Shown here: one piece after another, positions 1-64,000 of the stretch
How the letters are laid out: each line of letters begins with the position of its first letter
Position numbering within the stretch: position 1 is the first letter of the stretch
DNA from: a virus
Length of the DNA: 64,000 nt
Strand: one strand, 5' to 3'
IMG/VR virus record: IMGVR_UViG_3300027573_000779
Span: 124,001-188,000 of that record
Notes under the pieces: generated by a model
What the model was told of the DNA's origin: nothing
What the model saw: only the letters and a program-made list of their open reading frames with translations
Databases searched by the model: none
Made by a program: the position numbers and the translations under genes

Positions 1-2
1 TG

Positions 3-3000
3 CCAAACTTTGCAAAAGCTCCGCAATTTTCTCAACTTCAATTAAAAGAAATTTTGGGCGGCTCAACTGAAGCTAGAAAAGCTGTTTTCCAAGACAGTCA
101 ATTTGTTTTAAAATACGGAAAATCTTCTGGTCACGCTATAAATGAATTTGTTTCAAATAGATTATTTAATGCTTTTGGCGAAAACGTGCCCGAAGCTCAA
201 TTAATTGACACTCCTCAAGGTAAAGCCTTTCTGTCTAAATTCATCCAAAGTCAATCTTTTGGAGAACTGTATGATAAAGGAGATATTAATACAAGACAAA
301 GATTAATTCAAGGAGTTAAACCTTCTTTTGCGGCTCATGCGGCCTTTGCTAATTGGGACGCATTTGGCGATTGGAATCCAGCAGGAGCCAATGTAAGACT
401 AGATTCAAATAATAGACAGTTTTTTGTGGACTTGGGTGGGGCTTTAGCTTATAGAGGTTTGGGCGCACCTAAACCCAATTTTGGTCCAGAAGTGCCCGAA
501 CTGCGTTCTCTTATTGATTATGCATCTAATCCTTATGCTAAAGCCGCTTTTAAATTTCAACCAGAAGAGCTAAAATCTAATGTTGCCGATTTTCTAAAAA
601 GAACTCCGTCAAATTTAAGCGGTTTGTTAGAGTCTTTAAATAGTGAAACCCAAGGGGACCCACATATCACTAAAGCACTAAAACAAATTCCTAATCGTTT
701 AAATTATCTTAGAAACTTTATTAAATCCAAAGGTTCTATCCCAAATTTCGCGTTCTTTTCAGGAATAGCTTCTGTCGCGCAATCACTTACAGGAGCTAAA
801 AAACTTCCAAAACAAAACATTCGTGCTAACATTACTCCCGAAGAAATGGAGGCAATCTATTTTAATTACGCTAAAACCATTTATAATCCTCAAAAAGGAA
901 AAATCCCAGTAGGTTTAAATTATTTTGCGAACAAGGCTTTCAATTCCGCGATGTTTGAACATCAAGGCTCTTATGTTTTTGGTTCTCACGATAACGAGTT
1001 GTTCCTTCCAACTCACTTTGCTCCAAAAAGCTTAAAGGGCGGATTTGCGGCGCAAAAAGCATTAAGTGAATATTCTAATGTAATGTATGCCGTAACTCAG
1101 GAAATGACCCCAATGCTAGAAAGACTTGGGTTCAGTGTGGCTAAATCTGGAGTTAAAGTTCCCTTCAGGGGCGGAACTGCATTAAAAGACTTTTTGGTTT
1201 CTGATAAACTGCGAACCCCAATGTTTCTTACCAATTTCCTTTCTCAAATGAAACAGGGAGCGGGTTCTAAATACGTTAAACAATATTTAACAAGAGAAGA
1301 CCAAGCTAAATTTAGTCATTATTATCCTTATGGTGGGGGAACTCCGGGCGAAGATGAAGCTATTGAATACTTAAGAAACAGAGGAATTACAGCTAATCAG
1401 GGCAAAATTCCTTCGTCTAATGCGTATTTAAAAGCTAAGTTAACGCACGTCCCCAATTTTGCTCTTCTTGACTCTCTTAGGAGTTTAATTGATGTTCAAA
1501 ACAATAAGTTTTTGGGTTCGAAATTACCCAATACACTTGGAGAAATTTACCCTGTTATAAGGGACCAATTTCCTAAAATAGGACCAATCTTAAAGGGAAT
1601 TAACCCTAGATTACTACTAGATGATATTAATGTTGATAGTGGGACATTATATCGAGGTTTTGCTAGAGCTGTGCGCTCAAAAACATATGACGGTCCTTTT
1701 AGAGCATATGACAGTCCTATTAAACCCTCCGAAACCGTCACAGGTGAACTTGACTTTTTATATAACTTTACGCACGCTTTAAATAGAGGCCAACCGTTAA
1801 AATTCCAAAAAGCCTCGCTAGAAGCCCTGTTCCAAATTGGCGCTCAAGCAAAACAAGAAGGGATAACTGATAAAGTAGGTATCAATACAAATAGCGACCC
1901 ATTTTTTAGAAACCTCGGAAACCCGCAACAACATAGAGATTTTGCACGAAACTTTTTAAATTTAGATAAATCAAAACCCAATCAATCCTTTATTCAAAAA
2001 TATGTAAACAAAATTTTTGACAGAAACAATATAGATGCTGATGAAAACCATATTTCAAAAAACATTGATGTAGGAAACAACACATTGCGTTTATATATTG
2101 AAAAAGAAAGAGGTGACATAAGGTTTTCGTCAAATGGAAGTTTTCATTCTTTAACTGGAGCGGGCGCGTTTTCAACCATGAAAGCTTTAACGCCCGCGTT
2201 AAGAATTATGTTGTGGGGCGCAAGCAAACTAAATCCTAACTTAAAATTTAACTTTAAAGGAGTTTATGGAGACGAAAAAACAGCCTATACCCGTCAAAAG
2301 TTATATTTAAGACAATTAAAAAAGGCCGGAATTCCATTTGAAGGAGGAGTTCATGATACAGCCTATTTTAGTTTTCCAAAAGGAAGTAGTTACAAAAATA
2401 AAGGTAATATTCCCAACTTTGCGGACCCTTTAATTGAGGCTGTTAATAGAGAAATTGCCGCTGGTGTTAATCCTAAGCTTATTAAAGTGGGCCGCCACCC
2501 AAATTTGCGCTCAAGTGAAAATCCCCTAGGATTAGGAGTTTATAATAAGCGCGATGAACCTTCAGGTCTTTATCAAGGTATTTCAAGGGCTATTAGAGAA
2601 GGAATGAATCCTAGAACTTATGGAATGAAGTTCAAAGGAAAGCTGCCAAATTTTGCCCCTAAAGGTGCAGGAGCCGAAAGGGTTCTTCAAGAAGCATCAA
2701 TTAACGAAGGAAGCATAAATACTATTATGGCTCGCTTCCGTGAATTGTCTAGCGCTATTGCCAACTCAACAATTCCATTAAGCCAATTAAGTGCCGCCGC
2801 TCAAACCGTTGCAGCTACAATGCAATCACTTTCTAAAGGACTTGGTTTAACTGAAGAACAAACAAAGAGATTTAGTCAATCAATCGGAGACTCACTAAAA
2901 AGAACTGTCAGTGATGAACAAAATAGACGTAAAGCCGCCGCTGAACCTATTTACTCGTCTGTAGATATTTCAGACAGAAAAAGAGTTAATGCTGCCAGAA

Positions 3001-6000
3001 GAGCGGAAGAAAGAGCTAAAAAAAGAGCAGAAGAAGAGGGATATCTTATTAGACAAGCTGAGGCTTCGGAAAACCGAAGAGAACAAAGAAGATTGGGCAA
3101 CAAAGCTGTTATTTATCCAAGTGGAACTACAACAGAAAATACAAGAACAAGATTAACTCAACCTCCCCTTGAATTTCGTCAAAGGACCTTTAATCCTCTA
3201 GAAAGACAAATAGCTAGAGAAGTGGCTGCAAAACCATTTACATTAGCTTTACCTGAAAGAGCTTTAGGTTTTGCTCGTAAATTAGGAGTTTCAGATAGAT
3301 TTTTAACCTCTTCAGAAAACTATAACCTTTTTAGACAAGTTTCAAGACAGGCGGGTCCAGAAGAAAAACAGGCGCTGAAAGGTATTAGAGACCAAAGAAA
3401 CGCAAGTTTCATTAATAAAGCTTTTGCCGTTTCCTTTGCTGCTCCATTAGTCGGAGGAGTAATAACTGAGGCTATTGGACAATCTACCCCTACCCGAAGA
3501 GGGGTTGGAACCGGAGTTCAAACATTAGCTAACGCCGCAAGTTTTGGCGCTATTGGTGCTCAGTTTGGTGGACCTTATGGGGCCGCTGCTGGCGCGGCTG
3601 TGGGTTTAGCATTTGGATTAATTCCCACCTTTAAAGCTTTTAATGATACATTGCCCGATTTAAGTAAGAGGTTGGAAATAGCCACAGAAGGAGCTAATAG
3701 ATTTTCAGAGGGCTTGAATACATTTATTAGCACTGGCGAGAAGTTAAAGTTTTTATACGAGAATCCAACTCCGAATTTAGGACGTGACGTTGCTAGACTT
3801 CAAGCTCAAAGAGCTACATCTTTTACATTGTTACCAATTGATATCCAAAGACGTTTAACGGAAGCCGAAAAGAAAGGCGACACGACAGAAATCGCAAGTA
3901 TTAGCCAAGAAGGACAATTAAGAAATATCCGAGAAGTGAATGGTCTCGCAATTGCAAAAACCTTAGGAACGGCAGTTCAAGAAAAATCTACTGAAGCTAT
4001 GCTTGCGGGTTTAAAAAGCTTTGAAGCGGAAGTTTTAGGTATTACTAACAAACAAGGCGAAACATTCGCTCAATATCTACAAGAAAACAGGGCAGCTTTT
4101 AACCTATTGAAAGGGCAAAACGATGAAAATTCGATAGACAGACTAAACAATGTAATCAAGAACTTTAGTCCAAATCAATATCAAAACATTTTACCAGCGT
4201 TAAATCAAATAGCCGCCGAAGGAACTCCGTTACGTGGACTTTTTGGGAAAAATTCTTTAAAAACCATTACAAATGAAACCTTTGATTTAAACAAGCAGGG
4301 AGCCGAAGCTAGTTTAAGAAACGTTAAAAATGCCAACAGAAATCTAAATTCTTTTGGAGATGCGATTTTTAAAGTTCAAGAAAGACTAATTGATTTTGGA
4401 GGTAGAGTTAATACAGCTACAACTTTATTAGTATCTAATTTAAGGGCCGCTTCAGAACGTTTGGAAATTCTAGCTGAAGGAACACTGGCCCAAAGAGCGC
4501 CATTTATTAGAGAAGAAAATCTCCCGCTAGTTAGAGCGGGACTAAATACGGAAGTTTTACTTGAACAATTTAATAATCAAAGAACAAATATAGCCGCCGC
4601 TAGTCAAAGAGAAATTGCACTATCTATAAGCGATTCCTTAAATAGATTCTTTGAAGGAGCTTTGGATTTAAGCAAGAGTGAAACCGGAGAAGGTAACAAA
4701 ATTATTGATATTCAAAAGCAAACCCAAGACACAACGCGCCAATTGCTTAGAATTGTAGACCAAAACGGACCCGAAGCACTAAACACTAATTTTGATGAAA
4801 TAAGTGATACTTTAAAAACCCAATTACAATCTCTTAATATAGATATTCAAAAAAGCGGATTTGCTTCAAAGTTCCAAAATTTACAACAAGACCTACTTAG
4901 AAACGTTTCTTTTTCGGTTCGCAGAAATAGAACAGAACAAGGAAACCAAGAATCTGTTTTAAGACAAGATATAATTAATAATGCTGTAAACGACTTAATT
5001 AAAGCTCAACAAGAGACCAATTCCAGAGTCCAACAAAGAAATCTATCTTTAGGGGGCGGGATTGAATCAATTTTAAATACAAACTTTCTATCTCAAAGGC
5101 GCGGCTTTGCTTACGAAGAAAACGCGGGAAGAATCCTAGGTAGAAATGATATTATTGGAGCTAACGCTTTAAGACAGGCAGATTTATTAAACTCTTTTAA
5201 TGTCGAAGTTCCTCAAGAGCTTAGAAACCGTATTGGAAGGGGCGCACAGTCAAATCTTCAAAGGGCAGGTATTAGCTTACCTCAAGAAGCTATTGACCAA
5301 ATGATAGAAAATAGGTATCCGCGTGAAGGGACTGACCAAGAAATCCAAAAGGTTATTCTCCAAACTACCAGTTTATACAAAGCTTTAGAAAAGCAATTTA
5401 ATGACCCATTAAAAATTACAAGTCAGGGGATTTCAGAGTTAGTTGCTTTAGCTAAAGGAACGGGTTTAAGAATTACAACCCAAAATACGCCAATTGAAGA
5501 CACTGCTGCGTTTTTCGATAAAAAAACAGAATCTCAAACCGCTCCAACCAAAACGGTCCCAACTCAATTACAAGATGTTGATAGCAGAATAAACACACTA
5601 ACTAAGACGAGTTTAGATATTTTAAACAGGCAAGGAAAACGGACTGATATTATAAACTCAATCCAAAAAGAGCTAAATCAAAGCGAAGATTCTCATCAAG
5701 TTCGTAGTGTTAGTCCGTTTGCTGCTCTTGGTAGAACTAGCGGCCAGTTGACAACGGAACCAACACCAGCTCAAATTACTGCAAAAGCCATACTTTTAGA
5801 AACCAAAAAAGACTTTGATAAAAACCAATTGAGACAAAAAGACTTAGAAAAACAAATCAACGAACTCCGCGAACAAAAAAGAATCTTAGAGTTTCCACAA
5901 GACCCCATCAATCAACTCTTAAATTTCTTTCCTTCACAAAGAGGAAAACTAATTGAAGAAGCCCGAACTCCAATCAATACCGAGGTTCTTGGACCAATCT

Positions 6001-7649
6001 TGCCACCAGAACTAGAACGAGAAAGACTTAAAAATGAAATTCTTGAACTAGCAAAAAGCTTTGGATATTTAACAAACGTTATAACCAAGTTTAGTGGCCG
6101 AATCAACGATATATCAGTTCTTCCTAGAAACAGAAGAGGGGCACAAACTCTTGTTGACACCAGTTTAGGTCAAATTAACGAAAACGAAGAGCCTTTATCA
6201 AGAAGAAGACTGTTTGAAACGGCTGGCGCTGCCGCTGGATTCTGGAATTCAGCCAACGACACTGTTCTAGAATTCCAAAAAACAATAATTGACACTGCTG
6301 AAACTTTTAGAAGTTCATTCAAACAAGCCGCTGGCGACATGATTACAGGCTCTAAGTCTGTGGAAGAAGCTTTTAGGGAAATGGGCCTGAATATTGGTAA
6401 CAGATTCTTGAGTAATGTAGCTGGCAACTCGGTTGACTCACTTTTAGGACTTTTGGGCCAAGCTGGAGGAGGACTTGGCAGCTTCTTTACCACAAAACGG
6501 AACACTGGTGGGCTTATTCAAAAGTTCGCTAAGGGTGGTAGAGTAAAAGGTGGTTCGGGCACTAGAGATGATGTTCCCGCTCTACTAGATGGAGGAGAAT
6601 TTGTAATAACTAAGCGTGCGGCACAAGCTATTGGTTATGAAAAACTTAATAAACTTCAAAAAAGAGCAGAATCAGGCAAATTTAATACTGATGGCGGACC
6701 AAGTGGCGCACCTTCTGAAGTATTAGTGGGTGCTAATTCAGTAAGAATTAATCTCCAAAACGCATTTAAGTATAATGACGCTTACAAGCCAACCAAGGGA
6801 ACTTTGGCTGTTGACCCTAGATTATCTGCCTTTGCGCTGACAGACGATAACAACCCTCAGAATCAAATCAGGGTTGAAAGAGAAGCGGCATTTTATAGTT
6901 ATTTGCAAGCTCGCAAACAATATCATGCGCAAAAAGTTAAAACTTTAAGTGAATACGAGGAACGGCGCAGGGTGCAGGCGGGGATGATTGTTTTCAGTGC
7001 CGCTTTAAGTGGACTTAGCGGCTTTTTAAACTCTAGTGGAAACAGTGGCCAACCTGCATCACATTACAGTGCCTTTGATACCAGTCCTGTAAGTCGCAAT
7101 CCTAGCTTATATCGCTTTGCTTCTGGTGGACCAGTTAGAACACCTAAAGTTCCAGCTTTATTAACTGGGGGCGAGTTTGTGTTCTCTCCTGCCGCAACCA
7201 GAAACATAGGTCTTTCAACCTTGGGTTCGATGAACCAAGTGCGCGGCTATGCCGATGGGGGCTTAGTTTCGCCTTTTGGTAGCGTTACTCAGGTTGGAGA
7301 TAATAGATTAACAGACTATCTCTCCAAGTTAATCATGGTGTCTGAGTCAATCAGAGAAGCTATTGGAGCACAAAAAGGAACGCCGAACGCCAAGCCCCAA
7401 AAGGAAACTTCTCAGGCTATTAATAACAATATCAGTATTTCTATTACTGTTAATAAAGACGGAAGCGTTAAGAGTAATGTCAACAGCGAAAATGGCAAGA
7501 AAAATGATGGAAGCGGCAACAAAGAAGAAAAAGAAACTGAAGAAGAGAAATATAAGAGACTTGCGCGAATGATTGACGGTAAAGTTATGGAAGTCCTAGC
7601 TCGCGAACAAAAACCGGGAGGCGTTCTTTACGACTTGGATTCAAGATAA
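3..7649 (+). CDS. Tail tape-measure protein with embedded kinase-like domain (5' partial)
   Basis: The frame is open to the left edge, so the true start lies outside the window. The C-terminal half looks like a tape measure: long helical, Q/N/R-rich stretches, a Gly/Ala-rich hydrophobic segment (nt 3410-3660), and two GGEFV-type segments (nt 6535-6610 and 7128-7190) typical of tape-measure C-termini. The N-terminal part (nt about 57-600) resembles the HipA/PI3K-like kinase domains of phage polyvalent proteins, with an FVLKYG strand, NEF helix, NWD and FVDLGGAL motifs. The motif (I/V/L)PNFA recurs at nt 3, about 737, 1450, 2407 and 2645 and seems to separate domains. The role (tail length plus delivered effector domains) is inferred; kinase activity is unproven. 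Confidence 0.85.
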   Translation, partial: PNFAKAPQFSQLQLKEILGGSTEARKAVFQDSQFVLKYGKSSGHAINEFVSNRLFNAFGENVPEAQLIDTPQGKAFLSKFIQSQSFGELYDKGDINTRQRLIQGVKPSFAAHAAFANWDAFGDWNPAGANVRLDSNNRQFFVDLGGALAYRGLGAPKPNFGPEVPELRSLIDYASNPYAKAAFKFQPEELKSNVADFLKRTPSNLSGLLESLNSETQGDPHITKALKQIPNRLNYLRNFIKSKGSIPNFAFFSGIASVAQSLTGAKKLPKQNIRANITPEEMEAIYFNYAKTIYNPQKGKIPVGLNYFANKAFNSAMFEHQGSYVFGSHDNELFLPTHFAPKSLKGGFAAQKALSEYSNVMYAVTQEMTPMLERLGFSVAKSGVKVPFRGGTALKDFLVSDKLRTPMFLTNFLSQMKQGAGSKYVKQYLTREDQAKFSHYYPYGGGTPGEDEAIEYLRNRGITANQGKIPSSNAYLKAKLTHVPNFALLDSLRSLIDVQNNKFLGSKLPNTLGEIYPVIRDQFPKIGPILKGINPRLLLDDINVDSGTLYRGFARAVRSKTYDGPFRAYDSPIKPSETVTGELDFLYNFTHALNRGQPLKFQKASLEALFQIGAQAKQEGITDKVGINTNSDPFFRNLGNPQQHRDFARNFLNLDKSKPNQSFIQKYVNKIFDRNNIDADENHISKNIDVGNNTLRLYIEKERGDIRFSSNGSFHSLTGAGAFSTMKALTPALRIMLWGASKLNPNLKFNFKGVYGDEKTAYTRQKLYLRQLKKAGIPFEGGVHDTAYFSFPKGSSYKNKGNIPNFADPLIEAVNREIAAGVNPKLIKVGRHPNLRSSENPLGLGVYNKRDEPSGLYQGISRAIREGMNPRTYGMKFKGKLPNFAPKGAGAERVLQEASINEGSINTIMARFRELSSAIANSTIPLSQLSAAAQTVAATMQSLSKGLGLTEEQTKRFSQSIGDSLKRTVSDEQNRRKAAAEPIYSSVDISDRKRVNAARRAEERAKKRAEEEGYLIRQAEASENRREQRRLGNKAVIYPSGTTTENTRTRLTQPPLEFRQRTFNPLERQIAREVAAKPFTLALPERALGFARKLGVSDRFLTSSENYNLFRQVSRQAGPEEKQALKGIRDQRNASFINKAFAVSFAAPLVGGVITEAIGQSTPTRRGVGTGVQTLANAASFGAIGAQFGGPYGAAAGAAVGLAFGLIPTFKAFNDTLPDLSKRLEIATEGANRFSEGLNTFISTGEKLKFLYENPTPNLGRDVARLQAQRATSFTLLPIDIQRRLTEAEKKGDTTEIASISQEGQLRNIREVNGLAIAKTLGTAVQEKSTEAMLAGLKSFEAEVLGITNKQGETFAQYLQENRAAFNLLKGQNDENSIDRLNNVIKNFSPNQYQNILPALNQIAAEGTPLRGLFGKNSLKTITNETFDLNKQGAEASLRNVKNANRNLNSFGDAIFKVQERLIDFGGRVNTATTLLVSNLRAASERLEILAEGTLAQRAPFIREENLPLVRAGLNTEVLLEQFNNQRTNIAAASQREIALSISDSLNRFFEGALDLSKSETGEGNKIIDIQKQTQDTTRQLLRIVDQNGPEALNTNFDEISDTLKTQLQSLNIDIQKSGFASKFQNLQQDLLRNVSFSVRRNRTEQGNQESVLRQDIINNAVNDLIKAQQETNSRVQQRNLSLGGGIESILNTNFLSQRRGFAYEENAGRILGRNDIIGANALRQADLLNSFNVEVPQELRNRIGRGAQSNLQRAGISLPQEAIDQMIENRYPREGTDQEIQKVILQTTSLYKALEKQFNDPLKITSQGISELVALAKGTGLRITTQNTPIEDTAAFFDKKTESQTAPTKTVPTQLQDVDSRINTLTKTSLDILNRQGKRTDIINSIQKELNQSEDSHQVRSVSPFAALGRTSGQLTTEPTPAQITAKAILLETKKDFDKNQLRQKDLEKQINELREQKRILEFPQDPINQLLNFFPSQRGKLIEEARTPINTEVLGPILPPELERERLKNEILELAKSFGYLTNVITKFSGRINDISVLPRNRRGAQTLVDTSLGQINENEEPLSRRRLFETAGAAAGFWNSANDTVLEFQKTIIDTAETFRSSFKQAAGDMITGSKSVEEAFREMGLNIGNRFLSNVAGNSVDSLLGLLGQAGGGLGSFFTTKRNTGGLIQKFAKGGRVKGGSGTRDDVPALLDGGEFVITKRAAQAIGYEKLNKLQKRAESGKFNTDGGPSGAPSEVLVGANSVRINLQNAFKYNDAYKPTKGTLAVDPRLSAFALTDDNNPQNQIRVEREAAFYSYLQARKQYHAQKVKTLSEYEERRRVQAGMIVFSAALSGLSGFLNSSGNSGQPASHYSAFDTSPVSRNPSLYRFASGGPVRTPKVPALLTGGEFVFSPAATRNIGLSTLGSMNQVRGYADGGLVSPFGSVTQVGDNRLTDYLSKLIMVSESIREAIGAQKGTPNAKPQKETSQAINNNISISITVNKDGSVKSNVNSENGKKNDGSGNKEEKETEEEKYKRLARMIDGKVMEVLAREQKPGGVLYDLDSR

Positions 7650-8482
7650 TCAAGACGTTTCTGAAGTTTAATAATTTCCTGTTCAAGCATATGAACAGCT
7701 TGATTATACACAATATCCATAGTGAAGCTGTTTTTGGCCATTGTGGGCAAGTTTAAAACAGGAGTAAAGTCTCTAGAAATAGAATATTCAGTGTTAAAAA
7801 GGGTTGGGCCAGTATAGGGAATATTCAAATAAAGTTGCCATTTAGAACAACTTATATTGATAACTTTAAGTTCTCGCGGCAAAGGAGTTTCAACAATGAT
7901 TTTATTTACTGACGAATTTACTTGAATAATTCTATTGGTTACAGTAGTATATTCATTTAAATAAATAAATGAAACACCAATTTTAGCATTCTTTCCAGTG
8001 CCGCCGCTTAAAAAACATTCCGTAGATGAAGTCATAACATATCTACCTCTGTTTTTTATATTTATTCTTTTGATTTTGCCCTCTTCAACTCCTATTACAT
8101 TTATTTGCGCCGCAACCCCAATTCCGCCTTCTAAAGTCAGCACGTCACCTACTGAATAACCAGTGCCAGCATCCAAAATTGACACTACTGTATCCAATTC
8201 AAGCTCTTTATAAGAAATCTTTATTACATCTTCTACTTGAAGGTGAGGCGCGACTATTTCATTAATCACAATAGTTTGAAGTCCTTCAATAATGCAATTA
8301 TTAAACATAAAAACACATTCTTCCTTTTTATTTATAAAATAGAATGCGTTTTGACTGTTAATAGTTAAATAAGTTCCATCAACAACTTCTCTTAAATCGT
8401 CGCTGGAAGAAACATAGGCAATATGACTACCGTTCAAGATAGACAAACTGCCTCCTTTGATTTTTTTACGTTGAAGTAACAT
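7628..8482 (-). CDS. Probable fibre- or tail-associated virion protein
   Basis: 284 aa. A beta-rich middle carries the motif GTGYSVGDVLTLEGG, a type common in phage fibre and baseplate proteins, followed by another Gly-rich segment. The C-terminal 25 residues form a short coiled coil (LEQEIIKLQKRLDYLES), a possible oligomerisation tail. It lies 2 nt downstream of the fibre gene in the same direction and overlaps the convergent tape-measure gene by 22 nt. The exact role is unknown. Confidence 0.7.
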   Translation of the reverse strand: MLLQRKKIKGGSLSILNGSHIAYVSSSDDLREVVDGTYLTINSQNAFYFINKKEECVFMFNNCIIEGLQTIVINEIVAPHLQVEDVIKISYKELELDTVVSILDAGTGYSVGDVLTLEGGIGVAAQINVIGVEEGKIKRINIKNRGRYVMTSSTECFLSGGTGKNAKIGVSFIYLNEYTTVTNRIIQVNSSVNKIIVETPLPRELKVINISCSKWQLYLNIPYTGPTLFNTEYSISRDFTPVLNLPTMAKNSFTMDIVYNQAVHMLEQEIIKLQKRLDYLESKS

Positions 8483-8484
8483 TA

Positions 8485-11274
8485 TTAAGCAGGATAATCA
8501 ACTGGATACATCGGCGTGCAGGTCCATTTAGGAACCTGATGGTCAATAATCATACCCGGAGCCTGAGTTAAACCGTCGCCGGTTGAACCAGTGGTAACAT
8601 AACCGGTGCAAAGATAAAGGTAATAAGTGTTGGTATCAAAAGTAGCACCACCACCGTTATAAGTTGCAGGCGAGCCAGCTTTATCAGGAATTCCAGTGCC
8701 AACGCACATCATTCCGGGGAATCCCGGCCTATAACCGTTATACCAAGAAGGAGTGAAAAGGTTGGGTTGGAACACTAAAGCTCCCTCTCTGAGCCACAAA
8801 CCGCCAGAAAAGAACATGTTAATTGAATTGTCATTTCTTGGCTCTCTAACTCCGGTGCCAAGTCTGGCATCAGTAATTATAGTAGTGCCTGTTCTAGTGG
8901 TACTGATATTACGCCCAAACAGAAAAGCGTTTCCAGCTTGAGAACTGCCTGTGATACCACTTCCATGAATTAACATTCCATCGACATTTAAAAGGAAGCA
9001 TCCAGAACCATTAAGGATAGTGTTTTGTTTTCCTCCACTGATGACATTATTTGCGCCCCCTAGGATATGATTGTGCATACCCCTTAAAATGGTATTGTTT
9101 CTTCCTACAAGCACAGAATGAAGAGTCCCGCTGGCTAAAGCAAAGTGGCCGTTTGGAATTGTGGTATAGCTTGAAGCACCATGAACTTTATTAAGTTGTC
9201 CACCTAAAACAGTAGAAGCATAGCTGCCTCCACTGACATGATTTCCAATACCCACTAAAACAGCAGAAGAGTCACTGTTTTCAACAATGTTTTGGTTGCC
9301 TGCGCCGATAAAATTAAATCCAAGAGACGGATTGCCGGTAATTATGTTTAAATAACCCCCAACAATTGCGCTTGAAGAATTTGCGCTACTTACTTTATTC
9401 TCCTGACCGGCTACAATAGTTGACCAGTCAGCGTGAGCTTCATTAGCTTCCCCGCCTAAAATAGCAGCTTGGTCACCGTTAATATAGTTTCTTAAACCCG
9501 CCGCAATAGTAGAGAATTTGGCGTCTGTTGAAATAAAATTGCGCCCACCACCCCCAATGAATGCCCAAGCACTTCTAACAATACCGCTTTCTCCCGCCGC
9601 AATACCAGCAGACCTAACAGTATCGATTCGATTATTATCTCCACCACCAACAAAACTTCGACTACCACTAATTCTATGGTCTCTACCCCCAACAATCGAA
9701 CTATCCGTAGAGGCAGTTAAGGTAATATAGTTACTAGTGCCTCCCCCAATAAACCCCCTATCTCCTGAAAGCCTATGCGAACTACCACCACCAATAAATG
9801 AGTTATCAGCAACAACCAAATTCGCAGTCCCCGCGCCAACTATTGCATTAAGGCCAATGGCTTTATTAAGTTGTCCACCAATTACAGTAGAAAAACGTCC
9901 AGTTGCAAAGTTTGCAAAACCATTAACAACTGTGGAATAATCTCCACTAGACATATTAGTGTCACCATTAACCACCAAACTAAAGTCACCAAAAGTTTGA
10001 TTATTTTCACCCCCAACAATTACTGCATGTTCGTTAGTTCCTGTTCCAGCCGCGTTGTTTAATCCTCCTATAATAACACCATAAGTAGAAGTGGAGACAT
10101 TGTTTTTGCCGCCTCCTATAAAGGACTCAGTAAGCATTACCCTGTTTAAAGTGCCCCCGACAATCGCGCTACCCGAAGTAGTGTCTGCAATTCTGTTTCG
10201 GACGCCTCCACCAATAAAAGCAAAATCGCCAGTAACACTATTACTATGTCCCCCAACAACAGTGTCGTTTTCTCCTAGAACAGTATTAAGTTTGCCCGCG
10301 CCAATAAAATTAAAATCGCTGCTAGCAGGGTCAATAAAGTTATTGCTTCCAGCTACAATCGCCGAGCCTTCAGAATCCAAAATGACATTAGCATAACCAC
10401 CACCAATAAAGCCAGCTAAAGCAGTTGAAAGAGTGTTTCCAGAACCACCAGCAATAACAGCAAGCCTTGAACTTTCAATAATTCCTGTGGCTCCTGCAAC
10501 TACAGCACTAAAATTAGAAGAACTATCTATTTCATTACCAACTCCACCACCAACGAACCCAAAATCTCCTTCATTTGAATTATCTTGTCCGCCCACAATA
10601 GCTGCACTAGGAGCACCTTTAACCAAGTTTCTAACTCCACCACCAACAAAACCGTAGTGCGAACCAGTCACAGTATTGACCTGCCCGCCGCATATTGTAG
10701 CATAATCCGATACAGCAACGTTACAATTTATTCCAACTAAAATTCCAGCATAAACACAGGCTCCTACAATTTTATTGTTGCTTCCAGCCCCAATTATACC
10801 AACTGAAGCTTCGTCAATCCCATTAAAAGTTCCATTAACAACAGCAGAATTGGCTCCAGAAACCACATTGCTTTGTCCACCACCAACAATTGAACGAATA
10901 GCGCCAATAGCAACAGAATTACTTGCTCCTCCTAAAATAGAAGCATAAGTAGCTGAAGGATTGACTAAATTAGTAGTTGCTTGACCACCAATAATGTTTT
11001 TAAAATAACCGCTACCGTTCGGAAGCATAAAAGAGTTGTTAGCGCCAGTAACAATCACATTCCCAGAAAAGATGTTATTAGCAGAATAGGGTTCTCTTAA
11101 CAATCCGTAATCAACAATAGCGCCGCCTCCACCATAACCAAACAAAGTAGAAAGAGTAGTGTTAAAGTTTAAAACGGTCATTTTGTAAGGAAGTCCGTTA
11201 GAAACGATATATATTAAATCGCTTGCCGTTGCGCTTGTCAAACCTGTTAGTTGTGATACCTTATAGTCAGCCAT
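8485..11274 (-). CDS. Tail fibre / adhesin with YadA-head-like repeats
   Basis: 929 aa. The N-terminal 40 residues (MADYKVSQLTGLTSATASDL) resemble the virion-attachment segment of phage appendage proteins. Residues about 95-780 are tens of short repeats of the form s-x-I-x-GGxxN-x-(I/V)-x-G, the pattern of trimeric autotransporter (YadA) head domains, which fold as left-handed parallel beta rolls. The C-terminal about 130 residues differ and may be the receptor-binding tip. A trimeric receptor-binding fibre is inferred. A GTGTAAT box (11289-11295) lies 14 nt upstream of the ATG. Confidence 0.8.
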   Translation of the reverse strand: MADYKVSQLTGLTSATASDLIYIVSNGLPYKMTVLNFNTTLSTLFGYGGGGAIVDYGLLREPYSANNIFSGNVIVTGANNSFMLPNGSGYFKNIIGGQATTNLVNPSATYASILGGASNSVAIGAIRSIVGGGQSNVVSGANSAVVNGTFNGIDEASVGIIGAGSNNKIVGACVYAGILVGINCNVAVSDYATICGGQVNTVTGSHYGFVGGGVRNLVKGAPSAAIVGGQDNSNEGDFGFVGGGVGNEIDSSSNFSAVVAGATGIIESSRLAVIAGGSGNTLSTALAGFIGGGYANVILDSEGSAIVAGSNNFIDPASSDFNFIGAGKLNTVLGENDTVVGGHSNSVTGDFAFIGGGVRNRIADTTSGSAIVGGTLNRVMLTESFIGGGKNNVSTSTYGVIIGGLNNAAGTGTNEHAVIVGGENNQTFGDFSLVVNGDTNMSSGDYSTVVNGFANFATGRFSTVIGGQLNKAIGLNAIVGAGTANLVVADNSFIGGGSSHRLSGDRGFIGGGTSNYITLTASTDSSIVGGRDHRISGSRSFVGGGDNNRIDTVRSAGIAAGESGIVRSAWAFIGGGGRNFISTDAKFSTIAAGLRNYINGDQAAILGGEANEAHADWSTIVAGQENKVSSANSSSAIVGGYLNIITGNPSLGFNFIGAGNQNIVENSDSSAVLVGIGNHVSGGSYASTVLGGQLNKVHGASSYTTIPNGHFALASGTLHSVLVGRNNTILRGMHNHILGGANNVISGGKQNTILNGSGCFLLNVDGMLIHGSGITGSSQAGNAFLFGRNISTTRTGTTIITDARLGTGVREPRNDNSINMFFSGGLWLREGALVFQPNLFTPSWYNGYRPGFPGMMCVGTGIPDKAGSPATYNGGGATFDTNTYYLYLCTGYVTTGSTGDGLTQAPGMIIDHQVPKWTCTPMYPVDYPA

Positions 11275-11288
11275 AAACCTTATTATTA

Positions 11289-11295
11289 ATTACAC
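11289..11295 (-). promoter_or_regulatory. GTGTAAT late-type box
   Basis: 14 nt before the fibre ATG, preceded by an A-rich tract. No TTGACA at the proper distance. Confidence 0.4.
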
Positions 11296-11304
11296 TTTTT
11301 TAAG

Positions 11305-12633
11305 TTATGTCTCAGTTAAAATATATCCACCATTCTCAAGAAGAAGATAGCCTTGTTCGTTTCCAGTTAAATTGTCATACTGTAAATAACCAGTACTAGT
11401 TATTACAGGTTGGTCTATTACTCCGCTTATAAACAGTCCCTTTGAAAGGTCTTTGGGGTCAATTTCAGCCTCAAAAGAGAACCTTGTTGATGCTTGCCCA
11501 TTTAGATTAAGCTGAAAAGTCGAATTTGAATATTTAGCGTTTCTAAAGAAATAATAGATTTGAGGAACATTACTCCGATTTTTAACCGTAATATCCACGT
11601 TATAATTCTTATCCTGAATAAATAATCTCTCTAAAGTGCCGGTAAGCAGGTTTTTAGCAACAATATCAAAGCTTAAATTAACCAAAACAGGGAATTGAAT
11701 TACTCTATCAAGGGGAGATTTATAACCTAATTTAGTCAACGGTGTTCTATCAAGGCCCATTGAAATATCATATCCTTGAATTATTAAATCATTAAAATGA
11801 ACGCCAAAATTAGATTCGCCACTGACTGAAACAGTGATATTCCCCGGCAAAAGAACTGTTTCCAAAGCAAGACTTTCGGTTGGTCTAGGAATACAACATT
11901 TTATGCCGGAATAGTTTCTATAAGTCCTAATATCAATGGCAGGAATTGAAATCCCGCTGCCGCTGGTATAGAACATCATATTTTCCCCTATATAACTTAC
12001 AGAAGTTTGAGGAAATTCCCCAACAGCCGCTGAAGTCCGATAAGAAGTCATGTAACAATTACCAAAGCCAAACGCATCAACATCTAGGTAACCCGCTTTT
12101 CCTGTAGTTTGATTGCTTAAATCTTCTCTATCTTTTTTAATAGCTACAAAGAAGTTGCGACAATCCCTATAGTTAAAAGGCCAATAAAGACCTTCTGCGT
12201 CCGTTTTCCACATCTCGTTTGGATGCCTAACAGTAAGACCAGAAAGCAAAGGAACCGAAAAATTAGCCCCAAAAGCGTTATCTCCTCTTGTGTTACTATA
12301 GTAGTTAATATATAAACCCAAACGAAGTTCGTTTAAAACACCAAAATTATGATAATTGAAGTTAAAATTGACTGTGGGGGCTGTAGTAATACTATCTGAA
12401 GCAACTCCAATTTTGCCAATGTTTAAAATTCTAGTTCTATCAGTGTTAATTTGATAGTCAAAAGACGTGACGCGATGAACCGGAAAAACAATGTTGGTAG
12501 CGCCCGAAACCCCTAGTTGAGAGATATCGCTTTCCAGATATCCCAAAGAATTTAAAATATGATATCCAGTAGCGGGAGCCGGTCCTACAAATAAACCAGC
12601 TAAATTATATGTTATCCGGTTCCGATTCATCAA
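11305..12633 (-). CDS. Putative virion structural protein
   Basis: 442 aa, rich in beta-prone, Asn- and Tyr-containing segments, with no enzymatic motif seen. It starts inside the end of the portal gene (29-nt overlap) and precedes the fibre gene, so a head-neck or tail structural role is likely. I do not recognise the family. Confidence 0.65.
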   Translation of the reverse strand: MMNRNRITYNLAGLFVGPAPATGYHILNSLGYLESDISQLGVSGATNIVFPVHRVTSFDYQINTDRTRILNIGKIGVASDSITTAPTVNFNFNYHNFGVLNELRLGLYINYYSNTRGDNAFGANFSVPLLSGLTVRHPNEMWKTDAEGLYWPFNYRDCRNFFVAIKKDREDLSNQTTGKAGYLDVDAFGFGNCYMTSYRTSAAVGEFPQTSVSYIGENMMFYTSGSGISIPAIDIRTYRNYSGIKCCIPRPTESLALETVLLPGNITVSVSGESNFGVHFNDLIIQGYDISMGLDRTPLTKLGYKSPLDRVIQFPVLVNLSFDIVAKNLLTGTLERLFIQDKNYNVDITVKNRSNVPQIYYFFRNAKYSNSTFQLNLNGQASTRFSFEAEIDPKDLSKGLFISGVIDQPVITSTGYLQYDNLTGNEQGYLLLENGGYILTET

Positions 12634-14545
12634 CTTTGCTGGCTAACAAAATAGCAGCTTGATAATCATCAATTTGATGTTCACAAGCTAAGTCTAGAAT
12701 TTCCTGAACGCGCTCTGGATTGGTATCAACAGGCTTTTCTAAATATTTTGGTATTGAGTCTAACCAATTTTCGGGTTCTTCGTTGGCAACAATAACCTTT
12801 GTTACCTCTTTAATTAATTCTTCTTGTTGGGAAGTGATTTTTTGGCCTTTTAATTTCTTTTCAACAGCCTCCTTAATTTCTTGATTAACCTGATTAGCTA
12901 GACTAAAATTTTCAATAGTTTTAGACATACTGAAGTTCGCGCCAATTGGCTTTACTTTCTTGGTGCTTTGTTTGCGTTTTGTCCCCTTTGGTCTTCCTCC
13001 CGGTCGAGATACGGGAGCGGGTTTCATAATTTCCTTTTGTTTAGCTAGCTCAAGCTGGTCTGCTGGCCCACCAACAATTGGTTGATAATAACCCTTATCT
13101 TTAAGAGGTTTAAAGGCGGCTTGATTTTCTTCCGAAGACTCTCTGTCAGGCAAAATACCAGTCTCAAAAGCTTCAAAGGCTTCTTCGGGTGTTAAAAGTC
13201 CAAGTTCATAAAGTCTAGTATAAATTTTACTATATTCCAAAGAGTCCTTAAGATTGATATCAGCAAAATTGGGTGTAGGATAGTTTTTAAACCCTAGCAT
13301 TTTGGAAATACGTTTAATTTCGGGAACTAGAAATTCACTTAAAAAAGCTTCGCGCCCCTGTTTCAATCTTTCAATCAAAACCTGAACCTTCATGCTGGTA
13401 TTAGCAAACTTTTCGCCATCCCCAAGTAAAACATTGTTTAACCCAGTTCGAATATCTCTATCAATTGATTCGTACTTCTTGGGGTCCAAGAAACTGGCAA
13501 CATCAGGAAAAATATATTGAGCGTTGGTGGTATAATCTGCAATGAGCACACGACCCACCGATTCATTTTGAAACAAAGCTTGCATTTGGCGCATAGCTTC
13601 CATGTTAGTTCCCCCTTTGTCTGGTTCCGCACCCATAGTGATAAGAAGAATAGCTTGTTGAATTGTTCTAGTTGCTGCCATGTCCATTTTGCGCATCTCG
13701 GCTTTCCAGTTAATATCAGCTAAAACCGGAAAACCCATTGGAACAGCCATTGGTTCATAATCTTGTTTCTTATAAAAAACGGCCACTATTTGTTCAGGGG
13801 AAAGCTCAATAACAATTCGTCCCGCGCCCGTTTCAAGTTCTTTTTTTGTTTTGGCAGGAAGACTGTCATAAAAGGCAATCTCCTCTTCTGTTTGGGGCTT
13901 CTTCAGTCTTTGAATTTCATATGGCGTAAGAACCTTTAAAAATTTTGAAGCAAAAAACGAAATGTTCCCACCTGTTTCAATGTCCGCAGGATTTAAGATA
14001 ATATATCTAGCAGGAAGCTTTGAATCTTCTTCAATCGCGCCAAAAACCTGAGTCATCTTGGTTATATCTTCAGACAAAATTTTAGAATCAATCCTGTAGA
14101 TTATCACGTTGCCAGAACGGTAATACTCTCTAAAAAATCTGTCTTGAAGCGACCACTCGCCAATCTTCTTAAGCCAAGCAGCAAAGAAATCCCGCGCCTT
14201 TTTGTTCCCACCTTTAAATCTGAGTTCGCTACTCGAAAACTCAGTCATAAAGTCAATAGTGTTCCGAAAAATAGAAAAGTTATAATAGGTTTTTTGACAA
14301 AGGATAATGGCCTCTCTGGTATTAACGTTTCCCCCAGTGCTGGAATAGAGAAAAGGGTCTAGACCATTATTTATGTTTGTATAGTTGTCTGTTCTTTCAA
14401 TGGTCCCCGCCCTGTTTCTCCTAGTTGGGCTGGAAGTTGTTGAACTTGAGTCACTTGCGTTTATTTGGATACCATAAACATACTCTCTGTCCTTAACCCC
14501 TTCAATAAATGCATCCCCTTTTTCTTTTTCTTTGGTCTTAGCCAT
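12605..14545 (-). CDS. Portal protein
   Basis: 646 aa. The N-terminal half shows a portal-type core (about residues 75-160: NTREAIILCQKTYYNFSIFR, then a membrane-free alpha/beta segment ending in YRSGNVIIYR). It lies 18 nt downstream of TerL, the usual place for portal. The C-terminal about 120 residues are Lys/Glu-rich. A GTGTAAT box (14558-14564) overlaps the TerL stop and lies 12 nt before this ATG, so the gene may have its own late promoter. Confidence 0.85.
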   Translation of the reverse strand: MAKTKEKEKGDAFIEGVKDREYVYGIQINASDSSSTTSSPTRRNRAGTIERTDNYTNINNGLDPFLYSSTGGNVNTREAIILCQKTYYNFSIFRNTIDFMTEFSSSELRFKGGNKKARDFFAAWLKKIGEWSLQDRFFREYYRSGNVIIYRIDSKILSEDITKMTQVFGAIEEDSKLPARYIILNPADIETGGNISFFASKFLKVLTPYEIQRLKKPQTEEEIAFYDSLPAKTKKELETGAGRIVIELSPEQIVAVFYKKQDYEPMAVPMGFPVLADINWKAEMRKMDMAATRTIQQAILLITMGAEPDKGGTNMEAMRQMQALFQNESVGRVLIADYTTNAQYIFPDVASFLDPKKYESIDRDIRTGLNNVLLGDGEKFANTSMKVQVLIERLKQGREAFLSEFLVPEIKRISKMLGFKNYPTPNFADINLKDSLEYSKIYTRLYELGLLTPEEAFEAFETGILPDRESSEENQAAFKPLKDKGYYQPIVGGPADQLELAKQKEIMKPAPVSRPGGRPKGTKRKQSTKKVKPIGANFSMSKTIENFSLANQVNQEIKEAVEKKLKGQKITSQQEELIKEVTKVIVANEEPENWLDSIPKYLEKPVDTNPERVQEILDLACEHQIDDYQAAILLASKVDESEPDNI

Positions 14546-14557
14546 ATATCATAAAAA

Positions 14558-14564
14558 ATTACAC
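14558..14564 (-). promoter_or_regulatory. GTGTAAT late-type box
   Basis: 12 nt before the portal ATG; overlaps the terminase stop codon. Confidence 0.4.
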
Positions 14565-16441
14565 TATTTTATCACCATGGGCACAAACATTCCCGTTGGG
14601 CGTTCTACCGGTTGCCTCATTATTTCAAAATAAGCTTTAACTCCCCAACAGCCTAATAGTAAAGCTGTATAACTGTCTTTTCTTGGTCTATCGGCGCTAG
14701 TAATCTTTTTTAAATGAACAGGAACATCAAAAGATTGGGTCCCTTTGGCGGTTATTTTAACTTCTATAAGGGCGCACTCATTTTTAGTTTGTTTAATTAA
14801 GTCATCCTGTCTTTCAATTAACTCAAGAATTTGATTCTGCTCAAAATTTTGACCCTCATCGTTTTTAAGATAGGTTATATCTATTTTTTGAGAACAATAA
14901 TGATTTAACGCAGCTTCGTTTGGTTGCACTTGGGAACCAAAAAACACTTTTTTATGGTCTATACAAGTTTGTAAATGAACGTTGGCGTTTCGAATAAAAT
15001 CACTACTAAAAATCTGTGCAAAAGCTATTTTCCCGCCTCCGTTTTTCTTTTTGTTATATTTCAACCTTGCTTCTCGAAGCATTTCTTCATATTCGCGCCC
15101 CTCCAATTCACTTTTAAAATCAAAAAAAGTAACCTCCAACCCATGAGAATGAAACGTTTCGCTTTCTGTAGCGCTATCCAAAAACTGAAATCCAGCATTA
15201 TCAATAATTATCAACACTATGTTAAAATGACTTAAAACATAAAAAAGATATTTAATGTGGTCTTTAAGGTCTCCACCGGCCACTGCATAAGCATGAACCA
15301 AGGTAGAAGTCTCTGTTTCCTCATCCAGTTCCATAATTGCCATAGCAAAATTGTCGCTTGAGGGGCTATTGGAAAAACTTGGGTCAATTGCTAAAACATA
15401 CTTTTTATCAGGGTCACCCGTTATTTTGGTTGTAGGGTAATCGCCATCAGAAATAGTGCTGGCTAGCATTTTTCTAGCTGAATAATAACCCTCAGAATCA
15501 TCAATAAACTTCGCGCCCCATTCACGTAAAAAGGCAGAATTGGAAACCCCTCCGTTTTTGGCGGCTTCAATAATCTCCTGATTAAGCATCGCTTTGGGAA
15601 TAGCTTCGTAACTAAGCTGAGAAACAAAATAAGTTAAAGCACTCTCTTTTGGAGAATAAATTTCTTCAATAAATTGGCAATATTTCTGATAAAGATATTC
15701 AAAAGTATAGCTGGCAGAAGAAAGGAAAATAACTCTAGCTTCGTTAGTAAAAACCGTTCTGTCTTCCTCTTTCATTGCCCCCGCCGCAATAGCTTCATCT
15801 TCTTCTCTCTCAGTTTTTAAACGTTCTTTAAGACCTTTGTGAACAGAAAGAAATGGAGTTAGAACTGTGTCAATAATTTCCTGAGACATTAACAAAAACT
15901 CATCAACGATAAGAACGTTGGCGCGAAAACCCCGGACCTTTTCTCCGTTAAGAGGGATAGCTTTAATTGATGAAACTTGTCCGTCTGGATAAGTGATTCT
16001 CCATTCGTATAAATCGTTCCTTTTAGCCCGATAACCAAACATTTGCCCAAGAATCTTTCCTTGAGGACTATCAACCAGTTTTTCAAGCTCACTAAAAATA
16101 TGTCTAGCCGTCCTAAAGGTAGGACCGGCAATAATAATTTGAGCGCCGGGATTAAAAAGAGGATATAAAAAACAAAAGATAGCCGCCATTGTGCTTTTGG
16201 AACCACCACGAGTCCAAACGCAAAGACTAAAGTTCCTAATCATCCAAGCTTTTAAAGTCATCTCTTGAAAAGCCTCCAAAGCAAAACCGCAAAGAAACTC
16301 AACCGTCCATCCAATATTATAACGCATGAATTTGGCAAAGCTTACCCTAGCCACTCGGTCATCAAGTTCTCCCTGAAGTTCCATTAGTTCTTGATTAACG
16401 TTTTGAAGAGGACGTTTGTATTTTTCTGGACTATAAATCAT
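14564..16441 (-). CDS. Terminase large subunit
   Basis: 625 aa DNA-packaging motor. The ATPase domain has a deviant Walker A (RGGSKST, residues 78-84), Walker B VLIVDE (Asp180-Glu181) and a coupling motif SSAS (241-244). The C-terminal RNase H-like nuclease has its first acidic residue in LAIDPS (Asp353), a second in IIIDNAG, and a late Asp in RPRKDSY. The start overlaps the stop of the ERCC4-like gene by 4 nt. Length is normal for a phage TerL. Confidence 0.95.
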   Translation of the reverse strand: MIYSPEKYKRPLQNVNQELMELQGELDDRVARVSFAKFMRYNIGWTVEFLCGFALEAFQEMTLKAWMIRNFSLCVWTRGGSKSTMAAIFCFLYPLFNPGAQIIIAGPTFRTARHIFSELEKLVDSPQGKILGQMFGYRAKRNDLYEWRITYPDGQVSSIKAIPLNGEKVRGFRANVLIVDEFLLMSQEIIDTVLTPFLSVHKGLKERLKTEREEDEAIAAGAMKEEDRTVFTNEARVIFLSSASYTFEYLYQKYCQFIEEIYSPKESALTYFVSQLSYEAIPKAMLNQEIIEAAKNGGVSNSAFLREWGAKFIDDSEGYYSARKMLASTISDGDYPTTKITGDPDKKYVLAIDPSFSNSPSSDNFAMAIMELDEETETSTLVHAYAVAGGDLKDHIKYLFYVLSHFNIVLIIIDNAGFQFLDSATESETFHSHGLEVTFFDFKSELEGREYEEMLREARLKYNKKKNGGGKIAFAQIFSSDFIRNANVHLQTCIDHKKVFFGSQVQPNEAALNHYCSQKIDITYLKNDEGQNFEQNQILELIERQDDLIKQTKNECALIEVKITAKGTQSFDVPVHLKKITSADRPRKDSYTALLLGCWGVKAYFEIMRQPVERPTGMFVPMVIK

Positions 16442-17376
16442 GTTAAACTAAAAGTATTAGTGTCATAAAGAAATTGTAAATCATACTTAAAAAACTCACC
16501 TTCAGAGTAAAAAATCTTGGTTATAATTTGTGAGGCCGTCTCCCTATTATTGACAAAAAGAAATTGGACATTATGAAAATCACGTAAGATATGTCTGACG
16601 TTATGAAAGATAAAGTCAGGTTTAACTGACGAAAATTTACATTGTGGTAGTTTATCAAACTGAAACGCCAAACCAAATCCGCACTCAACAATAACAATTA
16701 CTCTAAAACCAGCTATTCTGGCACGCTCAAACTCTTTATGAACTCGCTCAAAATCGCGGCCAAACGAATTAATAAAATCTGTCAAAGACTTCCTTTCAAA
16801 AACCAAATCAATAGGTTTACCATTTACTAAAAACCCATAATCTCCAACGTTTAATGTTCCAATATGAGCTTCACAATCAAACTTAAGAGGCGTTTGCTCT
16901 CTGGAATCTATAACAATATTGGAAAATAAAGGTTTTTGGGGATTAATTAAAGTAAAGGGGTCCGGCTTTTCAAACCTAACCCTTAAGCCTAAATCATAAC
17001 AAAGCCTATAATAGTCTCCAAAAAGCAAATTATACCCAAAAATTGAGGGGCAATAAAGCGTTCGAAGCTCAACTTGAGAAGGAGCATATAATAGCCCCTT
17101 AACTTGAATTCTTGCTTTTAAAAAATTTAATGCATATTCTTTTAAGACATGTTGGGGCTGGCTGGCATACCACTTTTTAAAGTTCTCTCTGGAATTGAAA
17201 TTTTGAGTAAAATACTGTTCGTAACTTTTATATTTAATAAGCTCGCCGGTTAGTAAATCGCGCCTATCAAAATGTTTGTGATAATAATCTTCTATTTTAA
17301 GCTTATGAGAACGAAGATGACGATGCAGGTCTTCATTGGTTTCAAAAGCTGTTTGACATTCCTTACAATTAACCAT
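16438..17376 (-). CDS. Zinc-finger plus ERCC4-like nuclease
   Basis: 312 aa from the chosen start. A longer frame reaches 17448, but the ATG at 17376 follows a strong GAGGAGG ribosome site and makes a natural 8-nt overlap with the upstream gene. Residues 4-24 form a C2H2 finger (CxxC ... HxxxH). Residues about 153-260 match the ERCC4/XPF nuclease fold: DSRE (157-160), GDY (178-180) and ERKS (194-197). It lies directly upstream of TerL, so a structure-specific DNA cut linked to packaging or recombination is possible, but this is inference. Confidence 0.85.
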   Translation of the reverse strand: MVNCKECQTAFETNEDLHRHLRSHKLKIEDYYHKHFDRRDLLTGELIKYKSYEQYFTQNFNSRENFKKWYASQPQHVLKEYALNFLKARIQVKGLLYAPSQVELRTLYCPSIFGYNLLFGDYYRLCYDLGLRVRFEKPDPFTLINPQKPLFSNIVIDSREQTPLKFDCEAHIGTLNVGDYGFLVNGKPIDLVFERKSLTDFINSFGRDFERVHKEFERARIAGFRVIVIVECGFGLAFQFDKLPQCKFSSVKPDFIFHNVRHILRDFHNVQFLFVNNRETASQIITKIFYSEGEFFKYDLQFLYDTNTFSLT

Positions 17377-18457
17377 CCAACGCCTCCTCAACAGAAAACC
17401 CAAGAACGCGAGCTTTATACTCGTCCATAGTTTCAATTTCTTGGACACCCTGTTTATATTTAAGCTTCCTCATTTCGGCAGCTTTAATGGTTTTCTTTCT
17501 TGATTCTTCCTGTTTCCAGTCAACAATAACATTTAAAATAGTCGCATTATCTTTAATTTGATTAGATAATCTCTTGCTACGTTCTTCCGTAAGAGCTTTA
17601 AAAAGCCTCTGTTGGCGGGCCACACATTCATTGTATTCTTTTCGGGCAACTCCAATAGCTTCAACTAATGCCATAGAGAGCTTCCCTTTTTCTTCAACTT
17701 CCCTATTTTGTTCCTCTTGAAACATTTTAATAGTTTTTTGTATATTGGATGACTGGACAACCTCAAGACAAAGAATTATATATTGGTCCACATCTTCTTT
17801 TGACAAATCGGGCTTATCATAAGTATAGCTTATAAAAGCACTTTCAAAAAGCTCTCTGTCAACCTGACTTTCCAGAGTGTTTATTAAATGAACCAGTCTA
17901 TAAGTATGCAAATAGTTTATTAAAGAATACGCATTCTTTTTTTGTCTTGGATTTAATTCTTTAAAATTATAATTATCGCCTCTAACATATTTATTAATCC
18001 TAGCAGAAATTCGGTCAAGAGTTGTGGGGGGTCGCCAATCTTCTTGAGGAACCTCTTGCGGGTCCTGATAAGCTTCGGTGGTATTTAAGCTTCTAACATA
18101 ACTTGTGACCGCTTTAGTTTCTGCGTTTCCAACACCCAAAAGATTGTTATTAAACAGAATTCTTGCTATTTCAAAAATCTTAAGAGTTTGATAATTATTT
18201 CTTATATATTCTTTTTGTTCTTCAGTTAATTCTAATTGAGATTTGGTTTCTTCTGGTGCGCCGTTTTTGGTTTTTCGGGACGCCAAAAATGATTTAATGC
18301 TTCTTGAATACTTATTATTGCCATGAGTGTCCACGTTTGGCCCCCAAGCTAACACAACCAGTTCAGCAATAGAAGGAGGGTTGGTTAGTCTAGAGTTCCA
18401 CTCATTTAATATTTTTTCTTTCTGCTCGTCAGTTAATTCAAATCTTGGGTCGTCCAT
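17369..18457 (-). CDS. Putative DNA-binding protein upstream of the packaging genes
   Basis: 362 aa. Two N-terminal segments start with L-T-(D/E)-E-Q-K-E (residues about 8 and 75) and look like helix-turn-helix modules. The C-terminal 130 residues are helical and charged, probably coiled coil. Position before the nuclease and TerL fits a small-terminase-like or adaptor role, but no clear family is recognised. Confidence 0.6.
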   Translation of the reverse strand: MDDPRFELTDEQKEKILNEWNSRLTNPPSIAELVVLAWGPNVDTHGNNKYSRSIKSFLASRKTKNGAPEETKSQLELTEEQKEYIRNNYQTLKIFEIARILFNNNLLGVGNAETKAVTSYVRSLNTTEAYQDPQEVPQEDWRPPTTLDRISARINKYVRGDNYNFKELNPRQKKNAYSLINYLHTYRLVHLINTLESQVDRELFESAFISYTYDKPDLSKEDVDQYIILCLEVVQSSNIQKTIKMFQEEQNREVEEKGKLSMALVEAIGVARKEYNECVARQQRLFKALTEERSKRLSNQIKDNATILNVIVDWKQEESRKKTIKAAEMRKLKYKQGVQEIETMDEYKARVLGFSVEEALDG

Positions 18458-18460
18458 ATA

Positions 18461-19162
18461 TTAAGATACAATATCTATTTCTCCGTTGCGAATTACTTTT
18501 AAAACTCTAATCATAATCTTTTTTTTCATATTTTGAATATGTTTGTAGCCGGGACTTCGATTATGCTCGTTGGTTTTATAACCTAAAAGCCTAGCCACTT
18601 CTTCTTCGTCTAAATGGTCAACATAGAGAGCTTTATAAATCTTCCATTGTTGGGGTTTTAAAACAGACGCCATTTTTTTATGAATGTTAGCACCAGTCCT
18701 TTCAATATCAATACTATCTTCTGATTGGTTGTATACTTCTTGAATATGATGTTCTAAAGGAAGGGGTAGTTTTGTATCAAAAGCGCGTTTTTTTGTTTTT
18801 TCCCATTGGGCGTAAAGAGGACAGTTGCTGCACTGTTTAGTATAAATAGAACATAAATCGTCCCCCTCGGAAGCGGCGCACCTGAGACAAGGACGTGAAT
18901 AGTTGCTATAATGATTGCGAACCAGATTTCTTATTTGACTTGAAATCACCTTGTTTATCCATGGTCCCAATGGGCGACTTGGGTCATATAAACTCCATTT
19001 TTTATAAATATGTATTCTTAAAATTTGGGAAACATCATCAAAATCCATCCAAGTAAGTGCGGTTAAGTTCCATTTGCCACGCCTTTTGTTAATTTCTACA
19101 TTAATTTCTTCTATACAATCCTCAAACTCAAGAGGAACTTTTTTAACTTTCATAAACGCCAA
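18461..19162 (-). CDS. Sigma-70-like phage sigma factor
   Basis: 233 aa. Residues about 35-85 match sigma region 2 (FDDVSQ..., YDPSRPLGPWI, SSQIRNLVRNHY). A Cys cluster (CLRC, then three more Cys to about residue 120) is a likely zinc site between the domains. Residues about 185-230 look like a region 4 helix-turn-helix (LDEEEVARLLGY). Known analogues direct late transcription. It would be the natural partner of the GTGTAAT boxes upstream of late genes. Confidence 0.75.
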   Translation of the reverse strand: MAFMKVKKVPLEFEDCIEEINVEINKRRGKWNLTALTWMDFDDVSQILRIHIYKKWSLYDPSRPLGPWINKVISSQIRNLVRNHYSNYSRPCLRCAASEGDDLCSIYTKQCSNCPLYAQWEKTKKRAFDTKLPLPLEHHIQEVYNQSEDSIDIERTGANIHKKMASVLKPQQWKIYKALYVDHLDEEEVARLLGYKTNEHNRSPGYKHIQNMKKKIMIRVLKVIRNGEIDIVS

Positions 19163-19612
19163 TTAATCTTGGCTTTTGTTCCTCCGACTAAATGACTGTG
19201 GTTTAATAGCCCCTGCTTCTCTAGAAAACTCTTCTAAAAACTTCTTTTGAGACACTTTGGGGTTTTTTTGTCTTAGTTTTTCAAGAGATTTTATGTCTAC
19301 TGGCCTTCCAGCAGCTAAATCCTTAATAGTGGTTTTTGTGGGTTTGTTATGAATTACTTCTACCTGAATATCGGATAAAGACTGTACGGCTTCTTCGGCG
19401 CTTAAATTGTCATCTTCTTCATCTGTTTCTTCTTCGTAATCGGTCTGAACTGAAGGGGGAGGAGGACGGTTGGGGGGACGTTTAAGCAGGGGGGGTTTGC
19501 TGGCCACATTAGTTATTCCCGCAAAAGGGGTGCCACAAAAAGCACAAAGTCTAGGTTTATCTAATGAATATTCGGTTGCTTTACCGCAACTACTGCAAAA
19601 AGTTCTATTCAT
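19163..19612 (-). CDS. Small zinc-ribbon protein, acidic centre
   Basis: 149 aa. An N-terminal zinc ribbon (CSSCGKA ... CAFCGTP, residues 6-26) is followed by a Pro-rich then very acidic segment and a basic C-terminus. It abuts the sigma-like gene with no gap and is first in the late minus-strand unit. A GTGTAAG box (19627-19633) and TATAAT lie upstream. A transcription-accessory role is a guess. Confidence 0.6.
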   Translation of the reverse strand: MNRTFCSSCGKATEYSLDKPRLCAFCGTPFAGITNVASKPPLLKRPPNRPPPPSVQTDYEEETDEEDDNLSAEEAVQSLSDIQVEVIHNKPTKTTIKDLAAGRPVDIKSLEKLRQKNPKVSQKKFLEEFSREAGAIKPQSFSRRNKSQD

Positions 19613-19626
19613 ACTACCTAATTATA

Positions 19627-19633
19627 CTTACAC
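19627..19633 (-). promoter_or_regulatory. GTGTAAG late-type box
   Basis: 14 nt before the first gene (zinc ribbon) of the late minus unit; a TATAAT follows it. Confidence 0.35.
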
Positions 19634-19684
19634 GTAATATATTTTTCTAATCAAAATATTTTTACAAATCTTGGATTACTAACG

Positions 19685-19691
19685 GTGTAAT
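19685..19691 (+). promoter_or_regulatory. GTGTAAT late-type box
   Basis: 9 nt before the endonuclease ATG on the plus strand. Confidence 0.35.
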
Positions 19692-19700
19692 CAAAGAAGA

Positions 19701-20708
19701 ATGATACATAAGCCTTGGAAATTAAAAGAAATTGAATATTTAAAAACAAATTACTCAAACACACAAAACGGCATTTTAGCAAAACATTTAAACAGAACCG
19801 TTTCCTCTGTTTATAGTGAAGCTCATATTCTTAAACTTAAAAAAAGCAAAGAATTTAAAAGCTGGCTTATCGGAAAGCGTAATAAAATGACCGGAAGAGA
19901 CCTCAGTCCTAGTTTATTACAAGAAATTGCATTAAAATATAAAAGCAGGGCGGAATTTCAAACTATGGACCCTTCAGCGTATAGCACGGCAAGGCGACTG
20001 AATCTATTAGATAGTATTTGCAAACATATGATTAAAGCCTCATTTAGTATTCCACAATTAATTTTACAAGATATTTTGAATGAAATATTAAAGTCAGAAT
20101 GTTTATATAATTCTAGAAAAATTATTCCTCCTTATGAAATAGATTTGTTTTATCAGGAATTCAATTTGGCCTTCGAATATCACGGTAAACGCTGGCACCT
20201 TAATAATGTGCGAGACGAGAGAAAATTAAAGCTTTTCAATGAAAAGGGGATTAAGGTTTTTTATTTAATAGAAAATAACAGAAATTATGAAGAAGATATT
20301 AAAAATCAACTAATACTTTTGTTGCCACAAATCAATTCACATTGTAATAAAAACATAACCAAAGAACAAATTTCGAACTACGCAATTAAAAATCCTTATA
20401 AAAAAGTTTATAACGAAGAAAAATTAATAAGTGTAGCTAAACAGTATTCCTCCTTTAAAGAGTTTAGAACTAAGGAAAAACCAATTTACGTAAAGCTTAG
20501 TAGAATGCGCCTAATTGACAAAGCAACGAGTCACATGGAGGACAGAAGAAAGGAGCGAAATCTAGAAGAGGTTAAAATGGTTGTTTCTAAATATGAAAAA
20601 CTTATAGACTTGATAAAAAATGATTTGGGTGCCTACGGATGGATTAGAAAACATGGACGTTGGGATTTAGTCTCTCATATTAAAGCGCAAAGACCAGTAA
20701 GCAATTAA
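19701..20708 (+). CDS. Vsr-like (EDxHD-type) homing endonuclease-like protein
   Basis: 335 aa. A Myb/SANT-like N-terminus (W-K-L-K-E-I-E-Y-L) precedes a Vsr-like nuclease core with YEIDLF, a FEYHGKRWH motif and RDERK. Three about 40-residue modules (A-x-x-Y-x-S-x-x-E-F-...-A-x-x-L-x-L-L-D-x-x-x-HM type) flank the nuclease and are probable DNA-reading HTH units. It is the only + gene between two minus-strand blocks, as expected of a free-standing mobile endonuclease. A GTGTAAT box lies 9 nt upstream of the ATG. Confidence 0.75.
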   Translation: MIHKPWKLKEIEYLKTNYSNTQNGILAKHLNRTVSSVYSEAHILKLKKSKEFKSWLIGKRNKMTGRDLSPSLLQEIALKYKSRAEFQTMDPSAYSTARRLNLLDSICKHMIKASFSIPQLILQDILNEILKSECLYNSRKIIPPYEIDLFYQEFNLAFEYHGKRWHLNNVRDERKLKLFNEKGIKVFYLIENNRNYEEDIKNQLILLLPQINSHCNKNITKEQISNYAIKNPYKKVYNEEKLISVAKQYSSFKEFRTKEKPIYVKLSRMRLIDKATSHMEDRRKERNLEEVKMVVSKYEKLIDLIKNDLGAYGWIRKHGRWDLVSHIKAQRPVSN

Positions 20709-20722
20709 ATCTTTCTTTGGAT

Positions 20723-21448
20723 TCAGGGACGCATTACTTCTAAAGCTTCTACAAGAAATTTAAGAAAGTCTGAACGAACTATATCCTCTGTTTCAAATTT
20801 AAAACAATAAATTCCATTTTCTTTTGCGAGAGGATAGTTATTAAAGTGATTGTATAAATTGTTAAATCCACCCCTACTTCCATTGTTTAGGTCGGTTTGT
20901 TTAGGGTCAGCCAAAATAAAACATTTGGAAAAGTGACCGAACCGCGTAAGAATAGTAACTATTTCATTGTGTCCAGAATTTTGACACTCATCGTAGATAA
21001 AGCATTTGGCGTTCCAACTCATTCCTCTAGCATAATTAGGAGGATAAGAAAAAACCCTTTTCTCTTTTTCTAATGCTTTGACTTGATGTTTAGGCAGAAG
21101 TTCTTCAAGTTTGTCCGTAAAAGGAAGGTTATAAAAATAAAATTTATCTGAAACCTCTCCGGGTAAAAAACCGATTTTAAAACTAGAACTTTCAACAGCA
21201 GAGCGAATATAAATAAGTTCCGAAACTCGTTTTTGGTCAAGAAGTTTTAATCCGCAATAAACCGCCAAAAGCGTCTTACTTGTCCCTGCTGGACCCGACA
21301 CAAATATAACTTTAGTGTTTTTATCTAACGCAATATCTATAAACTCTTTTTGCTTTTTAGTCCATTTAAATTCGCGTATATCAAGGTTTTCCTTAAGCTT
21401 GTCCCTTTGATAAACATAGAGAGACTCATCCGTTTTCTTTTCTTTCAT
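20723..21448 (-). CDS. phoH: PhoH-like ATPase
   Basis: 241 aa, short PhoH type common in phages. Walker A GPAGTSKT (residues about 55-62), Walker B-like FIYDE followed by CQN, and a late ILADPKQTD motif fit the PhoH/SF1-like P-loop family. Its role is RNA- or nucleotide-linked but not fixed for phage members. Two GTGTA(A/G) boxes (about 21458 and 21469) lie upstream. Confidence 0.85.
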   Translation of the reverse strand: MKEKKTDESLYVYQRDKLKENLDIREFKWTKKQKEFIDIALDKNTKVIFVSGPAGTSKTLLAVYCGLKLLDQKRVSELIYIRSAVESSSFKIGFLPGEVSDKFYFYNLPFTDKLEELLPKHQVKALEKEKRVFSYPPNYARGMSWNAKCFIYDECQNSGHNEIVTILTRFGHFSKCFILADPKQTDLNNGSRGGFNNLYNHFNNYPLAKENGIYCFKFETEDIVRSDFLKFLVEALEVMRP

Positions 21449-21468
21449 ATTAAAGAACTACACTATGT

Positions 21469-21475
21469 ATTACAC
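21469..21475 (-). promoter_or_regulatory. GTGTAAT late-type box
   Basis: 20 nt before the PhoH ATG; a second GTGTAG lies 9 nt before it. Confidence 0.35.
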
Positions 21476-22624
21476 CTACCTAAACAGCATAGTTCCTTTA
21501 TTCTCCTCGTGAAAAGTTTCAAAGTCCAAATTATAAATATCGGCAATAGACATTCCCTCCCGGTCAATATGGTTAACATTCTTGCCTAGTTTTTGCGCCA
21601 ATGTTACTGATTTATCATAAGACAGCTTTTTAAACTCATATTCAACCTTCAAGCGCCCCTTCCGAAGCAGCGCTCTATCAATTGATTCTTTTTTGGCATT
21701 AAAAGTAACTATAATAGAAGTGTTTAAAATTGAACCCACAATGCCATCAGTTAAATTTAAAACGGTGCTGATGAGAGAATTGTTGCTTCCATCACGTTCC
21801 AAAACCGCTTTTTCGGCATCCTCTAAAATCAAAACAACATTGTTATTATCAGTTAATAATCTAATAAAATCAGGCTCAATTAAAGCATTAACCATATTGG
21901 TTGGCACGAATATAAATTTTCGTTGAACACACTTGGTAAGATGTTTAAGATAGCTGGTTTTTCCTGTGCCGGGGTCGCCGTGAAAAATATACAAACCAGA
22001 CCGACTGGTGTTTAGGCGCTCAACAATTGAATTATGAACATCAATAAATCCTTCTGGATAATTTAATTCTAAGTTAGTGTTTAGGTCGTCAAGAGGAAAA
22101 TTACTTACTGCTAAGTTTCCAGAATGTCCCTTAATTAAAAGACTAACTTCGGAGCGGTTTTTAGGAACAATTGGAAAACGTTCATTTAGTTTATTAAAAA
22201 TATCAAAAAAATAAACGTCATCAACGCAAATATCCAAACTATATTCACTCGCTTTCCCATGATTATTAACATTGAGTTTTAACAAACAATTCCCCTTTTT
22301 GTACTTACAAAAAAACACTTCATAAAAAGAACGGTTTTCGTCATCAGTAAAAATAGCCTGCGTTAAATTATCTGATTTGTTTGTATCACAATTAGATATA
22401 GTTTTTTCGCTTCGACTGTTCTTTACAATACTCCATATTTCAAAATCCTCCCCATCTAATATATGTTTAAAAAGCTCTTCGCTTATATCATTAAAAAAGT
22501 AGGTACTTGGTAAAGTTTTATAAAAACATTCAAATAAATAGGGCAAACTAATATCACCTAAACTGGCATTATAATAATCAAAAAACTGAAAACTCTTATC
22601 CAAAGTTACTTTTTTAATTTCCAT
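21476..22624 (-). CDS. AAA+ ATPase
   Basis: 382 aa. The N-terminal about 190 residues are unrecognised. The C-terminal AAA+ domain has Walker A GDPGTGKT, Walker B VVLILEDAE, a sensor-like TFN and a DRALLRKGR stretch as in Bcs1/FtsH-type AAA proteins. Its promoter (-35 22656-22661, TAGATT 22632-22637) places the ATG 7 nt after the -10 box, so the mRNA is probably leaderless. Confidence 0.8.
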   Translation of the reverse strand: MEIKKVTLDKSFQFFDYYNASLGDISLPYLFECFYKTLPSTYFFNDISEELFKHILDGEDFEIWSIVKNSRSEKTISNCDTNKSDNLTQAIFTDDENRSFYEVFFCKYKKGNCLLKLNVNNHGKASEYSLDICVDDVYFFDIFNKLNERFPIVPKNRSEVSLLIKGHSGNLAVSNFPLDDLNTNLELNYPEGFIDVHNSIVERLNTSRSGLYIFHGDPGTGKTSYLKHLTKCVQRKFIFVPTNMVNALIEPDFIRLLTDNNNVVLILEDAEKAVLERDGSNNSLISTVLNLTDGIVGSILNTSIIVTFNAKKESIDRALLRKGRLKVEYEFKKLSYDKSVTLAQKLGKNVNHIDREGMSIADIYNLDFETFHEENKGTMLFR

Positions 22625-22654
22625 TGTTAATAATCTACTAAAATCTTTAATTTT

Positions 22655-22691
22655 TTGTCAATTGACAAATGCACCAAACCCTTCATAAAAT
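22655..22691. promoter_or_regulatory. Back-to-back divergent promoters with palindromic -35
   Basis: The palindrome TTGTCAATTGACAA (22655-22668) supplies TTGACA to both strands. Plus: TTGACA 22662, TAAAAT 22686-22691, ATG at 22699 (7 nt later). Minus: TTGACA 22661, TAGATT 22637-22632, ATG at 22624 (7 nt later). Both spacers are 18 bp. Confidence 0.65.
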
Positions 22692-22698
22692 TAAGAAC

Positions 22699-22980
22699 AT
22701 GGGTAAATGCGCTAAATGTGATAAAAGAGTTGGTTTAAACGAAAGTTTTTTAATTGAGTTCACGGCTGAAACTTCGGTCTGGTATCTCAACAAAAAACAC
22801 TCAAACCGTTTTACGTTTTCAAACATGCTTTGTGCGGTTTGCGCCCAAAGAGAACTGAACAATGAAACTGCTAACCCTAACGGATGCAACGTTTTACGTA
22901 AAAGGGTTACCTGTAATTGTTGCAACGAAGAAATTATGACCACCAACCACAAATGTCCCCAAATCCCGCTTTTTACATGA
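22699..22980 (+). CDS. Small zinc-binding protein
   Basis: 93 aa from the ATG at 22699, chosen because it lies 7 nt after the -10 box; a start at 22669 would overlap the promoter. It has paired Cys motifs: CAKCDKR, CAVCAQR, CNCC and a final HKC. Function unknown. Confidence 0.6.
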   Translation: MGKCAKCDKRVGLNESFLIEFTAETSVWYLNKKHSNRFTFSNMLCAVCAQRELNNETANPNGCNVLRKRVTCNCCNEEIMTTNHKCPQIPLFT

Positions 22981-23171
22981 TTGACAACCCAAAAAAACAT
23001 AGTATCATAGCTAGAAAGGTGCAAACCTTTAATCATATCACTAATCGTTGGGTAACATTCATATACTTGGATAAACGTGAAAAGTTCGACCCAAAGAACT
23101 ATTTGGAACAAAATTTCAAATGGCGCATTATTAAAGAGGTTGTGGAACAGCCTTGGAAAGCTGGCGCTTGA
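22977..23171 (+). CDS. Small hypothetical protein
   Basis: 64 aa. The ATG overlaps the previous stop (ATGA), so translation is probably coupled. Basic, with aromatic residues and no recognised domain. Its end overlaps a convergent zinc-ribbon gene by 41 nt. Confidence 0.55.
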   Translation: MIDNPKKHSIIARKVQTFNHITNRWVTFIYLDKREKFDPKNYLEQNFKWRIIKEVVEQPWKAGA

Positions 23172-23343
23172 CCAGCACTTTTTTAATTAATCGTTCCTTA
23201 TGCTTTTGATAAAAAGCTTTTTGTTTTACCTTCATACAACCAATACAGTGATACTGAAGACCATCTTTGGTCCCGGCCTGTTTGCGGAACTCGGTAAGAG
23301 GTTTCTCCCTCCAACATTTTGTGCAAGTTTTAAAGATTTCCAC
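23131..23343 (-). CDS. Small zinc-ribbon (HNH-like) protein
   Basis: 70 aa. CTKCWREKPLTEFRK ... CIGC is the two-CxxC ribbon often seen next to or within phage HNH-type proteins; no HNH catalytic His is visible. It is a lone minus-strand gene in a plus block. Confidence 0.6.
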   Translation of the reverse strand: MEIFKTCTKCWREKPLTEFRKQAGTKDGLQYHCIGCMKVKQKAFYQKHKERLIKKVLVKRQLSKAVPQPL

Positions 23344-23357
23344 ACTACTCTTTACAC

Positions 23358-23546
23358 ATGATTGCGATTTTTGGCATTTATTGCTTGATTGGCCTGTTAT
23401 ATTCGGTTGTCTCTATTATCTGCCAAAGAAAGAAGCTGTTGATGTATGAAACATCTAAAGTTTTTCTTGTCCTTTCAATAGTTGTTTTTGGAACGTTTTT
23501 GTGGCCAATTGTGGTCTACTGGAAATTTAAAAATTTACAACGTTGA
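23358..23546 (+). CDS. Small membrane protein, two TM helices
   Basis: 62 aa. Hydrophobic segments at residues 2-20 and 36-53 are separated by a basic loop. Its TGA overlaps the next ATG. No similarity recognised; a holin-like role cannot be claimed. Confidence 0.55.
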   Translation: MIAIFGIYCLIGLLYSVVSIICQRKKLLMYETSKVFLVLSIVVFGTFLWPIVVYWKFKNLQR

Positions 23547-23767
23547 TGAAAACAAGAAAGCTTGTAGAACTTGATAATCAAATTAAAGCTTCTATCTTAC
23601 AACAAGCTATGTCACAACAAGCCAATGAAAACTTAGTAAATAAGATTCATACAATTTATAATAATATTTCCCATGACATTTGGACAAATTTAGGCTCTCA
23701 AATATTTTTGTGTGCTTCCTCAACTTTTAAAGAGGACCAGTTAATCAAACAAACAAATGACTATTGA
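23543..23767 (+). CDS. Small hypothetical protein
   Basis: 74 aa, helical, Gln-rich (LQQAMSQQA). Overlaps its neighbours at both ends (TGATG upstream, 11 nt downstream), consistent with a coupled operon. Function unknown. Confidence 0.5.
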   Translation: MMKTRKLVELDNQIKASILQQAMSQQANENLVNKIHTIYNNISHDIWTNLGSQIFLCASSTFKEDQLIKQTNDY

Positions 23768-23960
23768 ATCCTACTACTTAATCAAGGAAGAAGCGCTTTC
23801 TGCGCTCCAAAACGAAGTAAACAAGTATATTAAAGCGGGTTTTGAGCCGCATGGGTCGCTTGCGATTCGAGTTTTGGGCGCTAACAGTTACTTTTACATC
23901 CAACCAATGATAAAATATAATTCTTTTTGTAAACAAAAAAAGAGCCATGAATTTAGTTAA
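23757..23960 (+). CDS. DUF1737-like small protein
   Basis: 67 aa. The pattern Y-x-L ... V-N-K-Y-I-K-x-G-F-x-P-x-G-S ... Y-x-Q-P-M fits the small DUF1737 family of phages and bacteria, whose function is unknown. Confidence 0.6.
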   Translation: MTIESYYLIKEEALSALQNEVNKYIKAGFEPHGSLAIRVLGANSYFYIQPMIKYNSFCKQKKSHEFS

Positions 23961-24138
23961 AATTTATAAAACTATAGTAATAGGTCAAATTTACAAAACG
24001 GCTAATTTACTCAACTGTCAGATTTTTGAACAAACAAAACTAACACTACCTCCTACATTCCCCCCCCTTCCCTTTGAGATTAAACGAGAAATTCGTAATC
24101 AACTTCATGACCAGTTTAAAAAAGAAATTTTTAGATAA
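23947..24138 (+). CDS. Small hypothetical protein
   Basis: 63 aa, overlapping the preceding gene by 14 nt. Contains a short Pro-rich turn (LPPTFPPLPFEIK) before a basic helical end. Not recognised. Confidence 0.45.
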   Translation: MNLVKIYKTIVIGQIYKTANLLNCQIFEQTKLTLPPTFPPLPFEIKREIRNQLHDQFKKEIFR

Positions 24139-24301
24139 TTTTTTAGTTGTAATGACTTCAGAAATTAAAATACATAGAGTTGTTCGTGAACAACTTGATG
24201 GCAAATTAGATTGGAAAATAACTCCCATCTTTTCTATGTTTTCGAACAATCGTGAAATAATACAAAAGCAAATAGAAGAGGTGTTGGATGAAGTATTTTA
24301 A
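24107..24301 (+). CDS. Small hypothetical protein, start uncertain
   Basis: 64 aa from the ATG at 24107; starts at 24074 or 24152 are also possible. It ends with an amphipathic helix (QKQIEEVLDEVF). Function unknown. Confidence 0.4.
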   Translation: MTSLKKKFLDNFLVVMTSEIKIHRVVREQLDGKLDWKITPIFSMFSNNREIIQKQIEEVLDEVF

Positions 24302-24485
24302 TTTAGTATATAGCGAAATGAGAAAAATAGATGACTCGTTTAACGATTCTATTTCAACTCAAAGTTTGCACTATCCACAGTCATGGATTATTTATATAAA
24401 GCTTGACCGCGAAATAATAGCACGTGTCGGAATGCCAATTAAACTATTAATGGAGGAGGCTCTAGATGGACTCTTTACAAGATAA
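24288..24485 (+). CDS. Small hypothetical protein
   Basis: 65 aa. A GAGG ribosome site lies inside the preceding gene, which it overlaps by 14 nt. Resembles 24648-24857 in pattern (Y-x-E-M-x-x-I-D ... L-x-I-D/L-D-x-E), so the two may be diverged paralogues. Confidence 0.45.
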   Translation: MKYFNLVYSEMRKIDDSFNDSISTQSLHYPQSWIIYIKLDREIIARVGMPIKLLMEEALDGLFTR

Positions 24486-24651
24486 AATAAATAACATAAA
24501 ACAACCAATACTCAACTCTATTGTGCTTCAAGGATATAGATATCCTAAAACCAATTCAGGGACGTATTTATCGCTTTGCGATGAGACAATAAATAATTAT
24601 CGAATCCAAATTGAAGAGCAAATGTTAATTGAAACACAAATGTTTAAATGA
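24466..24651 (+). CDS. Small hypothetical protein
   Basis: 61 aa. A strong GGAGGAGG site lies about 7 nt before the ATG, inside the preceding gene. Not recognised. Confidence 0.5.
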   Translation: MDSLQDKINNIKQPILNSIVLQGYRYPKTNSGTYLSLCDETINNYRIQIEEQMLIETQMFK

Positions 24652-24857
24652 ACCGTTTAAAAAACCTTAATTTAAAAAACCTTAATATAGTATTTAATAA
24701 GATGACTGAAATAGATGCGTTGCTTGCTAAATCTATTAATTTTACATATTCAACTCGCCCCTCAGAAATTTATCTTGAAATTGACAACGAAACAGCAAGT
24801 ATCAAATTTCCAGTTTGTCAAAATTGTGTTTTTGAAAATGTTTTTATAAATGAATAA
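24648..24857 (+). CDS. Small hypothetical protein
   Basis: 69 aa. ATGA overlap with the upstream stop. Its N-terminus contains two copies of LKNLN. Possible paralogue of 24288-24485. Confidence 0.45.
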   Translation: MNRLKNLNLKNLNIVFNKMTEIDALLAKSINFTYSTRPSEIYLEIDNETASIKFPVCQNCVFENVFINE

Positions 24858-25101
24858 TCAGTTTACATTAGTTTTCAGCGCCCAAGAGAAGGAGGAGCTT
24901 CTTGAAATCTTTAAAAACCATCCTAAATGGCAAGAAAAAATTAAAAATTCAAGTAATTCTTTCGTGTGGGAAAACATTATAACTTATCAAGGTTGCGCCG
25001 ATAGGGGGTTTTGTTTTAAATGTAATATCTTTCTAGCTGATACATTGTGTTTTTGCGGAGGGGGTTTTTGCCCCAAGTGTGGCGGCTATGTAGCTATGTA
25101 G
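24850..25101 (+). CDS. Small zinc-binding protein
   Basis: 83 aa. The C-terminal 30 residues hold Cys pairs (CFKC, CFCG, CPKC) that can bind one or two zinc ions. Overlaps the previous gene by 8 nt. Confidence 0.55.
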   Translation: MNNQFTLVFSAQEKEELLEIFKNHPKWQEKIKNSSNSFVWENIITYQGCADRGFCFKCNIFLADTLCFCGGGFCPKCGGYVAM

Positions 25102-25220
25102 TCCCGCGCTCTTCTCCTGAGAAACTTGATGGTATTTTTGAAGTCCATTATACCAACAGTAACATAAAACCCATTAAACAAAGGTTTGAAAATGGTCAGT
25201 GGAAGGAAACAATTACTTGA
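25077..25220 (+). CDS. Short overlapping ORF (47 aa, GTG start)
   Basis: A 47-codon frame begins with GTG inside the end of the zinc protein, 12 nt after GGAGGGGG. Residues after the overlap (SPEKLDGIFEVHYTNSNIK...) have protein-like composition and fill an otherwise empty gap. It could also be a frameshifted tail of the preceding gene. Confidence 0.35.
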   Translation: MWRLCSYVVPRSSPEKLDGIFEVHYTNSNIKPIKQRFENGQWKETIT

Positions 25221-25221
25221 T

Positions 25222-25449
25222 ATGAAAAAACGCGATTATGTGGCTATTCATTATGTGACTGCCCACCTTCTTTCTAAAATTACATCGTTTACCGGTTTAA
25301 TAGAAAATAAATGTACCTATAATCCCAAAATAGAAGCTCTTTACTATAAAATAGGAGAAGCCTCAAATCGAGGCGCAGTTTCCAATTTTTGTATGAAGTT
25401 TTTTAGAAATGCTAACATTTTCAATAGAAACAAAAAAACACAGTTGTAA
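25222..25449 (+). CDS. Small hypothetical protein
   Basis: 75 aa from the ATG at 25222, 1 nt after the previous stop. A TTG start at 25186 is possible but overlaps that ORF. Basic and helical; unknown. Confidence 0.45.
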   Translation: MKKRDYVAIHYVTAHLLSKITSFTGLIENKCTYNPKIEALYYKIGEASNRGAVSNFCMKFFRNANIFNRNKKTQL

Positions 25450-25462
25450 ATATGGAGACCGT

Positions 25463-25672
25463 ATGATGGATATTATTAATCCAGACGAAATAGAAGAGCG
25501 GGTTTTTGGAAATATTTTTGGTAAAATATTCAGTCGCATTGAAATGCCAATAATGGAATCAATTGAAAAACAAATTTTATTACCCGTTGAAAACATAAGA
25601 AAGGATATTGAAACGGCAACACTTGAATTTATTGTTAATAATGTGGTTGATAATAGCCCTTTTATAAACTAA
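25463..25672 (+). CDS. Small hypothetical protein
   Basis: 69 aa. The ATG at 25463 is chosen because GGAG lies 5 nt before it, just after the previous stop; an ATG at 25409 would overlap by 41 nt. Acidic and helical. Confidence 0.45.
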   Translation: MMDIINPDEIEERVFGNIFGKIFSRIEMPIMESIEKQILLPVENIRKDIETATLEFIVNNVVDNSPFIN

Positions 25673-25679
25673 AAAAACA

Positions 25680-25686
25680 GTGTAAT
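25680..25686 (+). promoter_or_regulatory. GTGTAAT late-type box upstream of the protease
   Basis: GTGTAAT ends 7 nt before the protease ATG, with no good -35 box. It matches boxes before the fibre, portal, PhoH and endonuclease genes. Confidence 0.35.
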
Positions 25687-25693
25687 AGCTTTT

Positions 25694-27790
25694 ATGAGTA
25701 AGCTATTACTAGTTTTGTGTTTTTTAACTTTCTTTGGTTTTAATGTAAACGCTCAACAAGCTTGGATAGGCAAGTTTAAAGAGAATGGCGGCAATGGTTT
25801 AGCGGGAGAAATTGTTAATTCGCGTCACTTAAAGCACCTTGATTTGCATAGGTTTGAATTTAAAAACACCGAAGTAGCAGAAAAACTCCTTTCTAGTGGC
25901 CGATTTGAGTTTTTGGAGCCAGATGAAGAAATCTCTATAAGCGCTATACCAAATGACACTTTTATATCTTCTCAGTGGGCAATTACCAACATAGAAGCTG
26001 ACTTAGGATGGGACATTTCAACGGGTTCTGATGAGATTGTTGTAGCTGTTGTAGATACGGGCATTTGGACCCAACACAGCGATTTAACCAATAATCTTTG
26101 GAAAGACCCTCTCTCGGGCGCAAGCGGTTGGACTGCAAGAGGAGGGGTATTAACTGAAGGGGTCACAGATGACCATGGACATGGTACGCATGTCGCGGGA
26201 ATTATTGGCGCAACAGGTAATAACAATAAAGGTGTTGCTGGTTTAAACTGGAAAGTGAAACTTGCGGGGTTTAAGTTTATAGGTTCAAGTGGAACGGGCA
26301 GCAGAGGAGACGCTTTTTTGTGTCTTGATAAGATAATTGAATTAAAGAAACGAGGTATTAACATTAGAGTTGTAAACAACTCATGGGGGAGCACGAGTAA
26401 AGATTATACCTTATCTTTGGCAGCAGCTTTTAAAAAGCTAGAAGAAAACAACATCCTTGCAGTAAATGCCGCAGGTAATGAAAGTCAAAATGGTGACATT
26501 AACAGTTTTATGCCAGCTAACCTTACCAATAATAATGTCATTTCAGTTATGGCTAGCACCCCCTTTAATAAGAAAGCATCTTTCTCCAACTTCGGGTATA
26601 CCAGCGTTGATATTGCTGCTCCGGGTTCTAGTATCTTAAGCACTGTGCCACAAATAAAAGCCGCTTTAGGAACTTCTACAGGTTATAAAATGGCTAGCGG
26701 AACGTCTATGGCCGCTCCTCATGTAGCTGGACTTGCTGCTTTAGTTTTATCTTTAAATCCTTATTTAACAGTTGACCAAGTTAAAGAAGTTATTTTAAAT
26801 AATGCTAGTTATGATTTAATGGATAGTCCCACCAAAAGTCAAACAGGCGGCAAAATCAACGTTAAAAAAACTTTATCGAACCCTCTTGTTTATCGACCAG
26901 AGAAGAACCATAGTCCTGTTTTATTTGTTAAATATCCTACCAATGTTGTAGGGGGGCAAAGAATTACAATTTACGCATCTGCGATTGACCCGGACGGCGA
27001 CCCTGTTAAAATTATTATCTCACCACTTGATACACTTTTTCGAGAAAAAACAAGCACAAACGCTGCCGGAACCAATGTTTCGTTTCTTTCACCTAAATAT
27101 GTGATTGATTATGTTTGTAAAGCGCGAATTATAGCATTAGATAATAACGGTTCGTCCGCTGAACAATATATAAATATCAATATCCTTAAAAATGGTATTT
27201 ATGCGCCAACATTTGGTTTAGAAACTGTTGTTATAAATAATCCTACTAATTCTCTGCATCCTATTGCTCGCGCCTGCTTAACCGAAGGAAGTATTATACC
27301 TCAGAAGTTAACATATGGTTATCTTTTTGGATTAAACGGTGGAGTTCAGGCTAATACTAGTTTTTTTGGAACTTTAACCAATTGTGCCAGCAAAACCGCC
27401 ACATATGCCAACGGCATTTCAAATAAATCAATAGTTGTTTATACTATAGCAGAGACTCCTAAAAAAGAGTTAGTTTATTCTCCTTATACTTATTTTAGAG
27501 TCGGCACAGAAACTAGCTCTACTACTCAAGCGCCCATTATAGACCTTAAACTGAGCGCCCAATCTGGTTACGGCCCTTTGAACATAGCCTTTGATTTTAG
27601 TGGATGTAAAGACCTTTATGGACCTGTAACTTTTATAATCGACAAAGAATCCAATGGCCAGCGCGTTTATATTCCCGAAAAAGGAACGTTGACCTATCCT
27701 AATGTGGGCACTTTCAAGTCAAGATTGACAGTGCAGGGAAAATATTTTAGTGTGTCGGCATGGTTTTACGTAACTGTGTTAACACAATAA
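25694..27790 (+). CDS. Secreted subtilisin-like (S8) serine protease
   Basis: 698 aa. A Sec signal peptide (hydrophobic residues 4-17, cut likely after NVNA at 21) is followed by an I9-like propeptide (about 22-90) and an S8 domain with catalytic Asp121 (VVDTG), His163 (GHGTHVAG), oxyanion Asn262 (AAGN) and Ser338 (GTSMAAP). After residue about 400 come two beta-rich domains, the first with a DPDGDP motif like Ig/PKD modules. All catalytic residues are present, so activity is likely. Such secreted proteases are unusual in phages; lysis, host-surface digestion or a lysogenic trait are possible roles. Confidence 0.9.
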   Translation: MSKLLLVLCFLTFFGFNVNAQQAWIGKFKENGGNGLAGEIVNSRHLKHLDLHRFEFKNTEVAEKLLSSGRFEFLEPDEEISISAIPNDTFISSQWAITNIEADLGWDISTGSDEIVVAVVDTGIWTQHSDLTNNLWKDPLSGASGWTARGGVLTEGVTDDHGHGTHVAGIIGATGNNNKGVAGLNWKVKLAGFKFIGSSGTGSRGDAFLCLDKIIELKKRGINIRVVNNSWGSTSKDYTLSLAAAFKKLEENNILAVNAAGNESQNGDINSFMPANLTNNNVISVMASTPFNKKASFSNFGYTSVDIAAPGSSILSTVPQIKAALGTSTGYKMASGTSMAAPHVAGLAALVLSLNPYLTVDQVKEVILNNASYDLMDSPTKSQTGGKINVKKTLSNPLVYRPEKNHSPVLFVKYPTNVVGGQRITIYASAIDPDGDPVKIIISPLDTLFREKTSTNAAGTNVSFLSPKYVIDYVCKARIIALDNNGSSAEQYININILKNGIYAPTFGLETVVINNPTNSLHPIARACLTEGSIIPQKLTYGYLFGLNGGVQANTSFFGTLTNCASKTATYANGISNKSIVVYTIAETPKKELVYSPYTYFRVGTETSSTTQAPIIDLKLSAQSGYGPLNIAFDFSGCKDLYGPVTFIIDKESNGQRVYIPEKGTLTYPNVGTFKSRLTVQGKYFSVSAWFYVTVLTQ

Positions 27791-27797
27791 AAAACAT

Positions 27798-27989
27798 ATG
27801 AACGTTCACGAAGCTCTTGTGAAATTAAAAGCAGGTGGATATGTAAAATGCCCCAAGGAATATGTTGGACTTTTTAGGTGGTATGCTGGAAAAATAACTT
27901 TTACTTGTCCTGACAATTGCTGTGAATGGGATTACACAGAAGAAGAGTTTTTGGAACGAGAAAAAAATTCAGAGTTCGAGGAGCTTTAA
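27798..27989 (+). CDS. Small hypothetical protein
   Basis: 63 aa, acidic C-terminus, with a CPDNCCEWDY Cys cluster that may bind metal. Lies 7 nt after the protease. Function unknown. Confidence 0.5.
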   Translation: MNVHEALVKLKAGGYVKCPKEYVGLFRWYAGKITFTCPDNCCEWDYTEEEFLEREKNSEFEEL

Positions 27990-28005
27990 AGAGTAAACTC
28001 CCGCC

Positions 28006-28033
28006 TTGACAAAACAAAAAAACCTGTTATCCT
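28006..28033 (+). promoter_or_regulatory. Sigma-70 promoter giving a leaderless mRNA
   Basis: TTGACA (28006-28011), 16-bp spacer, TATCCT (28028-28033), then 6 nt to the ATG at 28040. Same geometry as the minus-strand early promoters. Confidence 0.65.
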
Positions 28034-28039
28034 GTCTTT

Positions 28040-28393
28040 ATGAATAGACGCGGTTTTTTTACGGATTTAGCCTCAGGGTTGATTGTGTCGGCTGCACCGA
28101 CAATTTTCGCGCCTCAACTCATTAAGCCAATCTGGAAGCCTTTCAGGTATATCCGCGCAGGGGAGTATATTCGGGTCAACAGACAAAATGTAATTGAAAT
28201 GGGAGAAATGTTTCATGACCGATTAGCCAATAAACTTATACGTAACCCTCTACCTAACTTGTTTGAAATAAATCAAGTGGCGGGTATGACGTGGTATAAA
28301 CCACGCTTCTATAGTAACACTCCTGTTCTGACTGAATTAGACATTGTCAATTCTATTATATCTGAATATACAATGGTCGAACTACGTGATTAA
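28040..28393 (+). CDS. Hypothetical protein with twin-arginine-like N-terminus
   Basis: 117 aa. The N-terminus NRRGFFTDLASGLIVSAAP has the twin-arginine plus hydrophobic layout of Tat signals, although the consensus SRRxFLK is imperfect. The rest is not recognised. Confidence 0.55.
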   Translation: MNRRGFFTDLASGLIVSAAPTIFAPQLIKPIWKPFRYIRAGEYIRVNRQNVIEMGEMFHDRLANKLIRNPLPNLFEINQVAGMTWYKPRFYSNTPVLTELDIVNSIISEYTMVELRD

Positions 28394-28394
28394 C

Positions 28395-28730
28395 ATGACT
28401 AAAACTTACCGGCTAAAGTTGGACGACAAATATTTTGACTATTGTTATAGGGGTCAGATGTTTTGTTGCTGTGATTTTATAGAACGAATTTTTGGGTCTT
28501 TGCCCCCTAAGATAACACTCGCCGCTTCAACAACAAAAAAACAGGGCACTAGAATTTATGTCAAAAAACAGATATGCGAAGAGGAGACGTTTTGGTGGTG
28601 GCGGCACGACTGGGAAAGTAAAACAACAATATATACTCTGTCTGGTTGTGTTGAGGAAAAGTTAACCAAGCTGTTTCCGAATGTTAAAGTAGGGGAGCAG
28701 ATTGCTGTTTGGGTGAACGTTACAAAATAA
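28395..28730 (+). CDS. Hypothetical protein, paralogue family A
   Basis: 111 aa from the ATG 1 nt after the upstream stop. Shares the order C-x-F-(I/V), G-x-x-P-x-x-I, a Trp-rich centre, Y-(T/V)-x-(S/A), LF and a final W-(V/L)-x-(I/V) strand with 28975-29337 and 49984-50316. Function unknown. Confidence 0.5.
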   Translation: MTKTYRLKLDDKYFDYCYRGQMFCCCDFIERIFGSLPPKITLAASTTKKQGTRIYVKKQICEEETFWWWRHDWESKTTIYTLSGCVEEKLTKLFPNVKVGEQIAVWVNVTK

Positions 28731-28736
28731 TTTATA

Positions 28737-28970
28737 ATGAAAAGCCAACTCGTTTTTAACATCTTAAAAAGGCCATTTCCTAAATTAATGCAAATGAAAA
28801 GAAAGAATTATATTGTTCTTTTTGAAAAAGATAGTTGCGGCACTGTAATACATGCCCCTTTAACCCCTCCAGACTGCCAATCTTATAGTTTAGGATATTA
28901 TGCCGATAATTGGGCTATGGAAGGCTTTGAAGAAATGCCGGAAGGAACTCAGGTTGTAATTTCAATATAA
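28737..28970 (+). CDS. Small hypothetical protein
   Basis: 77 aa. Ends with NWAMEGFEEMPEGTQVVIS, similar to NWTVGRFEEVPNGDLLLVF in the gene at 44890-45162, so the two may be related. Confidence 0.5.
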   Translation: MKSQLVFNILKRPFPKLMQMKRKNYIVLFEKDSCGTVIHAPLTPPDCQSYSLGYYADNWAMEGFEEMPEGTQVVISI

Positions 28971-28974
28971 GGAG

Positions 28975-29337
28975 ATGAAAATTTTTGAACTTGCTCTTTC
29001 GGAGTCTAATTATTGGGTATACGCAGAAAGAAATGGAGAAAAAAAGTTACTGCGAGCATTATGCGCAAATTTTGTCTGGCAATTAATTGAAGGAAAACCT
29101 GAAAAGATAAGGGTCACTGTCGATACCCAACCGATTGAAGGGGCAAAAAAGCTTAAAGTTTGGCCAAACTTTTATGGTTGGTGTTGGTCAAATCCCGAGA
29201 TGAATTTTACGATGCAAACTGATACTGCGCCAGTATATACATATGCCTCAGAGGTACTGAATAATATCTTTGGACAACATGTTGGAAAACATAGTGACAA
29301 CAGCTTTGATATTTGGCTCTTGATTGAACCATCATAA
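28975..29337 (+). CDS. Hypothetical protein, paralogue family A
   Basis: 120 aa. Aligns by eye over most of its length with 49984-50316 (ALCANFVWQLIEGKPEKI versus AICAGFVYRLLGKEPRHI; YTYASEVLNNIF versus YVYAERILRDLF). Function unknown. Confidence 0.55.
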   Translation: MKIFELALSESNYWVYAERNGEKKLLRALCANFVWQLIEGKPEKIRVTVDTQPIEGAKKLKVWPNFYGWCWSNPEMNFTMQTDTAPVYTYASEVLNNIFGQHVGKHSDNSFDIWLLIEPS

Positions 29338-29340
29338 ATA

Positions 29341-29535
29341 ATGACCCTAGAACAAAAAACTAGAAGTTTATTAAGGCGAGTGCTGCGGCTTGACTGTTTA
29401 TCTTCTGAGATTGATTATGAAGTGCAACTTTACAAGCTCCAAAAAGAAGTTAGAAAACATTTAAAAGAATTGCCAAAGTTACGAAAATGTTTAGGTTGTG
29501 GTTTTGTGCATAACGGCGACTGCGCGACTATATGA
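29341..29535 (+). CDS. Small hypothetical protein
   Basis: 64 aa, basic and helical, ending in CLGCGFVHNGDC, a possible metal site. Its TGA overlaps the next ATG. Confidence 0.5.
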   Translation: MTLEQKTRSLLRRVLRLDCLSSEIDYEVQLYKLQKEVRKHLKELPKLRKCLGCGFVHNGDCATI

Positions 29536-29714
29536 AAAACATAAAACTTATAAACATTGTTCAGGCTCTAGATAATGAAGTCGGTATTACTGATAAAGAC
29601 ATGGTTGAAACTATTAAGTTTTTAACTAACGTCCTTGATTCCAAAGATAGTGTTAAAAAGGTCTGGAAGCATGTTAAAGATGCATATGAATATGAGTTTT
29701 GTAAACCATCATGA
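29532..29714 (+). CDS. Small hypothetical protein
   Basis: 60 aa, ATGA-coupled at both ends. Helical, no recognised motif. Confidence 0.5.
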   Translation: MKNIKLINIVQALDNEVGITDKDMVETIKFLTNVLDSKDSVKKVWKHVKDAYEYEFCKPS

Positions 29715-29839
29715 AACAAACCGCTTTAGATATCTTACTTACAGACCCTGAATTTTTGGCCGCTTTCGGCGCTTTTATTACTGGTATGATAATATATGTT
29801 GCTGTTATGTGGTATAGAGATTGGAGAAGAGAAAGATAA
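29711..29839 (+). CDS. Single-pass membrane microprotein
   Basis: 42 aa, ATGA-coupled to the upstream gene. Residues about 14-34 form one TM helix (LAAFGAFITGMIIYVAVMW), followed by a basic tail WRRER, so the C-terminus is likely cytoplasmic. Confidence 0.5.
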   Translation: MKQTALDILLTDPEFLAAFGAFITGMIIYVAVMWYRDWRRER

Positions 29840-29844
29840 AACTT

Positions 29845-30105
29845 GTGAAAATTCAAATCGAAAAATCAGAAGGCCATTATAGGGCAGATTGTCTGGATTT
29901 GCCCGGAACTCCTCCTGTAGGATTAGGGGAAACGCCAGAAATGGCCGTCGCCTGCTTATTTTATAGGATGATGTTTGAAAGTCCCGGTGGCCCAAACAGT
30001 TATCAAAGGTATCGTTGGTTTGATTCAATTGAAAAAGGCGAGCCTATTATTGTTAATGACAAGATGTGGAGCTATCCCCCTTCTTATTTAAAAGATTTGA
30101 GATAA
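29845..30105 (+). CDS. HicB-like fold protein
   Basis: 86 aa with GTG start; a TTG at 29821 in the same frame is less likely. The pattern I-E-x-S-E-G-H-Y-x-A-x-C-L-D-L-P-G and G-x-G-x-T-P-E-M-A-V matches HicB-like domains. No HicA toxin is adjacent and no C-terminal HTH is seen, so an antitoxin role is doubtful. Confidence 0.5.
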   Translation: MKIQIEKSEGHYRADCLDLPGTPPVGLGETPEMAVACLFYRMMFESPGGPNSYQRYRWFDSIEKGEPIIVNDKMWSYPPSYLKDLR

Positions 30106-30109
30106 AATT

Positions 30110-30298
30110 ATGAGTAAATTGTATCAAATTTATGAACATGATTTGGCTATTCTTGAAAGCGAGCTACCAAGGTTGTTAGAAAGGCCAAACTGCGATGATG
30201 TAATTGTGCGCAAAAGGTGGGAAGCCATAAAAAAGATTATTTGTGACATAAGATGGGATTATGGTCCACCGTTAGAGAGTTTTATTATAGAGGAATAA
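30110..30298 (+). CDS. Small hypothetical protein
   Basis: 62 aa, helical. Last gene of the + block. Function unknown. Confidence 0.5.
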   Translation: MSKLYQIYEHDLAILESELPRLLERPNCDDVIVRKRWEAIKKIICDIRWDYGPPLESFIIEE

Positions 30299-30571
30299 TA
30301 ATTGGTTTGTCCTCATGTTTTGAAAACACCTTTTAAAAAAGAGCGTCTGGCCGAAATTTTAACTTAGTAAATGGTTTGAAAACTCCACTTTTTAAAATGA
30401 TGGGTGGGCTTTTATATACAAGAAAGAAAGACAATATTTGAAAAGTCACCTTTTAAAATAGGTAGTGGAACGAATTTAACCCCCCCGCGCCCAATTCCGC
30501 CATAAGCCTCCCTTACTTTTTCATTAACACCCCCCCGGTCGAACTTATACTGCCTTTTCGCGTCAAGGCAC
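30299..30571. repeat. Convergent intergenic region with three direct repeats
   Basis: No gene is seen here. Near 30317, 30372 and 30437 a motif recurs on the minus strand: TTTTAAAA(A)GGTG followed by TTTTCAAA, spaced 55-65 bp. C-runs follow at about 30480-30535. Iterons, an operator array or a recombination site are possible. Confidence 0.4.
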
Positions 30572-30599
30572 AAAAAAAGCGAGCTTATTAGGCTCGCTT
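30572..30599 (-). terminator. Intrinsic terminator
   Basis: On the minus strand AAGCGAGC pairs with GCTCGCTT around a short loop and is followed by seven T. It ends the minus-strand unit of 30650-31140. Confidence 0.8.
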
Positions 30600-30649
30600 G
30601 TAGTGTTTTTAAGCTAAATTAGTTTACTTTTCTGTGGGTGTTTGCTTCC

Positions 30650-30877
30650 TCATCCCAAACAAACAGGCTCTTGCCAAGTATCGTAATTGACCCATTGACG
30701 CATTAGGAGCTTGTGTGTGTCTTTGCTAATGGTTCCACCGTCAAGTAGGAATTTAATAAACTCTGCAATGGTCATTAAAGGATAATCTACTGGCATGTTG
30801 ACTGCATTGTTATAAGTGGCAACGTAAACGCCTACAATGGCGCTTGCCCTATCGAGGTCAAGATATTGATTATTCAT
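30650..30877 (-). CDS. Small hypothetical protein
   Basis: 75 aa. AAAGGA lies 8 nt before the ATG, so this gene uses a Shine-Dalgarno site. Contains MTIAEFIKFLLDGGTIS, helical. Unknown. Confidence 0.55.
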   Translation of the reverse strand: MNNQYLDLDRASAIVGVYVATYNNAVNMPVDYPLMTIAEFIKFLLDGGTISKDTHKLLMRQWVNYDTWQEPVCLG

Positions 30878-30903
30878 GGTCTAATCCTTTCAGATTAATG
30901 GGT

Positions 30904-31140
30904 TTACTTGGCTTCTGGAAAGGTCATCCAGAGCTTATGCAAAGCAGTCATAGTATTAGAGAAACCTTGACACACATCGTCAACCAAATAGAACTGTAGC
31001 TTGCCAAGGTCTGTATCTATTTCCATTCCTTCACTGCTAGGTATTTGAGAACAAACCCTAGCGCCAACCGTATTGAATTTCTCCATGAGGGTTTTGACTT
31101 CTCCCCTAAGAGCTTTGATATCGTCTTTTATAGAATTCAT
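30904..31140 (-). CDS. Small hypothetical protein, N-terminal coiled coil
   Basis: 78 aa. Residues 1-24 (IKDDIKALRGEVKTLMEKF) look like a coiled coil. The upstream TAGAGTAGGATT is shared with 31226-32416 and gives an AGGA ribosome site. Confidence 0.55.
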   Translation of the reverse strand: MNSIKDDIKALRGEVKTLMEKFNTVGARVCSQIPSSEGMEIDTDLGKLQFYLVDDVCQGFSNTMTALHKLWMTFPEAK

Positions 31141-31225
31141 GCCACAATCCTACTCTACACCTGCCTAAATGCAAACAAAAAAGGGAGGATTTTTTCTCCT
31201 CCCTATATTGCTCTCCTACAATGAC

Positions 31226-32416
31226 TTAGGAATTAATCACTAGTCTACTTACCTTGGTTTGTTTGTTCCCCTTCCATTCTTCATGAGCCTTAACTGTAAA
31301 AGTAGCATTGACCATGGTACCCATAGGCACATTGACGTTTGTTCCACTCTTCCAGATAAGCCTAGAGCCATCATTAGCGCTAAAGGAGTGTATATAGGTG
31401 TAACCGTAAGCAGAATCAAACCCAGTAGACTTTAGGTAGGTTATTGGCTCATTCTTAACCCGTTTACCGACTAGTCCAAAGTAGTTTTGAGTAGCTGCAA
31501 TCCTAGCTCTTTCAATTGAACGCGCATAGAACTCAGGGACAAAGGCCAGAATACCCGTATTTTTCCATTCTACAGCCTCACACTTGCAAACTACTAACAG
31601 ACTATGCTCAAAATCTGTAATGGCCTCAGAGTCTTTGTTTTCTAGGGTCTCAATAACATACTCCTTTGCCTTACTAGCTAGAATAATATCGCAATCCTCT
31701 GGTCTATGGTAGTCAACGCCCAATCTCCAATCTTTTGCAGGGTGCATCCAGTCAGACGCCCTATCCTTAGTAGCAATACCTAGGGTTTCTTGTGCTTTCT
31801 TGCTCCCTATAAACCCAAAAAACCTTATAACGCACGCTGCATAGGCCAGAAAACTCTCTACGTGACACAGTGAACGCCCGCAACCATACCCACCTAAGCC
31901 TTCTGATATTTCGCAAGCTTCTCTAAGTGAGAAGGCTAATTCTGCCATAGCTGCCAATCTTTCGGGACTATTGTGTCCCAAAAAATCACGTAAGCAATTG
32001 CGCCCTACCATCTTACGTGAACCGTCATCATGCAAAACAATAAAGGTTTCTATCCTATATCTAGCTTGCTTGCAATGGTCACAGTGTTGCGCACCCGTTC
32101 TAAACTCTCCTAATTCCGCCTCAATTCCGGGTGCTTTCCTTAGGATGTTTCCTTCCTCTGTATGCTCTACTACAGCCGCAAGCGTCCAACCATTAAACTT
32201 AGGCGCTTCCCCAGAGACTTCTACAAAATGATATCTATCTACTCTGACAACTAGGCCAGAAATATCGTCCTTAATCTGTATGTCCTCCGTTCTGCCCGTC
32301 TCATTAAAGACAATTAAAGGGCAACCCAGTTTGATAGCTTTCTTGTTAAGCTTGGCAATTTGCTCCCTAAGAGAGTAAAGGTTGCCCGAATAGACTCTAT
32401 AAACGTTAGAATTCAT
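31226..32416 (-). CDS. Conserved phage protein with zinc knuckle and OB-like C-terminus
   Basis: 396 aa. A CDHCKQARYR segment followed by VGRNCLRDFLG (about residues 112-147) and a C-terminal beta-rich domain (WKSGTNVNVPMG, TVKAHEEW) form a pattern I know from uncharacterised phage and plasmid proteins; nucleic-acid binding is plausible. SD-type start (AGGATT). A TTGACA plus AAAAAAGAT tract lies upstream but with unusual spacing. Confidence 0.6.
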   Translation of the reverse strand: MNSNVYRVYSGNLYSLREQIAKLNKKAIKLGCPLIVFNETGRTEDIQIKDDISGLVVRVDRYHFVEVSGEAPKFNGWTLAAVVEHTEEGNILRKAPGIEAELGEFRTGAQHCDHCKQARYRIETFIVLHDDGSRKMVGRNCLRDFLGHNSPERLAAMAELAFSLREACEISEGLGGYGCGRSLCHVESFLAYAACVIRFFGFIGSKKAQETLGIATKDRASDWMHPAKDWRLGVDYHRPEDCDIILASKAKEYVIETLENKDSEAITDFEHSLLVVCKCEAVEWKNTGILAFVPEFYARSIERARIAATQNYFGLVGKRVKNEPITYLKSTGFDSAYGYTYIHSFSANDGSRLIWKSGTNVNVPMGTMVNATFTVKAHEEWKGNKQTKVSRLVINS

Positions 32417-32470
32417 GTTTAAATCCTACTCTAGTCGCCCATGACACACAATATCTTTTTTATCCTTATG

Positions 32471-32632
32471 TCAAACTACTTCTTCCTGTTGTTCTTCCTG
32501 TTGTTCTTCCATCTCTTTCTCACCTAGGCAATCATGACACAACCCGTCAACGTCATTAATGTCAAGTAAGATGTGTATATGAAACACTTGTCCACATTTG
32601 GGACATGTAAAGATATTAGACAAAGAATACAT
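32471..32632 (-). CDS. Zinc-ribbon microprotein
   Basis: 53 aa. CPKCGQ (residues 10-15) and CHDC (about 33-36) form a zinc ribbon; the C-terminus is a Glu/Gln tail with EEQQ repeats. Lies 43 nt downstream of 32676-33134. Confidence 0.55.
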   Translation of the reverse strand: MYSLSNIFTCPKCGQVFHIHILLDINDVDGLCHDCLGEKEMEEQQEEQQEEVV

Positions 32633-32675
32633 GAGAAGTTAGGGTTTAGTCACCTCACCCCTTTTTGATTTTAGG

Positions 32676-33134
32676 CTATTCGCAGGTTATAGCGTGACTT
32701 CGCTCTGTAGCCCATTCTGGCAAATCTCCCTGTTTTTCTGCCATCCTAAAGTAGGAGTAGGCTTGTGCAAGGGGTTTAATGAAGTAAACGCATTCCATGG
32801 CATTCCAGTCCGCCGTTGCTAGTTCTTGTGCCACGATTGGCAGTCCGCCACCCTTGACCCCTTTAAACTTCATTAGCTCCTGTTTGTGTGTGCCGTCGAC
32901 ACACATGCGTAACTCTTGACGTATCCTTAGACCATAAAGAAACTGTTTAGGTGTAGCAGTAACATAGGCTAACCCATTGTTAAGGAATTCAAGCTCGCCG
33001 TCAAAACAGTGAACCGCGTAAAGAGTATTAAAGGCATTAAGTATGCTTTCCTCTGTACCACTGAATAGCACATAGACGCTAGTACCATTCAATTGCTTTT
33101 GAACCTCACAACCACAGATAGTTAATTTATTCAT
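32676..33134 (-). CDS. Hypothetical protein
   Basis: 152 aa from the ATG at 33134. A longer frame to 33203 would cover the promoter TTGCAT-17-TATTCT (33141-33169), which sits 6 nt before this ATG. Cys-containing, beta-rich; not recognised. Confidence 0.55.
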   Translation of the reverse strand: MNKLTICGCEVQKQLNGTSVYVLFSGTEESILNAFNTLYAVHCFDGELEFLNNGLAYVTATPKQFLYGLRIRQELRMCVDGTHKQELMKFKGVKGGGLPIVAQELATADWNAMECVYFIKPLAQAYSYFRMAEKQGDLPEWATERSHAITCE

Positions 33135-33199
33135 GCTTAAAGAATAATCCCCACAAGACAAGGATGCAAGTTTTTTTTTAATATTTTTTAATATTTTTT

Positions 33200-34072
33200 T
33201 CATGCTGCAACCGCCTCAACATCAAGCTCTTCTGTAGGCTCTTCTGCCTTTGGATTAAGTTTTTCCATGACCCATTCAAACCTTTTTTGCGCTTGTCCAC
33301 TAGCGCCAACAATCAGTTTGCAGTCATCACGCAATTGACTAATCCAGTTATTAAGATAGGCTCCGCTATTTTTGATTGTCTTACTAATGTCTATTCCGCA
33401 GTAGCTAGCAAAAAAGTTTGCACCTATTTCCGCAGTAAGTTCCTCTTTGCTATAAGATTCGTTCCCAAAATTACAGTCAAGAGTGACGCCTACTTCCTTA
33501 CTAAGCCAGTGAGTTAATTCATGGAACAATGTGCAGTAATACTCTTCTACGCTGCCAAATTTCTCCTTTAAGGGCATGTATACAGTATGCTCTGAGGGTC
33601 TGTAGCAAGCCCTATCGCCACTATGGATGACATTAACGCCCGTAGCCAGTACTAGCTTTTCAGCCTCTTCTATTGGCATAAAGTCAAGTCTGTTTTGCGC
33701 TGGCAGCTTGACCTTTACGTTCTCAGTATCTTCCAAGGCAAACACTGTATAATACCTTAAAAGAGGGATTGTCTTTTCCTCTTTGTTACCCGTAGGGCCG
33801 ACTTTTTGCTCTTTAAGCATTTTCCAGAATACTACAGGAATTCCCTTAGCTCCCTTTTTAATACTTCCGCCCGCTGCCCTTGCTTGATTGAAAGTCAAGA
33901 ACCATTCTCCCTTGTCAGCTATAGCGCACATAAGAACATTAACTCCCCTATACGCCTTTTTGCTAATACAGTTACCATACCTAAAGCTACTCCAAGGTTT
34001 GTGCCATGGAACACTCTTATTCTCTTCCATCGCCTTAACTATTCTGTCAGTGATAATTTCATATGTATTCAT
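33200..34072 (-). CDS. ArdC-like antirestriction protein
   Basis: 290 aa from the ATG at 34072, 6 nt after a promoter -10; an ATG at 34087 lies upstream of the predicted RNA start. The N-terminal ssDNA-binding-type domain (WHKPWSS, YRGVNVLM, GAKGIPVVFWK) is followed by a zinc metallopeptidase-like domain with FHELTHW and a downstream KEELTAEIGA, both typical of the ArdC family. ArdC proteins protect incoming DNA from restriction. Confidence 0.9.
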   Translation of the reverse strand: MNTYEIITDRIVKAMEENKSVPWHKPWSSFRYGNCISKKAYRGVNVLMCAIADKGEWFLTFNQARAAGGSIKKGAKGIPVVFWKMLKEQKVGPTGNKEEKTIPLLRYYTVFALEDTENVKVKLPAQNRLDFMPIEEAEKLVLATGVNVIHSGDRACYRPSEHTVYMPLKEKFGSVEEYYCTLFHELTHWLSKEVGVTLDCNFGNESYSKEELTAEIGANFFASYCGIDISKTIKNSGAYLNNWISQLRDDCKLIVGASGQAQKRFEWVMEKLNPKAEEPTEELDVEAVAA

Positions 34073-34078
34073 AGGCTC

Positions 34079-34106
34079 AATATACATAATCTTTTTTGCG
34101 CCGCAA
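34079..34106 (-). promoter_or_regulatory. Promoter of the ArdC-like gene
   Basis: TTGCGG-16-TATATT followed by 6 nt and the ATG at 34072. The -10 box lies inside the longer reading frame, which decides the start. Confidence 0.65.
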
Positions 34107-34124
34107 GCATTATTTTAAAATAAA

Positions 34125-34161
34125 TAAAAAAAACCCCTAAAGCATTGAGCTTCAGGGGTTT
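34125..34161 (-). terminator. Intrinsic terminator
   Basis: Minus-strand hairpin AAACCCCTGAAGC / GCTTTAGGGGTTT with a 5-nt loop (one mismatch), followed by a T-run. Lies 35 nt after the stop of 34196-34360. Confidence 0.8.
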
Positions 34162-34195
34162 ATGGTGGGAGGGGGGAAGGAAACTTAGTAGGTTT

Positions 34196-34360
34196 TTAAA
34201 CTCCTATTGTTTTCTCTTTTGCTTCTTTTACCGCTTTTGCATAATTTCTAAGACAAGCGATTTTGCAAAAAGTTTTTCCTTTTAGATGTTCAAACCATCT
34301 TGTCTTGTTTTGAGCTTTAACTAAAGCGTTTGGATTTCCACACCAATCACATTCATTCAT
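34196..34360 (-). CDS. Zinc-finger microprotein
   Basis: 54 aa. CDWCGN (4-9) and CKIAC (about 32-36) make a likely zinc site, then a basic helix. Promoter TTGACA-16-TATTAT (34367-34394) ends 6 nt before the ATG: leaderless. Has its own terminator. Confidence 0.6.
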   Translation of the reverse strand: MNECDWCGNPNALVKAQNKTRWFEHLKGKTFCKIACLRNYAKAVKEAKEKTIGV

Positions 34361-34390
34361 CACCCCATAATACAAAACCTTTTTGCGTTG

Positions 34391-34939
34391 TCAACTCTTT
34401 AGCTTTAAATAAATTGTATCTCCTTGCAAAGTAACGCTTTGCATGTATTCTGGTAGGATAATAAACTCCCTAAACCTACCTATAGGTAGTTCACTTCGCA
34501 AAGCTCTTTTAGCAATTGTCAAAGGTCTACTATTTACAATCGGGCGTTCGCCCTCTTCTATGACTGTTTTCCTATGCTGTAAACCTGTTACGTTAATTGT
34601 TCTGTTACTGATACAGAATTTTAGGCCGGGAACGATATCAACGTAAGAATCAGGTTTTCTATAGTCAGGATGAAAACGACCTAAAGAATGACTTTTTAAG
34701 CTTTCCTCAAAACTCTCTTTAAGTTGTTGAGCTGCAAGTATTAAGATAGGATGGTTTAGTGCTGGCCTGATTGCGTCAAGAGCTTCTAAAGACTTCCGAA
34801 GTTGATTGTCGTAAGATGCACCATAAATTACAGTATGGCGAGCTAGTTCGCCAGCTTGTTTGCATCTGTATAGAAATGAGACAAACTGAGCTTTACTGGC
34901 AAGCTCCTTTAGGGTGTCGATGACTAATTTTTCGTTCAT
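34391..34939 (-). CDS. Hypothetical protein
   Basis: 182 aa. Helical first half, beta-rich second half. Promoter TTGACA-16-TATTAT (34946-34973), 6 nt before the ATG. Not recognised. Confidence 0.55.
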   Translation of the reverse strand: MNEKLVIDTLKELASKAQFVSFLYRCKQAGELARHTVIYGASYDNQLRKSLEALDAIRPALNHPILILAAQQLKESFEESLKSHSLGRFHPDYRKPDSYVDIVPGLKFCISNRTINVTGLQHRKTVIEEGERPIVNSRPLTIAKRALRSELPIGRFREFIILPEYMQSVTLQGDTIYLKLKS

Positions 34940-34961
34940 CTCCCAATAATAAAGAGTTTTT

Positions 34962-35213
34962 TTATCTTGTCAAGCTTTTCTCAAAATGCCTTTGCAATAA
35001 GCCACAACGTTTTGAATCAAAAAAGACTATTAAAGCTATAAAGCTCTCAATTAGCCATCGGGGATAGCGCAATTTTAGCCAAAGAAATTTCCAAATCGGC
35101 GCTAATAAGCTTTTCTTATTTTTAATATACTTCGTTGCTGCCCAACGATTTAAAACCGCAATAGGCTTGTATCCCATGGGGTAAAGCCAGATAAAACGTA
35201 ATACTTCTGTCAT
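34962..35213 (-). CDS. Small basic hypothetical protein
   Basis: 83 aa, rich in Lys, Arg and Trp, with a hydrophobic helix near residue 60 (SFIALIVFF). Promoter TTGCCA-16-TACAAT (35222-35249), 8 nt before the ATG. Confidence 0.5.
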   Translation of the reverse strand: MTEVLRFIWLYPMGYKPIAVLNRWAATKYIKNKKSLLAPIWKFLWLKLRYPRWLIESFIALIVFFDSKRCGLLQRHFEKSLTR

Positions 35214-35271
35214 TATTCCCCATTGTATCAGAAATTTTTACGTTGGCAAGAGGGGGGACCTCCCCAATGGG

Positions 35272-35430
35272 CTAAACGTAGATTGGATATGGATAATTTT
35301 CTTTTTGCTCTTGAGTTAGAAAGATTTGCATCCAAAGACTGCCAGCTTCAGAGACTTTTATATCTTGTGGAAGCTGCCCTTTGCCTAGCGCCACGAAAAA
35401 GTCTTGTCTTCTAATGAGATAAAGCTTCAT
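35272..35430 (-). CDS. Small hypothetical protein
   Basis: 52 aa (MKLYLIRRQDFFVALGKGQL...). The start is placed by the hairpin repeat at 35434-35452 that directly precedes the ATG. The opposite strand is open here too but has only a TTG start, so I read the minus frame as real. Confidence 0.5.
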   Translation of the reverse strand: MKLYLIRRQDFFVALGKGQLPQDIKVSEAGSLWMQIFLTQEQKENYPYPIYV

Positions 35431-35433
35431 ATG

Positions 35434-35452
35434 CTCAAGCGCCGCAGGGCTT
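35434..35452 (-). repeat. Inter-cistronic hairpin repeat
   Basis: Minus strand AAGCCCTGCGGCGCTTGAG, then CAT and the ATG of 35272-35430. The arms AAGC/GCTT and CC/GG can pair around TGC. One of about 20 copies. Confidence 0.6.
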
Positions 35453-35646
35453 TATGAATTATAATCCCTTTCACAAGACCGACTACAAAACACCTTTTCT
35501 TGCATCTCGTTCTTGTTTTTATCGTCCCTGTTAATACCATACCTGAATTTAGCAGGTTGGCCGCACCACGCGCACTCACCCTCTGCTTTTTGGCGCACAA
35601 CGTTAAAACGTCCAAAAGGGTCTCTTGAGATTGATACTGTATTCAT
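35452..35646 (-). CDS. Zinc-finger microprotein
   Basis: 64 aa. CAWCGQ ... CSRSC zinc site. The frame extends upstream to 35811, but promoter TTGCAA-16-TATTAT (35654-35681) puts the leaderless ATG at 35646. Confidence 0.6.
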   Translation of the reverse strand: MNTVSISRDPFGRFNVVRQKAEGECAWCGQPAKFRYGINRDDKNKNEMQEKVFCSRSCERDYNS

Positions 35647-35683
35647 GTTCTCAATAATAGAGAGTCTTTTTATGTTTGCAAGA

Positions 35684-35879
35684 CTAAATTTGAGAGTGCC
35701 CACATTTTGGACATTTGAGCACGTCAACCATTGTAACCTTAGAAGGAAGGAAACTAAGCGTATCTCCGTCTCTTGCGGGTTTACCATCAAGGCGACCTGT
35801 ACCATTGACAAGAGCTTTTACCCTTTTTAAGGGGAACTTTACATCGCCAGCAAATTTTTGTGCCTTGTTTGGTCTTCAT
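35684..35879 (-). pseudogene. Small zinc protein gene with +1 frameshift
   Basis: An ATG at 35879 opens a frame (MKTKQGTK) that drifts out at an A5 run. One base removed there joins it to a well-formed stretch (FAGDVKFPLKRVKALVNGTG ... ending CPKCGHSQI). Promoter TTGCGG-17-TATAAT lies upstream. Assembly error, true decay or programmed shift are all possible. Confidence 0.45.
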
Positions 35880-35920
35880 GCTTTATGTTACTTTCCGTCA
35901 AATTATACAATATTTATGTG

Positions 35921-36103
35921 TCAACCGCAAATATCTTGTGGTCTATGAGTTACCTGTTCGCCATTTTTCGCCACAAGAACCACTGTTACCTGATATTCTT
36001 TGCGAGCTTTAAGCTGTTGCGCCGCTTTCTTTTGCGCCGAATAGGAGGTTTCAGCTTCGACTTCAATTTCCTTGCCACGATAAAAAGCTTTATATATATT
36101 CAT
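35921..36103 (-). CDS. Small hypothetical protein
   Basis: 60 aa. Pattern GKEIEVEAETSYSAQKKAA resembles GEEIGIIQAGSHNAAEKKA in 38224-38433, so the two are probable paralogues. Promoter TTGTAG-16-TATAAT (36111-36138), 7 nt before the ATG. Confidence 0.6.
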   Translation of the reverse strand: MNIYKAFYRGKEIEVEAETSYSAQKKAAQQLKARKEYQVTVVLVAKNGEQVTHRPQDICG

Positions 36104-36146
36104 AAAAGAGATTATACATAGTCTTTTTTATGCTACAAGCCAAACT

Positions 36147-36341
36147 TTATACTGCTAGGGCTGTATTCGTCTCAATAGGTGGCATACACTGATTAATCAC
36201 TTCTAGCAATTCTGACAATTTATTGTCATCTATGCCAAGAAATTCCCCTATAATACTTCTCATATCCTTATCTGTTAAAGCCACTTGTGCAATTTTAAGG
36301 GTTTCGAGTGCCTCTTCTCTTGTAAATTCTTTTGTGTTCAT
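36147..36341 (-). CDS. Small hypothetical protein
   Basis: 64 aa, helical and acidic. ATGA overlap with the microprotein upstream. Unknown. Confidence 0.5.
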   Translation of the reverse strand: MNTKEFTREEALETLKIAQVALTDKDMRSIIGEFLGIDDNKLSELLEVINQCMPPIETNTALAV

Positions 36342-36397
36342 TGATTATAAAAATAGCGTATAAGGAGAAGAGCCGCAAGTAAAATTAATATGCTCAT
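36338..36397 (-). CDS. 19-aa membrane microprotein
   Basis: MSILILLAALLLIRYFYNQ: one short hydrophobic helix. It lies between two genes and its TGA overlaps the next ATG, so the spacing supports translation. Below normal gene-finder limits. Confidence 0.4.
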   Translation of the reverse strand: MSILILLAALLLIRYFYNQ

Positions 36398-36401
36398 TTA
36401 T

Positions 36402-36671
36402 TTATTCCTGTTCCTCTTCTGTGTCTTTTTCTTCCAGTTCATCTTCCAGACGTTCAACAACCTCTGCGAGTGTATCACAACTAGACACAACCCACTCTTG
36501 ACTTGTCGAAATTGCTGGTTCGCAATGCCCTAAAGTCCTATACTTGAATTGCTGGTACTCCTGTTGAGACATTGACCGCCGACAAATTTCCTTAAACTCG
36601 TTTAATCCTTCCTCTAGTTCAGTGGCGAGTTCTGCGAGACGTTCCCAATTAGCTTTTGTAATTTTATTCAT
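36402..36671 (-). CDS. Small hypothetical protein
   Basis: 89 aa, helical with a Glu-rich tail. Overlaps the end of 36664-36870 by 8 nt. Confidence 0.5.
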   Translation of the reverse strand: MNKITKANWERLAELATELEEGLNEFKEICRRSMSQQEYQQFKYRTLGHCEPAISTSQEWVVSSCDTLAEVVERLEDELEEKDTEEEQE

Positions 36672-36870
36672 TGAGTTTCACTGATTTAATTTTAAATTTT
36701 TCGTCTGTTCCCTCGTACTTTTTGACTAGTTCTGCTAGTTTGGTTTGCGCTGGCGCTAGGTCAAGCCATACACCAAACTCCATACAATGGAGCCAGTCAC
36801 CATCGCCCACGTTATCCACGTTATCATTATAACTAGGACACCACTGCACTATGTAATAAACGCTCTTCAT
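36664..36870 (-). CDS. Small hypothetical protein
   Basis: 68 aa. Start at 36870 because promoter TTGACA-16-TATCTT (36877-36904) ends 6 nt before it; the longer frame to 36885 overlaps the -10 box. Unknown. Confidence 0.55.
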   Translation of the reverse strand: MKSVYYIVQWCPSYNDNVDNVGDGDWLHCMEFGVWLDLAPAQTKLAELVKKYEGTDEKFKIKSVKLNE

Positions 36871-36900
36871 GGTTAAAAGATACAATATCTTTTTTAACTG

Positions 36901-37182
36901 TCAATAGCGGTTATTGTCAATCTTTCTAATCGCATTAATCGCTGGTATAATACTTTCTGCACCAAGTTCATATGTAATTGATTCTTCAACAACACACAAA
37001 AGAGTCTTGGCTAGTCTAACAGGATGTTCCCCGTTAGAGGAAAACTTTAGTCTTTCGTCATATGTCAACTTTTTATAAAGCTGTAAAGCTCTCTCTTTTA
37101 AAATTTCGCCTGCTTTAACAGACATTTCTTTAATAGCAGATTCAAATTCAGCACTACTACGGGCAACTTCTTTAGTATTCAT
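36901..37182 (-). CDS. Small hypothetical protein
   Basis: 93 aa, helical. Start at 37182 from promoter TTGACT-16-TATCTT (37192-37219), 9 nt before the ATG. Unknown. Confidence 0.55.
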   Translation of the reverse strand: MNTKEVARSSAEFESAIKEMSVKAGEILKERALQLYKKLTYDERLKFSSNGEHPVRLAKTLLCVVEESITYELGAESIIPAINAIRKIDNNRY

Positions 37183-37222
37183 AAAGTATAAAAGATACAA
37201 TATCTTTTTTAAAAGTCAACAC

Positions 37223-37447
37223 TCAAGCGCCGTTTACAGTTAATCTGCTAATTTGACTTCGCGCCATACCGTCAAGGCATTCAAAAGCTTTTCCTTGTCT
37301 TTCTATTCTAGTTTTTGCGCCATTGATGATATTAGCTACCTTTTGCGCATTTTCGCGCCCGCCGCAATCCTGAATCAGGTTAAAGTTCCCGTTAGAGAAC
37401 ACCCACTTGCGAAAGCTCCGATTGAAGTTAAATAGTGTTTTATTCAT
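37223..37447 (-). CDS. Small basic hypothetical protein
   Basis: 74 aa, basic. Promoter TTGACG-16-TATTCT (37454-37481), 6 nt before the ATG. Its stop codon lies in the GGCGCTTGAG string that runs into the next promoter. Confidence 0.55.
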   Translation of the reverse strand: MNKTLFNFNRSFRKWVFSNGNFNLIQDCGGRENAQKVANIINGAKTRIERQGKAFECLDGMARSQISRLTVNGA

Positions 37448-37487
37448 ATTCTGAGAATATAGAATCTTTTTAAAACGTCAATACCTT

Positions 37488-37781
37488 TTAATTTTTTAGA
37501 GTATAACCCGCACCTTTTAAAGCTGTTTCGTGGTCATAACCTCCCCTATAAGACCCTTCAAGCTCGCTCCAATTCAAAATTTTTCCTTCAGAATCAGCAG
37601 CAAAGATGTAAGTTTCAGGACCAGTAAACATTGCATCAGCCGCAGAAACTACTACATATTCATGCTCTTTAACTTCCATCCCCCCAATGTCTTCAGCATA
37701 ATCTTTTACTTTAATTGGCGGGTCAAGTTTATACAAAACTTTACCCTTAGAGAGAGGTTTAATTAGGGTTGCGTAATTCAT
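37488..37781 (-). CDS. Small hypothetical protein
   Basis: 97 aa. Contains YKLDPPIKVKD and EHEYVVVSAADAM, beta-rich. Directly preceded by a hairpin repeat (37785-37804) rather than a promoter. Confidence 0.55.
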   Translation of the reverse strand: MNYATLIKPLSKGKVLYKLDPPIKVKDYAEDIGGMEVKEHEYVVVSAADAMFTGPETYIFAADSEGKILNWSELEGSYRGGYDHETALKGAGYTLKN

Positions 37782-37784
37782 ATG

Positions 37785-37804
37785 CTCAGTCGCCGCAAGG
37801 GCTT
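37785..37804 (-). repeat. Inter-cistronic hairpin repeat
   Basis: Variant of the repeat (minus AAGCCCTTGCGGCGACTGAG), 3 nt before the ATG of 37488-37781. Confidence 0.55.
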
Positions 37805-37870
37805 TTTGATTGTTTTTTAAATTGTTTAACTTTTAAGATTATACAATATCTTTTTAAACCTGCAAGACTT

Positions 37871-38188
37871 TTAAGCACCCGCTAAACTAGCTTTTTCCAG
37901 CCAATTAACTTCTGGTTTGTCCTGAAAATGATAGTCCCGTTCTATATAAAGACCAAACTTTAACTTGATAGACTGTAATTCTTTAAGGCTTATAGTGCCG
38001 AATTCGACACAACCCATTCCTAAGTCCGCATAACCCCAAGCAACATCGTCATCAGGTTCTAGGTAACAAATAAGCCAAGTCGCCGCTCCCATTGGGTTAA
38101 AAAACTTAACAATCGGGCGCATATTATCAGGACTAGCTTCCCTAAGTTTTCTGTGAAGTTCTTTAGTTAAGAATTTTTGTCGTGCCAT
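37871..38188 (-). CDS. Hypothetical protein
   Basis: 105 aa. Middle part NPMGAATWLICYLEPDDDVAWGYADLG resembles DUF2958-type phage/plasmid proteins. Promoter TTGCAG-16-TATAAT (38195-38222), 6 nt before the ATG. Confidence 0.6.
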   Translation of the reverse strand: MARQKFLTKELHRKLREASPDNMRPIVKFFNPMGAATWLICYLEPDDDVAWGYADLGMGCVEFGTISLKELQSIKLKFGLYIERDYHFQDKPEVNWLEKASLAGA

Positions 38189-38223
38189 AGTTTAATTATA
38201 CAATATCTTTTTTGCGCTGCAAG

Positions 38224-38433
38224 TTAAATCTCAGTATAAGCTACTGAAATTGCAGTATTAAGATTTTTGATTGCATCTTCTCTACTAGTGGTGGGATTTA
38301 CCCTCATATAAAACTGAATTCTGTCTTCTGTAGGAGGATATTTCTTTTGTGCTTTCTTTTCCGCCGCGTTATGGCTTCCAGCCTGAATTATGCCTATTTC
38401 TTCTCCCTTACAATAAACAATATAATTTTTCAT
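38224..38433 (-). CDS. Small hypothetical protein
   Basis: 69 aa. Probable paralogue of 35921-36103. Promoter TTGTAA-16-TATAAT (38440-38467), 6 nt before the ATG. Confidence 0.6.
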   Translation of the reverse strand: MKNYIVYCKGEEIGIIQAGSHNAAEKKAQKKYPPTEDRIQFYMRVNPTTSREDAIKNLNTAISVAYTEI

Positions 38434-38456
38434 AGTTAAATTATACGATATCTTTT

Positions 38457-38654
38457 TTATCTTACAACCGTAAATTCATCCCACCAAAAGAACTTTTTAT
38501 AGGGAAATCCATCAATATCAAAAGTCGCGCCGTTAAAGTGTGGTCCTGATAGTTCAGAAGGAGTATGAACAGTTAGAATTTCTCCCTTTTTAAAGGTTCT
38601 GCCAGTCGCGCAAACATCCTTTAACATCTCGATTTTATAAGTTTTTAAGTTCAT
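38457..38654 (-). CDS. Small hypothetical protein
   Basis: 65 aa, beta-rich (TYKIEMLKDVCATGRTFKKG). The start follows the stop of the broken gene upstream by 3 nt within a GGTGCTTGAGAG junction. Confidence 0.5.
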   Translation of the reverse strand: MNLKTYKIEMLKDVCATGRTFKKGEILTVHTPSELSGPHFNGATFDIDGFPYKKFFWWDEFTVVR

Positions 38655-38657
38655 CTC

Positions 38658-38826
38658 TCAAGCACCAAGGGGTTGAACTAACTCCTCATCGTCAAAAAAC
38701 CAGCAAACATAAAGAGAATTTCTGGCATTAGTGCAAAAATCGCGCATTTGGACAAACTCAGTTCTTAATAAACTCTGAGTTCTGCCACTGAAACCGCTCG
38801 CCAATTGCTAAATCCTTAAACCTCAT
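38658..38826 (-). pseudogene. Small phage gene with +1 frameshift
   Basis: From the ATG at 38826: MRFKDLAIGERFQWQNSEFIK, then a stop. Removing one A in AAGAACTGAG continues into TEFVQMRDFCTNARNSLYVC and ends in PLGA. Promoter TTGTCT-16-TATAAT (38834-38861) is intact. Mutation or sequence error. Confidence 0.45.
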
Positions 38827-38862
38827 AAGAAAGATTATATATAGTCTTTTTAAAAAGACAAA

Positions 38863-38889
38863 GAAAAAAGCCCCCAAAAGGGGGGCTTT
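38863..38889 (-). terminator. Intrinsic terminator
   Basis: Minus-strand hairpin AAAGCCCCC / GGGGGCTTT followed by TTTTTTC. Ends the unit of 39058-39453. An inverted repeat GGTTGGC / GCCAACC flanks about 45 nt upstream of it (38930-38990). Confidence 0.8.
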
Positions 38890-39057
38890 AGCCAATTTAT
38901 TTGATAGACCTATATAACCCTTCAAAAGGGCCGGTTGGCGGCACTATCTTTTTAACGACTTTTAGCTACGCCGTATGAATTAGCCAACCCTATCACTTGA
39001 AAAGCTTAACAGATTTTTTCCAAAAAGCAACAATAAAGCCCTTCGGCGTCTGAGAAT

Positions 39058-39453
39058 TTAAGCTGCAACGGGTTCTGCCACTTCAGTTACAGGAATATTT
39101 TCTGTAACGTGCTCAGTCGCAGGCTGTTCGGGAGCATTGCTCACTCCTGACTTTTCAGCCGCTCGCGCCACCTTTTTGGCCAGTTTTTCAGCCTCTTTAG
39201 CCGCCTCTTCCTTGTGTTTATTTTCCCAATAAGCCTTTTTCGAAGCTGAGATTTTGTCCCTTCCAGCTTGGCTCATCTTACTTCCCTTGGGTCGCCCCTT
39301 TCGAGTTTGAGAAGGAGAAGGAAGAAGGCTAGGAAGAGTTGAGGGAATATTAATTCCACTCATCAACTGATTGTATTCAGACTGCTTTACCGCAATCTCT
39401 TCCAGCAACTTTGCCGCTCGCAAGTGAGTTTCGGGCGTTAACACTATGTTCAT
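39058..39453 (-). CDS. Basic, AT-hook-like putative DNA-binding protein
   Basis: 131 aa. RKGRPKGSK is AT-hook-like, followed by a basic helix (AGRDKISASKKAYW) and an Ala/Glu/Lys helix. An AGAAAG stretch precedes the ATG, and a TTGCAC-type promoter lies further up, giving a longer leader than usual here. Confidence 0.55.
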   Translation of the reverse strand: MNIVLTPETHLRAAKLLEEIAVKQSEYNQLMSGINIPSTLPSLLPSPSQTRKGRPKGSKMSQAGRDKISASKKAYWENKHKEEAAKEAEKLAKKVARAAEKSGVSNAPEQPATEHVTENIPVTEVAEPVAA

Positions 39454-39582
39454 TTTGTTCTTTCTTTCTTTTTAATTGTTTTTAAAATTTTGTCTTTAAC
39501 TGACAACACCCATACGTTAACACTACTTTTTAAACGTGCAAGACTATTTTTTTTCAATAATCAGTCTTAAGCTAATAACTAA

Positions 39583-40350
39583 TTAAGCTTCAACTAGTTG
39601 CGCACTAACTTTTTTCTTATCATAGTGGGCGAAATAGTCCGTTTTATACCCGCCTCTTCCCTTCCTTCTAATTAGCTCCCAAGCTTTAGCCGCTTGAGTG
39701 CCAGAGGGTTGCACGCCATGAAGCAAGACTGCATAATTTTTGTTAGCTTTCCGTGCTAGAGAGTCATCATGGTCAATCTTTAGTCCTAAATCTTTTGCCT
39801 CTTTCTCAGAAAAGACAACTTTAACCGATACAAGCCCATGTTTTTCAATGAGATAGTCAAATTTTCCACCCCTTGAAGCAGTAAGCTTTAGATTATGGGG
39901 TATAGACCCTAATCTATTGACCCAAAATGGTAGAGCTTTGGTGTAGGCATAAAACAGCTTATTGGGGTAGCGCCGAACTACTTCCACCCACGCGTCAAAA
40001 TAGTCCTGACTGAAAAAGTCGCCTGAACCATGTATGCGAATTATGGCATATTTCTTAGAAAAACGTGCAATTTCATTGTCAAGCAACGCGACTATTTGGT
40101 TGATTGACTTTCCTTTTACCAAGTCAAAATTGTTCCATCTGCTATCCCTTGTATTCTGAAAAAGGCTTTCGCCTGAAGCCGCATAACACCTAAATTGAGC
40201 GTCGGGTCCTGTTATAATTGGACCGCCAAATCTAGGAACTTTCGCTAGGCAATCCTTTGCAAAGGGGCAGGACCAACCAGCAGGGAGACTGAATATCTTT
40301 GTTTTATCAATCTTGGCGTTACCGTTAGCAAAAAAGAGTCTGTTATTCAT
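39583..40350 (-). CDS. GP88-like conserved phage protein
   Basis: 255 aa. SLPAGWSCPFAKDCLAK, FRCYAASGES, IRIHGSGDFFSQ, YAYTKALPFW, SRGGKFD and LLHGVQPSG form a conserved motif series I associate with the mycobacteriophage gp88-type family. Cys and His positions suggest a metal site; no activity is established. Promoter TTGCTT-16-TATAAT (40358-40385), 7 nt before the ATG. Confidence 0.75.
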   Translation of the reverse strand: MNNRLFFANGNAKIDKTKIFSLPAGWSCPFAKDCLAKVPRFGGPIITGPDAQFRCYAASGESLFQNTRDSRWNNFDLVKGKSINQIVALLDNEIARFSKKYAIIRIHGSGDFFSQDYFDAWVEVVRRYPNKLFYAYTKALPFWVNRLGSIPHNLKLTASRGGKFDYLIEKHGLVSVKVVFSEKEAKDLGLKIDHDDSLARKANKNYAVLLHGVQPSGTQAAKAWELIRRKGRGGYKTDYFAHYDKKKVSAQLVEA

Positions 40351-40440
40351 AAATTGGATTATAAATAATCTTTTTAAAAAAGCAAGCCCCCATTTTTTAG
40401 GTGGGGGCCGGGGGGGCAGGGCTACTTATGGGAGAAGTAT

Positions 40441-40884
40441 TTACATACCAACAGGACTATCAACAGGCACACACTCTCCATAATAATTTAAATTGGGCGT
40501 TTGAAACTCAAGGTATCCAACCTTGTAGCGGTAATGTTCTTTAGGCTGTTCAAGAGGAACGAATTCTAGGTAAGTAATTTCCTCATATCGTTTTGAGGCC
40601 AACTCACAAGCTTGGCACATCAAACCATTTTTGCGCCCTTTATATTTCTTTGTATCTTGCTCGGAATTAAGTATTTGGAACAAAGACGAATATATTAAAG
40701 CGTGTTCAAACTTTTCTTGCGTACTCCAAAAGTAAGCAAGTGTAGGAGTCAACCAATGCAATTCGCCATTGGTGCCTTCGTGGTTGTAGAAAGAGAAGTA
40801 TCTTTCTTGAAGTTCGATAGGATTGCTGTCTTCGATTGCTATTGCAACGTGTAAACCAAAGTTTTGACGATACAACTTTTGCAT
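40441..40884 (-). CDS. Hypothetical protein
   Basis: 147 aa. The ATG at 40884 is preferred over a GTG two codons upstream because a hairpin repeat (40890-40908) lies just before it. Contains CQACELASKRYEEITY. Unknown. Confidence 0.55.
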   Translation of the reverse strand: MQKLYRQNFGLHVAIAIEDSNPIELQERYFSFYNHEGTNGELHWLTPTLAYFWSTQEKFEHALIYSSLFQILNSEQDTKKYKGRKNGLMCQACELASKRYEEITYLEFVPLEQPKEHYRYKVGYLEFQTPNLNYYGECVPVDSPVGM

Positions 40885-40889
40885 ACGCA

Positions 40890-40908
40890 CTCAAGCGCCG
40901 TGGGGCTT
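40890..40908 (-). repeat. Inter-cistronic hairpin repeat
   Basis: Minus strand AAGCCCCACGGCGCTTGAG, 5 nt before the ATG of 40441-40884. Confidence 0.55.
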
Positions 40909-40910
40909 AT

Positions 40911-41001
40911 AAAAAAGAAACAGTTTTCCTGAACTGTAAATTTTAAAAACTCTGGTGCTTGATTTATATACTCATACTATCAAGGATTTTTCCTAAGTCA
41001 A
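40911..41001 (-). ncRNA. Candidate short RNA or attenuated leader
   Basis: Promoter TTGACT-16-TAGTAT (40974-41001) would give an RNA that reaches hairpin ACAGTT-CAGGAA-AACTGT followed by TTCTTTTTT (40911-40937). No ORF longer than three codons starts near the 5' end. Either a roughly 55-nt RNA, or attenuation of 40441-40884. Confidence 0.4.
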
Positions 41002-41105
41002 CAGGAATAATGGGGGAACAACCTTATTTTTTTGGACTTTTTTAAGATTTTTTGCTCAATTTTGAGACATTTTAGGGTTTTTTCCTACTCTCAAGCGTCG
41101 ATGAG

Positions 41106-41414
41106 CTATTTTATAATTTCAGCTAGAGGCCAAGTGGTTTCGTCCATTTCATAATTTTTATCTCCTTTTGAGAACCAGAATGTCCCTACTGAGCTACTGC
41201 AATTAGTAAAGCCGTGTGCGCGACAAGCATCAAAGACCGCCTGAACATCCTTGTCTTTATCCCATTTAAGTTCTGTACGTATTGCTGTGTATATTAATTC
41301 CCATTCTCCAGCACAAGCAACGACTTTAGAATCAATTCGAAACTGATTCATTTTGTGGATTTGATAGGCCGCGACTGCAATAACAATACTATCGGGCATT
41401 TCAACTAGTTCCAT
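41106..41414 (-). CDS. Hypothetical protein
   Basis: 102 aa. Alpha/beta with C-x-A-H-G-F and WFSKGDKNYEMDE. No clear early promoter directly upstream. Unknown. Confidence 0.5.
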   Translation of the reverse strand: MELVEMPDSIVIAVAAYQIHKMNQFRIDSKVVACAGEWELIYTAIRTELKWDKDKDVQAVFDACRAHGFTNCSSSVGTFWFSKGDKNYEMDETTWPLAEIIK

Positions 41415-41441
41415 AAAGAAAGTTTACAATCTGAGGGGCTT

Positions 41442-41624
41442 TTAGTTTGATAGAATGATTACTTTTGTGTACCTATCTTTGCACAAGTCATTCGCTTCTT
41501 CACTTGTAAGACTTTCATCAATCTCTTTTCCTTTTACACTGACTGCATTGACAAGTTGAACTATCCTATAACGCTTATCCAACAAGTTTTTTTGCAGCGT
41601 AACAGTGGTTTGTTTGTTATTCAT
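41442..41624 (-). CDS. Small hypothetical protein
   Basis: 60 aa. Promoter TTGAGA-16-TATTCT (41632-41659) puts the leaderless start at 41624, two codons inside the longest frame. Confidence 0.55.
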   Translation of the reverse strand: MNNKQTTVTLQKNLLDKRYRIVQLVNAVSVKGKEIDESLTSEEANDLCKDRYTKVIILSN

Positions 41625-41676
41625 AAACACAAGAATACAATATCTTTTTTAACTCTCAAGAACTTTTTGCGCCGCC

Positions 41677-42051
41677 TCAGAGCATTATTTTAGCTTTTTC
41701 TTCCATAGTTAAAACCGCCGCGTGAATACTTTTAATGTCTTCAAAGTCAAGGAACACATCTGTTTGATTACCTATAATTGTTACTCTATCTGGCCGCACT
41801 ACAGCAATATTTCCAACATTAATAGGTTCAAAAATAGTATTATCCGCCTCTATCAGTTCATCAAGGGTGACGCTTTGAACTACTTGGCCACAAGAGCACA
41901 GTTCTACAACTTTTGTTTTTCGTCTAACTAGAATAAATTTTGAGGTTCCCACATCTCCTAATACGCGATTGTAACCTATTGAGGACAAACAATTTAGGAG
42001 CGCCGTTAAATGTGATTTACTTTTAATTGTAAGTTGGACCGCATCGTTCAT
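41677..42051 (-). CDS. Hypothetical protein
   Basis: 124 aa, alpha/beta. Promoter TTGATT-16-TATAAT (42060-42087), 8 nt before the ATG. Unknown. Confidence 0.55.
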   Translation of the reverse strand: MNDAVQLTIKSKSHLTALLNCLSSIGYNRVLGDVGTSKFILVRRKTKVVELCSCGQVVQSVTLDELIEADNTIFEPINVGNIAVVRPDRVTIIGNQTDVFLDFEDIKSIHAAVLTMEEKAKIML

Positions 42052-42139
42052 ATAGGAGGATTATACAACATCTTTCTATTAAATCAAGGTTTTATGGAGA
42101 AATGTTTCGAACTACTATGCATTGCCAAGTAGCATGTAT

Positions 42140-42169
42140 GTATTTACATTGTATTTACTTTGTATTTAC
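42140..42169. repeat. Three 11-bp phased repeats
   Basis: GTATTTAC occurs at 42140, 42151 and 42162, exactly 11 bp apart, about one helical turn. It lies upstream of the promoter of 41677-42051 and could be an operator. Confidence 0.45.
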
Positions 42170-42185
42170 ATCCTTTAACTCTATA

Positions 42186-42428
42186 TTATATTATACCATT
42201 GTCAGTTAACGCCTCAATATACGCCTTGGCATACACTCTATGCCTTAACCTCAACTCTTTAGTGTCTTCATTGGCAAGCTTTATCCTCAGAGAATTAAGC
42301 TTCTGCAAAGAACTTCTAACGCTATCGGTGATAGTAGAATCGTCAATATCGGGCATGACCTTGTGAGAGTGCTGGCTTAAGCTGTCAATAACTTCAGTCA
42401 GCGCCGCAATTATCTCTAAGTTGCTCAT
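42186..42428 (-). CDS. Small hypothetical protein
   Basis: 80 aa from the ATG at 42428 (AAGGA about 13 nt upstream); a start at 42461 would overlap the preceding gene. Helical. Confidence 0.5.
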   Translation of the reverse strand: MSNLEIIAALTEVIDSLSQHSHKVMPDIDDSTITDSVRSSLQKLNSLRIKLANEDTKELRLRHRVYAKAYIEALTDNGII

Positions 42429-42438
42429 AATCAAAGTC

Positions 42439-42744
42439 TTATCCTTGGAACAGTCCGTCACTATAAGGTTGATAATCCTTTTTGGCCATTATCTCCTTAA
42501 CCCTTTCCTCTGTCACTTCGCGCCAACCAACGGGCAAACATTGATACCATTGACCTTTGAACTTCACAAAGTCGCCAGACGACATAGAACGGACATGTAA
42601 TTTGCAGAAAAGTGTTGATTCACAACCACTTCCAGCGTTGAAAGCCGCAAAAATGTCCTCTAAGCCCAAATTGTCATCCCACACACTGGAAAACTCTACA
42701 GTTTGCGCCGCACCAAAGGAACGGGGATATTTAATTTCAATCAT
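42439..42744 (-). CDS. Hypothetical protein
   Basis: 101 aa. Promoter TTGCAA-16-TAGAAT (42751-42778), 6 nt before the ATG. Contains FVKFKGQWYQCLPVGW. Unknown. Confidence 0.55.
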   Translation of the reverse strand: MIEIKYPRSFGAAQTVEFSSVWDDNLGLEDIFAAFNAGSGCESTLFCKLHVRSMSSGDFVKFKGQWYQCLPVGWREVTEERVKEIMAKKDYQPYSDGLFQG

Positions 42745-42857
42745 GCACCCATTCTAGCAAGACTTTTTAAAGTTGCAACCCTAAAAGTTTGCCTAAAATG
42801 TAGACACCCAAGAAAAAGAATCAATTAAAGTCAATAAGAACAGCAATTAAGAGCCAC

Positions 42858-43064
42858 TTAAGACCCATTATCAAGGTAACTTATCAAAACATCATTCTGT
42901 GCTTGGTCCTTTACTTGGTCCCAAATTGAGTCATGAATTGGCCAAATTACGTTCCGAACTTGGTTCTCAACTTGGTCTGGAGTCTGGCCTTTAATTTGGC
43001 TTCTCATATGCCACATTTGGCTTCTGACGTGCTGTTGCCAAATTTGAACCTTTAAAGCATCCAT
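42858..43064 (-). CDS. Tetrapeptide (xDQV) repeat family protein
   Basis: 68 aa. Diverged repeats: QIWQQHVRSQMWHMRSQI, DQVENQVRNVIW and IWDQVKDQ. First (rightmost in gene order, lowest coordinate) member of the family. Follows the membrane microprotein by 5 nt. Confidence 0.55.
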   Translation of the reverse strand: MDALKVQIWQQHVRSQMWHMRSQIKGQTPDQVENQVRNVIWPIHDSIWDQVKDQAQNDVLISYLDNGS

Positions 43065-43069
43065 TCCCT

Positions 43070-43219
43070 TTAATTAATACTATCAATTAGCTTACCAAGA
43101 ACAGAATTTTTATATCCACTCTCCGTTGCATCCATTACGAGACAGACCAACGGAAAAATTGTAATTGTACACACAATCAGCAAAAAAAGGATAATTATTG
43201 CTCTGGCAAAAACTCTCAT
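43070..43219 (-). CDS. Single-pass membrane microprotein
   Basis: 49 aa. N-terminal TM helix (residues about 6-29, ARAIIILFLLIVCTITIFPL) with a basic start, then a polar tail. Abuts 43221-43436 (1 nt). Confidence 0.5.
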   Translation of the reverse strand: MRVFARAIIILFLLIVCTITIFPLVCLVMDATESGYKNSVLGKLIDSIN

Positions 43220-43220
43220 A

Positions 43221-43436
43221 TTAATCTTTTGTGTTTATGTTTTCTTCTAAACCCTTAACTATACATTCTGCCCATCGTGCGCCGAACCTCTTGTCATCAA
43301 GCTCCTTATCAATTTCCTTTAGAAAGGACTGAATGTCTCTGCCTAAACCATCAGGGTAGCCGTCGCCATGCCTATAGACAATGGCTCCAGTTGAATCGTC
43401 GCTGTAACAGAAATGAATTGTAGCTCTAGTTGACAT
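43221..43436 (-). CDS. Conserved small phage protein (YRHGDGYP type)
   Basis: 71 aa. STRATIHFCY and AIVYRHGDGYPDGLG match a small conserved phage/bacterial family of unknown function. Promoter TTGACG-16-TATAAT (43443-43470), 6 nt before the ATG. Confidence 0.65.
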   Translation of the reverse strand: MSTRATIHFCYSDDSTGAIVYRHGDGYPDGLGRDIQSFLKEIDKELDDKRFGARWAECIVKGLEENINTKD

Positions 43437-43466
43437 ATTTGGATTATACGATATCTTTTTAAAACG

Positions 43467-43673
43467 TCAAGCGCCCGTTAATGGTTCAAACGTCCTATCT
43501 TTAGGCCAACGGGCTAACCTATGGTCGTTAGCGTATTTTAGCCAAGCTTCTGCTTTTTCTTTATCCTTCCAAATATTCAAGGCAATCTGGCGCATTTCTA
43601 GGGCAGTTTGTTCCTCTTGATAATGCCACATATCCCTATCATCTGAGGACTTAATGTCACGCCAAGAAATCAT
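43467..43673 (-). CDS. Small hypothetical protein
   Basis: 68 aa. Preceded by hairpin repeat 43677-43695. Its end (LTGA-stop) runs into the -35 of the next promoter. Confidence 0.55.
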   Translation of the reverse strand: MISWRDIKSSDDRDMWHYQEEQTALEMRQIALNIWKDKEKAEAWLKYANDHRLARWPKDRTFEPLTGA

Positions 43674-43676
43674 ATG

Positions 43677-43695
43677 CTCAAACGCCGCAGGGCTT
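43677..43695 (-). repeat. Inter-cistronic hairpin repeat
   Basis: Minus AAGCCCTGCGGCGTTTGAG, then CAT and the ATG of 43467-43673. Confidence 0.55.
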
Positions 43696-43934
43696 TAGCT
43701 TTTCGTTTTTATAGGTTTCGCGCTTAGCCAGAGAGTTTGAACTTTCTTTGATTTGGGAAACAACTTATCTAAAATATTTTCTGCTTCTTTAATGTGATGT
43801 TCAAGCGCCGCCTTTGATTGTTCTTTATACTGGTCACTGGACTGAACGAAACTTTTATATAGCTGGACAATCATATCCAATCTACAGTTAGCGTTCTCAG
43901 TTTCGCGAATAAAATCTAAAGCGTTTGTCTTCAT
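43695..43934 (-). CDS. Small hypothetical protein
   Basis: 79 aa, helical. Preceded by hairpin-repeat variant 43938-43956. Unknown. Confidence 0.5.
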   Translation of the reverse strand: MKTNALDFIRETENANCRLDMIVQLYKSFVQSSDQYKEQSKAALEHHIKEAENILDKLFPKSKKVQTLWLSAKPIKTKS

Positions 43935-43955
43935 ACTCTCAAGTGTCGCAGGGTT

Positions 43956-44108
43956 TTAATTCCAAAATGCAATTCCGTGGCTAAATTCTTCTAAATGAAG
44001 AGGGTTCATTTCAAGGTCATTTAAACCATGTATATCAATGTAGGCGATAGGCAAATCATCTTTAGCGCCGTTTTTCTCCAGCAATTCTTTAAGTTCTTTC
44101 CACGTCAT
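43956..44108 (-). CDS. Small hypothetical protein
   Basis: 50 aa (MTWKELKELLEKNGAKDDLP...), similar in style to small phage proteins of unknown role. Promoter TTGCGG-16-TATTCT (44116-44143), 7 nt before the ATG. Confidence 0.55.
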   Translation of the reverse strand: MTWKELKELLEKNGAKDDLPIAYIDIHGLNDLEMNPLHLEEFSHGIAFWN

Positions 44109-44146
44109 AAACAAGAGAATACGATATTTTTTTTATTCCGCAAGCT

Positions 44147-44521
44147 TTAACTTGGGTTAATAAAAGGATTAAACTTAGACTGAGAGTCAAGATTTCTATC
44201 TAAGATGCTCTGTTGCAACATCTTAATAGCTTCAACGCAATCAGCATCTTTAGGTCCGCGCCCTTTGTTCTTTTTAATGTGATTCCAGATTTTATCTGTA
44301 GCACAACACCAAGGAAGATTTGTATTCCAATCATTGTCTTCTTTTTGGAAGCCAATACCAACTGTGCCAAACTTGGGAAAACATACAATTGCCTGATTCT
44401 TACTAACTTTAACCCGCATCAACCAAAAATCTTCATCCAATGGAGGAGTTATTAAAAGTGTGTTGCCAAAAGGTTTTGGGTCTTGAATTTTGTTTGAATT
44501 AAGTTCAATTGTAAGTTTCAT
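44147..44521 (-). CDS. Hypothetical protein
   Basis: 124 aa; start 44521 from promoter TTGATT-16-TATCAT (44528-44555), 6 nt away. Contains FWLMRVKVSKNQAIVCFPKF. Unknown. Confidence 0.55.
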   Translation of the reverse strand: MKLTIELNSNKIQDPKPFGNTLLITPPLDEDFWLMRVKVSKNQAIVCFPKFGTVGIGFQKEDNDWNTNLPWCCATDKIWNHIKKNKGRGPKDADCVEAIKMLQQSILDRNLDSQSKFNPFINPS

Positions 44522-44544
44522 ATTCAGATGATACAAAATCTTTT

Positions 44545-44859
44545 TTAAGAATCAAGCTCTTTTTTAGCTCTTATGTCTATCCCAAATCGACAATAGCCCG
44601 CCCAAGCTGGAATGTTTGAGGCTGAACAGACCTGTAAATTATGCCACTTATGGAATTCTTTGGGCCAATACTTAGGGTCTGCAAGCACTCCTAGCCTAAA
44701 GTGTTCCCGCGCCTCATTAGGAGAATCTGCTAGAATAAAACGCCGCTGGTTCTGATAGCAACCCCACTCGCCTGTAGTCAACAAGTGTTCACTGGTAAAA
44801 GTAACCATCCATCGCTTGTCAGGGGGATACAGCTTGATATCAATTGGGTTTTCATTCAT
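44545..44859 (-). CDS. Hypothetical protein
   Basis: 104 aa. Promoter TTGACA-16-TATGAT (44866-44893), 6 nt before the ATG. Unknown. Confidence 0.55.
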   Translation of the reverse strand: MNENPIDIKLYPPDKRWMVTFTSEHLLTTGEWGCYQNQRRFILADSPNEAREHFRLGVLADPKYWPKEFHKWHNLQVCSASNIPAWAGYCRFGIDIRAKKELDS

Positions 44860-44889
44860 ATCCCAATCATATAATATCTTTTTTAACTG

Positions 44890-45162
44890 TCAACCTTGAA
44901 AATCTTCTCTAGGGGTTACCTTTATCTCAAGAGGAACAACCCAAAAAACCAACAAAAGGTCGCCATTGGGAACCTCTTCGAACCGTCCCACAGTCCAATT
45001 AAAAGATTTGTAATCTGCTAGCTTTTGCATCAAATGAGCGCCGCCATCTAGCGCCCCTTGCGGACTTTTACAGTTTAAGCCATACACATAAAAAGCCCCT
45101 ACTGATAAACCTCTGAAGTATACTGCCGTATATTCTCTGCTTGGAGTAATAATTGTTTTCAT
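44890..45162 (-). CDS. Small hypothetical protein
   Basis: 90 aa. C-terminal FEEVPNGDLLLVFWV resembles 28737-28970. Promoter TTGCGG-16-TAGAAT (45172-45199), 9 nt before the ATG. Confidence 0.55.
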   Translation of the reverse strand: MKTIITPSREYTAVYFRGLSVGAFYVYGLNCKSPQGALDGGAHLMQKLADYKSFNWTVGRFEEVPNGDLLLVFWVVPLEIKVTPREDFQG

Positions 45163-45206
45163 TGTTTTTGTATTCTACAACATCTTTTTTAACCCGCAAG
45201 CTTTTC

Positions 45207-45998
45207 TCATAACATGTTTATAGGTTTCAGCGCCCACCCGAATTGTTGGTTAACTTTAGAATAAAGCTCTCTAATCTCTTGTTCTGCTTTCTCAAGTCGT
45301 TCAAAATCAAGTGGATGTGCGTTTTTAACGTGGTCTCTAGCTTGATGATGCCCCGAATATTTACCCTTTAATAAGATTTGAGTATTACAAAATGAACATT
45401 TAAAGTATGTTTTCATCCTTGGCCCTAAAATCTTTTCTATTGACTGCCACCTTGTAAAAGCTTTCCCTATTAGTTTCTTCAGTCTATTGCGCCAATTGGT
45501 TATACGATACCTAGATTGATAGGGTCCGCTCATAAAAGTGCTGCCTTTTAAGAAAGTAAAAGTATCTAAAACCGCGCCGCTACAGAAGCTAATCTCATCT
45601 TTAAACTTAATTTTGTCACCCTTTTTAACCTTTACTGTTGACCGCTTCTTAATGTTCTCCCAACACCTATCGCGCCACTGTTGCGCCCATTCATAAGTTG
45701 TTGGTGTTAAAAGCTTTAGGATTCTTTCAGGACACTCAGATTCACAAGGTCCCATTTCCTCACTCATATCCTTGTAGCCAAAATTATAGTAATCGTGTGG
45801 TTTATAACCCAACAAGCACACAATACCAATAACGCTCTTTCTTGTGCCATCTTCGTTCAGACACTCATAAGCTAGGTAGGCTGTGCGATAACCCTTTACC
45901 GCGCAATCAATCACACACCCCTGTTTGCCATTGAATTCCTTCTCAAAGAATTCTCGAACTGAAACGCCTTGATTTTTGTTTGTAAATGTCCAACCCAT
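45207..45998 (-). CDS. DUF6927-like protein with C2H2 finger
   Basis: 263 aa. Starts MGWTF; NFGYKDMSEEMGPCESECP and LLTP...WRDRCWENI fit a conserved phage family I associate with DUF6927. C-terminal finger CSFCNT ... H ... H. A promoter (46075-46102) lies far upstream and two hairpin repeats occupy the leader (46004-46022, 46038-46052). Confidence 0.6.
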   Translation of the reverse strand: MGWTFTNKNQGVSVREFFEKEFNGKQGCVIDCAVKGYRTAYLAYECLNEDGTRKSVIGIVCLLGYKPHDYYNFGYKDMSEEMGPCESECPERILKLLTPTTYEWAQQWRDRCWENIKKRSTVKVKKGDKIKFKDEISFCSGAVLDTFTFLKGSTFMSGPYQSRYRITNWRNRLKKLIGKAFTRWQSIEKILGPRMKTYFKCSFCNTQILLKGKYSGHHQARDHVKNAHPLDFERLEKAEQEIRELYSKVNQQFGWALKPINML

Positions 45999-46003
45999 AT
46001 GCG

Positions 46004-46052
46004 CTCAAAAGCCGCGAGGCTTAGTAATTTTTTGGTTAACGCCGCAGGGCTT
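46004..46052 (-). repeat. Two hairpin repeats in one leader
   Basis: Minus AAGCCTCGCGGCTTTTGAG forms a perfect 5-bp stem with loop TCGC; a second copy AAGCCCTGCGGCGTT is further upstream. Both lie between the promoter at 46075-46102 and the ATG at 45998. Confidence 0.55.
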
Positions 46053-46106
46053 AATTGCCCTTAAAGCTATAGACAAGATACACTATCTTTTTAAACTGTC
46101 AACGCT

Positions 46107-46298
46107 CTATGAAAGGCTATGCTGTATATGAGCTAAGTATGAGGCTCTTTTAATCTTCTTCTCTGCTAGGTAAGCTGCCTTTCTCTCCCTTTTGTTTGGG
46201 AACAAAGAAAGCATAACGTCTTCGTGATTTGTGGAATTACCTAATGCGTAAAGAAGATTTTCGGTTTCAAATTGGGTTAATTGAAATGTAACTTTCAT
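46107..46298 (-). CDS. Small hypothetical protein
   Basis: 63 aa, ATGA-coupled to 46295-46495. Helical. Confidence 0.5.
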   Translation of the reverse strand: MKVTFQLTQFETENLLYALGNSTNHEDVMLSLFPNKRERKAAYLAEKKIKRASYLAHIQHSLS

Positions 46299-46495
46299 AT
46301 TGAATGCAAACCTGTTTTCTCAAGCTCTTCAGGACCAAAAGCAACATTTAACATATCAACCGTAACAGAATAGCAACCGTTTTCGGGTATTAGTCTATTT
46401 ACAACCCCACATTGACCTTTCCATGCGCCAGTGAGGATTCTAACCCTGTCGCCAATATTAAAGGATTGCTGTTCTTCTTTTGAGTCTTTATTCAT
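46295..46495 (-). CDS. Small KOW-like protein
   Basis: 66 aa. IGDRVRILTGAWKGQCGVV is a KOW-type motif, usually RNA or ribosome binding. Promoter TTGACA-16-TATAAT (46504-46531), 8 nt before the ATG. Confidence 0.65.
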   Translation of the reverse strand: MNKDSKEEQQSFNIGDRVRILTGAWKGQCGVVNRLIPENGCYSVTVDMLNVAFGPEELEKTGLHSI

Positions 46496-46533
46496 CTGTG
46501 GGGATTATACAAAATCTTTTTAAAATGTCAATG

Positions 46534-46552
46534 CTCCAAAGCCGCAGGGCTT
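46534..46552 (-). repeat. Hairpin repeat just before a promoter
   Basis: Minus AAGCCCTGCGGCTTTGGAG leads directly into TTGACA of the 46504-46531 promoter, not into an ATG. Confidence 0.5.
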
Positions 46553-46606
46553 TTTAATATGAATTGAATATCTGTTGTAATTTGGTCCGCAATTGGGTCC
46601 CCAATT

Positions 46607-46714
46607 TTAACCAACTGTTCGGTCCCAAATGTGATTTTCAACTTGTTCTTGAACTTGGTCCCTAATTTCGTACCTAACTTGGTCTTCAAGTGTATCCCAA
46701 ACTTTCTTCCCTAT
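46607..46714 (-). pseudogene. Degenerate xDQV repeat gene
   Basis: 35 codons with clear repeat (VWDTLEDQVRYEIRDQVQEQ) but no ATG, GTG or TTG at the 5' end (first codon ATA), truncated by TAA. Confidence 0.4.
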
Positions 46715-46719
46715 TTATG

Positions 46720-46738
46720 CTCAGACGCCGCAAGGCTT
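46720..46738 (-). repeat. Hairpin repeat overlapping a gene end
   Basis: Minus AAGCCTTGCGGCGTCTGAG encodes the last residues KPCGV-stop of 46721-46927, showing the element can sit inside coding sequence. Confidence 0.5.
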
Positions 46739-46927
46739 AAAGTTTATTGGTATCACCATTACTTCAATTGGTTTAGAATGTTCGCTTGTCCCATAACCCA
46801 TCTTTAGCGCCGCCGCCCTAGATTTAAATAACTGGTGCGTGTTAGGCAAAAGCCATCTCTTTCTAAGTATATGTTGTGCTTTTTTATGGTGATAACTCTC
46901 ACACCAAGAACACCAAGGAATTTTCAT
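46721..46927 (-). CDS. Small basic hypothetical protein
   Basis: 68 aa. CSWCESYHHKKAQH is a possible zinc site. Promoter TTGACA-16-TATAAT (46936-46963), 8 nt before the ATG. Confidence 0.55.
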   Translation of the reverse strand: MKIPWCSWCESYHHKKAQHILRKRWLLPNTHQLFKSRAAALKMGYGTSEHSKPIEVMVIPINFKPCGV

Positions 46928-46952
46928 ATAGCCAGATTATACAAAATCTTTT

Positions 46953-47222
46953 TTAAGTGTCAATAATTTCCCGCCTATTGATAATCTTTATTCCCGAATG
47001 ATGACAGTGTGGACACTTTTCCTCTGCAACTTCCCCCGTTACTTTAAACTGTGTTCCACAATCACAAGTAAAAGGAGCATGTCTGTTAATATCAGAGAAA
47101 ACATCTACGGGCGCGTCCTGAAGGGTATAAATTCTTAAAAGACAGTCGCCTCCTTTCGATTGAGCTTCTTGTTCTAAGCCGCAACCGGGACAATGAATGA
47201 TAACTGTATCGAAACAACCCAT
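46953..47222 (-). CDS. Small double zinc-ribbon protein
   Basis: 89 aa. Cys pairs CPGCGL, CDCG and CPHCHH. Promoter TTGACA-15-TATACT (47229-47255), 6 nt before the ATG. Confidence 0.6.
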   Translation of the reverse strand: MGCFDTVIIHCPGCGLEQEAQSKGGDCLLRIYTLQDAPVDVFSDINRHAPFTCDCGTQFKVTGEVAEEKCPHCHHSGIKIINRREIIDT

Positions 47223-47295
47223 ATTAAGAGTATACTAAATCTTTTAAATTGTCAATCGTATTTGTTGAGCATTACGCTCAGGGCACATTTCTTTC

Positions 47296-47625
47296 TTACA
47301 CTTCATATATACGTCGAGTTCCACACTTAGGACACCAACCGCTTTCGTCAAGGTGACGCGCCTTACAAGTAGGACATATTTCTGTGGGATTTTCAAGCTT
47401 TTGGACAAGACCGCCCACCGAAACAATGCTCTTGTCTTCAATTTCTGCCTTCTTACGCAACCATTCAATTTCCGCGCTCTCCGCACTTTTAGCTGTCAAT
47501 TCCCTTACAATTTGCATAAGTGTTTGAAACGCAATGTTTTTGGTTGTACAAAGTCCATAAGACCTATTAACAAATTGTACTCCGTTGCGTTCAAAAGCTT
47601 CTTTAATTTCTTGTTCGGTCATCAC
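47296..47625 (-). CDS. Zinc-ribbon protein
   Basis: 109 aa. C-terminal ribbon CPTCKARHLDESGWCPKCGT after a helical N-terminus. ATGA-type overlap with the upstream gene. Confidence 0.55.
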   Translation of the reverse strand: MMTEQEIKEAFERNGVQFVNRSYGLCTTKNIAFQTLMQIVRELTAKSAESAEIEWLRKKAEIEDKSIVSVGGLVQKLENPTEICPTCKARHLDESGWCPKCGTRRIYEV

Positions 47626-47855
47626 GATTCCTTTGTAACATAAGGCCAGTAGATAATATACTCTAATCCCATATTGTCTTGGCAGTATTGTTTTAGTTTC
47701 CTGTGTTTCTTGGCTAAATCAATCACCAACTGAGGATTGCCTGTTACAATTCCCATACATTGGCGACCAAACATTCCGCGCCCCGAATAATCATAGCGCA
47801 CTTCGCCGCCAACTTCTTCTGAGATTTCTTCAATGATTTTTTTGTTGGTTGTCAT
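47622..47855 (-). CDS. Small hypothetical protein
   Basis: 77 aa (MTTNKKIIEEISEEVGGEVR...). The frame is open further upstream to 48110, but that part is only the other frame of an xDQV-family gene; the start at 47855 follows that gene's stop by 1 nt. Confidence 0.55.
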   Translation of the reverse strand: MTTNKKIIEEISEEVGGEVRYDYSGRGMFGRQCMGIVTGNPQLVIDLAKKHRKLKQYCQDNMGLEYIIYWPYVTKES

Positions 47856-47856
47856 A

Positions 47857-48081
47857 CTAAGTGTTAAAGTTTTTATCGTCTTCGGCTTCTTTCTGAGACT
47901 GGTTCCGAATTTGACTCCCGATTTGTTCCCAAATTTGTTCTCCAATCTGATTCTTGAAGTGTTTCCAAGTATATAGCCAAATATGATTCCCGGTTTGTTC
48001 CAATACTTGGTTATTAATGCTATCAGATACTTGCGATATCTGCTCCCAAACCGGCTCTTTTTTAAAGACAATAATATCCAT
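47857..48081 (-). CDS. Tetrapeptide repeat family protein
   Basis: 74-75 aa. Repeats: VWEQISQV, NNQVLEQTGNHIW, NQIGEQIWEQIGSQIRNQ. Start at 48081 gives a 20-nt overlap with the upstream gene; starts at 48099 or 48114 are possible. Confidence 0.5.
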   Translation of the reverse strand: MDIIVFKKEPVWEQISQVSDSINNQVLEQTGNHIWLYTWKHFKNQIGEQIWEQIGSQIRNQSQKEAEDDKNFNT

Positions 48082-48451
48082 AAACACATCTGCTGCCATT
48101 TCGGGTGCAATCATGATTGTCATAAACAACCCCGTCAATAACAGCAACAAAATGTTTACTAACTTGACAAATTAGCTTACCTTTGGGTAGTTCATTAGCT
48201 CTCAAGTGAACTTTACAGCCTTGACCAATAAACATAGTTGGCACCCAAGTCCAACCCAAACTCTTTAAATAGGCTCTCAATACTGACCTTTTTACCCCTC
48301 CCTGATAGCCCTTTTTTGGCCGCAAAGCGTCATAAATCTCCTGATAAGGTTTACCAGTGACAATCGAAACAGCCCTAACAGAACAGTCACCCGTTTTGCC
48401 TTTGTAACCAGCATCAACTCTTCCTCCGTCTGTCAAAACAACATTGTTCAT
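48062..48451 (-). CDS. Putative papain-like cysteine protease-fold protein
   Basis: 129 aa. GDCSVRAVSIVTGKPYQEIYDAL, then a late KHFVAVIDGVVYDNHD gives Cys, His and Asp/Asn in the order of C39/papain-like enzymes. Activity unproven. Start 48451 from promoter TTGATT-16-TATTAT (48458-48485), 6 nt away. Confidence 0.55.
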   Translation of the reverse strand: MNNVVLTDGGRVDAGYKGKTGDCSVRAVSIVTGKPYQEIYDALRPKKGYQGGVKRSVLRAYLKSLGWTWVPTMFIGQGCKVHLRANELPKGKLICQVSKHFVAVIDGVVYDNHDCTRNGSRCVYGYYCL

Positions 48452-48481
48452 GCTGCAATAATACAAAGTCTTTTTTAAAAA

Positions 48482-48733
48482 TCAACCTAAAAATTCATTA
48501 CCGCAAGAGCATTTGTAAGTAACTTTAGAACCATTCTGAACAGTTATATAAGTGGTCCCCGGTGGAGGCCAAGGTCCATCATAATCAAGACTAAAATCCT
48601 TTGGCAAAACCTCTTCGTCATAAGTGATAGGTTCAGATTTAACTATTGCCTCAGGGCCAATTTCCTCTTGGCACTTTGGGCAAACCCTGATACCGTCATC
48701 AACCTCAGGGGGGTCATTCCAATAATCATTCAT
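48482..48733 (-). CDS. Zinc-ribbon protein
   Basis: 83 aa. CPKCQEE and CSCGNE make a ribbon around an acidic Pro-rich centre. Start at 48733 directly follows hairpin repeat 48737-48754; the longer frame to 48787 covers a mini xDQV ORF. Confidence 0.6.
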   Translation of the reverse strand: MNDYWNDPPEVDDGIRVCPKCQEEIGPEAIVKSEPITYDEEVLPKDFSLDYDGPWPPPGTTYITVQNGSKVTYKCSCGNEFLG

Positions 48734-48736
48734 ACT

Positions 48737-48754
48737 CTCAAGCGCCGAGGGGTT
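48737..48754 (-). repeat. Inter-cistronic hairpin repeat
   Basis: Minus AACCCCTCGGCGCTTGAG, 3 nt before the ATG of 48482-48733. Confidence 0.5.
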
Positions 48755-48803
48755 AAAAAAATTTAATATTCCGAACTTGGTCCCCAACTTGACCTTCGTT
48801 CAT
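48753..48803 (-). CDS. Mini xDQV ORF (16 aa)
   Basis: MNEGQVGDQVRNIKFF: the smallest repeat-family ORF, between 48812-49024 and a hairpin repeat. Remnant or microprotein. Confidence 0.3.
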   Translation of the reverse strand: MNEGQVGDQVRNIKFF

Positions 48804-48811
48804 AATATCGT

Positions 48812-49024
48812 TCAAAGTTTAATGTCTGGCCCACCAATACCCTTGATAATTCCGTTTTCAGCATAGGTAACATACAAAACATGTCTCTCTTCCTCTGAAA
48901 TGAGACCCGCATCGCCCAAGGCATCAACGTAACCCGCCAAATAAGGATTTGGAACTTGGTCCGACTCCTCATACATTTGGACCATAGCTTTTTCAATGAG
49001 GGTTATTGCGTGTTCTATGTTCAT
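48812..49024 (-). CDS. Small hypothetical protein
   Basis: 70 aa. NPYLAGYVDALGDAGLISEEE is a helical pattern seen in small phage proteins. Promoter TTGCAG-16-TATCTT (49031-49058), 6 nt before the ATG. Confidence 0.55.
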   Translation of the reverse strand: MNIEHAITLIEKAMVQMYEESDQVPNPYLAGYVDALGDAGLISEEERHVLYVTYAENGIIKGIGGPDIKL

Positions 49025-49063
49025 ACTGCAAAGATACAGTATCTTTTTAAACCTGCAAGCCTT

Positions 49064-49501
49064 TTATTCATCGTTCCAACATTGGCACCTAGGATTGTTA
49101 GACGACCCACAATACTTGCAGTAACTTTCCCACAACCCCAATCTCTCTTCATCCGTTAAACCGGATATAAGAGTTTTGAGATTAGTAAAATTTGGTGGTT
49201 GAATGCTCAGCCAGTGCCCCCAATAGATAGGCACACAGTTCTTTTGCCATTTACTACACCAGCCAATTCTAGGATGGTCTCTATCTGTCCTAAGAATATC
49301 AATAGCCTTTAAAGCCTCATCTTTATAGTTCCGCCAATAACTTTTGGCATAATCCTCTAAAAGTTCAGTCAAATCTTGTTCGTCCTTTGGTGCACAACCA
49401 GTTTGAATAAACAAAACTTCCTTAATATCTACCCTACCCTCGCAAATATCTCTAATACAACAGGATAGAGAGAAACCTATTAAATGGCGTTCCAGTTCCA
49501 T
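49064..49501 (-). CDS. Hypothetical protein, Cys-rich C-terminus
   Basis: 145 aa. Ends CKYCGSSNNPRCQCW, a likely metal site. 13 nt after 49515-49943, so part of its operon. Confidence 0.5.
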   Translation of the reverse strand: MELERHLIGFSLSCCIRDICEGRVDIKEVLFIQTGCAPKDEQDLTELLEDYAKSYWRNYKDEALKAIDILRTDRDHPRIGWCSKWQKNCVPIYWGHWLSIQPPNFTNLKTLISGLTDEERLGLWESYCKYCGSSNNPRCQCWNDE

Positions 49502-49514
49502 AATTAAAAAAATT

Positions 49515-49943
49515 TTAAATAATTCGTTTGATTAATTTTAATGAGGGACACAAAGCAATCTTTGACCCGTTTAAAAGCTTAGGTTTGAAAAGCGTCTTTC
49601 GCTCGGTTCCTAACGCTTCCCAATTATTCCATACGTTCAAACAATCATCAACTGTTTTGGGTGCCCAATTTAAATCAGCCTTATGCTCAACTGATAATGT
49701 AAATACTTGTAACGAATCGACTTCCCAAAGCTGCGTATTAGAAGTAATCGTTAAATTGTTGTATCTTTCTTGACCATCCTCTAGGTTATGATAAGCAAAT
49801 AATGGAGTGTTGCGGACCTTAGGAAAAGTTTCTATATTAGGAATATATTCGACCACTCTAAAGTTCATCCCTTCTGTCTTTAAATGTGGAGTCCATGAAT
49901 AAAGCTTTCCTTCAAATTCTTGAACAAGTTTGTAAACTACCAT
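49515..49943 (-). CDS. Hypothetical protein
   Basis: 142 aa. Start 49943 from promoter TTGCGG-16-TATCAT (49953-49980), 9 nt away. Unknown. Confidence 0.55.
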   Translation of the reverse strand: MVVYKLVQEFEGKLYSWTPHLKTEGMNFRVVEYIPNIETFPKVRNTPLFAYHNLEDGQERYNNLTITSNTQLWEVDSLQVFTLSVEHKADLNWAPKTVDDCLNVWNNWEALGTERKTLFKPKLLNGSKIALCPSLKLIKRII

Positions 49944-49983
49944 AAAAAAGGCATGATACAATATATTTTTTAAACCGCAAGCA

Positions 49984-50316
49984 TTATTTGTCTACAGAGA
50001 TTGAAAGATAGACAGGATAGTTGATACCAGCTTCGCTATCAGGAAAAAGGTCGCGTAATATTCTCTCTGCGTAAACATATGTCTCTCCACCCTCACCATC
50101 CTTCTTATCGAACCAATTCCAACCTCTAGAATGAGGGGTCACCCAAAGTTTATGGCCTTTTATTCTTTTGGTTGAGACCGTTATTTTGATGTGGCGAGGC
50201 TCTTTACCTAGTAACCTATACACAAAACCCGCACATATCGCCATGTGGTCGTTATGCCAGTAAGCGCCGTCATCTAAGGTAAGAAAAAAAGTCAGTTTAC
50301 TAATCAATTTTCTCAT
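49984..50316 (-). CDS. Hypothetical protein, paralogue family A
   Basis: 110 aa. Aligns with 28975-29337 and more weakly 28395-28730, although these lie in the opposite arm. No promoter of the common type; follows a broken gene by 5 nt. Confidence 0.55.
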   Translation of the reverse strand: MRKLISKLTFFLTLDDGAYWHNDHMAICAGFVYRLLGKEPRHIKITVSTKRIKGHKLWVTPHSRGWNWFDKKDGEGGETYVYAERILRDLFPDSEAGINYPVYLSISVDK

Positions 50317-50321
50317 GGGGC

Positions 50322-50528
50322 TTATTTTATTCCTGCTTTTCTGTTTTCTTTCATTAATTCAATACTATTAACTTGTTGACTAAAAGAGGAAAAAGGACTC
50401 CAATTAGTAACTAAATAAAAATCTCGAAGAAAAACCAAACCCTCACTCAAAACATTTAGTTATTCGTCCGACAAACATTCGCCCCTTTCCCAAGAGTTAA
50501 ACAGTGTGGCTACATCTTTTCCGTTCAT
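50322..50528 (-). pseudogene. Small phage gene with in-frame stop
   Basis: MNGKDVATLFNSWERGECLSDE, TAA (50460-50462), then the same frame stays open as LNVLSEGLVFLRDFYLV to a second stop. A single GAA-to-TAA change would explain it. The intact pattern (W-x-x-G-x-x-L-S-D-E-E-L) is typical of a small phage family. Confidence 0.45.
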
Positions 50529-50536
50529 AAAACAAA

Positions 50537-50731
50537 TTAAGGCTTAATTTTTTTGATTCTGGAGCTATCCATAGTTGAAAACTCATAACCATGTTTATGC
50601 AATATTGTTGATAGCTTGTCGCAACACCCTTCTATAGTTTCTTTGTCTTCTTTGTTGTTGTCTACGTTCCATAACGCCTTGTGAAGGTTTACAATTGCTC
50701 TTGCCACCCTGCTACAAAGTCTCTTTTTCAT
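50537..50731 (-). CDS. Small basic hypothetical protein
   Basis: 64 aa. Promoter TTGACA-16-TAAAAT (50741-50768), 9 nt before the ATG. Helical; unknown. Confidence 0.55.
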   Translation of the reverse strand: MKKRLCSRVARAIVNLHKALWNVDNNKEDKETIEGCCDKLSTILHKHGYEFSTMDSSRIKKIKP

Positions 50732-50791
50732 GATGTTACCATTTTAAAATATTTTTTTAAAATGTCAACCCTTTCTTTTTTGGTCTAACCT

Positions 50792-51205
50792 TTAAATATC
50801 GTAGTTAGGATATTCAGGCTGTTTCTTAAAACCATCCATCACTCTATGCAAGTACTCATATGCCCATTTTTCATCTATAGCCTTAGTGTGGTCATGGTCC
50901 CATCCAAATACTTCTTTATAAGTCATTCTGATAGTATGAGATTCCCATTTATCCGCTTCGTTATCCTCTTCTCCCGCACCAAAACCCCAAACATTTTTCT
51001 CTCTTTTGTAACCAAAAATTACCCCATCCCACATCAGATGATAGTGAGAGTCATGTAGCGTGACGCCCACTAACTCTGGATGCAGTCTCCCTACAGCGCA
51101 CCGAACAGTCCAATCCACAGACTTAGAATATCTCTCCGCTTCTTGATTTAGCTTAAAAGCTACCTCAGTCAGAACATGCATCTTGAGAAAATCTTCGTGT
51201 GTCAT
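50792..51205 (-). CDS. Hypothetical protein
   Basis: 137 aa. Rich in Trp, His and Asp. Promoter TGGACT-16-TATCAT (51214-51241), 8 nt before the ATG. Unknown. Confidence 0.55.
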   Translation of the reverse strand: MTHEDFLKMHVLTEVAFKLNQEAERYSKSVDWTVRCAVGRLHPELVGVTLHDSHYHLMWDGVIFGYKREKNVWGFGAGEEDNEADKWESHTIRMTYKEVFGWDHDHTKAIDEKWAYEYLHRVMDGFKKQPEYPNYDI

Positions 51206-51230
51206 TTAAGCGCATGATACGATATCTTTT

Positions 51231-51593
51231 TTAAAAGTCCAGTTCTATTTTAGCGTAAAGAACATCGGGAGGAACTTTAAAGAACAAGGTCAGGGCGTTA
51301 CAAAGCCAAAAAATCATCCCCTCAGTTTCCCATTCGTAAAGCGTCCCCGATTCAGGTTGAACTTCTTTGGGACATTTAGTAGCTTTAGCTGTATAGTTAG
51401 GGAAAAACTCGTCCGAGAAAATCAGATTAAAGCCTTTTTTCATGGTAATTTTACCCTTGAGTTTTAACATTCTATCAATTGCTTGTGTTGCTCCTCCTAC
51501 GAAAGCCTCTGCGACCAAACCTAAGGTAGGTTCGTCAAAAACCCAAATTTTGCCTAGCTTATATGGGCGAATTATAAATATTTTATTTTCCAT
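51231..51593 (-). CDS. Hypothetical protein
   Basis: 120 aa, beta-rich. Its ATG overlaps the stop of the macro-domain gene (TAATG), so the two are coupled. Unknown. Confidence 0.5.
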   Translation of the reverse strand: MENKIFIIRPYKLGKIWVFDEPTLGLVAEAFVGGATQAIDRMLKLKGKITMKKGFNLIFSDEFFPNYTAKATKCPKEVQPESGTLYEWETEGMIFWLCNALTLFFKVPPDVLYAKIELDF

Positions 51594-52051
51594 TAAGCTA
51601 GTTGATTGATTACGATAAGCATGTCTGTGTCTTTAAATACTTCTTCAATCATTACCCTGACAATCCTCCAGTTCCCTCCCGCCAAACCGCACCCCATTTT
51701 AAAAGGAATTCCAATAGATTTAATTCCTTTGGCTACAGCGTCGTTTTTCATTTTGTCGAGGGCTTTATAAAGGGCTTCATAATTTAACGCCCGAAGACCC
51801 CCAATTTCAAATTGACCATACAAATTGTAAATATGTTTAATGTAATCGCCTGAAACCTGAGAGACTGAAAAGGTTCCGAGTTTTGTTCTTTTCCCGTAAG
51901 AAGTATTCTTGTCTGTTTCTAACACTTCTGGCCACTGGCGAGCGATAGCAAGAGCTACACCCGCTCCCATGGTGTGAAAACAGTTTGCAACGTGAGCTAT
52001 AGCATCTGTTTTGGAAAAAACAATAGAACGGTTTTGAGTAACGCTATTCAT
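51593..52051 (-). CDS. Macro domain protein (Poa1p-like)
   Basis: 152 aa. AIAHVANCFHTMGAGVALAI and GIPFKMGCGLAGGNW are the two ADP-ribose-binding loops of macro domains of the Poa1p/ADP-ribose-1''-phosphatase type. Such enzymes remove ADP-ribose from proteins or recycle products of RNA repair; an RNA ligase lies 4 kb away. Start 52051 from promoter TTGACG-16-TAGAAT (52060-52087), 8 nt away. Confidence 0.85.
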   Translation of the reverse strand: MNSVTQNRSIVFSKTDAIAHVANCFHTMGAGVALAIARQWPEVLETDKNTSYGKRTKLGTFSVSQVSGDYIKHIYNLYGQFEIGGLRALNYEALYKALDKMKNDAVAKGIKSIGIPFKMGCGLAGGNWRIVRVMIEEVFKDTDMLIVINQLA

Positions 52052-52083
52052 AAAAACGCATTCTACAACATCTTTTTCAAACG

Positions 52084-52338
52084 TCAACAATAATCCAAAA
52101 CCTCTGTAAAGTCTTGTATTTGCTTGGTGCCGCCCTCTGATTCTTTTATTAGTTTAATATAAGTTTCCTTATTAATAGTCCTTGAAGGCATACTGGCTAG
52201 TTCTAATGTAAAAATGTCGGGAGTTGATTGCGCATAACTTGAATGCCTAAACAAACAACCAGTTAGTAAATTAGTAAACTTGTAATAGCCCTCAATATAG
52301 ACCTTTGCGGTTAGATAGTAATTGTGGGGAGACAACAT
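52084..52338 (-). CDS. Small hypothetical protein
   Basis: 84 aa from the ATG 1 nt after the upstream stop; 52362 is an alternative. Unknown. Confidence 0.5.
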   Translation of the reverse strand: MLSPHNYYLTAKVYIEGYYKFTNLLTGCLFRHSSYAQSTPDIFTLELASMPSRTINKETYIKLIKESEGGTKQIQDFTEVLDYC

Positions 52339-52339
52339 C

Positions 52340-52651
52340 TTAAATTGTTCCTTGAAGGTCAAAATAAGTTTTCATCATGCCTTTCTCTGTATCGTTCGCT
52401 TCTTGAATTAGTTTTTTGCGTCTAGCACGCCAAACACTCATTGAAGTTTCAAGTTGTGCGTTATAAGGGACGTATCCACTAGAATAAAACCCACACTCGT
52501 ATCTTTCGAGTCCAATTTTATAACCAATTTTTCGTGCGTCTGGAATCCCTGCCTTGGTAAGCTGGTCTTTAGTCCAAAATCTTTTGCGCTCTTTGTCTAT
52601 ATAAGCCGCTTCCAGTATTTCGCCTGTTTTAGGATAAACAAATTTATTCAT
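52340..52651 (-). CDS. Hypothetical protein
   Basis: 103 aa, basic. Promoter TTGACA-16-TATTCT (52669-52696) is 17 nt from the ATG, leaving room for a GGAG site at 7 nt; so this one has a short leader. Unknown. Confidence 0.55.
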   Translation of the reverse strand: MNKFVYPKTGEILEAAYIDKERKRFWTKDQLTKAGIPDARKIGYKIGLERYECGFYSSGYVPYNAQLETSMSVWRARRKKLIQEANDTEKGMMKTYFDLQGTI

Positions 52652-52698
52652 AAATGCTCCAAAACACCAGAATACAGCATCTTTTTAAAATGTCAATG

Positions 52699-52717
52699 CT
52701 CAAGCACCGCAGGGCTT
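52699..52717 (-). repeat. Hairpin repeat in a gene end
   Basis: Minus AAGCCCTGCGGTGCTTGAG encodes KPCGA-stop of 52700-53059 and runs into the TTGACA of the next promoter. Confidence 0.5.
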
Positions 52718-53059
52718 CAGTTCTAATCTAATCCCTTCAATTTTGTTTTTTTCAGTTAAATACCACCCCTCTATTATTAAATCAATATCAATGGTGGTCT
52801 TGGGACCAAAGATAGTCCATTTTTTGTTTTCAGCCTTATCAAACACAAGTAATGTATTACCATAGTTCATAACGTTAGCTTTGTCCCCTTCAATAAAAGG
52901 AGCGTTTTCTATAGTCTGACCTAAATCGTCTTGGATTGTTTTAATTAAGAAAAACATATCAGCCACCACCCACCCTTCGCCCAAATGATTATTTTTTGGG
53001 TCCTTTGGTTTTTGACCTATAGACCAAACAACAATCTTAGAGATGCTTTTTGATTTCAT
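52700..53059 (-). CDS. Hypothetical protein
   Basis: 119 aa, overlaps the upstream gene by 23 nt. Ends KPCGA. Unknown. Confidence 0.5.
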   Translation of the reverse strand: MKSKSISKIVVWSIGQKPKDPKNNHLGEGWVVADMFFLIKTIQDDLGQTIENAPFIEGDKANVMNYGNTLLVFDKAENKKWTIFGPKTTIDIDLIIEGWYLTEKNKIEGIRLELKPCGA

Positions 53060-53423
53060 CTGGACAAACTTCTAAAAGATAAATTTTTGTTAGTTTATAA
53101 ATACCTTCAATTAATTGTTCTCTCTGAGCTACAACTTTGTCCACTTCCTGTTTTACTCTTTTGCCTTCTTTTAATGGCAAAGAAGCAAAATATCTAAAAT
53201 GACCGTCATAAGAACGTATATAGGCATAACCTTCTCTCCCTAAAAATTTTGGAACTGCAAACCCAACCCCACAAAGAAAACCCGGAAATTGGTCATATTC
53301 CCAAAAAAACATCCTTTTTTCGTGTTTTTTGCCGTCGCCATTACATTCTATACAACGGTTTTTTTCAATAGTCCCTGTTCCTTTACACTCTTTACACTCT
53401 CTCTTATTACTTAAATTCCTCAT
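53037..53423 (-). CDS. Protein with DnaJ-type zinc finger
   Basis: 128 aa. CKECKGTGTIEKNRCIECNGDGKK is one half of a DnaJ CxxCxGxG zinc finger; no J domain. GAGGGAG lies about 9 nt before the ATG. Confidence 0.6.
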   Translation of the reverse strand: MRNLSNKRECKECKGTGTIEKNRCIECNGDGKKHEKRMFFWEYDQFPGFLCGVGFAVPKFLGREGYAYIRSYDGHFRYFASLPLKEGKRVKQEVDKVVAQREQLIEGIYKLTKIYLLEVCPDEIKKHL

Positions 53424-53435
53424 ATCATAACTCCC

Positions 53436-53684
53436 TCAAAATGAGTTTTTGGTAGTTACAAAAACTTGTTCCATAATTTGGAGTCGAACCTGTTCTTGGG
53501 TTTGTTCCCAACCTCTTTCTAATTGGTCCCAAACTTGGTTTCCAACTTGGTTTCCAATTTGATTGCTAAAGTGATACCTAATTTGATTTAGAATTGTTAA
53601 ATATTTTTTATCCATTTCACAAACAGGTCTAAGACAAAAACCATACCGAATGCTAAAACTAATATTAATATAATGTACATTCAT
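53436..53684 (-). CDS. Tetrapeptide repeat family protein
   Basis: 82 aa. A unique N-terminus precedes NQIGNQVGNQVWDQL and EQTQEQVRLQIMEQV. ATGA-type overlap with 53681-53896. Confidence 0.55.
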   Translation of the reverse strand: MNVHYINISFSIRYGFCLRPVCEMDKKYLTILNQIRYHFSNQIGNQVGNQVWDQLERGWEQTQEQVRLQIMEQVFVTTKNSF

Positions 53685-53896
53685 TCAACTAAACTGTTGA
53701 TTTGGTGCTCAATTTGGTAGCCAATTTCTGCCCACATTTGGTTTTGAGTTTGGTCCCAAACTTTGTTTTCTATGGTTTGATGCCCAATTTGCTTAGAAAT
53801 TTGAAGTCTTATTAAGTCCAAAGTATCTGTTAAGACTTGGCACTGAAACCGGTACTGGTCCCTAATTTGGTCTTTTGTTTTAAATCTCTTCAACAC
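53681..53896 (-). CDS. Tetrapeptide repeat family protein
   Basis: 71 aa. Diverged repeat: KVWDQTQNQMWAEIGYQIEHQ. Overlaps 53880-54227 by 17 nt. Confidence 0.5.
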   Translation of the reverse strand: MLKRFKTKDQIRDQYRFQCQVLTDTLDLIRLQISKQIGHQTIENKVWDQTQNQMWAEIGYQIEHQINSLVE

Positions 53897-54227
53897 TTAG
53901 ATTGGTTCTTTGATAAGTTTCGTATACATCAATAGGGTCGCTGGCTGTCCAAGGCATTAAAATAAAATTAATTCCAAATGGGTGATACATTTCCATTTTT
54001 TCTTTGTCTGTTGCCTCGTCTAAATAGCCAGCCACATACCAATCCAGCCCTTCAAATGGGTAGGCCCAGTTTTTTCCTTTCTTATCCGGCCTGTGTCCTA
54101 CGACATAAATTCTATCTCTGTCGTTTCGTTTATAACGCGCCCCTTCCCATTGGTCCGAACCAATCTTTACTTTAACTGGTTGCACGTCAAAACACCCACA
54201 TTGTTCTAACCATTCTTTTAAAGTCAT
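53880..54227 (-). CDS. Hypothetical protein
   Basis: 115 aa, Trp/Tyr-rich. Directly preceded by hairpin repeat 54231-54249. Unknown. Confidence 0.5.
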   Translation of the reverse strand: MTLKEWLEQCGCFDVQPVKVKIGSDQWEGARYKRNDRDRIYVVGHRPDKKGKNWAYPFEGLDWYVAGYLDEATDKEKMEMYHPFGINFILMPWTASDPIDVYETYQRTNLSVEEI

Positions 54228-54230
54228 ATG

Positions 54231-54249
54231 CTCAAGCGCCGCAGGGCTT
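54231..54249 (-). repeat. Inter-cistronic hairpin repeat
   Basis: Minus AAGCCCTGCGGCGCTTGAG then CAT and ATG. Identical to the copy at 54457-54475. Confidence 0.65.
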
Positions 54250-54252
54250 AGT

Positions 54253-54453
54253 TTATTCTAATTCCCACCATTCGGGGTCCACTTCTGCCAAAGCTTTACC
54301 TAAGTCACTAGGAAAAACAACGGCAATATCATAAACGGGATTTTCTTTACCTTCACTATCTGATTCTGTCAAACTCAAACCCCTATGATTCAGAGTTAGG
54401 TTAGAGACTTTCTTAAAAAATGTTTCTAATTTGGCTTTATCGTGTTCTTTCAT
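54253..54453 (-). CDS. Small hypothetical protein
   Basis: 66 aa, acidic. Between two identical hairpin repeats in a three-gene operon. Unknown. Confidence 0.5.
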   Translation of the reverse strand: MKEHDKAKLETFFKKVSNLTLNHRGLSLTESDSEGKENPVYDIAVVFPSDLGKALAEVDPEWWELE

Positions 54454-54456
54454 ATG

Positions 54457-54475
54457 CTCAAGCGCCGCAGGGCTT
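54457..54475 (-). repeat. Inter-cistronic hairpin repeat
   Basis: Minus AAGCCCTGCGGCGCTTGAG then CAT and ATG of 54253-54453. Confidence 0.65.
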
Positions 54476-54479
54476 AGTT

Positions 54480-54743
54480 TTATTTATAATAAGTCTGAAT
54501 ATAGGCATCTGCCACCTGTTTGAAATAGCTAAAAATTCGCTCTTTTGTTTGTTCTGTTCCGTCGCCGCTCATATTAACAGTTACGCCTCCAATCTTGAGA
54601 GGCTTTACTTTACCATCCCTAAAAAGCCTCAAAAAACGCGAAACTGTCATCAGTTCAACCCACCTACGTTCAGGGGTCTTGATTTCGACCTTGAACTTCT
54701 TCACCTTTGGAAGGAAGTTGGCTACCAACGTAATTGATATCAT
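54480..54743 (-). CDS. Small basic hypothetical protein
   Basis: 87 aa. Promoter TTGATT-16-TATCAT (54750-54777), 6 nt before the ATG; first gene of the operon 54743-53880. Unknown. Confidence 0.55.
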   Translation of the reverse strand: MISITLVANFLPKVKKFKVEIKTPERRWVELMTVSRFLRLFRDGKVKPLKIGGVTVNMSGDGTEQTKERIFSYFKQVADAYIQTYYK

Positions 54744-54766
54744 GAAACGATGATAGCGGGTCTTTT

Positions 54767-54961
54767 TTAAAAATCAAGTCGATTGCTCAAGCCGCTCCTA
54801 AAAATTTCACTTACAATTTGGTCCCAAATTTGCCCCTTAACTTGGTTCCAAGTTTGTCCTCCAATTTGGCTCCCAACTTGTTTCCAAACTTGCTCCCAGA
54901 CTTGGTCCCCAACTTGGCTCCAAACTTGGTCTATAATCCTTTCTTTAATTATTTGGGTCAT
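54767..54961 (-). CDS. Tetrapeptide repeat family protein
   Basis: 64 aa. About ten repeats from residue 11, including DQVWSQVGDQVWEQVWKQVG. Begins MTQIIKERI, like other members beginning MT(K/R/Q). Confidence 0.6.
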   Translation of the reverse strand: MTQIIKERIIDQVWSQVGDQVWEQVWKQVGSQIGGQTWNQVKGQIWDQIVSEIFRSGLSNRLDF

Positions 54962-54967
54962 AAAGGC

Positions 54968-55192
54968 TTAAATTTGGTCCCAAATTGCGTCCTCAAGTTG
55001 TTTCCGAAGGTTGTCCCAAAGTTGTTCCCTAAGTGGATTCCAAACTTGTATAACCTGCATCCAAATTGGGTCCCAAACCTGTTCATCAAGCTGACTTTTA
55101 ACTTGGTCCCCAACTTGGTCCCAAATAATCTTACGAATCTCAATATCGGTTTGGTACCAATCCTCCGATAATTTGTCTAGCATCATTTTCAT
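54968..55192 (-). CDS. Tetrapeptide repeat family protein
   Basis: 74 aa. Repeat IWDQVGDQVKSQLDEQVW, then more diverged copies. Upstream TTGATT plus AAAAAAG tract resembles the early promoter but the -10 looks shortened. Confidence 0.55.
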   Translation of the reverse strand: MKMMLDKLSEDWYQTDIEIRKIIWDQVGDQVKSQLDEQVWDPIWMQVIQVWNPLREQLWDNLRKQLEDAIWDQI

Positions 55193-55230
55193 TTATTAAA
55201 ACTTTTTTAAAAATCAATCACAAAAAGAAA

Positions 55231-55518
55231 CTAAGGAATTCTTGGTGGCAGTGGTAAAACAATTCCTAATTTAGTAAGGGCTTGTTCATCTGTATTGTTC
55301 AACCCGTTATAAATCACTTTTGTAGCTATATAAAGACACTCGGCTTGTGTCCAATCTGGAAACCTTTTCTCTAAAGAATCACAAAATCTATCCCTTAATT
55401 CTTCAACAGGTATGGGATTAGATTTAGAAACAAATGTAAAAGCAATTTTGAAAACCACGTCTGCTAAAATTTCAGAATTATCACTTAAATCTTTTAAAAT
55501 TTTTGGTGAAATTTTCAT
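55231..55518 (-). CDS. Hypothetical protein
   Basis: 95 aa, helical. The ATG at 55518 overlaps the upstream stop (ATGA). Unknown. Confidence 0.5.
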   Translation of the reverse strand: MKISPKILKDLSDNSEILADVVFKIAFTFVSKSNPIPVEELRDRFCDSLEKRFPDWTQAECLYIATKVIYNGLNNTDEQALTKLGIVLPLPPRIP

Positions 55519-55730
55519 AACCATATTTGCTCAAGAACTTGGTTCCGAACTTCCATGAAAACGTCATTCCTTATTTGTTCCCTAGATGGGTTTCCAACAT
55601 GCTTCATAACTTGGCTCCCAATCTCAGTTCGGTCCCCAACTTGGTCCATAACGTGGTCCCAAACTTGGTCCATAACGCGGTCCCAAACTTGGTCCACAAC
55701 TTGATACTGAATTTTGGTGACTAAGCTCAA
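55515..55730 (-). CDS. Tetrapeptide repeat family protein (TTG start)
   Basis: 71 aa. DQVWDRVMDQVWDHVMDQVG is well conserved, then diverged copies. The only in-frame start is TTG, immediately after the upstream TGA. Confidence 0.5.
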   Translation of the reverse strand: MSLVTKIQYQVVDQVWDRVMDQVWDHVMDQVGDRTEIGSQVMKHVGNPSREQIRNDVFMEVRNQVLEQIWL

Positions 55731-56027
55731 TCAATCCGCTTTTGTTTCAACTTCTTCAATAGAATATTCAGGTAAAGCTTTATTAATCCGCAGTTTAACG
55801 CGCTCTATAATTGGTTTTACCACATCGGGCGCTCTGGCTACGGTTTTGAGTTTATTAGCTCTACCTATAGCTACCCGTAAACCAAAGTCTCTGTTAAACG
55901 AGTCTCCAGCATCAATATTGGTATAGCTCCAGCCAATATGAACCGTTTTGCGGTCATGGTCTTCTACTCCCGCCACAATGCCGCGCCTTTGATTTGTTTT
56001 GGGGTCTCTGACAAATTGAATAAACAT
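55731..56027 (-). CDS. Hypothetical protein
   Basis: 98 aa. DPKTNQRRGIVAGVEDHDRKTVHIGWSYTN resembles small phage proteins of unknown role. Promoter TTGCTT-16-TAAAAT (56034-56061), 6 nt before the ATG. Confidence 0.6.
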   Translation of the reverse strand: MFIQFVRDPKTNQRRGIVAGVEDHDRKTVHIGWSYTNIDAGDSFNRDFGLRVAIGRANKLKTVARAPDVVKPIIERVKLRINKALPEYSIEEVETKAD

Positions 56028-56065
56028 ATCTGTATTTTAAATATTTTTTTTAAAAAAGCAAGCAA

Positions 56066-57061
56066 TTAATAGTCCTGATTTAAAATCTTGACCGACAGTG
56101 ATTTACCAAGAATTGGGGAATATTTGGGCGTTATTGGTCGCAAAACAATCCCCTCTGCCTTGCGCTCTTGTCCTGTAGATGTGAGATAAATAGCCTTGTT
56201 AGCTTCTTCCTGAAGCCGCGCCATGGTCCAAGTATCATCAAATGTAAAAGGTTCACTAACAGGAATAACCACAGGAATTTGCAATTGGTTGCATAACTCA
56301 TTTATTTCCTGCCAGTTATACCATTTGCCAGTATCAAATTCTTTAACATTAAAGACAAACATCTGAAAACTGTTCAGGCCCAATGGGTTACCTTGAATTT
56401 TGCCCCCGCAAGCCTCTGCTTGAATAGCAATGTTTTTACCCAACTCTTTAAGCTTAGAAGTTAGATTATATTGGTCTGCAATCTTCCAAAAGCCGGTCCC
56501 TTCTTTTTGCTCCAGCCGCCGACTGCAAACGCGAACTTCACCGTTTTCATAAATCACAGTCATTGAAGAACCGTCAGCTTTGATAGTTAAATAACAAAGT
56601 TCATTCCTAAACTCTTCTAAAATCTCTGGATAGTTTTGAATGTTTTCTTCGTCTGTAATTGAGATTAAATGAGTAGGAAAAGAACCCTTGGCGTCTCCAT
56701 TAACAGAAGAATCAATAGGTTTGTCGTATTTTAAAATACCTAAAGCTTCCGAAACGTCCGAACCTTCTTCAACCTGATAGTTATAGCTTGGAATGATAGT
56801 TAAAGGGCAAACTAAACCCTGAGAAGGAGAGCCGCGAAACTTGGCGTTCCAGACACGATATTTTTGCCTTTCTAAAAAACTAAAATAAGAATTCGCGCTA
56901 GGAACAATAGAGTCAATACGAATAAACACCACTAAATCGCCGTTTTTATATTCTCCCTTCTTAACCACAACAGGCCATTCTTTAATTTTGGCGACTTCAA
57001 GAGAGTCGGCGTTGAAATGTGGTTGGACGCTATGAATTCGTTCAATTGTGGCTAATTTCAT
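56066..57061 (-). CDS. RNA ligase (Rnl2/DRB0094-type)
   Basis: 331 aa. N-terminal OB-like domain (residues 1-110), then nucleotidyltransferase motif I KADGSS (Lys161), EAxGG region (about 216-221), motif IV EGIVLRP (303-309) and motif V SVKILN (323-328). It should join RNA ends through a lysyl-AMP intermediate. It is preceded by a structured leader with an 18-codon ORF. Confidence 0.9.
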   Translation of the reverse strand: MKLATIERIHSVQPHFNADSLEVAKIKEWPVVVKKGEYKNGDLVVFIRIDSIVPSANSYFSFLERQKYRVWNAKFRGSPSQGLVCPLTIIPSYNYQVEEGSDVSEALGILKYDKPIDSSVNGDAKGSFPTHLISITDEENIQNYPEILEEFRNELCYLTIKADGSSMTVIYENGEVRVCSRRLEQKEGTGFWKIADQYNLTSKLKELGKNIAIQAEACGGKIQGNPLGLNSFQMFVFNVKEFDTGKWYNWQEINELCNQLQIPVVIPVSEPFTFDDTWTMARLQEEANKAIYLTSTGQERKAEGIVLRPITPKYSPILGKSLSVKILNQDY

Positions 57062-57071
57062 TTTAAAAGGT

Positions 57072-57108
57072 ACCCACTAGCGAACTGGCTAGTGGGTGGT
57101 TTTTTTTA
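57072..57108. terminator. Strong hairpin before the RNA ligase
   Basis: ACCCACTAGC / GCTAGTGGGT, perfect 10-bp stem, 6-nt loop. The T8 run follows on the plus strand; on the minus strand only ACCTTTT follows, 10 nt before the ligase ATG, so it may act as an attenuator or ribosome-site switch. Confidence 0.6.
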
Positions 57109-57115
57109 CCTTTAC

Positions 57116-57172
57116 TTAACAAGCCTGCAAACCAACAAACAGGTTAATTTGCAGCGTCTTCCCCGAAGACAT
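57116..57172 (-). CDS. 18-aa leader peptide of the RNA ligase gene
   Basis: MSSGKTLQINLFVGLQAC. Promoter TTGACT-16-TATCAT (57177-57204) ends 4 nt before the ATG, so the RNA begins about at the ATG. Hairpins GTCTTC-GGG-GAAGAC and CTGCAAA...TTTGCAG lie inside the ORF. It may instead be part of a non-coding leader. Confidence 0.4.
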   Translation of the reverse strand: MSSGKTLQINLFVGLQAC

Positions 57173-57251
57173 TTTAATGATATCAAGCCTTTCTAAAAAG
57201 TCAATCTCTCAAGTGCCGAGGGGCTAAGTTTTCGCTAAGTGCGCCGCAAGG

Positions 57252-57503
57252 CTAATCTTTTTGGTGAACTTTAAATGCTAGTATCTTAGTGGGGTTTGGA
57301 CAACGCCAACCGTCAGTAATACACTCATATCCAAGAGTCCTCAGAACTGTTCTAAAAGTATTTGTTTCACTTAATGATAGTTCTACCGCATCGCCCACAT
57401 TCATTGTGTTCGCTAAAGTAATGAGATTCTTTAAGGTTTGTTCTCTTGAACCCCTTCCTTTAGGAATGGGTAAATTTTTATGTATCGTAAAACTTTTAAC
57501 CAT
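57252..57503 (-). CDS. Small conserved phage protein
   Basis: 83 aa. NLPIPKGRGSREQ, a GDAVELS segment and ITDGWRC match a small phage family (DUF7303-like) of unknown role. 5 nt after 57509-57940. Confidence 0.55.
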   Translation of the reverse strand: MVKSFTIHKNLPIPKGRGSREQTLKNLITLANTMNVGDAVELSLSETNTFRTVLRTLGYECITDGWRCPNPTKILAFKVHQKD

Positions 57504-57508
57504 TCGTT

Positions 57509-57940
57509 TTATGGTAAAGGTAACATTTTACTTGGGATTAGCCTAAATCTATCTTTTTTGTTTTTGCTTTGAATATATCTTTTAATATCATCGTGTCTTC
57601 CATAAATACCCCTTTCAGAGTATTGATAAGGCTCCCATGCACCGTATCCATCCCAATCGGTACAAAACTCAATTACTATCTGAAAAACGGGCGCTTTTAA
57701 GTGAACCCATTTTCCTAGCTTAGAATCATAAACATGTACTCCAGCATTATCATAATATTTTTTGCGCTCTATTTCTTTATAGGTTGTGCCGCCTTTATTG
57801 CCACATTTCGGACAATATTCCCAAGGGTCTTCAATATTTAAAGTAAACTGTTTATGGCAGCTTAAGCATTTAAAACGAGCATAATGGCCATCTCCATGGT
57901 CTTCTTGCCATTTGGGACTAATTTGTAATAAAGTTCTCAT
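57509..57940 (-). CDS. Zinc-ribbon protein
   Basis: 143 aa. CLSCHK and CPKCGN form a ribbon near residues 25-48; the rest is Trp/Tyr-rich. Follows an xDQV gene by 11 nt. Confidence 0.55.
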   Translation of the reverse strand: MRTLLQISPKWQEDHGDGHYARFKCLSCHKQFTLNIEDPWEYCPKCGNKGGTTYKEIERKKYYDNAGVHVYDSKLGKWVHLKAPVFQIVIEFCTDWDGYGAWEPYQYSERGIYGRHDDIKRYIQSKNKKDRFRLIPSKMLPLP

Positions 57941-57951
57941 ACAGGGCTATT

Positions 57952-58176
57952 TTATTTTTGGTCCCAAACTTGGTCCTCAACTTGGTCCCAAACTTGGCCC
58001 TGAACTTGGTCCCAAACTTGGTCCCGAACTTGGTCCCGAACTTGGTCCCGAACTTGGTCCCGAACTTGGTCCCGAACTTGGTCCCAAACTTGGTCCCAAA
58101 CTTGGTCCCAAACTTGGTCCCGAACTTGGTCCCGAACTTGGTCCCAAACTTGGTCCTCAACTTGACCCTCAATCAT
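57952..58176 (-). CDS. Tetrapeptide repeat family protein, most regular member
   Basis: 74 aa made of about 17 tandem units (W/R)DQV, from residue 5 to the end. The DNA is a 12-bp tandem repeat (GACCAAGTTYGG), so other frames on both strands are also open (LGPK, LVPN and KFGT repeats). The DQV frame is chosen because diverged family members keep only this one. Confidence 0.6.
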
Positions 58177-58189
58177 AAAGATTTAGTTT

Positions 58190-58315
58190 TTAATTCCTCA
58201 ACTTGCCAATAAACTTGGTCTTTAATTTGTTACCATTAACTTGGTTCCAAACTTGGTCCCCAACTTGGTTCCGAACTTGGCCCCAAACTTGGCCCCAAAC
58301 TTGGTCCGCGTTCAT
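58190..58315 (-). CDS. Tetrapeptide repeat family protein, frameshifted end
   Basis: 41 aa: ADQVWGQVWGQVRNQVGDQV then an abrupt loss of the pattern. A different frame continues as [15 protein letters not shown], so a small deletion probably shifted the end. Confidence 0.45.
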   Translation of the reverse strand: MNADQVWGQVWGQVRNQVGDQVWNQVNGNKLKTKFIGKLRN

Positions 58316-58344
58316 AAAAGAAGGGTAGCCCCGCAAGGCTACCC
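58316..58344 (-). terminator. Intrinsic terminator
   Basis: GGGTAGCC-TTGCGG-GGCTACCC, perfect 8-bp stem, then TTCTTTT on the minus strand, right after the DUF932 gene. Its loop and arms resemble the inter-cistronic hairpin repeat. Confidence 0.8.
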
Positions 58345-58353
58345 CAAATTAAC

Positions 58354-59358
58354 CTAATTTTTTGGCAAGGTTAAGTCCTGTAGGAGTAAATCAGTAGCCC
58401 TCTGTTTGAGATTAGCTCCAGTACCAAGTAGCGCCGATTCAAACTTTGCTTCCTGTCTATTAGCTCCTTCTTCTGCTCTGGTGCTTCTTTTTTGGTCAAC
58501 AAATTCAGTTATACTGTTTAGGTAATCATACCTTGTCTCGCCTACATTCCCTGTGCCACGCTGAAAAAGTTCTGTTACCTGCTCTCGAATATTCTCAGTT
58601 CTTGAGCTACATTCATAAAGTCCAGTTTCCTTATTCAATTTCCCCGGAAACAAGGTTTCATTGTACCTAACTACCTCTTCTTCATTGCATTTCTGGTCTT
58701 TGAGCATTTTCAAGACTAGCTCCAGCCGCCCAAAATAACCATAAGCAATTCCGAGCGCCCTTTGAACTTCCTCTTTGTGACTCTTAAAACTTTTGGTATG
58801 GCGCATCTTAACCTGATTCTTTGCGCCTTTTAGGGCTGCATTAAGGGTGTTTTGACAGACTACCCGCACCGCTACATTCTGCATCCATACTGAGTGCGTA
58901 CCATCGTGGCTTGAAATCATCAAAATCCACTTGTCCATCTTATCGCTAGGGTCAATATACATGGTTTCTGGCAGCTTGGCCATAATCCAGATTTTGCGCC
59001 CCTCTCTTAAAGACCCCGCAGTCTCATAAACTGCCTGACCTTCAGAAATAACCGAATCAAAAAATTCAAAAGCTTCCTCGTTTTGGACTGGCGTATATCG
59101 ATTACCTACCACTCCCAGTTTAACCCCATTGTCCTCCCTTACAACAGCTTTATAATCTTCAAATTCAGAAAGACCACTCTCTGTCTGAATAAAAATTGGC
59201 TCTTTGCGAACCCTCCAATCCAAATGCGCCAATTGGATTGCTTCTTTGGCTGTAACTGTTCCTTTGACAACGCTTCCCAATGAATGCCAAGGAACTATAT
59301 TATTACCGCTAAAAGTTTCCGCAGTGCCGTCTTCTCTAATTGTTATTTCGTGTGACAT
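58354..59358 (-). CDS. DUF932 / phage-plasmid TIGR03299-like protein
   Basis: 334 aa. PWHSLGSVV, YTPVQNEEAFEFFD, and VRVVCQNTLNAAL are hallmarks of the DUF932 family found in phages and plasmids, function unknown. Promoter TTGACG-16-TATGCT (59389-59416) leaves a 30-nt leader without a clear SD site, unlike its neighbours. Confidence 0.8.
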   Translation of the reverse strand: MSHEITIREDGTAETFSGNNIVPWHSLGSVVKGTVTAKEAIQLAHLDWRVRKEPIFIQTESGLSEFEDYKAVVREDNGVKLGVVGNRYTPVQNEEAFEFFDSVISEGQAVYETAGSLREGRKIWIMAKLPETMYIDPSDKMDKWILMISSHDGTHSVWMQNVAVRVVCQNTLNAALKGAKNQVKMRHTKSFKSHKEEVQRALGIAYGYFGRLELVLKMLKDQKCNEEEVVRYNETLFPGKLNKETGLYECSSRTENIREQVTELFQRGTGNVGETRYDYLNSITEFVDQKRSTRAEEGANRQEAKFESALLGTGANLKQRATDLLLQDLTLPKN

Positions 59359-59412
59359 ATTGTTTTACAAGTTTGTTTATCTGTCTACAGCATAACAAAT
59401 CTTTTTAAACCG

Positions 59413-59595
59413 TCAACAGGTTTCTTTTGAAAGTCTCCCCACTGCTTTTTCAAGTGCAACCATCTTAACCTCAAGTGGTTGCCCAGTCAAAAAAGCAACC
59501 AAAAGAGATTGAGACAAATCTTCTATTATCACATCAGCCTCTTTTGGAGGAGTAGTACGAGTTTGTGTCCTAATTTTAGACAGGCAGTTCTTCAT
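59413..59595 (-). CDS. Small hypothetical protein
   Basis: 60 aa, helical, ATGA-coupled to 59592-59828. Unknown. Confidence 0.5.
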   Translation of the reverse strand: MKNCLSKIRTQTRTTPPKEADVIIEDLSQSLLVAFLTGQPLEVKMVALEKAVGRLSKETC

Positions 59596-59828
59596 TGTTT
59601 CTTTATAAAAATTACGCTCTCTTCAAGCCCGAAAGCCCAAAGAAAATTATTCCAACCTCTGTGTCCTAGTCCGCGCATTTTCCAGACTATTCTTTTAGTA
59701 TCATGAGCATTTTTGATTAACCAGTCTTGTTTTTGTTCTCTAGACCAGTTAACGTTGTATATTTCATCCACAGGAAAGAATCTTGTGTTGTCAGCTAAAA
59801 AATCTTCAATTTCTGGTAAATTTGGCAT
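59592..59828 (-). CDS. Hypothetical protein
   Basis: 78 aa, Trp-rich. Directly preceded by hairpin repeat 59831-59848 (TTGAGCA then ATG). Unknown. Confidence 0.5.
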   Translation of the reverse strand: MPNLPEIEDFLADNTRFFPVDEIYNVNWSREQKQDWLIKNAHDTKRIVWKMRGLGHRGWNNFLWAFGLEESVIFIKKQ

Positions 59829-59830
59829 TG

Positions 59831-59848
59831 CTCAAGCGCCGCAAGGCT
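59831..59848 (-). repeat. Inter-cistronic hairpin repeat
   Basis: Minus AGCCTTGCGGCGCTTGAG, 2 nt before the ATG of 59592-59828. Confidence 0.55.
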
Positions 59849-60035
59849 AGTTTATTTTTAGGTCTCTAACTTGGTCCCAAATTTGTCCCACAACTTGGCT
59901 TCTAAATTGGTCCTGTATTTGGCTTTGGCCCCAAATTTGTTTCTTGGTTTCATGCCCAACTTGGTCCCAAATTTCGCTCCAAATTTGGTCCCAAACTTGG
60001 TCCCGAACTTGTCTTTTTATTAAATTACTATTCAT
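59847..60035 (-). CDS. Tetrapeptide repeat family protein
   Basis: 62 aa. [20 protein letters not shown] and a second block ending IWDQVRD. Overlaps 60028-60291 by 8 nt. Confidence 0.55.
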   Translation of the reverse strand: MNSNLIKRQVRDQVWDQIWSEIWDQVGHETKKQIWGQSQIQDQFRSQVVGQIWDQVRDLKIN

Positions 60036-60291
60036 TCAAATAATCATCGGGATTAACTTCTTCGCCAACATCGTCTTCTTCAGTTAAAGGAGAACCACAA
60101 ATAGCACAAATTTCTTCTAAAAGCGAATAGCTGCTATGCGCTCCGCCATCTCCCTCTTGAACCAATACTTCAACCAGTTTATAGACGCGCCAATTGACTA
60201 ACTCTGCTAATACTGGCAAGTCTTCCTTGGTAGGAGGCCAACAAGAGGCGCAAAGGTCTAAATGTTGGTCGTTAAGTCTTATTCTAGGCAT
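60028..60291 (-). CDS. Small zinc-binding protein
   Basis: 87 aa. CASC (14-17) and CAICGS (about 63-68) with an acidic end. Preceded by hairpin repeat 60294-60311. Confidence 0.55.
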   Translation of the reverse strand: MPRIRLNDQHLDLCASCWPPTKEDLPVLAELVNWRVYKLVEVLVQEGDGGAHSSYSLLEEICAICGSPLTEEDDVGEEVNPDDYLNE

Positions 60292-60293
60292 CT

Positions 60294-60330
60294 CTCAAGC
60301 GCCGAGGGGCTAAGTTTTCGCCGCAGGGCT
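60294..60330 (-). repeat. Two hairpin repeats in tandem
   Basis: Minus copies AGCCCTGCGGCG (60319-60330) and AGCCCCTCGGCGCTTGAG (60294-60311), the latter 2 nt before the ATG of 60028-60291. Confidence 0.55.
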
Positions 60331-60535
60331 AGTTTATTTTTATGTTCCAAATGTGTTCCACAACTTGGCCTTCTACTTCTTCCCCAACTTCTTCCCAAAC
60401 TTGGCCCCAAACTTGTTCAAAAACCTGTTCCCAAACTTGACCTTCTACTTGGTCCCAAATTTGTTCCCCAATATGGTTATGAACTTGGCTCCTAATTTGG
60501 TCATCAATTTGCTTCCTAATGTTATCTTTCGTCAT
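60329..60535 (-). CDS. Tetrapeptide repeat family protein
   Basis: 68 aa. MTKDNIRKQIDDQI start; QIWDQVEGQVWEQVFEQVWG centre. TAATG overlap with the upstream gene. Confidence 0.55.
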   Translation of the reverse strand: MTKDNIRKQIDDQIRSQVHNHIGEQIWDQVEGQVWEQVFEQVWGQVWEEVGEEVEGQVVEHIWNIKIN

Positions 60536-60759
60536 TAACGCGCCGATTTAAATTCTGGTATTTCCATCCAATGCGCCCGAACTGAAGGTAAAGCTATTGT
60601 ACTCGTATAAGTTAAATCATTGTCCGTCATAACAATAATTTTTGTGCCTTGCTGCTCCCATCTTCCAGTAATTTGCTGCCATCCCTCTTTCCGTTTAAGA
60701 GACCAAAGAACGGTGGTTTTTTGTGGAGGTTTCTCTTTCTCGAAATTCTTCCAAATCAT
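60535..60759 (-). CDS. Small hypothetical protein (DUF551-like?)
   Basis: 74 aa. W-K-x-x-x-K-E-K-P-P-Q-x-x-T-V-L-W and a final W resemble small DUF551-type phage proteins. Start 60759 from promoter TTGACA-16-TATCAT (60767-60794), 7 nt away. Confidence 0.55.
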   Translation of the reverse strand: MIWKNFEKEKPPQKTTVLWSLKRKEGWQQITGRWEQQGTKIIVMTDNDLTYTSTIALPSVRAHWMEIPEFKSAR

Positions 60760-60796
60760 AAAAACGATGATAATAAAAGTTTTTAAAATGTCAATG

Positions 60797-60843
60797 CTCA
60801 AGCGCCGCAGGGCTTAAGCCCTTTTTTTAAAACGCCGAGGGGC
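60797..60843 (-). repeat. Two hairpin repeats before a promoter
   Basis: Copies at 60797-60815 and 60830-60843; the first runs (TTGAGCA) straight into TTGACA of the 60767-60794 promoter. Confidence 0.5.
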
Positions 60844-61060
60844 TAAGCGCCATAGGGGGTTCTGTGTTCCAAGCTTGGTGCCAAATTTGGTTTTCTACTT
60901 GGCTCCCAATCTGTTCCCAAACTTGGTCCCAAATCTGTTCCCAAACTTGGCCCCAAACTTGGCCTTCTATTTGGTTCCAAATTTGGTCCCCAATATGGTG
61001 GTCCCCAATATGGTCCCTAACTTGGTCCATAACTTGGTTCTGAATGTTGTCTCTTGTCAT
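60827..61060 (-). CDS. Tetrapeptide repeat family protein
   Basis: 77 aa. MTRDNIQNQVMDQVRDHIGD start, then IEGQVWGQVWEQIWDQVWEQ. Ends in a unique tail covering a hairpin repeat. Confidence 0.55.
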   Translation of the reverse strand: MTRDNIQNQVMDQVRDHIGDHHIGDQIWNQIEGQVWGQVWEQIWDQVWEQIGSQVENQIWHQAWNTEPPMALSPSAF

Positions 61061-61074
61061 GTTCTTAAGGAGGG

Positions 61075-61284
61075 CTAGGTTTCACTAAAACATTTATTTG
61101 AAATTTGTATCATAACTTCATGCCGTAATTGGTTCCAGTGTTCCTGACCTTGGTAAACTTGGTCCCCAACTTGGTTCCAAACTGCTTGGTTCCCAACTAG
61201 GTTTTGAATACTCTTAAAAGTTTGCCCCAAAACGCCATTATATAACTGATGATGTAACTGATTCTCAATCTTATTTCTAGTCAT
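61075..61284 (-). CDS. Tetrapeptide repeat family protein, diverged
   Basis: 69 aa. MTRNKIENQLHHQL start; NQAVWNQVGDQVYQG in the middle. Overlaps 61277-61489 by 8 nt. Confidence 0.5.
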   Translation of the reverse strand: MTRNKIENQLHHQLYNGVLGQTFKSIQNLVGNQAVWNQVGDQVYQGQEHWNQLRHEVMIQISNKCFSET

Positions 61285-61489
61285 GTGTCTCTAAAACTTG
61301 GTCCCCAACTTGGGTCCTAACTTGGTTCCGAATTTCTTCTAAAGATGGATGTAAAAAACGTCGCCCCCAAAGTAACGGGTGCGAAGTCGGGTCTTGGATT
61401 TGATTATAAATTTGCTTCAAAATTTGGTCCCAAGTTTGGCCCCAAACTTTTGCGAACACCTGACTCTTAATCTCATCTTTGGTCATGTT
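61277..61489 (-). CDS. Tetrapeptide repeat family protein, interrupted
   Basis: 70 aa from the ATG at 61489 (MTKDEIKSQVFAKVWGQ). The repeat is split by a non-repeat insert (DPTSHPLLWGRRFLHPS) and resumes as NQVRTQVGDQV. Confidence 0.5.
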   Translation of the reverse strand, partial: NMTKDEIKSQVFAKVWGQTWDQILKQIYNQIQDPTSHPLLWGRRFLHPSLEEIRNQVRTQVGDQVLETHD

Positions 61490-61490
61490 T

Positions 61491-61697
61491 TTAGTAAATT
61501 TTGCTGCACCGAAAAACTTGGTACAAAATTTCATTTTTAATTTCATACCTTATTTGTGGGTCCCAATAATCCTGAATTTGGTTATGAACCTGCTTGCTAA
61601 TTTGGTTGCCAGCTTGGTTGAACAACGGTCTTACAACAAGTTCCGAAGTTTGACCCCGAACAAAAGCATCCTGATTCTCAATCTTATCTTGGGTCAT
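61491..61697 (-). CDS. Tetrapeptide repeat family protein, diverged
   Basis: 68 aa. MTQDKIENQ start; NQAGNQISKQVHNQIQ. Overlaps the nucleotidyltransferase gene by 14 nt. Confidence 0.5.
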   Translation of the reverse strand: MTQDKIENQDAFVRGQTSELVVRPLFNQAGNQISKQVHNQIQDYWDPQIRYEIKNEILYQVFRCSKIY

Positions 61698-62421
61698 ATT
61701 TTATTAAAAAAGGTAAATACAATTTAATACAAATCTCAGTAGCCACTTTTTCATCAAAACAATATGTAATCGTTCGTTTTTCAAAAGCTTTGTCTAATTC
61801 TTTTTCAGCTTCATCTACTTGTTTGTTTAAATCTTCTTTTTTGTAATTAGCTGGATTAGTTTTAATATCTATTAACCGCGCCGCAAAATCAGGGTTATAT
61901 TTTTTGACATTAACGGGAAAAATCCCGTCAGTAAAAAAATACTTACCAGCCCAAGCAAGCCTAAATAATTGCACCGCATTCTTAAAAGAATAGCCAAACT
62001 CTTCTACCGCCTTGTGCCGCTTTGAACCTAAAAGCCCAGTCCGCTCGCCGTTCATCAATCTTCTTTCCCCAAACATGTAGCCTTTTAAAGATTTATATAA
62101 ATGTTTACTATCAAGCAAAGAAAATTTATGAGTAAGGATTAACGCCCATTCTGGAGAGGGTTTAAAATTCGGCGCTTCATCTGTAAAAAGCAATTCTAAA
62201 GCCTGAGTGTTAGTCTTTCTTAAGCTGGATAAAAAATGTCGAAGCTCAAAAAGAAAAGTATCATCATTTTCTTTTTTAATATCCTGATGGTCGAACCTTT
62301 GGAGACCAATAATCTTTTCGGGTTCTTCGTTTAAAAAACAACCCCTAGCGTCCAAGTCGGACGCTGGAGTATTTAAACCGTAAGCATGACTTCCACCAAG
62401 AGTTGAGTAAATAATCTTCAT
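61684..62421 (-). CDS. YcgL-like predicted nucleotidyltransferase
   Basis: 245 aa. GGSHAYGLNTPASDLDARG (residues 9-27) is the Pol-beta-type nucleotidyltransferase motif of the COG3541 family, with Asp22 and Asp24. The substrate is unknown; the nearby RNA ligase suggests RNA-end or tRNA work, as inference. Confidence 0.85.
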   Translation of the reverse strand: MKIIYSTLGGSHAYGLNTPASDLDARGCFLNEEPEKIIGLQRFDHQDIKKENDDTFLFELRHFLSSLRKTNTQALELLFTDEAPNFKPSPEWALILTHKFSLLDSKHLYKSLKGYMFGERRLMNGERTGLLGSKRHKAVEEFGYSFKNAVQLFRLAWAGKYFFTDGIFPVNVKKYNPDFAARLIDIKTNPANYKKEDLNKQVDEAEKELDKAFEKRTITYCFDEKVATEICIKLYLPFLIKYDPR

Positions 62422-62699
62422 TTTGCTTCAATCTCACAGCACCAAGTTTCAAGAGCATCAAGGTTTTCTCCCTTGTAAATTTCTTCCAGTTTATCGAATT
62501 CGTTCCTCAACGCCGAATGTAAAATGTCCCCAAGTTGACCCCAACCTATATCGTCACAGTCTAAAGAGTGTTTGGCATAAGCGCAAAGACAAGCGTGAAG
62601 CAACCTGTCGTTTCGCCCATTATGTTCATTTAGTTTATGGTAATCGGGCTTTATAAGAGCTTGAATTCCCGTCAATAAATCTTTGTTAATTGGTTCCAT
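62418..62699 (-). CDS. Hypothetical protein
   Basis: 93 aa, Cys-containing, helical. ATGA-coupled to the nucleotidyltransferase downstream. Unknown. Confidence 0.5.
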   Translation of the reverse strand: MEPINKDLLTGIQALIKPDYHKLNEHNGRNDRLLHACLCAYAKHSLDCDDIGWGQLGDILHSALRNEFDKLEEIYKGENLDALETWCCEIEAK

Positions 62700-62702
62700 A
62701 AA

Positions 62703-63671
62703 TTATTTAGACAACAGCCTAGGATAGGTTTCTTTAATTCTATCTAAAATCAGCCGCCCGTTTTCTGTAATTATACGCCCATTTGCCTTCTCAATTTTCA
62801 TCAAATCGTTCTTTAAGAGATAAATTTCAGCGTCTCTTTGGACCGCTGTCATGGTCTGTCCCGTCTTAGCCGCCAAAGTGGTTAAAGAAACTCCTGTGCC
62901 AGCCTCTAAAATACCCAAAATCTTAACCTCAGAAGGAAGAAGCCCCAAAGGAAGAATAAACAGTTGCGTCTTAATCTCGTTCCATTCCTTCAAAGATAGA
63001 ATCCTTCTGTCGTGACTATCCATATAAAGCTTGATAGACATAGCTATCTGGAAAGACTGCCGCGCATTACCACGAAAACAATCAGAAATATCTTCTAATG
63101 CCTCATCGTGAATTTGATTGGGCGTTATATACTTGAGAAGTATTTTACCAAGTTGCTCCCGAGTATAGCCTTCTAAATCAACTCGTTCCAGCCTGTTAAG
63201 GAAAGCCGCAAAAAGCTTTTGAGGTTCAGATGTGGCAAATATCCATGTAATCTTCCTCAAGTCAAAAACGTAGTCTTTCCCATTAAACAACAACCTATTT
63301 TTATGTTCCTTATTGGGGTTAAGAATAGTCAACAACTCTTCCCTCATCATGTCTTTTGGGAGTTCTGCTGCTTCGTCAAAAAATAAGGTGACTTCGTTTT
63401 CTATTTTTGGCTGCAAAATTTGAGTCATTAACTGAAAGAAACTTTTAACACCCCCACAATTAATTATCGTTAGAGGTTTAATTTTGGTAGGGTTACTGGG
63501 TGTAATCAATTTACTGCTGAAACTTTCCGACAAGACTGTCTTGCCATCGCCCTTTGGACCAGTAAATAGAAGAGGGGGAATTATACCACTTCTATAATAG
63601 TTTTTTAAAAAGAAGCCAAGTTTTAGCTTGGCTCCTTCCTGTCCTATAATGTTATCAAACGAAACACTCAT
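62703..63671 (-). CDS. RuvB-like AAA+ ATPase
   Basis: 322 aa. NIIGQEGAKLKL N-motif, Walker A GPKGDGKT (38-45), Walker B FFDE (97-100), sensor ATSEP, and RLERVDL. A C-terminal winged-helix-like domain follows (about 250-320), as in RuvB. Branch migration or replication-linked remodelling is likely; no RuvA or RuvC is in the window. Confidence 0.8.
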   Translation of the reverse strand: MSVSFDNIIGQEGAKLKLGFFLKNYYRSGIIPPLLFTGPKGDGKTVLSESFSSKLITPSNPTKIKPLTIINCGGVKSFFQLMTQILQPKIENEVTLFFDEAAELPKDMMREELLTILNPNKEHKNRLLFNGKDYVFDLRKITWIFATSEPQKLFAAFLNRLERVDLEGYTREQLGKILLKYITPNQIHDEALEDISDCFRGNARQSFQIAMSIKLYMDSHDRRILSLKEWNEIKTQLFILPLGLLPSEVKILGILEAGTGVSLTTLAAKTGQTMTAVQRDAEIYLLKNDLMKIEKANGRIITENGRLILDRIKETYPRLLSK

Positions 63672-63680
63672 TCTTTCTTC

Positions 63681-63917
63681 TCATTCTTTCTCGAAATGAA
63701 TCTCTGTAGTTTCCAATGGAATATGCGTTATTAATGTTTCAAGCTTGGCTGTTATTGGGGTGCCTTTAAGTTTGTTCTGGTCTGCCCATTTGCGCCACAC
63801 CGGAATTGGATAGTCGGGCTTAAACAGTTTGTTCAATTCAGACAAAGGCACTTCACAGCAACTCACCGCTCCTGTTTTGCGTCCACTGCCTTCTTTTCTA
63901 GGTTTTTTTTCTATCAT
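63681..63917 (-). CDS. Small basic hypothetical protein
   Basis: 78 aa. GSGRKTGAVS start, alpha/beta. ATGA overlap with the gene entering from the right edge. Unknown. Confidence 0.5.
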   Translation of the reverse strand: MIEKKPRKEGSGRKTGAVSCCEVPLSELNKLFKPDYPIPVWRKWADQNKLKGTPITAKLETLITHIPLETTEIHFEKE

Positions 63918-64000
63918 ACATTAATAAAAACAATTTCTAAAAGCGTTTCTTTCACAATCCCGCTACGCAAATCAGATTGCGGCCAAAACATTGCATCCAT
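63914..64000 (-). CDS. C-terminal end of a gene (partial)
   Basis: Last 28 codons of a frame that reaches the right edge (FWPQSDLRSGIVKETLLEIV). Its TGA overlaps the next ATG. Identity unknown. Confidence 0.4.
   Translation of the reverse strand: MDAMFWPQSDLRSGIVKETLLEIVFINV

Follow-up and report, generated by a model that had tools for sequence, protein, structure and literature searches.

Short QV-repeat proteins encoded in many copies by a phage and their link to the DUF6745 family

TALE and PPR proteins carry two variable residues in each constant repeat and fold as helical-hairpin solenoids. Closer to the phage proteins analysed here is DUF6745 (Pfam PF20530, PHROG 31813), a family without known function of which no mention was found in the literature searched. 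In many viral DUF6745 proteins a tetrapeptide repeat is fused in at a constant site, with an N-terminal domain before it and the DUF6745 domain after it. A DUF6745 model gave no Foldseek match in the PDB (best E 0.19) and convincing matches in BFVD only to its own family, and the domain is rare in sampled cellular genomes (3 of 150 and 2 of 149). The proteins described below are made of the same tetrapeptide repeat and nothing else, lacking the DUF6745 domain, and no description of this QV-repeat family or of its link to DUF6745 was found in the literature searched.

The window, a stretch of 64,000 nt from a 209-kb virus record, contains 13 ORFs with at least four in-register xxQ(V/I) units on its minus strand and none on its plus strand; no such ORF arose in 60 first-order Markov simulations. 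Allowing up to two mismatches, the sequence GACCAAGTTYGG matches the window 72 times compared to 7.7 expected (shuffle maximum 14, n=100), and nearly all of these matches are minus-strand and located at 42.9–61.5 kb. The only near-perfect 12-bp array detected by TRF lies at 57958–58164 (17 copies, 91%), the remaining members having diverged. A preliminary description had listed 17 minus-strand ORFs as a family spanning 42858–61697. All are present at the listed coordinates (Table 1), although one is a remnant and two have starts that are probably internal; placing the 61277 start at MTKDEI, near 61486, removes a 56-nt overlap. The family also continues past 61.7 kb, since an HMM built from window members recovers at least six more at 189.1–201.6 kb of the record (locus L489; E 3e-15 to 3e-7, best shuffled decoy 6e-4). 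Altogether, the phage encodes some 20 short QV-repeat genes.

Table 1. QV-repeat features of the window and the DUF6745 module of the same phage (window positions unless marked as record)
Feature	Position	Strand	Basis or remark
QV-repeat protein, 68 aa	42858..43064	-	ORF; AAAGGGA upstream of start; HMM set
Degenerate QV-repeat remnant, ~35 codons, without standard start codon	46607..46712	-	Translation
Diverged QV-repeat ORF, up to 97 aa, start uncertain	47857..48150	-	HMM match E 1.7e-14, absent from HMM build set
16-aa ORF MNEGQVGDQVRNIKFF, probable fragment	48753..48803	-	ORF translation
QV-repeat protein, up to 82 aa; start overlaps 53681 stop	53436..53684	-	ORF; HMM
QV-repeat protein, 71 aa, GTG start	53681..53896	-	ORF; HMM
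QV-repeat protein, 64 aa	54767..54961	-	ORF; HMM
QV-repeat protein, 74 aa	54968..55192	-	ORF; HMM
QV-repeat protein, 71 aa, TTG start	55515..55730	-	ORF; HMM
QV-repeat protein, 74 aa, near-perfect 12-bp tandem array, youngest member	57952..58176	-	ORF; GACCAAGTTYGG scan; TRF
QV-repeat protein, 48 aa as called; 41 aa from internal ATG (MNADQV), likelier start	58190..58336	-	ORF; HMM
QV-repeat protein, 62 aa	59847..60035	-	ORF; HMM
QV-repeat protein, 68 aa	60329..60535	-	ORF; HMM; AlphaFold helix
QV-repeat protein, 77 aa	60827..61060	-	ORF; HMM
QV-repeat protein, 69 aa; start overlaps 61277 stop	61075..61284	-	ORF; HMM
QV-repeat protein, 69 aa from MTKDEI (likelier start); called 61277-61546 from first ATG	61277..61486	-	ORF; HMM
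Diverged QV-repeat protein, 68 aa	61491..61697	-	ORF; HMM
TGHxH gene	record 192400-192711 (L489:4400-4711)		Same strand as DUF6745, adjacent
DUF6745 gene	record 192755-193774		Domain E 1.6e-15
Three QV genes	record 193831-194432		Directly upstream of DUF6745

Relatives number in the hundreds in IMG/VR, where at least 250 viral contigs encode DQV repeats. A search pattern biased towards regular repeats yielded at least 272 distinct stand-alone repeat proteins of 40–95 aa in at least 75 loci, with unit numbers peaking at 12–14. Among 165 tandem neighbour pairs, the start of one gene overlaps the stop of the previous one by 4–17 nt in 140, and by exactly 4 nt in 70. The proposals that this gene family is expanding and that selection acts on the protein read in the DQV frame are both supported. 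Protein-level conservation in relatives is very clear, and 4824 spacings between neighbouring cores keep the frame there versus 155 that break it, the latter class including the overlaps between tandem genes. Neither an absence of conservation nor equally common frame-breaking indels, which had been named as contrary outcomes, was thus seen.

No DNA-level relative of the window region was found in cultured phages; terminase relatives are about 48% identical and DUF932 relatives at most 38%. Searches of cultured phages by tblastn with the QV proteins returned almost nothing, probably because the low-complexity filter masks them, and DUF6745 was used as the query instead. Environmental viruses commonly carry the family, which such filters probably hide from ordinary searches. 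Among the matches listed in a pattern scan of genome contigs, almost all were unrelated QV strings, e.g. TEQV repeated at the C-terminus of other proteins; the matches listed also include a single short SQV protein, L268.

Each 12-bp unit encodes x1–x2–Q–V, in which Q and V are kept and x1 and x2 diversify. The clearest view of this comes from two near-identical phages, L391 and L438, whose flanks show 12 differences over about 3.2 kb, against 16–27 in every 100 bp of the array. Two pairs of genes matched in length hold 49 nonsynonymous and 8 synonymous codon differences, mostly confined to x1 and x2. In young arrays, pN greatly exceeds pS at x1 and x2 (0.43 versus 0.00 at x2 of L081), though not at Q. 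These two positions are under diversifying selection in relatives; because both are saturated at synonymous sites too in the window phage, the demonstration applies to the relatives and not to the window phage itself. That two positions per repeat change so fast beside near-constant flanks points to a system by which the phage engages in conflict or recognition, which, if that is what it is, can be traced in natural populations.

Changes concentrated at x1 and x2 with gene length preserved, and at the first and second codon positions with the third constant, would also be produced by a targeted mutator, a diversity-generating retroelement or similar, rewriting x1 and x2 in place. We regard this as very unlikely, as all substitution types occur rather than adenine-specific ones, the CAA adenines are untouched, and replacement of whole arrays by recombination explains the L391/L438 difference equally well.

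Within young arrays the codons of Q, V and x2 hardly vary at their third positions, which diversifying selection alone does not explain; recent amplification or a DNA-level constraint could. A near-invariant core that includes wobble bases is what a recombination or protein-binding repeat acting as DNA or RNA would display, with coding as a by-product. This is highly improbable, given that the wobble positions of the core differ between phages (GATCAGGTC, GATCAAGTC, GACCAAGTT, AATCAAGTA) while Q and V stay, and that DUF6745 proteins have SV, QL, SL or NL repeats with unrelated DNA. The self-complementarity of CCAA/TTGG, noted in the preliminary description, is incidental: relatives use other cores, e.g. 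GATCAGGTC, and the palindrome idea is rejected.

The same amino acids are encoded by different codons between phages and by near-uniform codons inside each phage. The latter, together with homogeneous arrays and the fresh array at 57958–58164, suits a selfish or near-neutral satellite that grows by slippage and spreads because its DQV frame yields a harmless soluble helix. Origin by tandem-repeat slippage had been suggested for the family; fresh slippage is visible in one member only (57952), and a family so widespread was not invented in this phage. The narrow length distribution, the coupling of starts to stops, the change of codons between phages, the kept frame, pN above pS at x1/x2 and the association with DUF6745 described below all argue against a satellite, which we consider improbable.

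AlphaFold predicts the 60329 protein as one helix (residues 3–67, mean pLDDT 91), in line with the earlier suggestion that the four-residue period forms a helix; AlphaFold readily gives helices for low-complexity sequence, and each QV protein is accordingly best described as a predicted single alpha-helix. A hydrophobic residue recurs every four residues in register, the classical coiled-coil heptad pattern is absent, and no W periodicity exists across units.

The commonest non-repeat neighbour of stand-alone repeat genes is a repeat-free DUF6745 protein (19 loci), in all 19 cases on the same strand and at a median distance of 89 bp. Of 16 virus records with QV arrays, 10 have PF20530 above cut-off, versus none of 30 control phage records (Fisher 2e-6); about one-third of QV-array records show no DUF6745, and none of those is rated complete. 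A reciprocal scan of complete DUF6745 genes found 24 with a fused repeat and no repeat neighbours, 13 unfused with repeat neighbours, one with both and five with neither (Fisher 3e-6); the fused and in-trans states are alternatives. A related pair, fused L503 and in-trans L504, shows both states at 55% identity over 335 residues. The window phage has a complete module of repeat genes, DUF6745 and a conserved TGHxH partner gene at 192.4–194.4 kb of the record, its DUF6745 domain being 48% identical to that of L504. A TGHxH gene stands beside DUF6745 on the same strand at 67 of 79 viral DUF6745 loci versus none of 160 control loci. Pfam scans of the QV proteins of the window and its relatives gave no PF20530 match.

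We therefore lean, with slightly better than even confidence, towards the short proteins being stand-alone copies of the (x1–x2–Q–V)n helix of DUF6745 proteins, a variable rod supplied in trans. In one set of viruses the DUF6745 protein carries the predicted helix fused between its two domains; in another, the window phage included, it lacks the helix, which many small genes would provide. The constant Q/V side may dock onto DUF6745 or onto further copies of the rod and the variable x1/x2 side may face a changing target, in which case the phage would keep a repertoire of interchangeable recognition rods.

A distinctly less probable arrangement is that QV helices pack together and with DUF6745 as a multi-helix bundle, filament or scaffold in the infected cell, x1 and x2 serving selective pairing of paralogs and not recognition of a foreign target. 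The single long predicted helix, the four-residue period with constant V and variable x1/x2, the 12–14 units per protein and the many paralogs per genome would all fit such structural rods. The sharp divergence of L391 and L438 in the array only, however, is faster than expected of an internal scaffold, and in Ma-LMM01 the DUF6745 module (gp174–gp175, which has no repeat) lies among replication and nucleotide-metabolism genes, apart from the structural genes.

If the rods are indeed supplied in trans for recognition, a plausible role is a putative anti-host one, and our guess is a target in the host, for instance a defence factor or another host component; PADLOC models gave no credible match for QV, DUF6745 or TGHxH proteins. 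That each unit's x1/x2 pair forms a code for recognition, to be read along one helix, with a reshuffled repertoire of rods plugging into a common DUF6745/TGHxH effector as a phage-encoded variable-recognition system, is a rather unlikely extension. The fused and split repeat genes look like an undescribed, widespread phage system with a swappable part, and their pattern offers DUF6745, together with a large class of so far unexplained small phage proteins, a partner that can be tested for the first time.

Considering known systems, DUF4816 (PF16086) gave weak HMM matches from 38 of 107 members (best E 3.5e-6), which probably reflect composition; the scores seen in single-protein scans all lie below the gathering cut-off of 29.4 bits (best 23.6 bits). 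Pentapeptide-repeat proteins similarly have a short period with one constant hydrophobic residue; theirs, however, is a five-residue A(D/N)LXX unit that forms a beta-solenoid, as opposed to a period of four (12 bp) and a predicted helix. Diversity-generating retroelements share rapid change at fixed residues on a constant scaffold, although QV variation is not adenine-specific and many paralogs share the short single helix that serves as its scaffold. The likeness to TALE and PPR proteins is one of logic only, the QV proteins having a four-residue repeat in a single predicted helix. DUF6745 offers the closest comparison, many of its viral members carrying the same repeat and the window phage's own DUF6745 gene adjoining three QV genes.

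The window spans positions 124001–188000 of a 208,933-bp IMG/VR virus record. The short ORFs named in the preliminary description, which encode a tetrapeptide repeat (x1–x2–Q–V)n, are all present on the minus strand, and the 12-bp unit, with up to two mismatches allowed, occurs 72 times in the window against 7.7 expected. ORFs with four or more xxQ(V/I) units in register number 13 on the minus strand; the plus strand and 60 simulated sequences have none. An HMM built from 14 window QV genes recovers the gene at 47857 and at least six more outside the window in L489, a further stretch of the same genome, with E values between 3e-15 and 3e-7, against 6e-4 for the best shuffled decoy. The near-perfect 12-bp array is confined to 57958–58164; the remaining QV genes of the window are old, diverged paralogs. 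The DNA of the unit varies by phage (GATCAGGTC, GATCAAGTC, GACCAAGTT, GACCAAGTG, AATCAAGTA) while the encoded amino acids are the same or similar, and of the spacings between neighbouring cores 4767 are divisible by 12, a further 57 by 3 but not by 12, and 155 break the frame, the last class including gene overlaps. Of 432 DNA stretches with five or more cores in a row, 388 fall within an open frame that has a start, a weak test as the unit itself contains no stop.

A viral contig scan with the 57952 protein as query found DQV repeats encoded on 250 contigs. Two architectures occur. In type A, the repeat, a long [WRG][DAN]QV stretch, sits within a single protein of 400–550 aa, preceded by an N-terminal domain and followed at the C-terminus by a DUF6745 domain (PF20530); in type B, many short genes encode the repeat only. 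Among the matches listed by a start-plus-repeat pattern scan there are dozens of type B loci, the largest holding 29 genes. Stand-alone repeat proteins containing W number at least 312 distinct sequences from at least 90 loci, and those of 40–95 aa at least 272 from at least 75. Their unit number peaks at 12–14; Q occupies position 3 in 92% of units and V position 4 in 88%, with many residues at x1 and x2. The start methionine is itself in register with the repeat (MxxV-xxQV). Start and stop overlap by 4–17 nt in 140 of 165 adjacent QV gene pairs, most commonly by 4 nt, an arrangement resembling that of translationally coupled genes. When bacterial and archaeal genomes were scanned in a comparable way, type B genes were almost absent from the matches listed. 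The QV genes form a genuine gene family that is widespread in phages. A separate family of cellular proteins (~450–600 aa) has a similar-looking repeat, TEQVTEQV/TPQVTPQV/SDQV, ahead of a C-terminal winged-helix-like segment.

Repeat proteins aside, the largest cluster among the neighbours of type B genes is formed by DUF6745 proteins that lack the repeat; they are present in 19 loci, on the same strand in every case and at a median distance of 89 bp. The next-largest cluster on the coding strand is formed by a TGHxH-motif protein of 117 aa. Ten of 16 QV-array records exceed the PF20530 cut-off, versus 0 of 30 control phage records. In a reciprocal scan with the DUF6745 alignment, stand-alone repeat genes were nearby for only one of 25 complete fused-repeat DUF6745 genes, whereas 13 of the 18 without a fused repeat had them. 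Identity is 55% over 335 residues between the fused protein of locus L503 and the in-trans protein of L504, and 48% between the latter and the window phage's own DUF6745 domain, which indicates that fusion or fission occurs inside one lineage. Besides QV, fused repeats use SV, QL, SL, NL or AV, each homogeneous within one protein, so that a hydrophobic residue every four positions is kept while the preceding polar residue is fixed per protein. The QV family is the in-trans form of the repeat elsewhere fused into DUF6745 proteins, and the window phage has matching DUF6745 and TGHxH genes. In one phage clade, QV arrays also commonly lie near an AAA ATPase gene (PHROG 1250, MPRGVPRxGYRKPR start).

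Of 79 viral DUF6745 loci, 67 also have the TGHxH gene, which is absent from all 160 control loci. Its conserved product (100–130 aa) has GHxH and H(E)EH-like motifs and a terminal (R/Q)QREY..VxD, and matches no Pfam family; the histidines suggest metal binding. This two-gene module also occurs in two actinobacterial genomes, in a Mycobacterium prophage, where the repeat is fused and of the QL type, and as gp174–gp175 in the cultured phage Ma-LMM01, adjoining uracil-DNA glycosylase and DNA polymerase genes. Nearby gp169, gp173, gp178, gp180 and gp181 are classed as middle, replication-phase genes in PMC5780444, a source that makes no mention of gp174 or gp175.

The flanks of loci L391 and L438 show 12 differences in ~3,200 bases; from the first QV gene onward there are 16–27 per 100 bases. 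Two equal-length gene pairs from these loci differ at 49 nonsynonymous versus 8 synonymous codons, nearly all at x1/x2, with Q always kept. In young arrays pN far exceeds pS at both variable positions but not at Q. In the window phage, whose old paralogs are saturated at x1 and x2, Q gives pN 0.11 versus pS 0.47. Because the units in these comparisons were picked by their Q and V, pN at those two positions is low from the outset, and what stands firm is the contrast at x1/x2. Third codon positions are almost invariant in young arrays; type B arrays such as L081:9586-17231 have nearly constant wobble bases, with the first and second codon positions of x1 and x2 free to vary.

AlphaFold2 predicted 60329–60535 (107 sequences) as a single helix over residues 3–67 (mean pLDDT 91, pTM 0.41). 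Ideal helix geometry would place Q/V on one side and x1/x2 opposite, the stripe turning 40 degrees per unit. The phage's own DUF6745 model (mean pLDDT 78) had no match in the PDB and contains a low-confidence linker, residues 82–117, at the site where other members hold the repeat. We infer that QV helices may dock on the DUF6745 protein and would then show their variable face to a changing target. The main rival reading is a structural role with selective pairing. Elsewhere in the window, sequence reading points to a phage-encoded S8 subtilisin-like protease with an apparent signal peptide, and a 929-aa protein of GGG/VGG...N repeats, like trimeric adhesin head repeats, is probably a tail fibre.

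Positions of QV-associated and other features
Feature	Position	Strand	Context
Three QV genes	record 193831-194432	minus	own phage, just past window
DUF6745 gene	record 192755-193774	minus	own phage, just past window
TGHxH gene	record 192400-192711 = L489:4400-4711	minus	own phage, just past window
TGHxH-type protein, further example	L587:6552-6923		
DUF6745 loci with varied repeat alphabets	L509, L518, L530, L542, L545, L556, L558, L565, L578, L584		
TEQVTEQV/TPQVTPQV/SDQV-repeat proteins	L251, L260, L271, L281, L295, L350		bacterial and archaeal genomes
AAA ATPase (PHROG 1250)	L384:3298-4176, L400:8146-9018, L478:4605-5483		beside QV arrays
S8 subtilisin-like protease	window 25694-27790	plus	
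929-aa repeat protein	window 8485-11274	minus	

No mention of the longer repeat strings, DUF6745 or PF20530 was found in the papers searched. What is new is the system as such; the DUF6745 domain is already catalogued, without a function.
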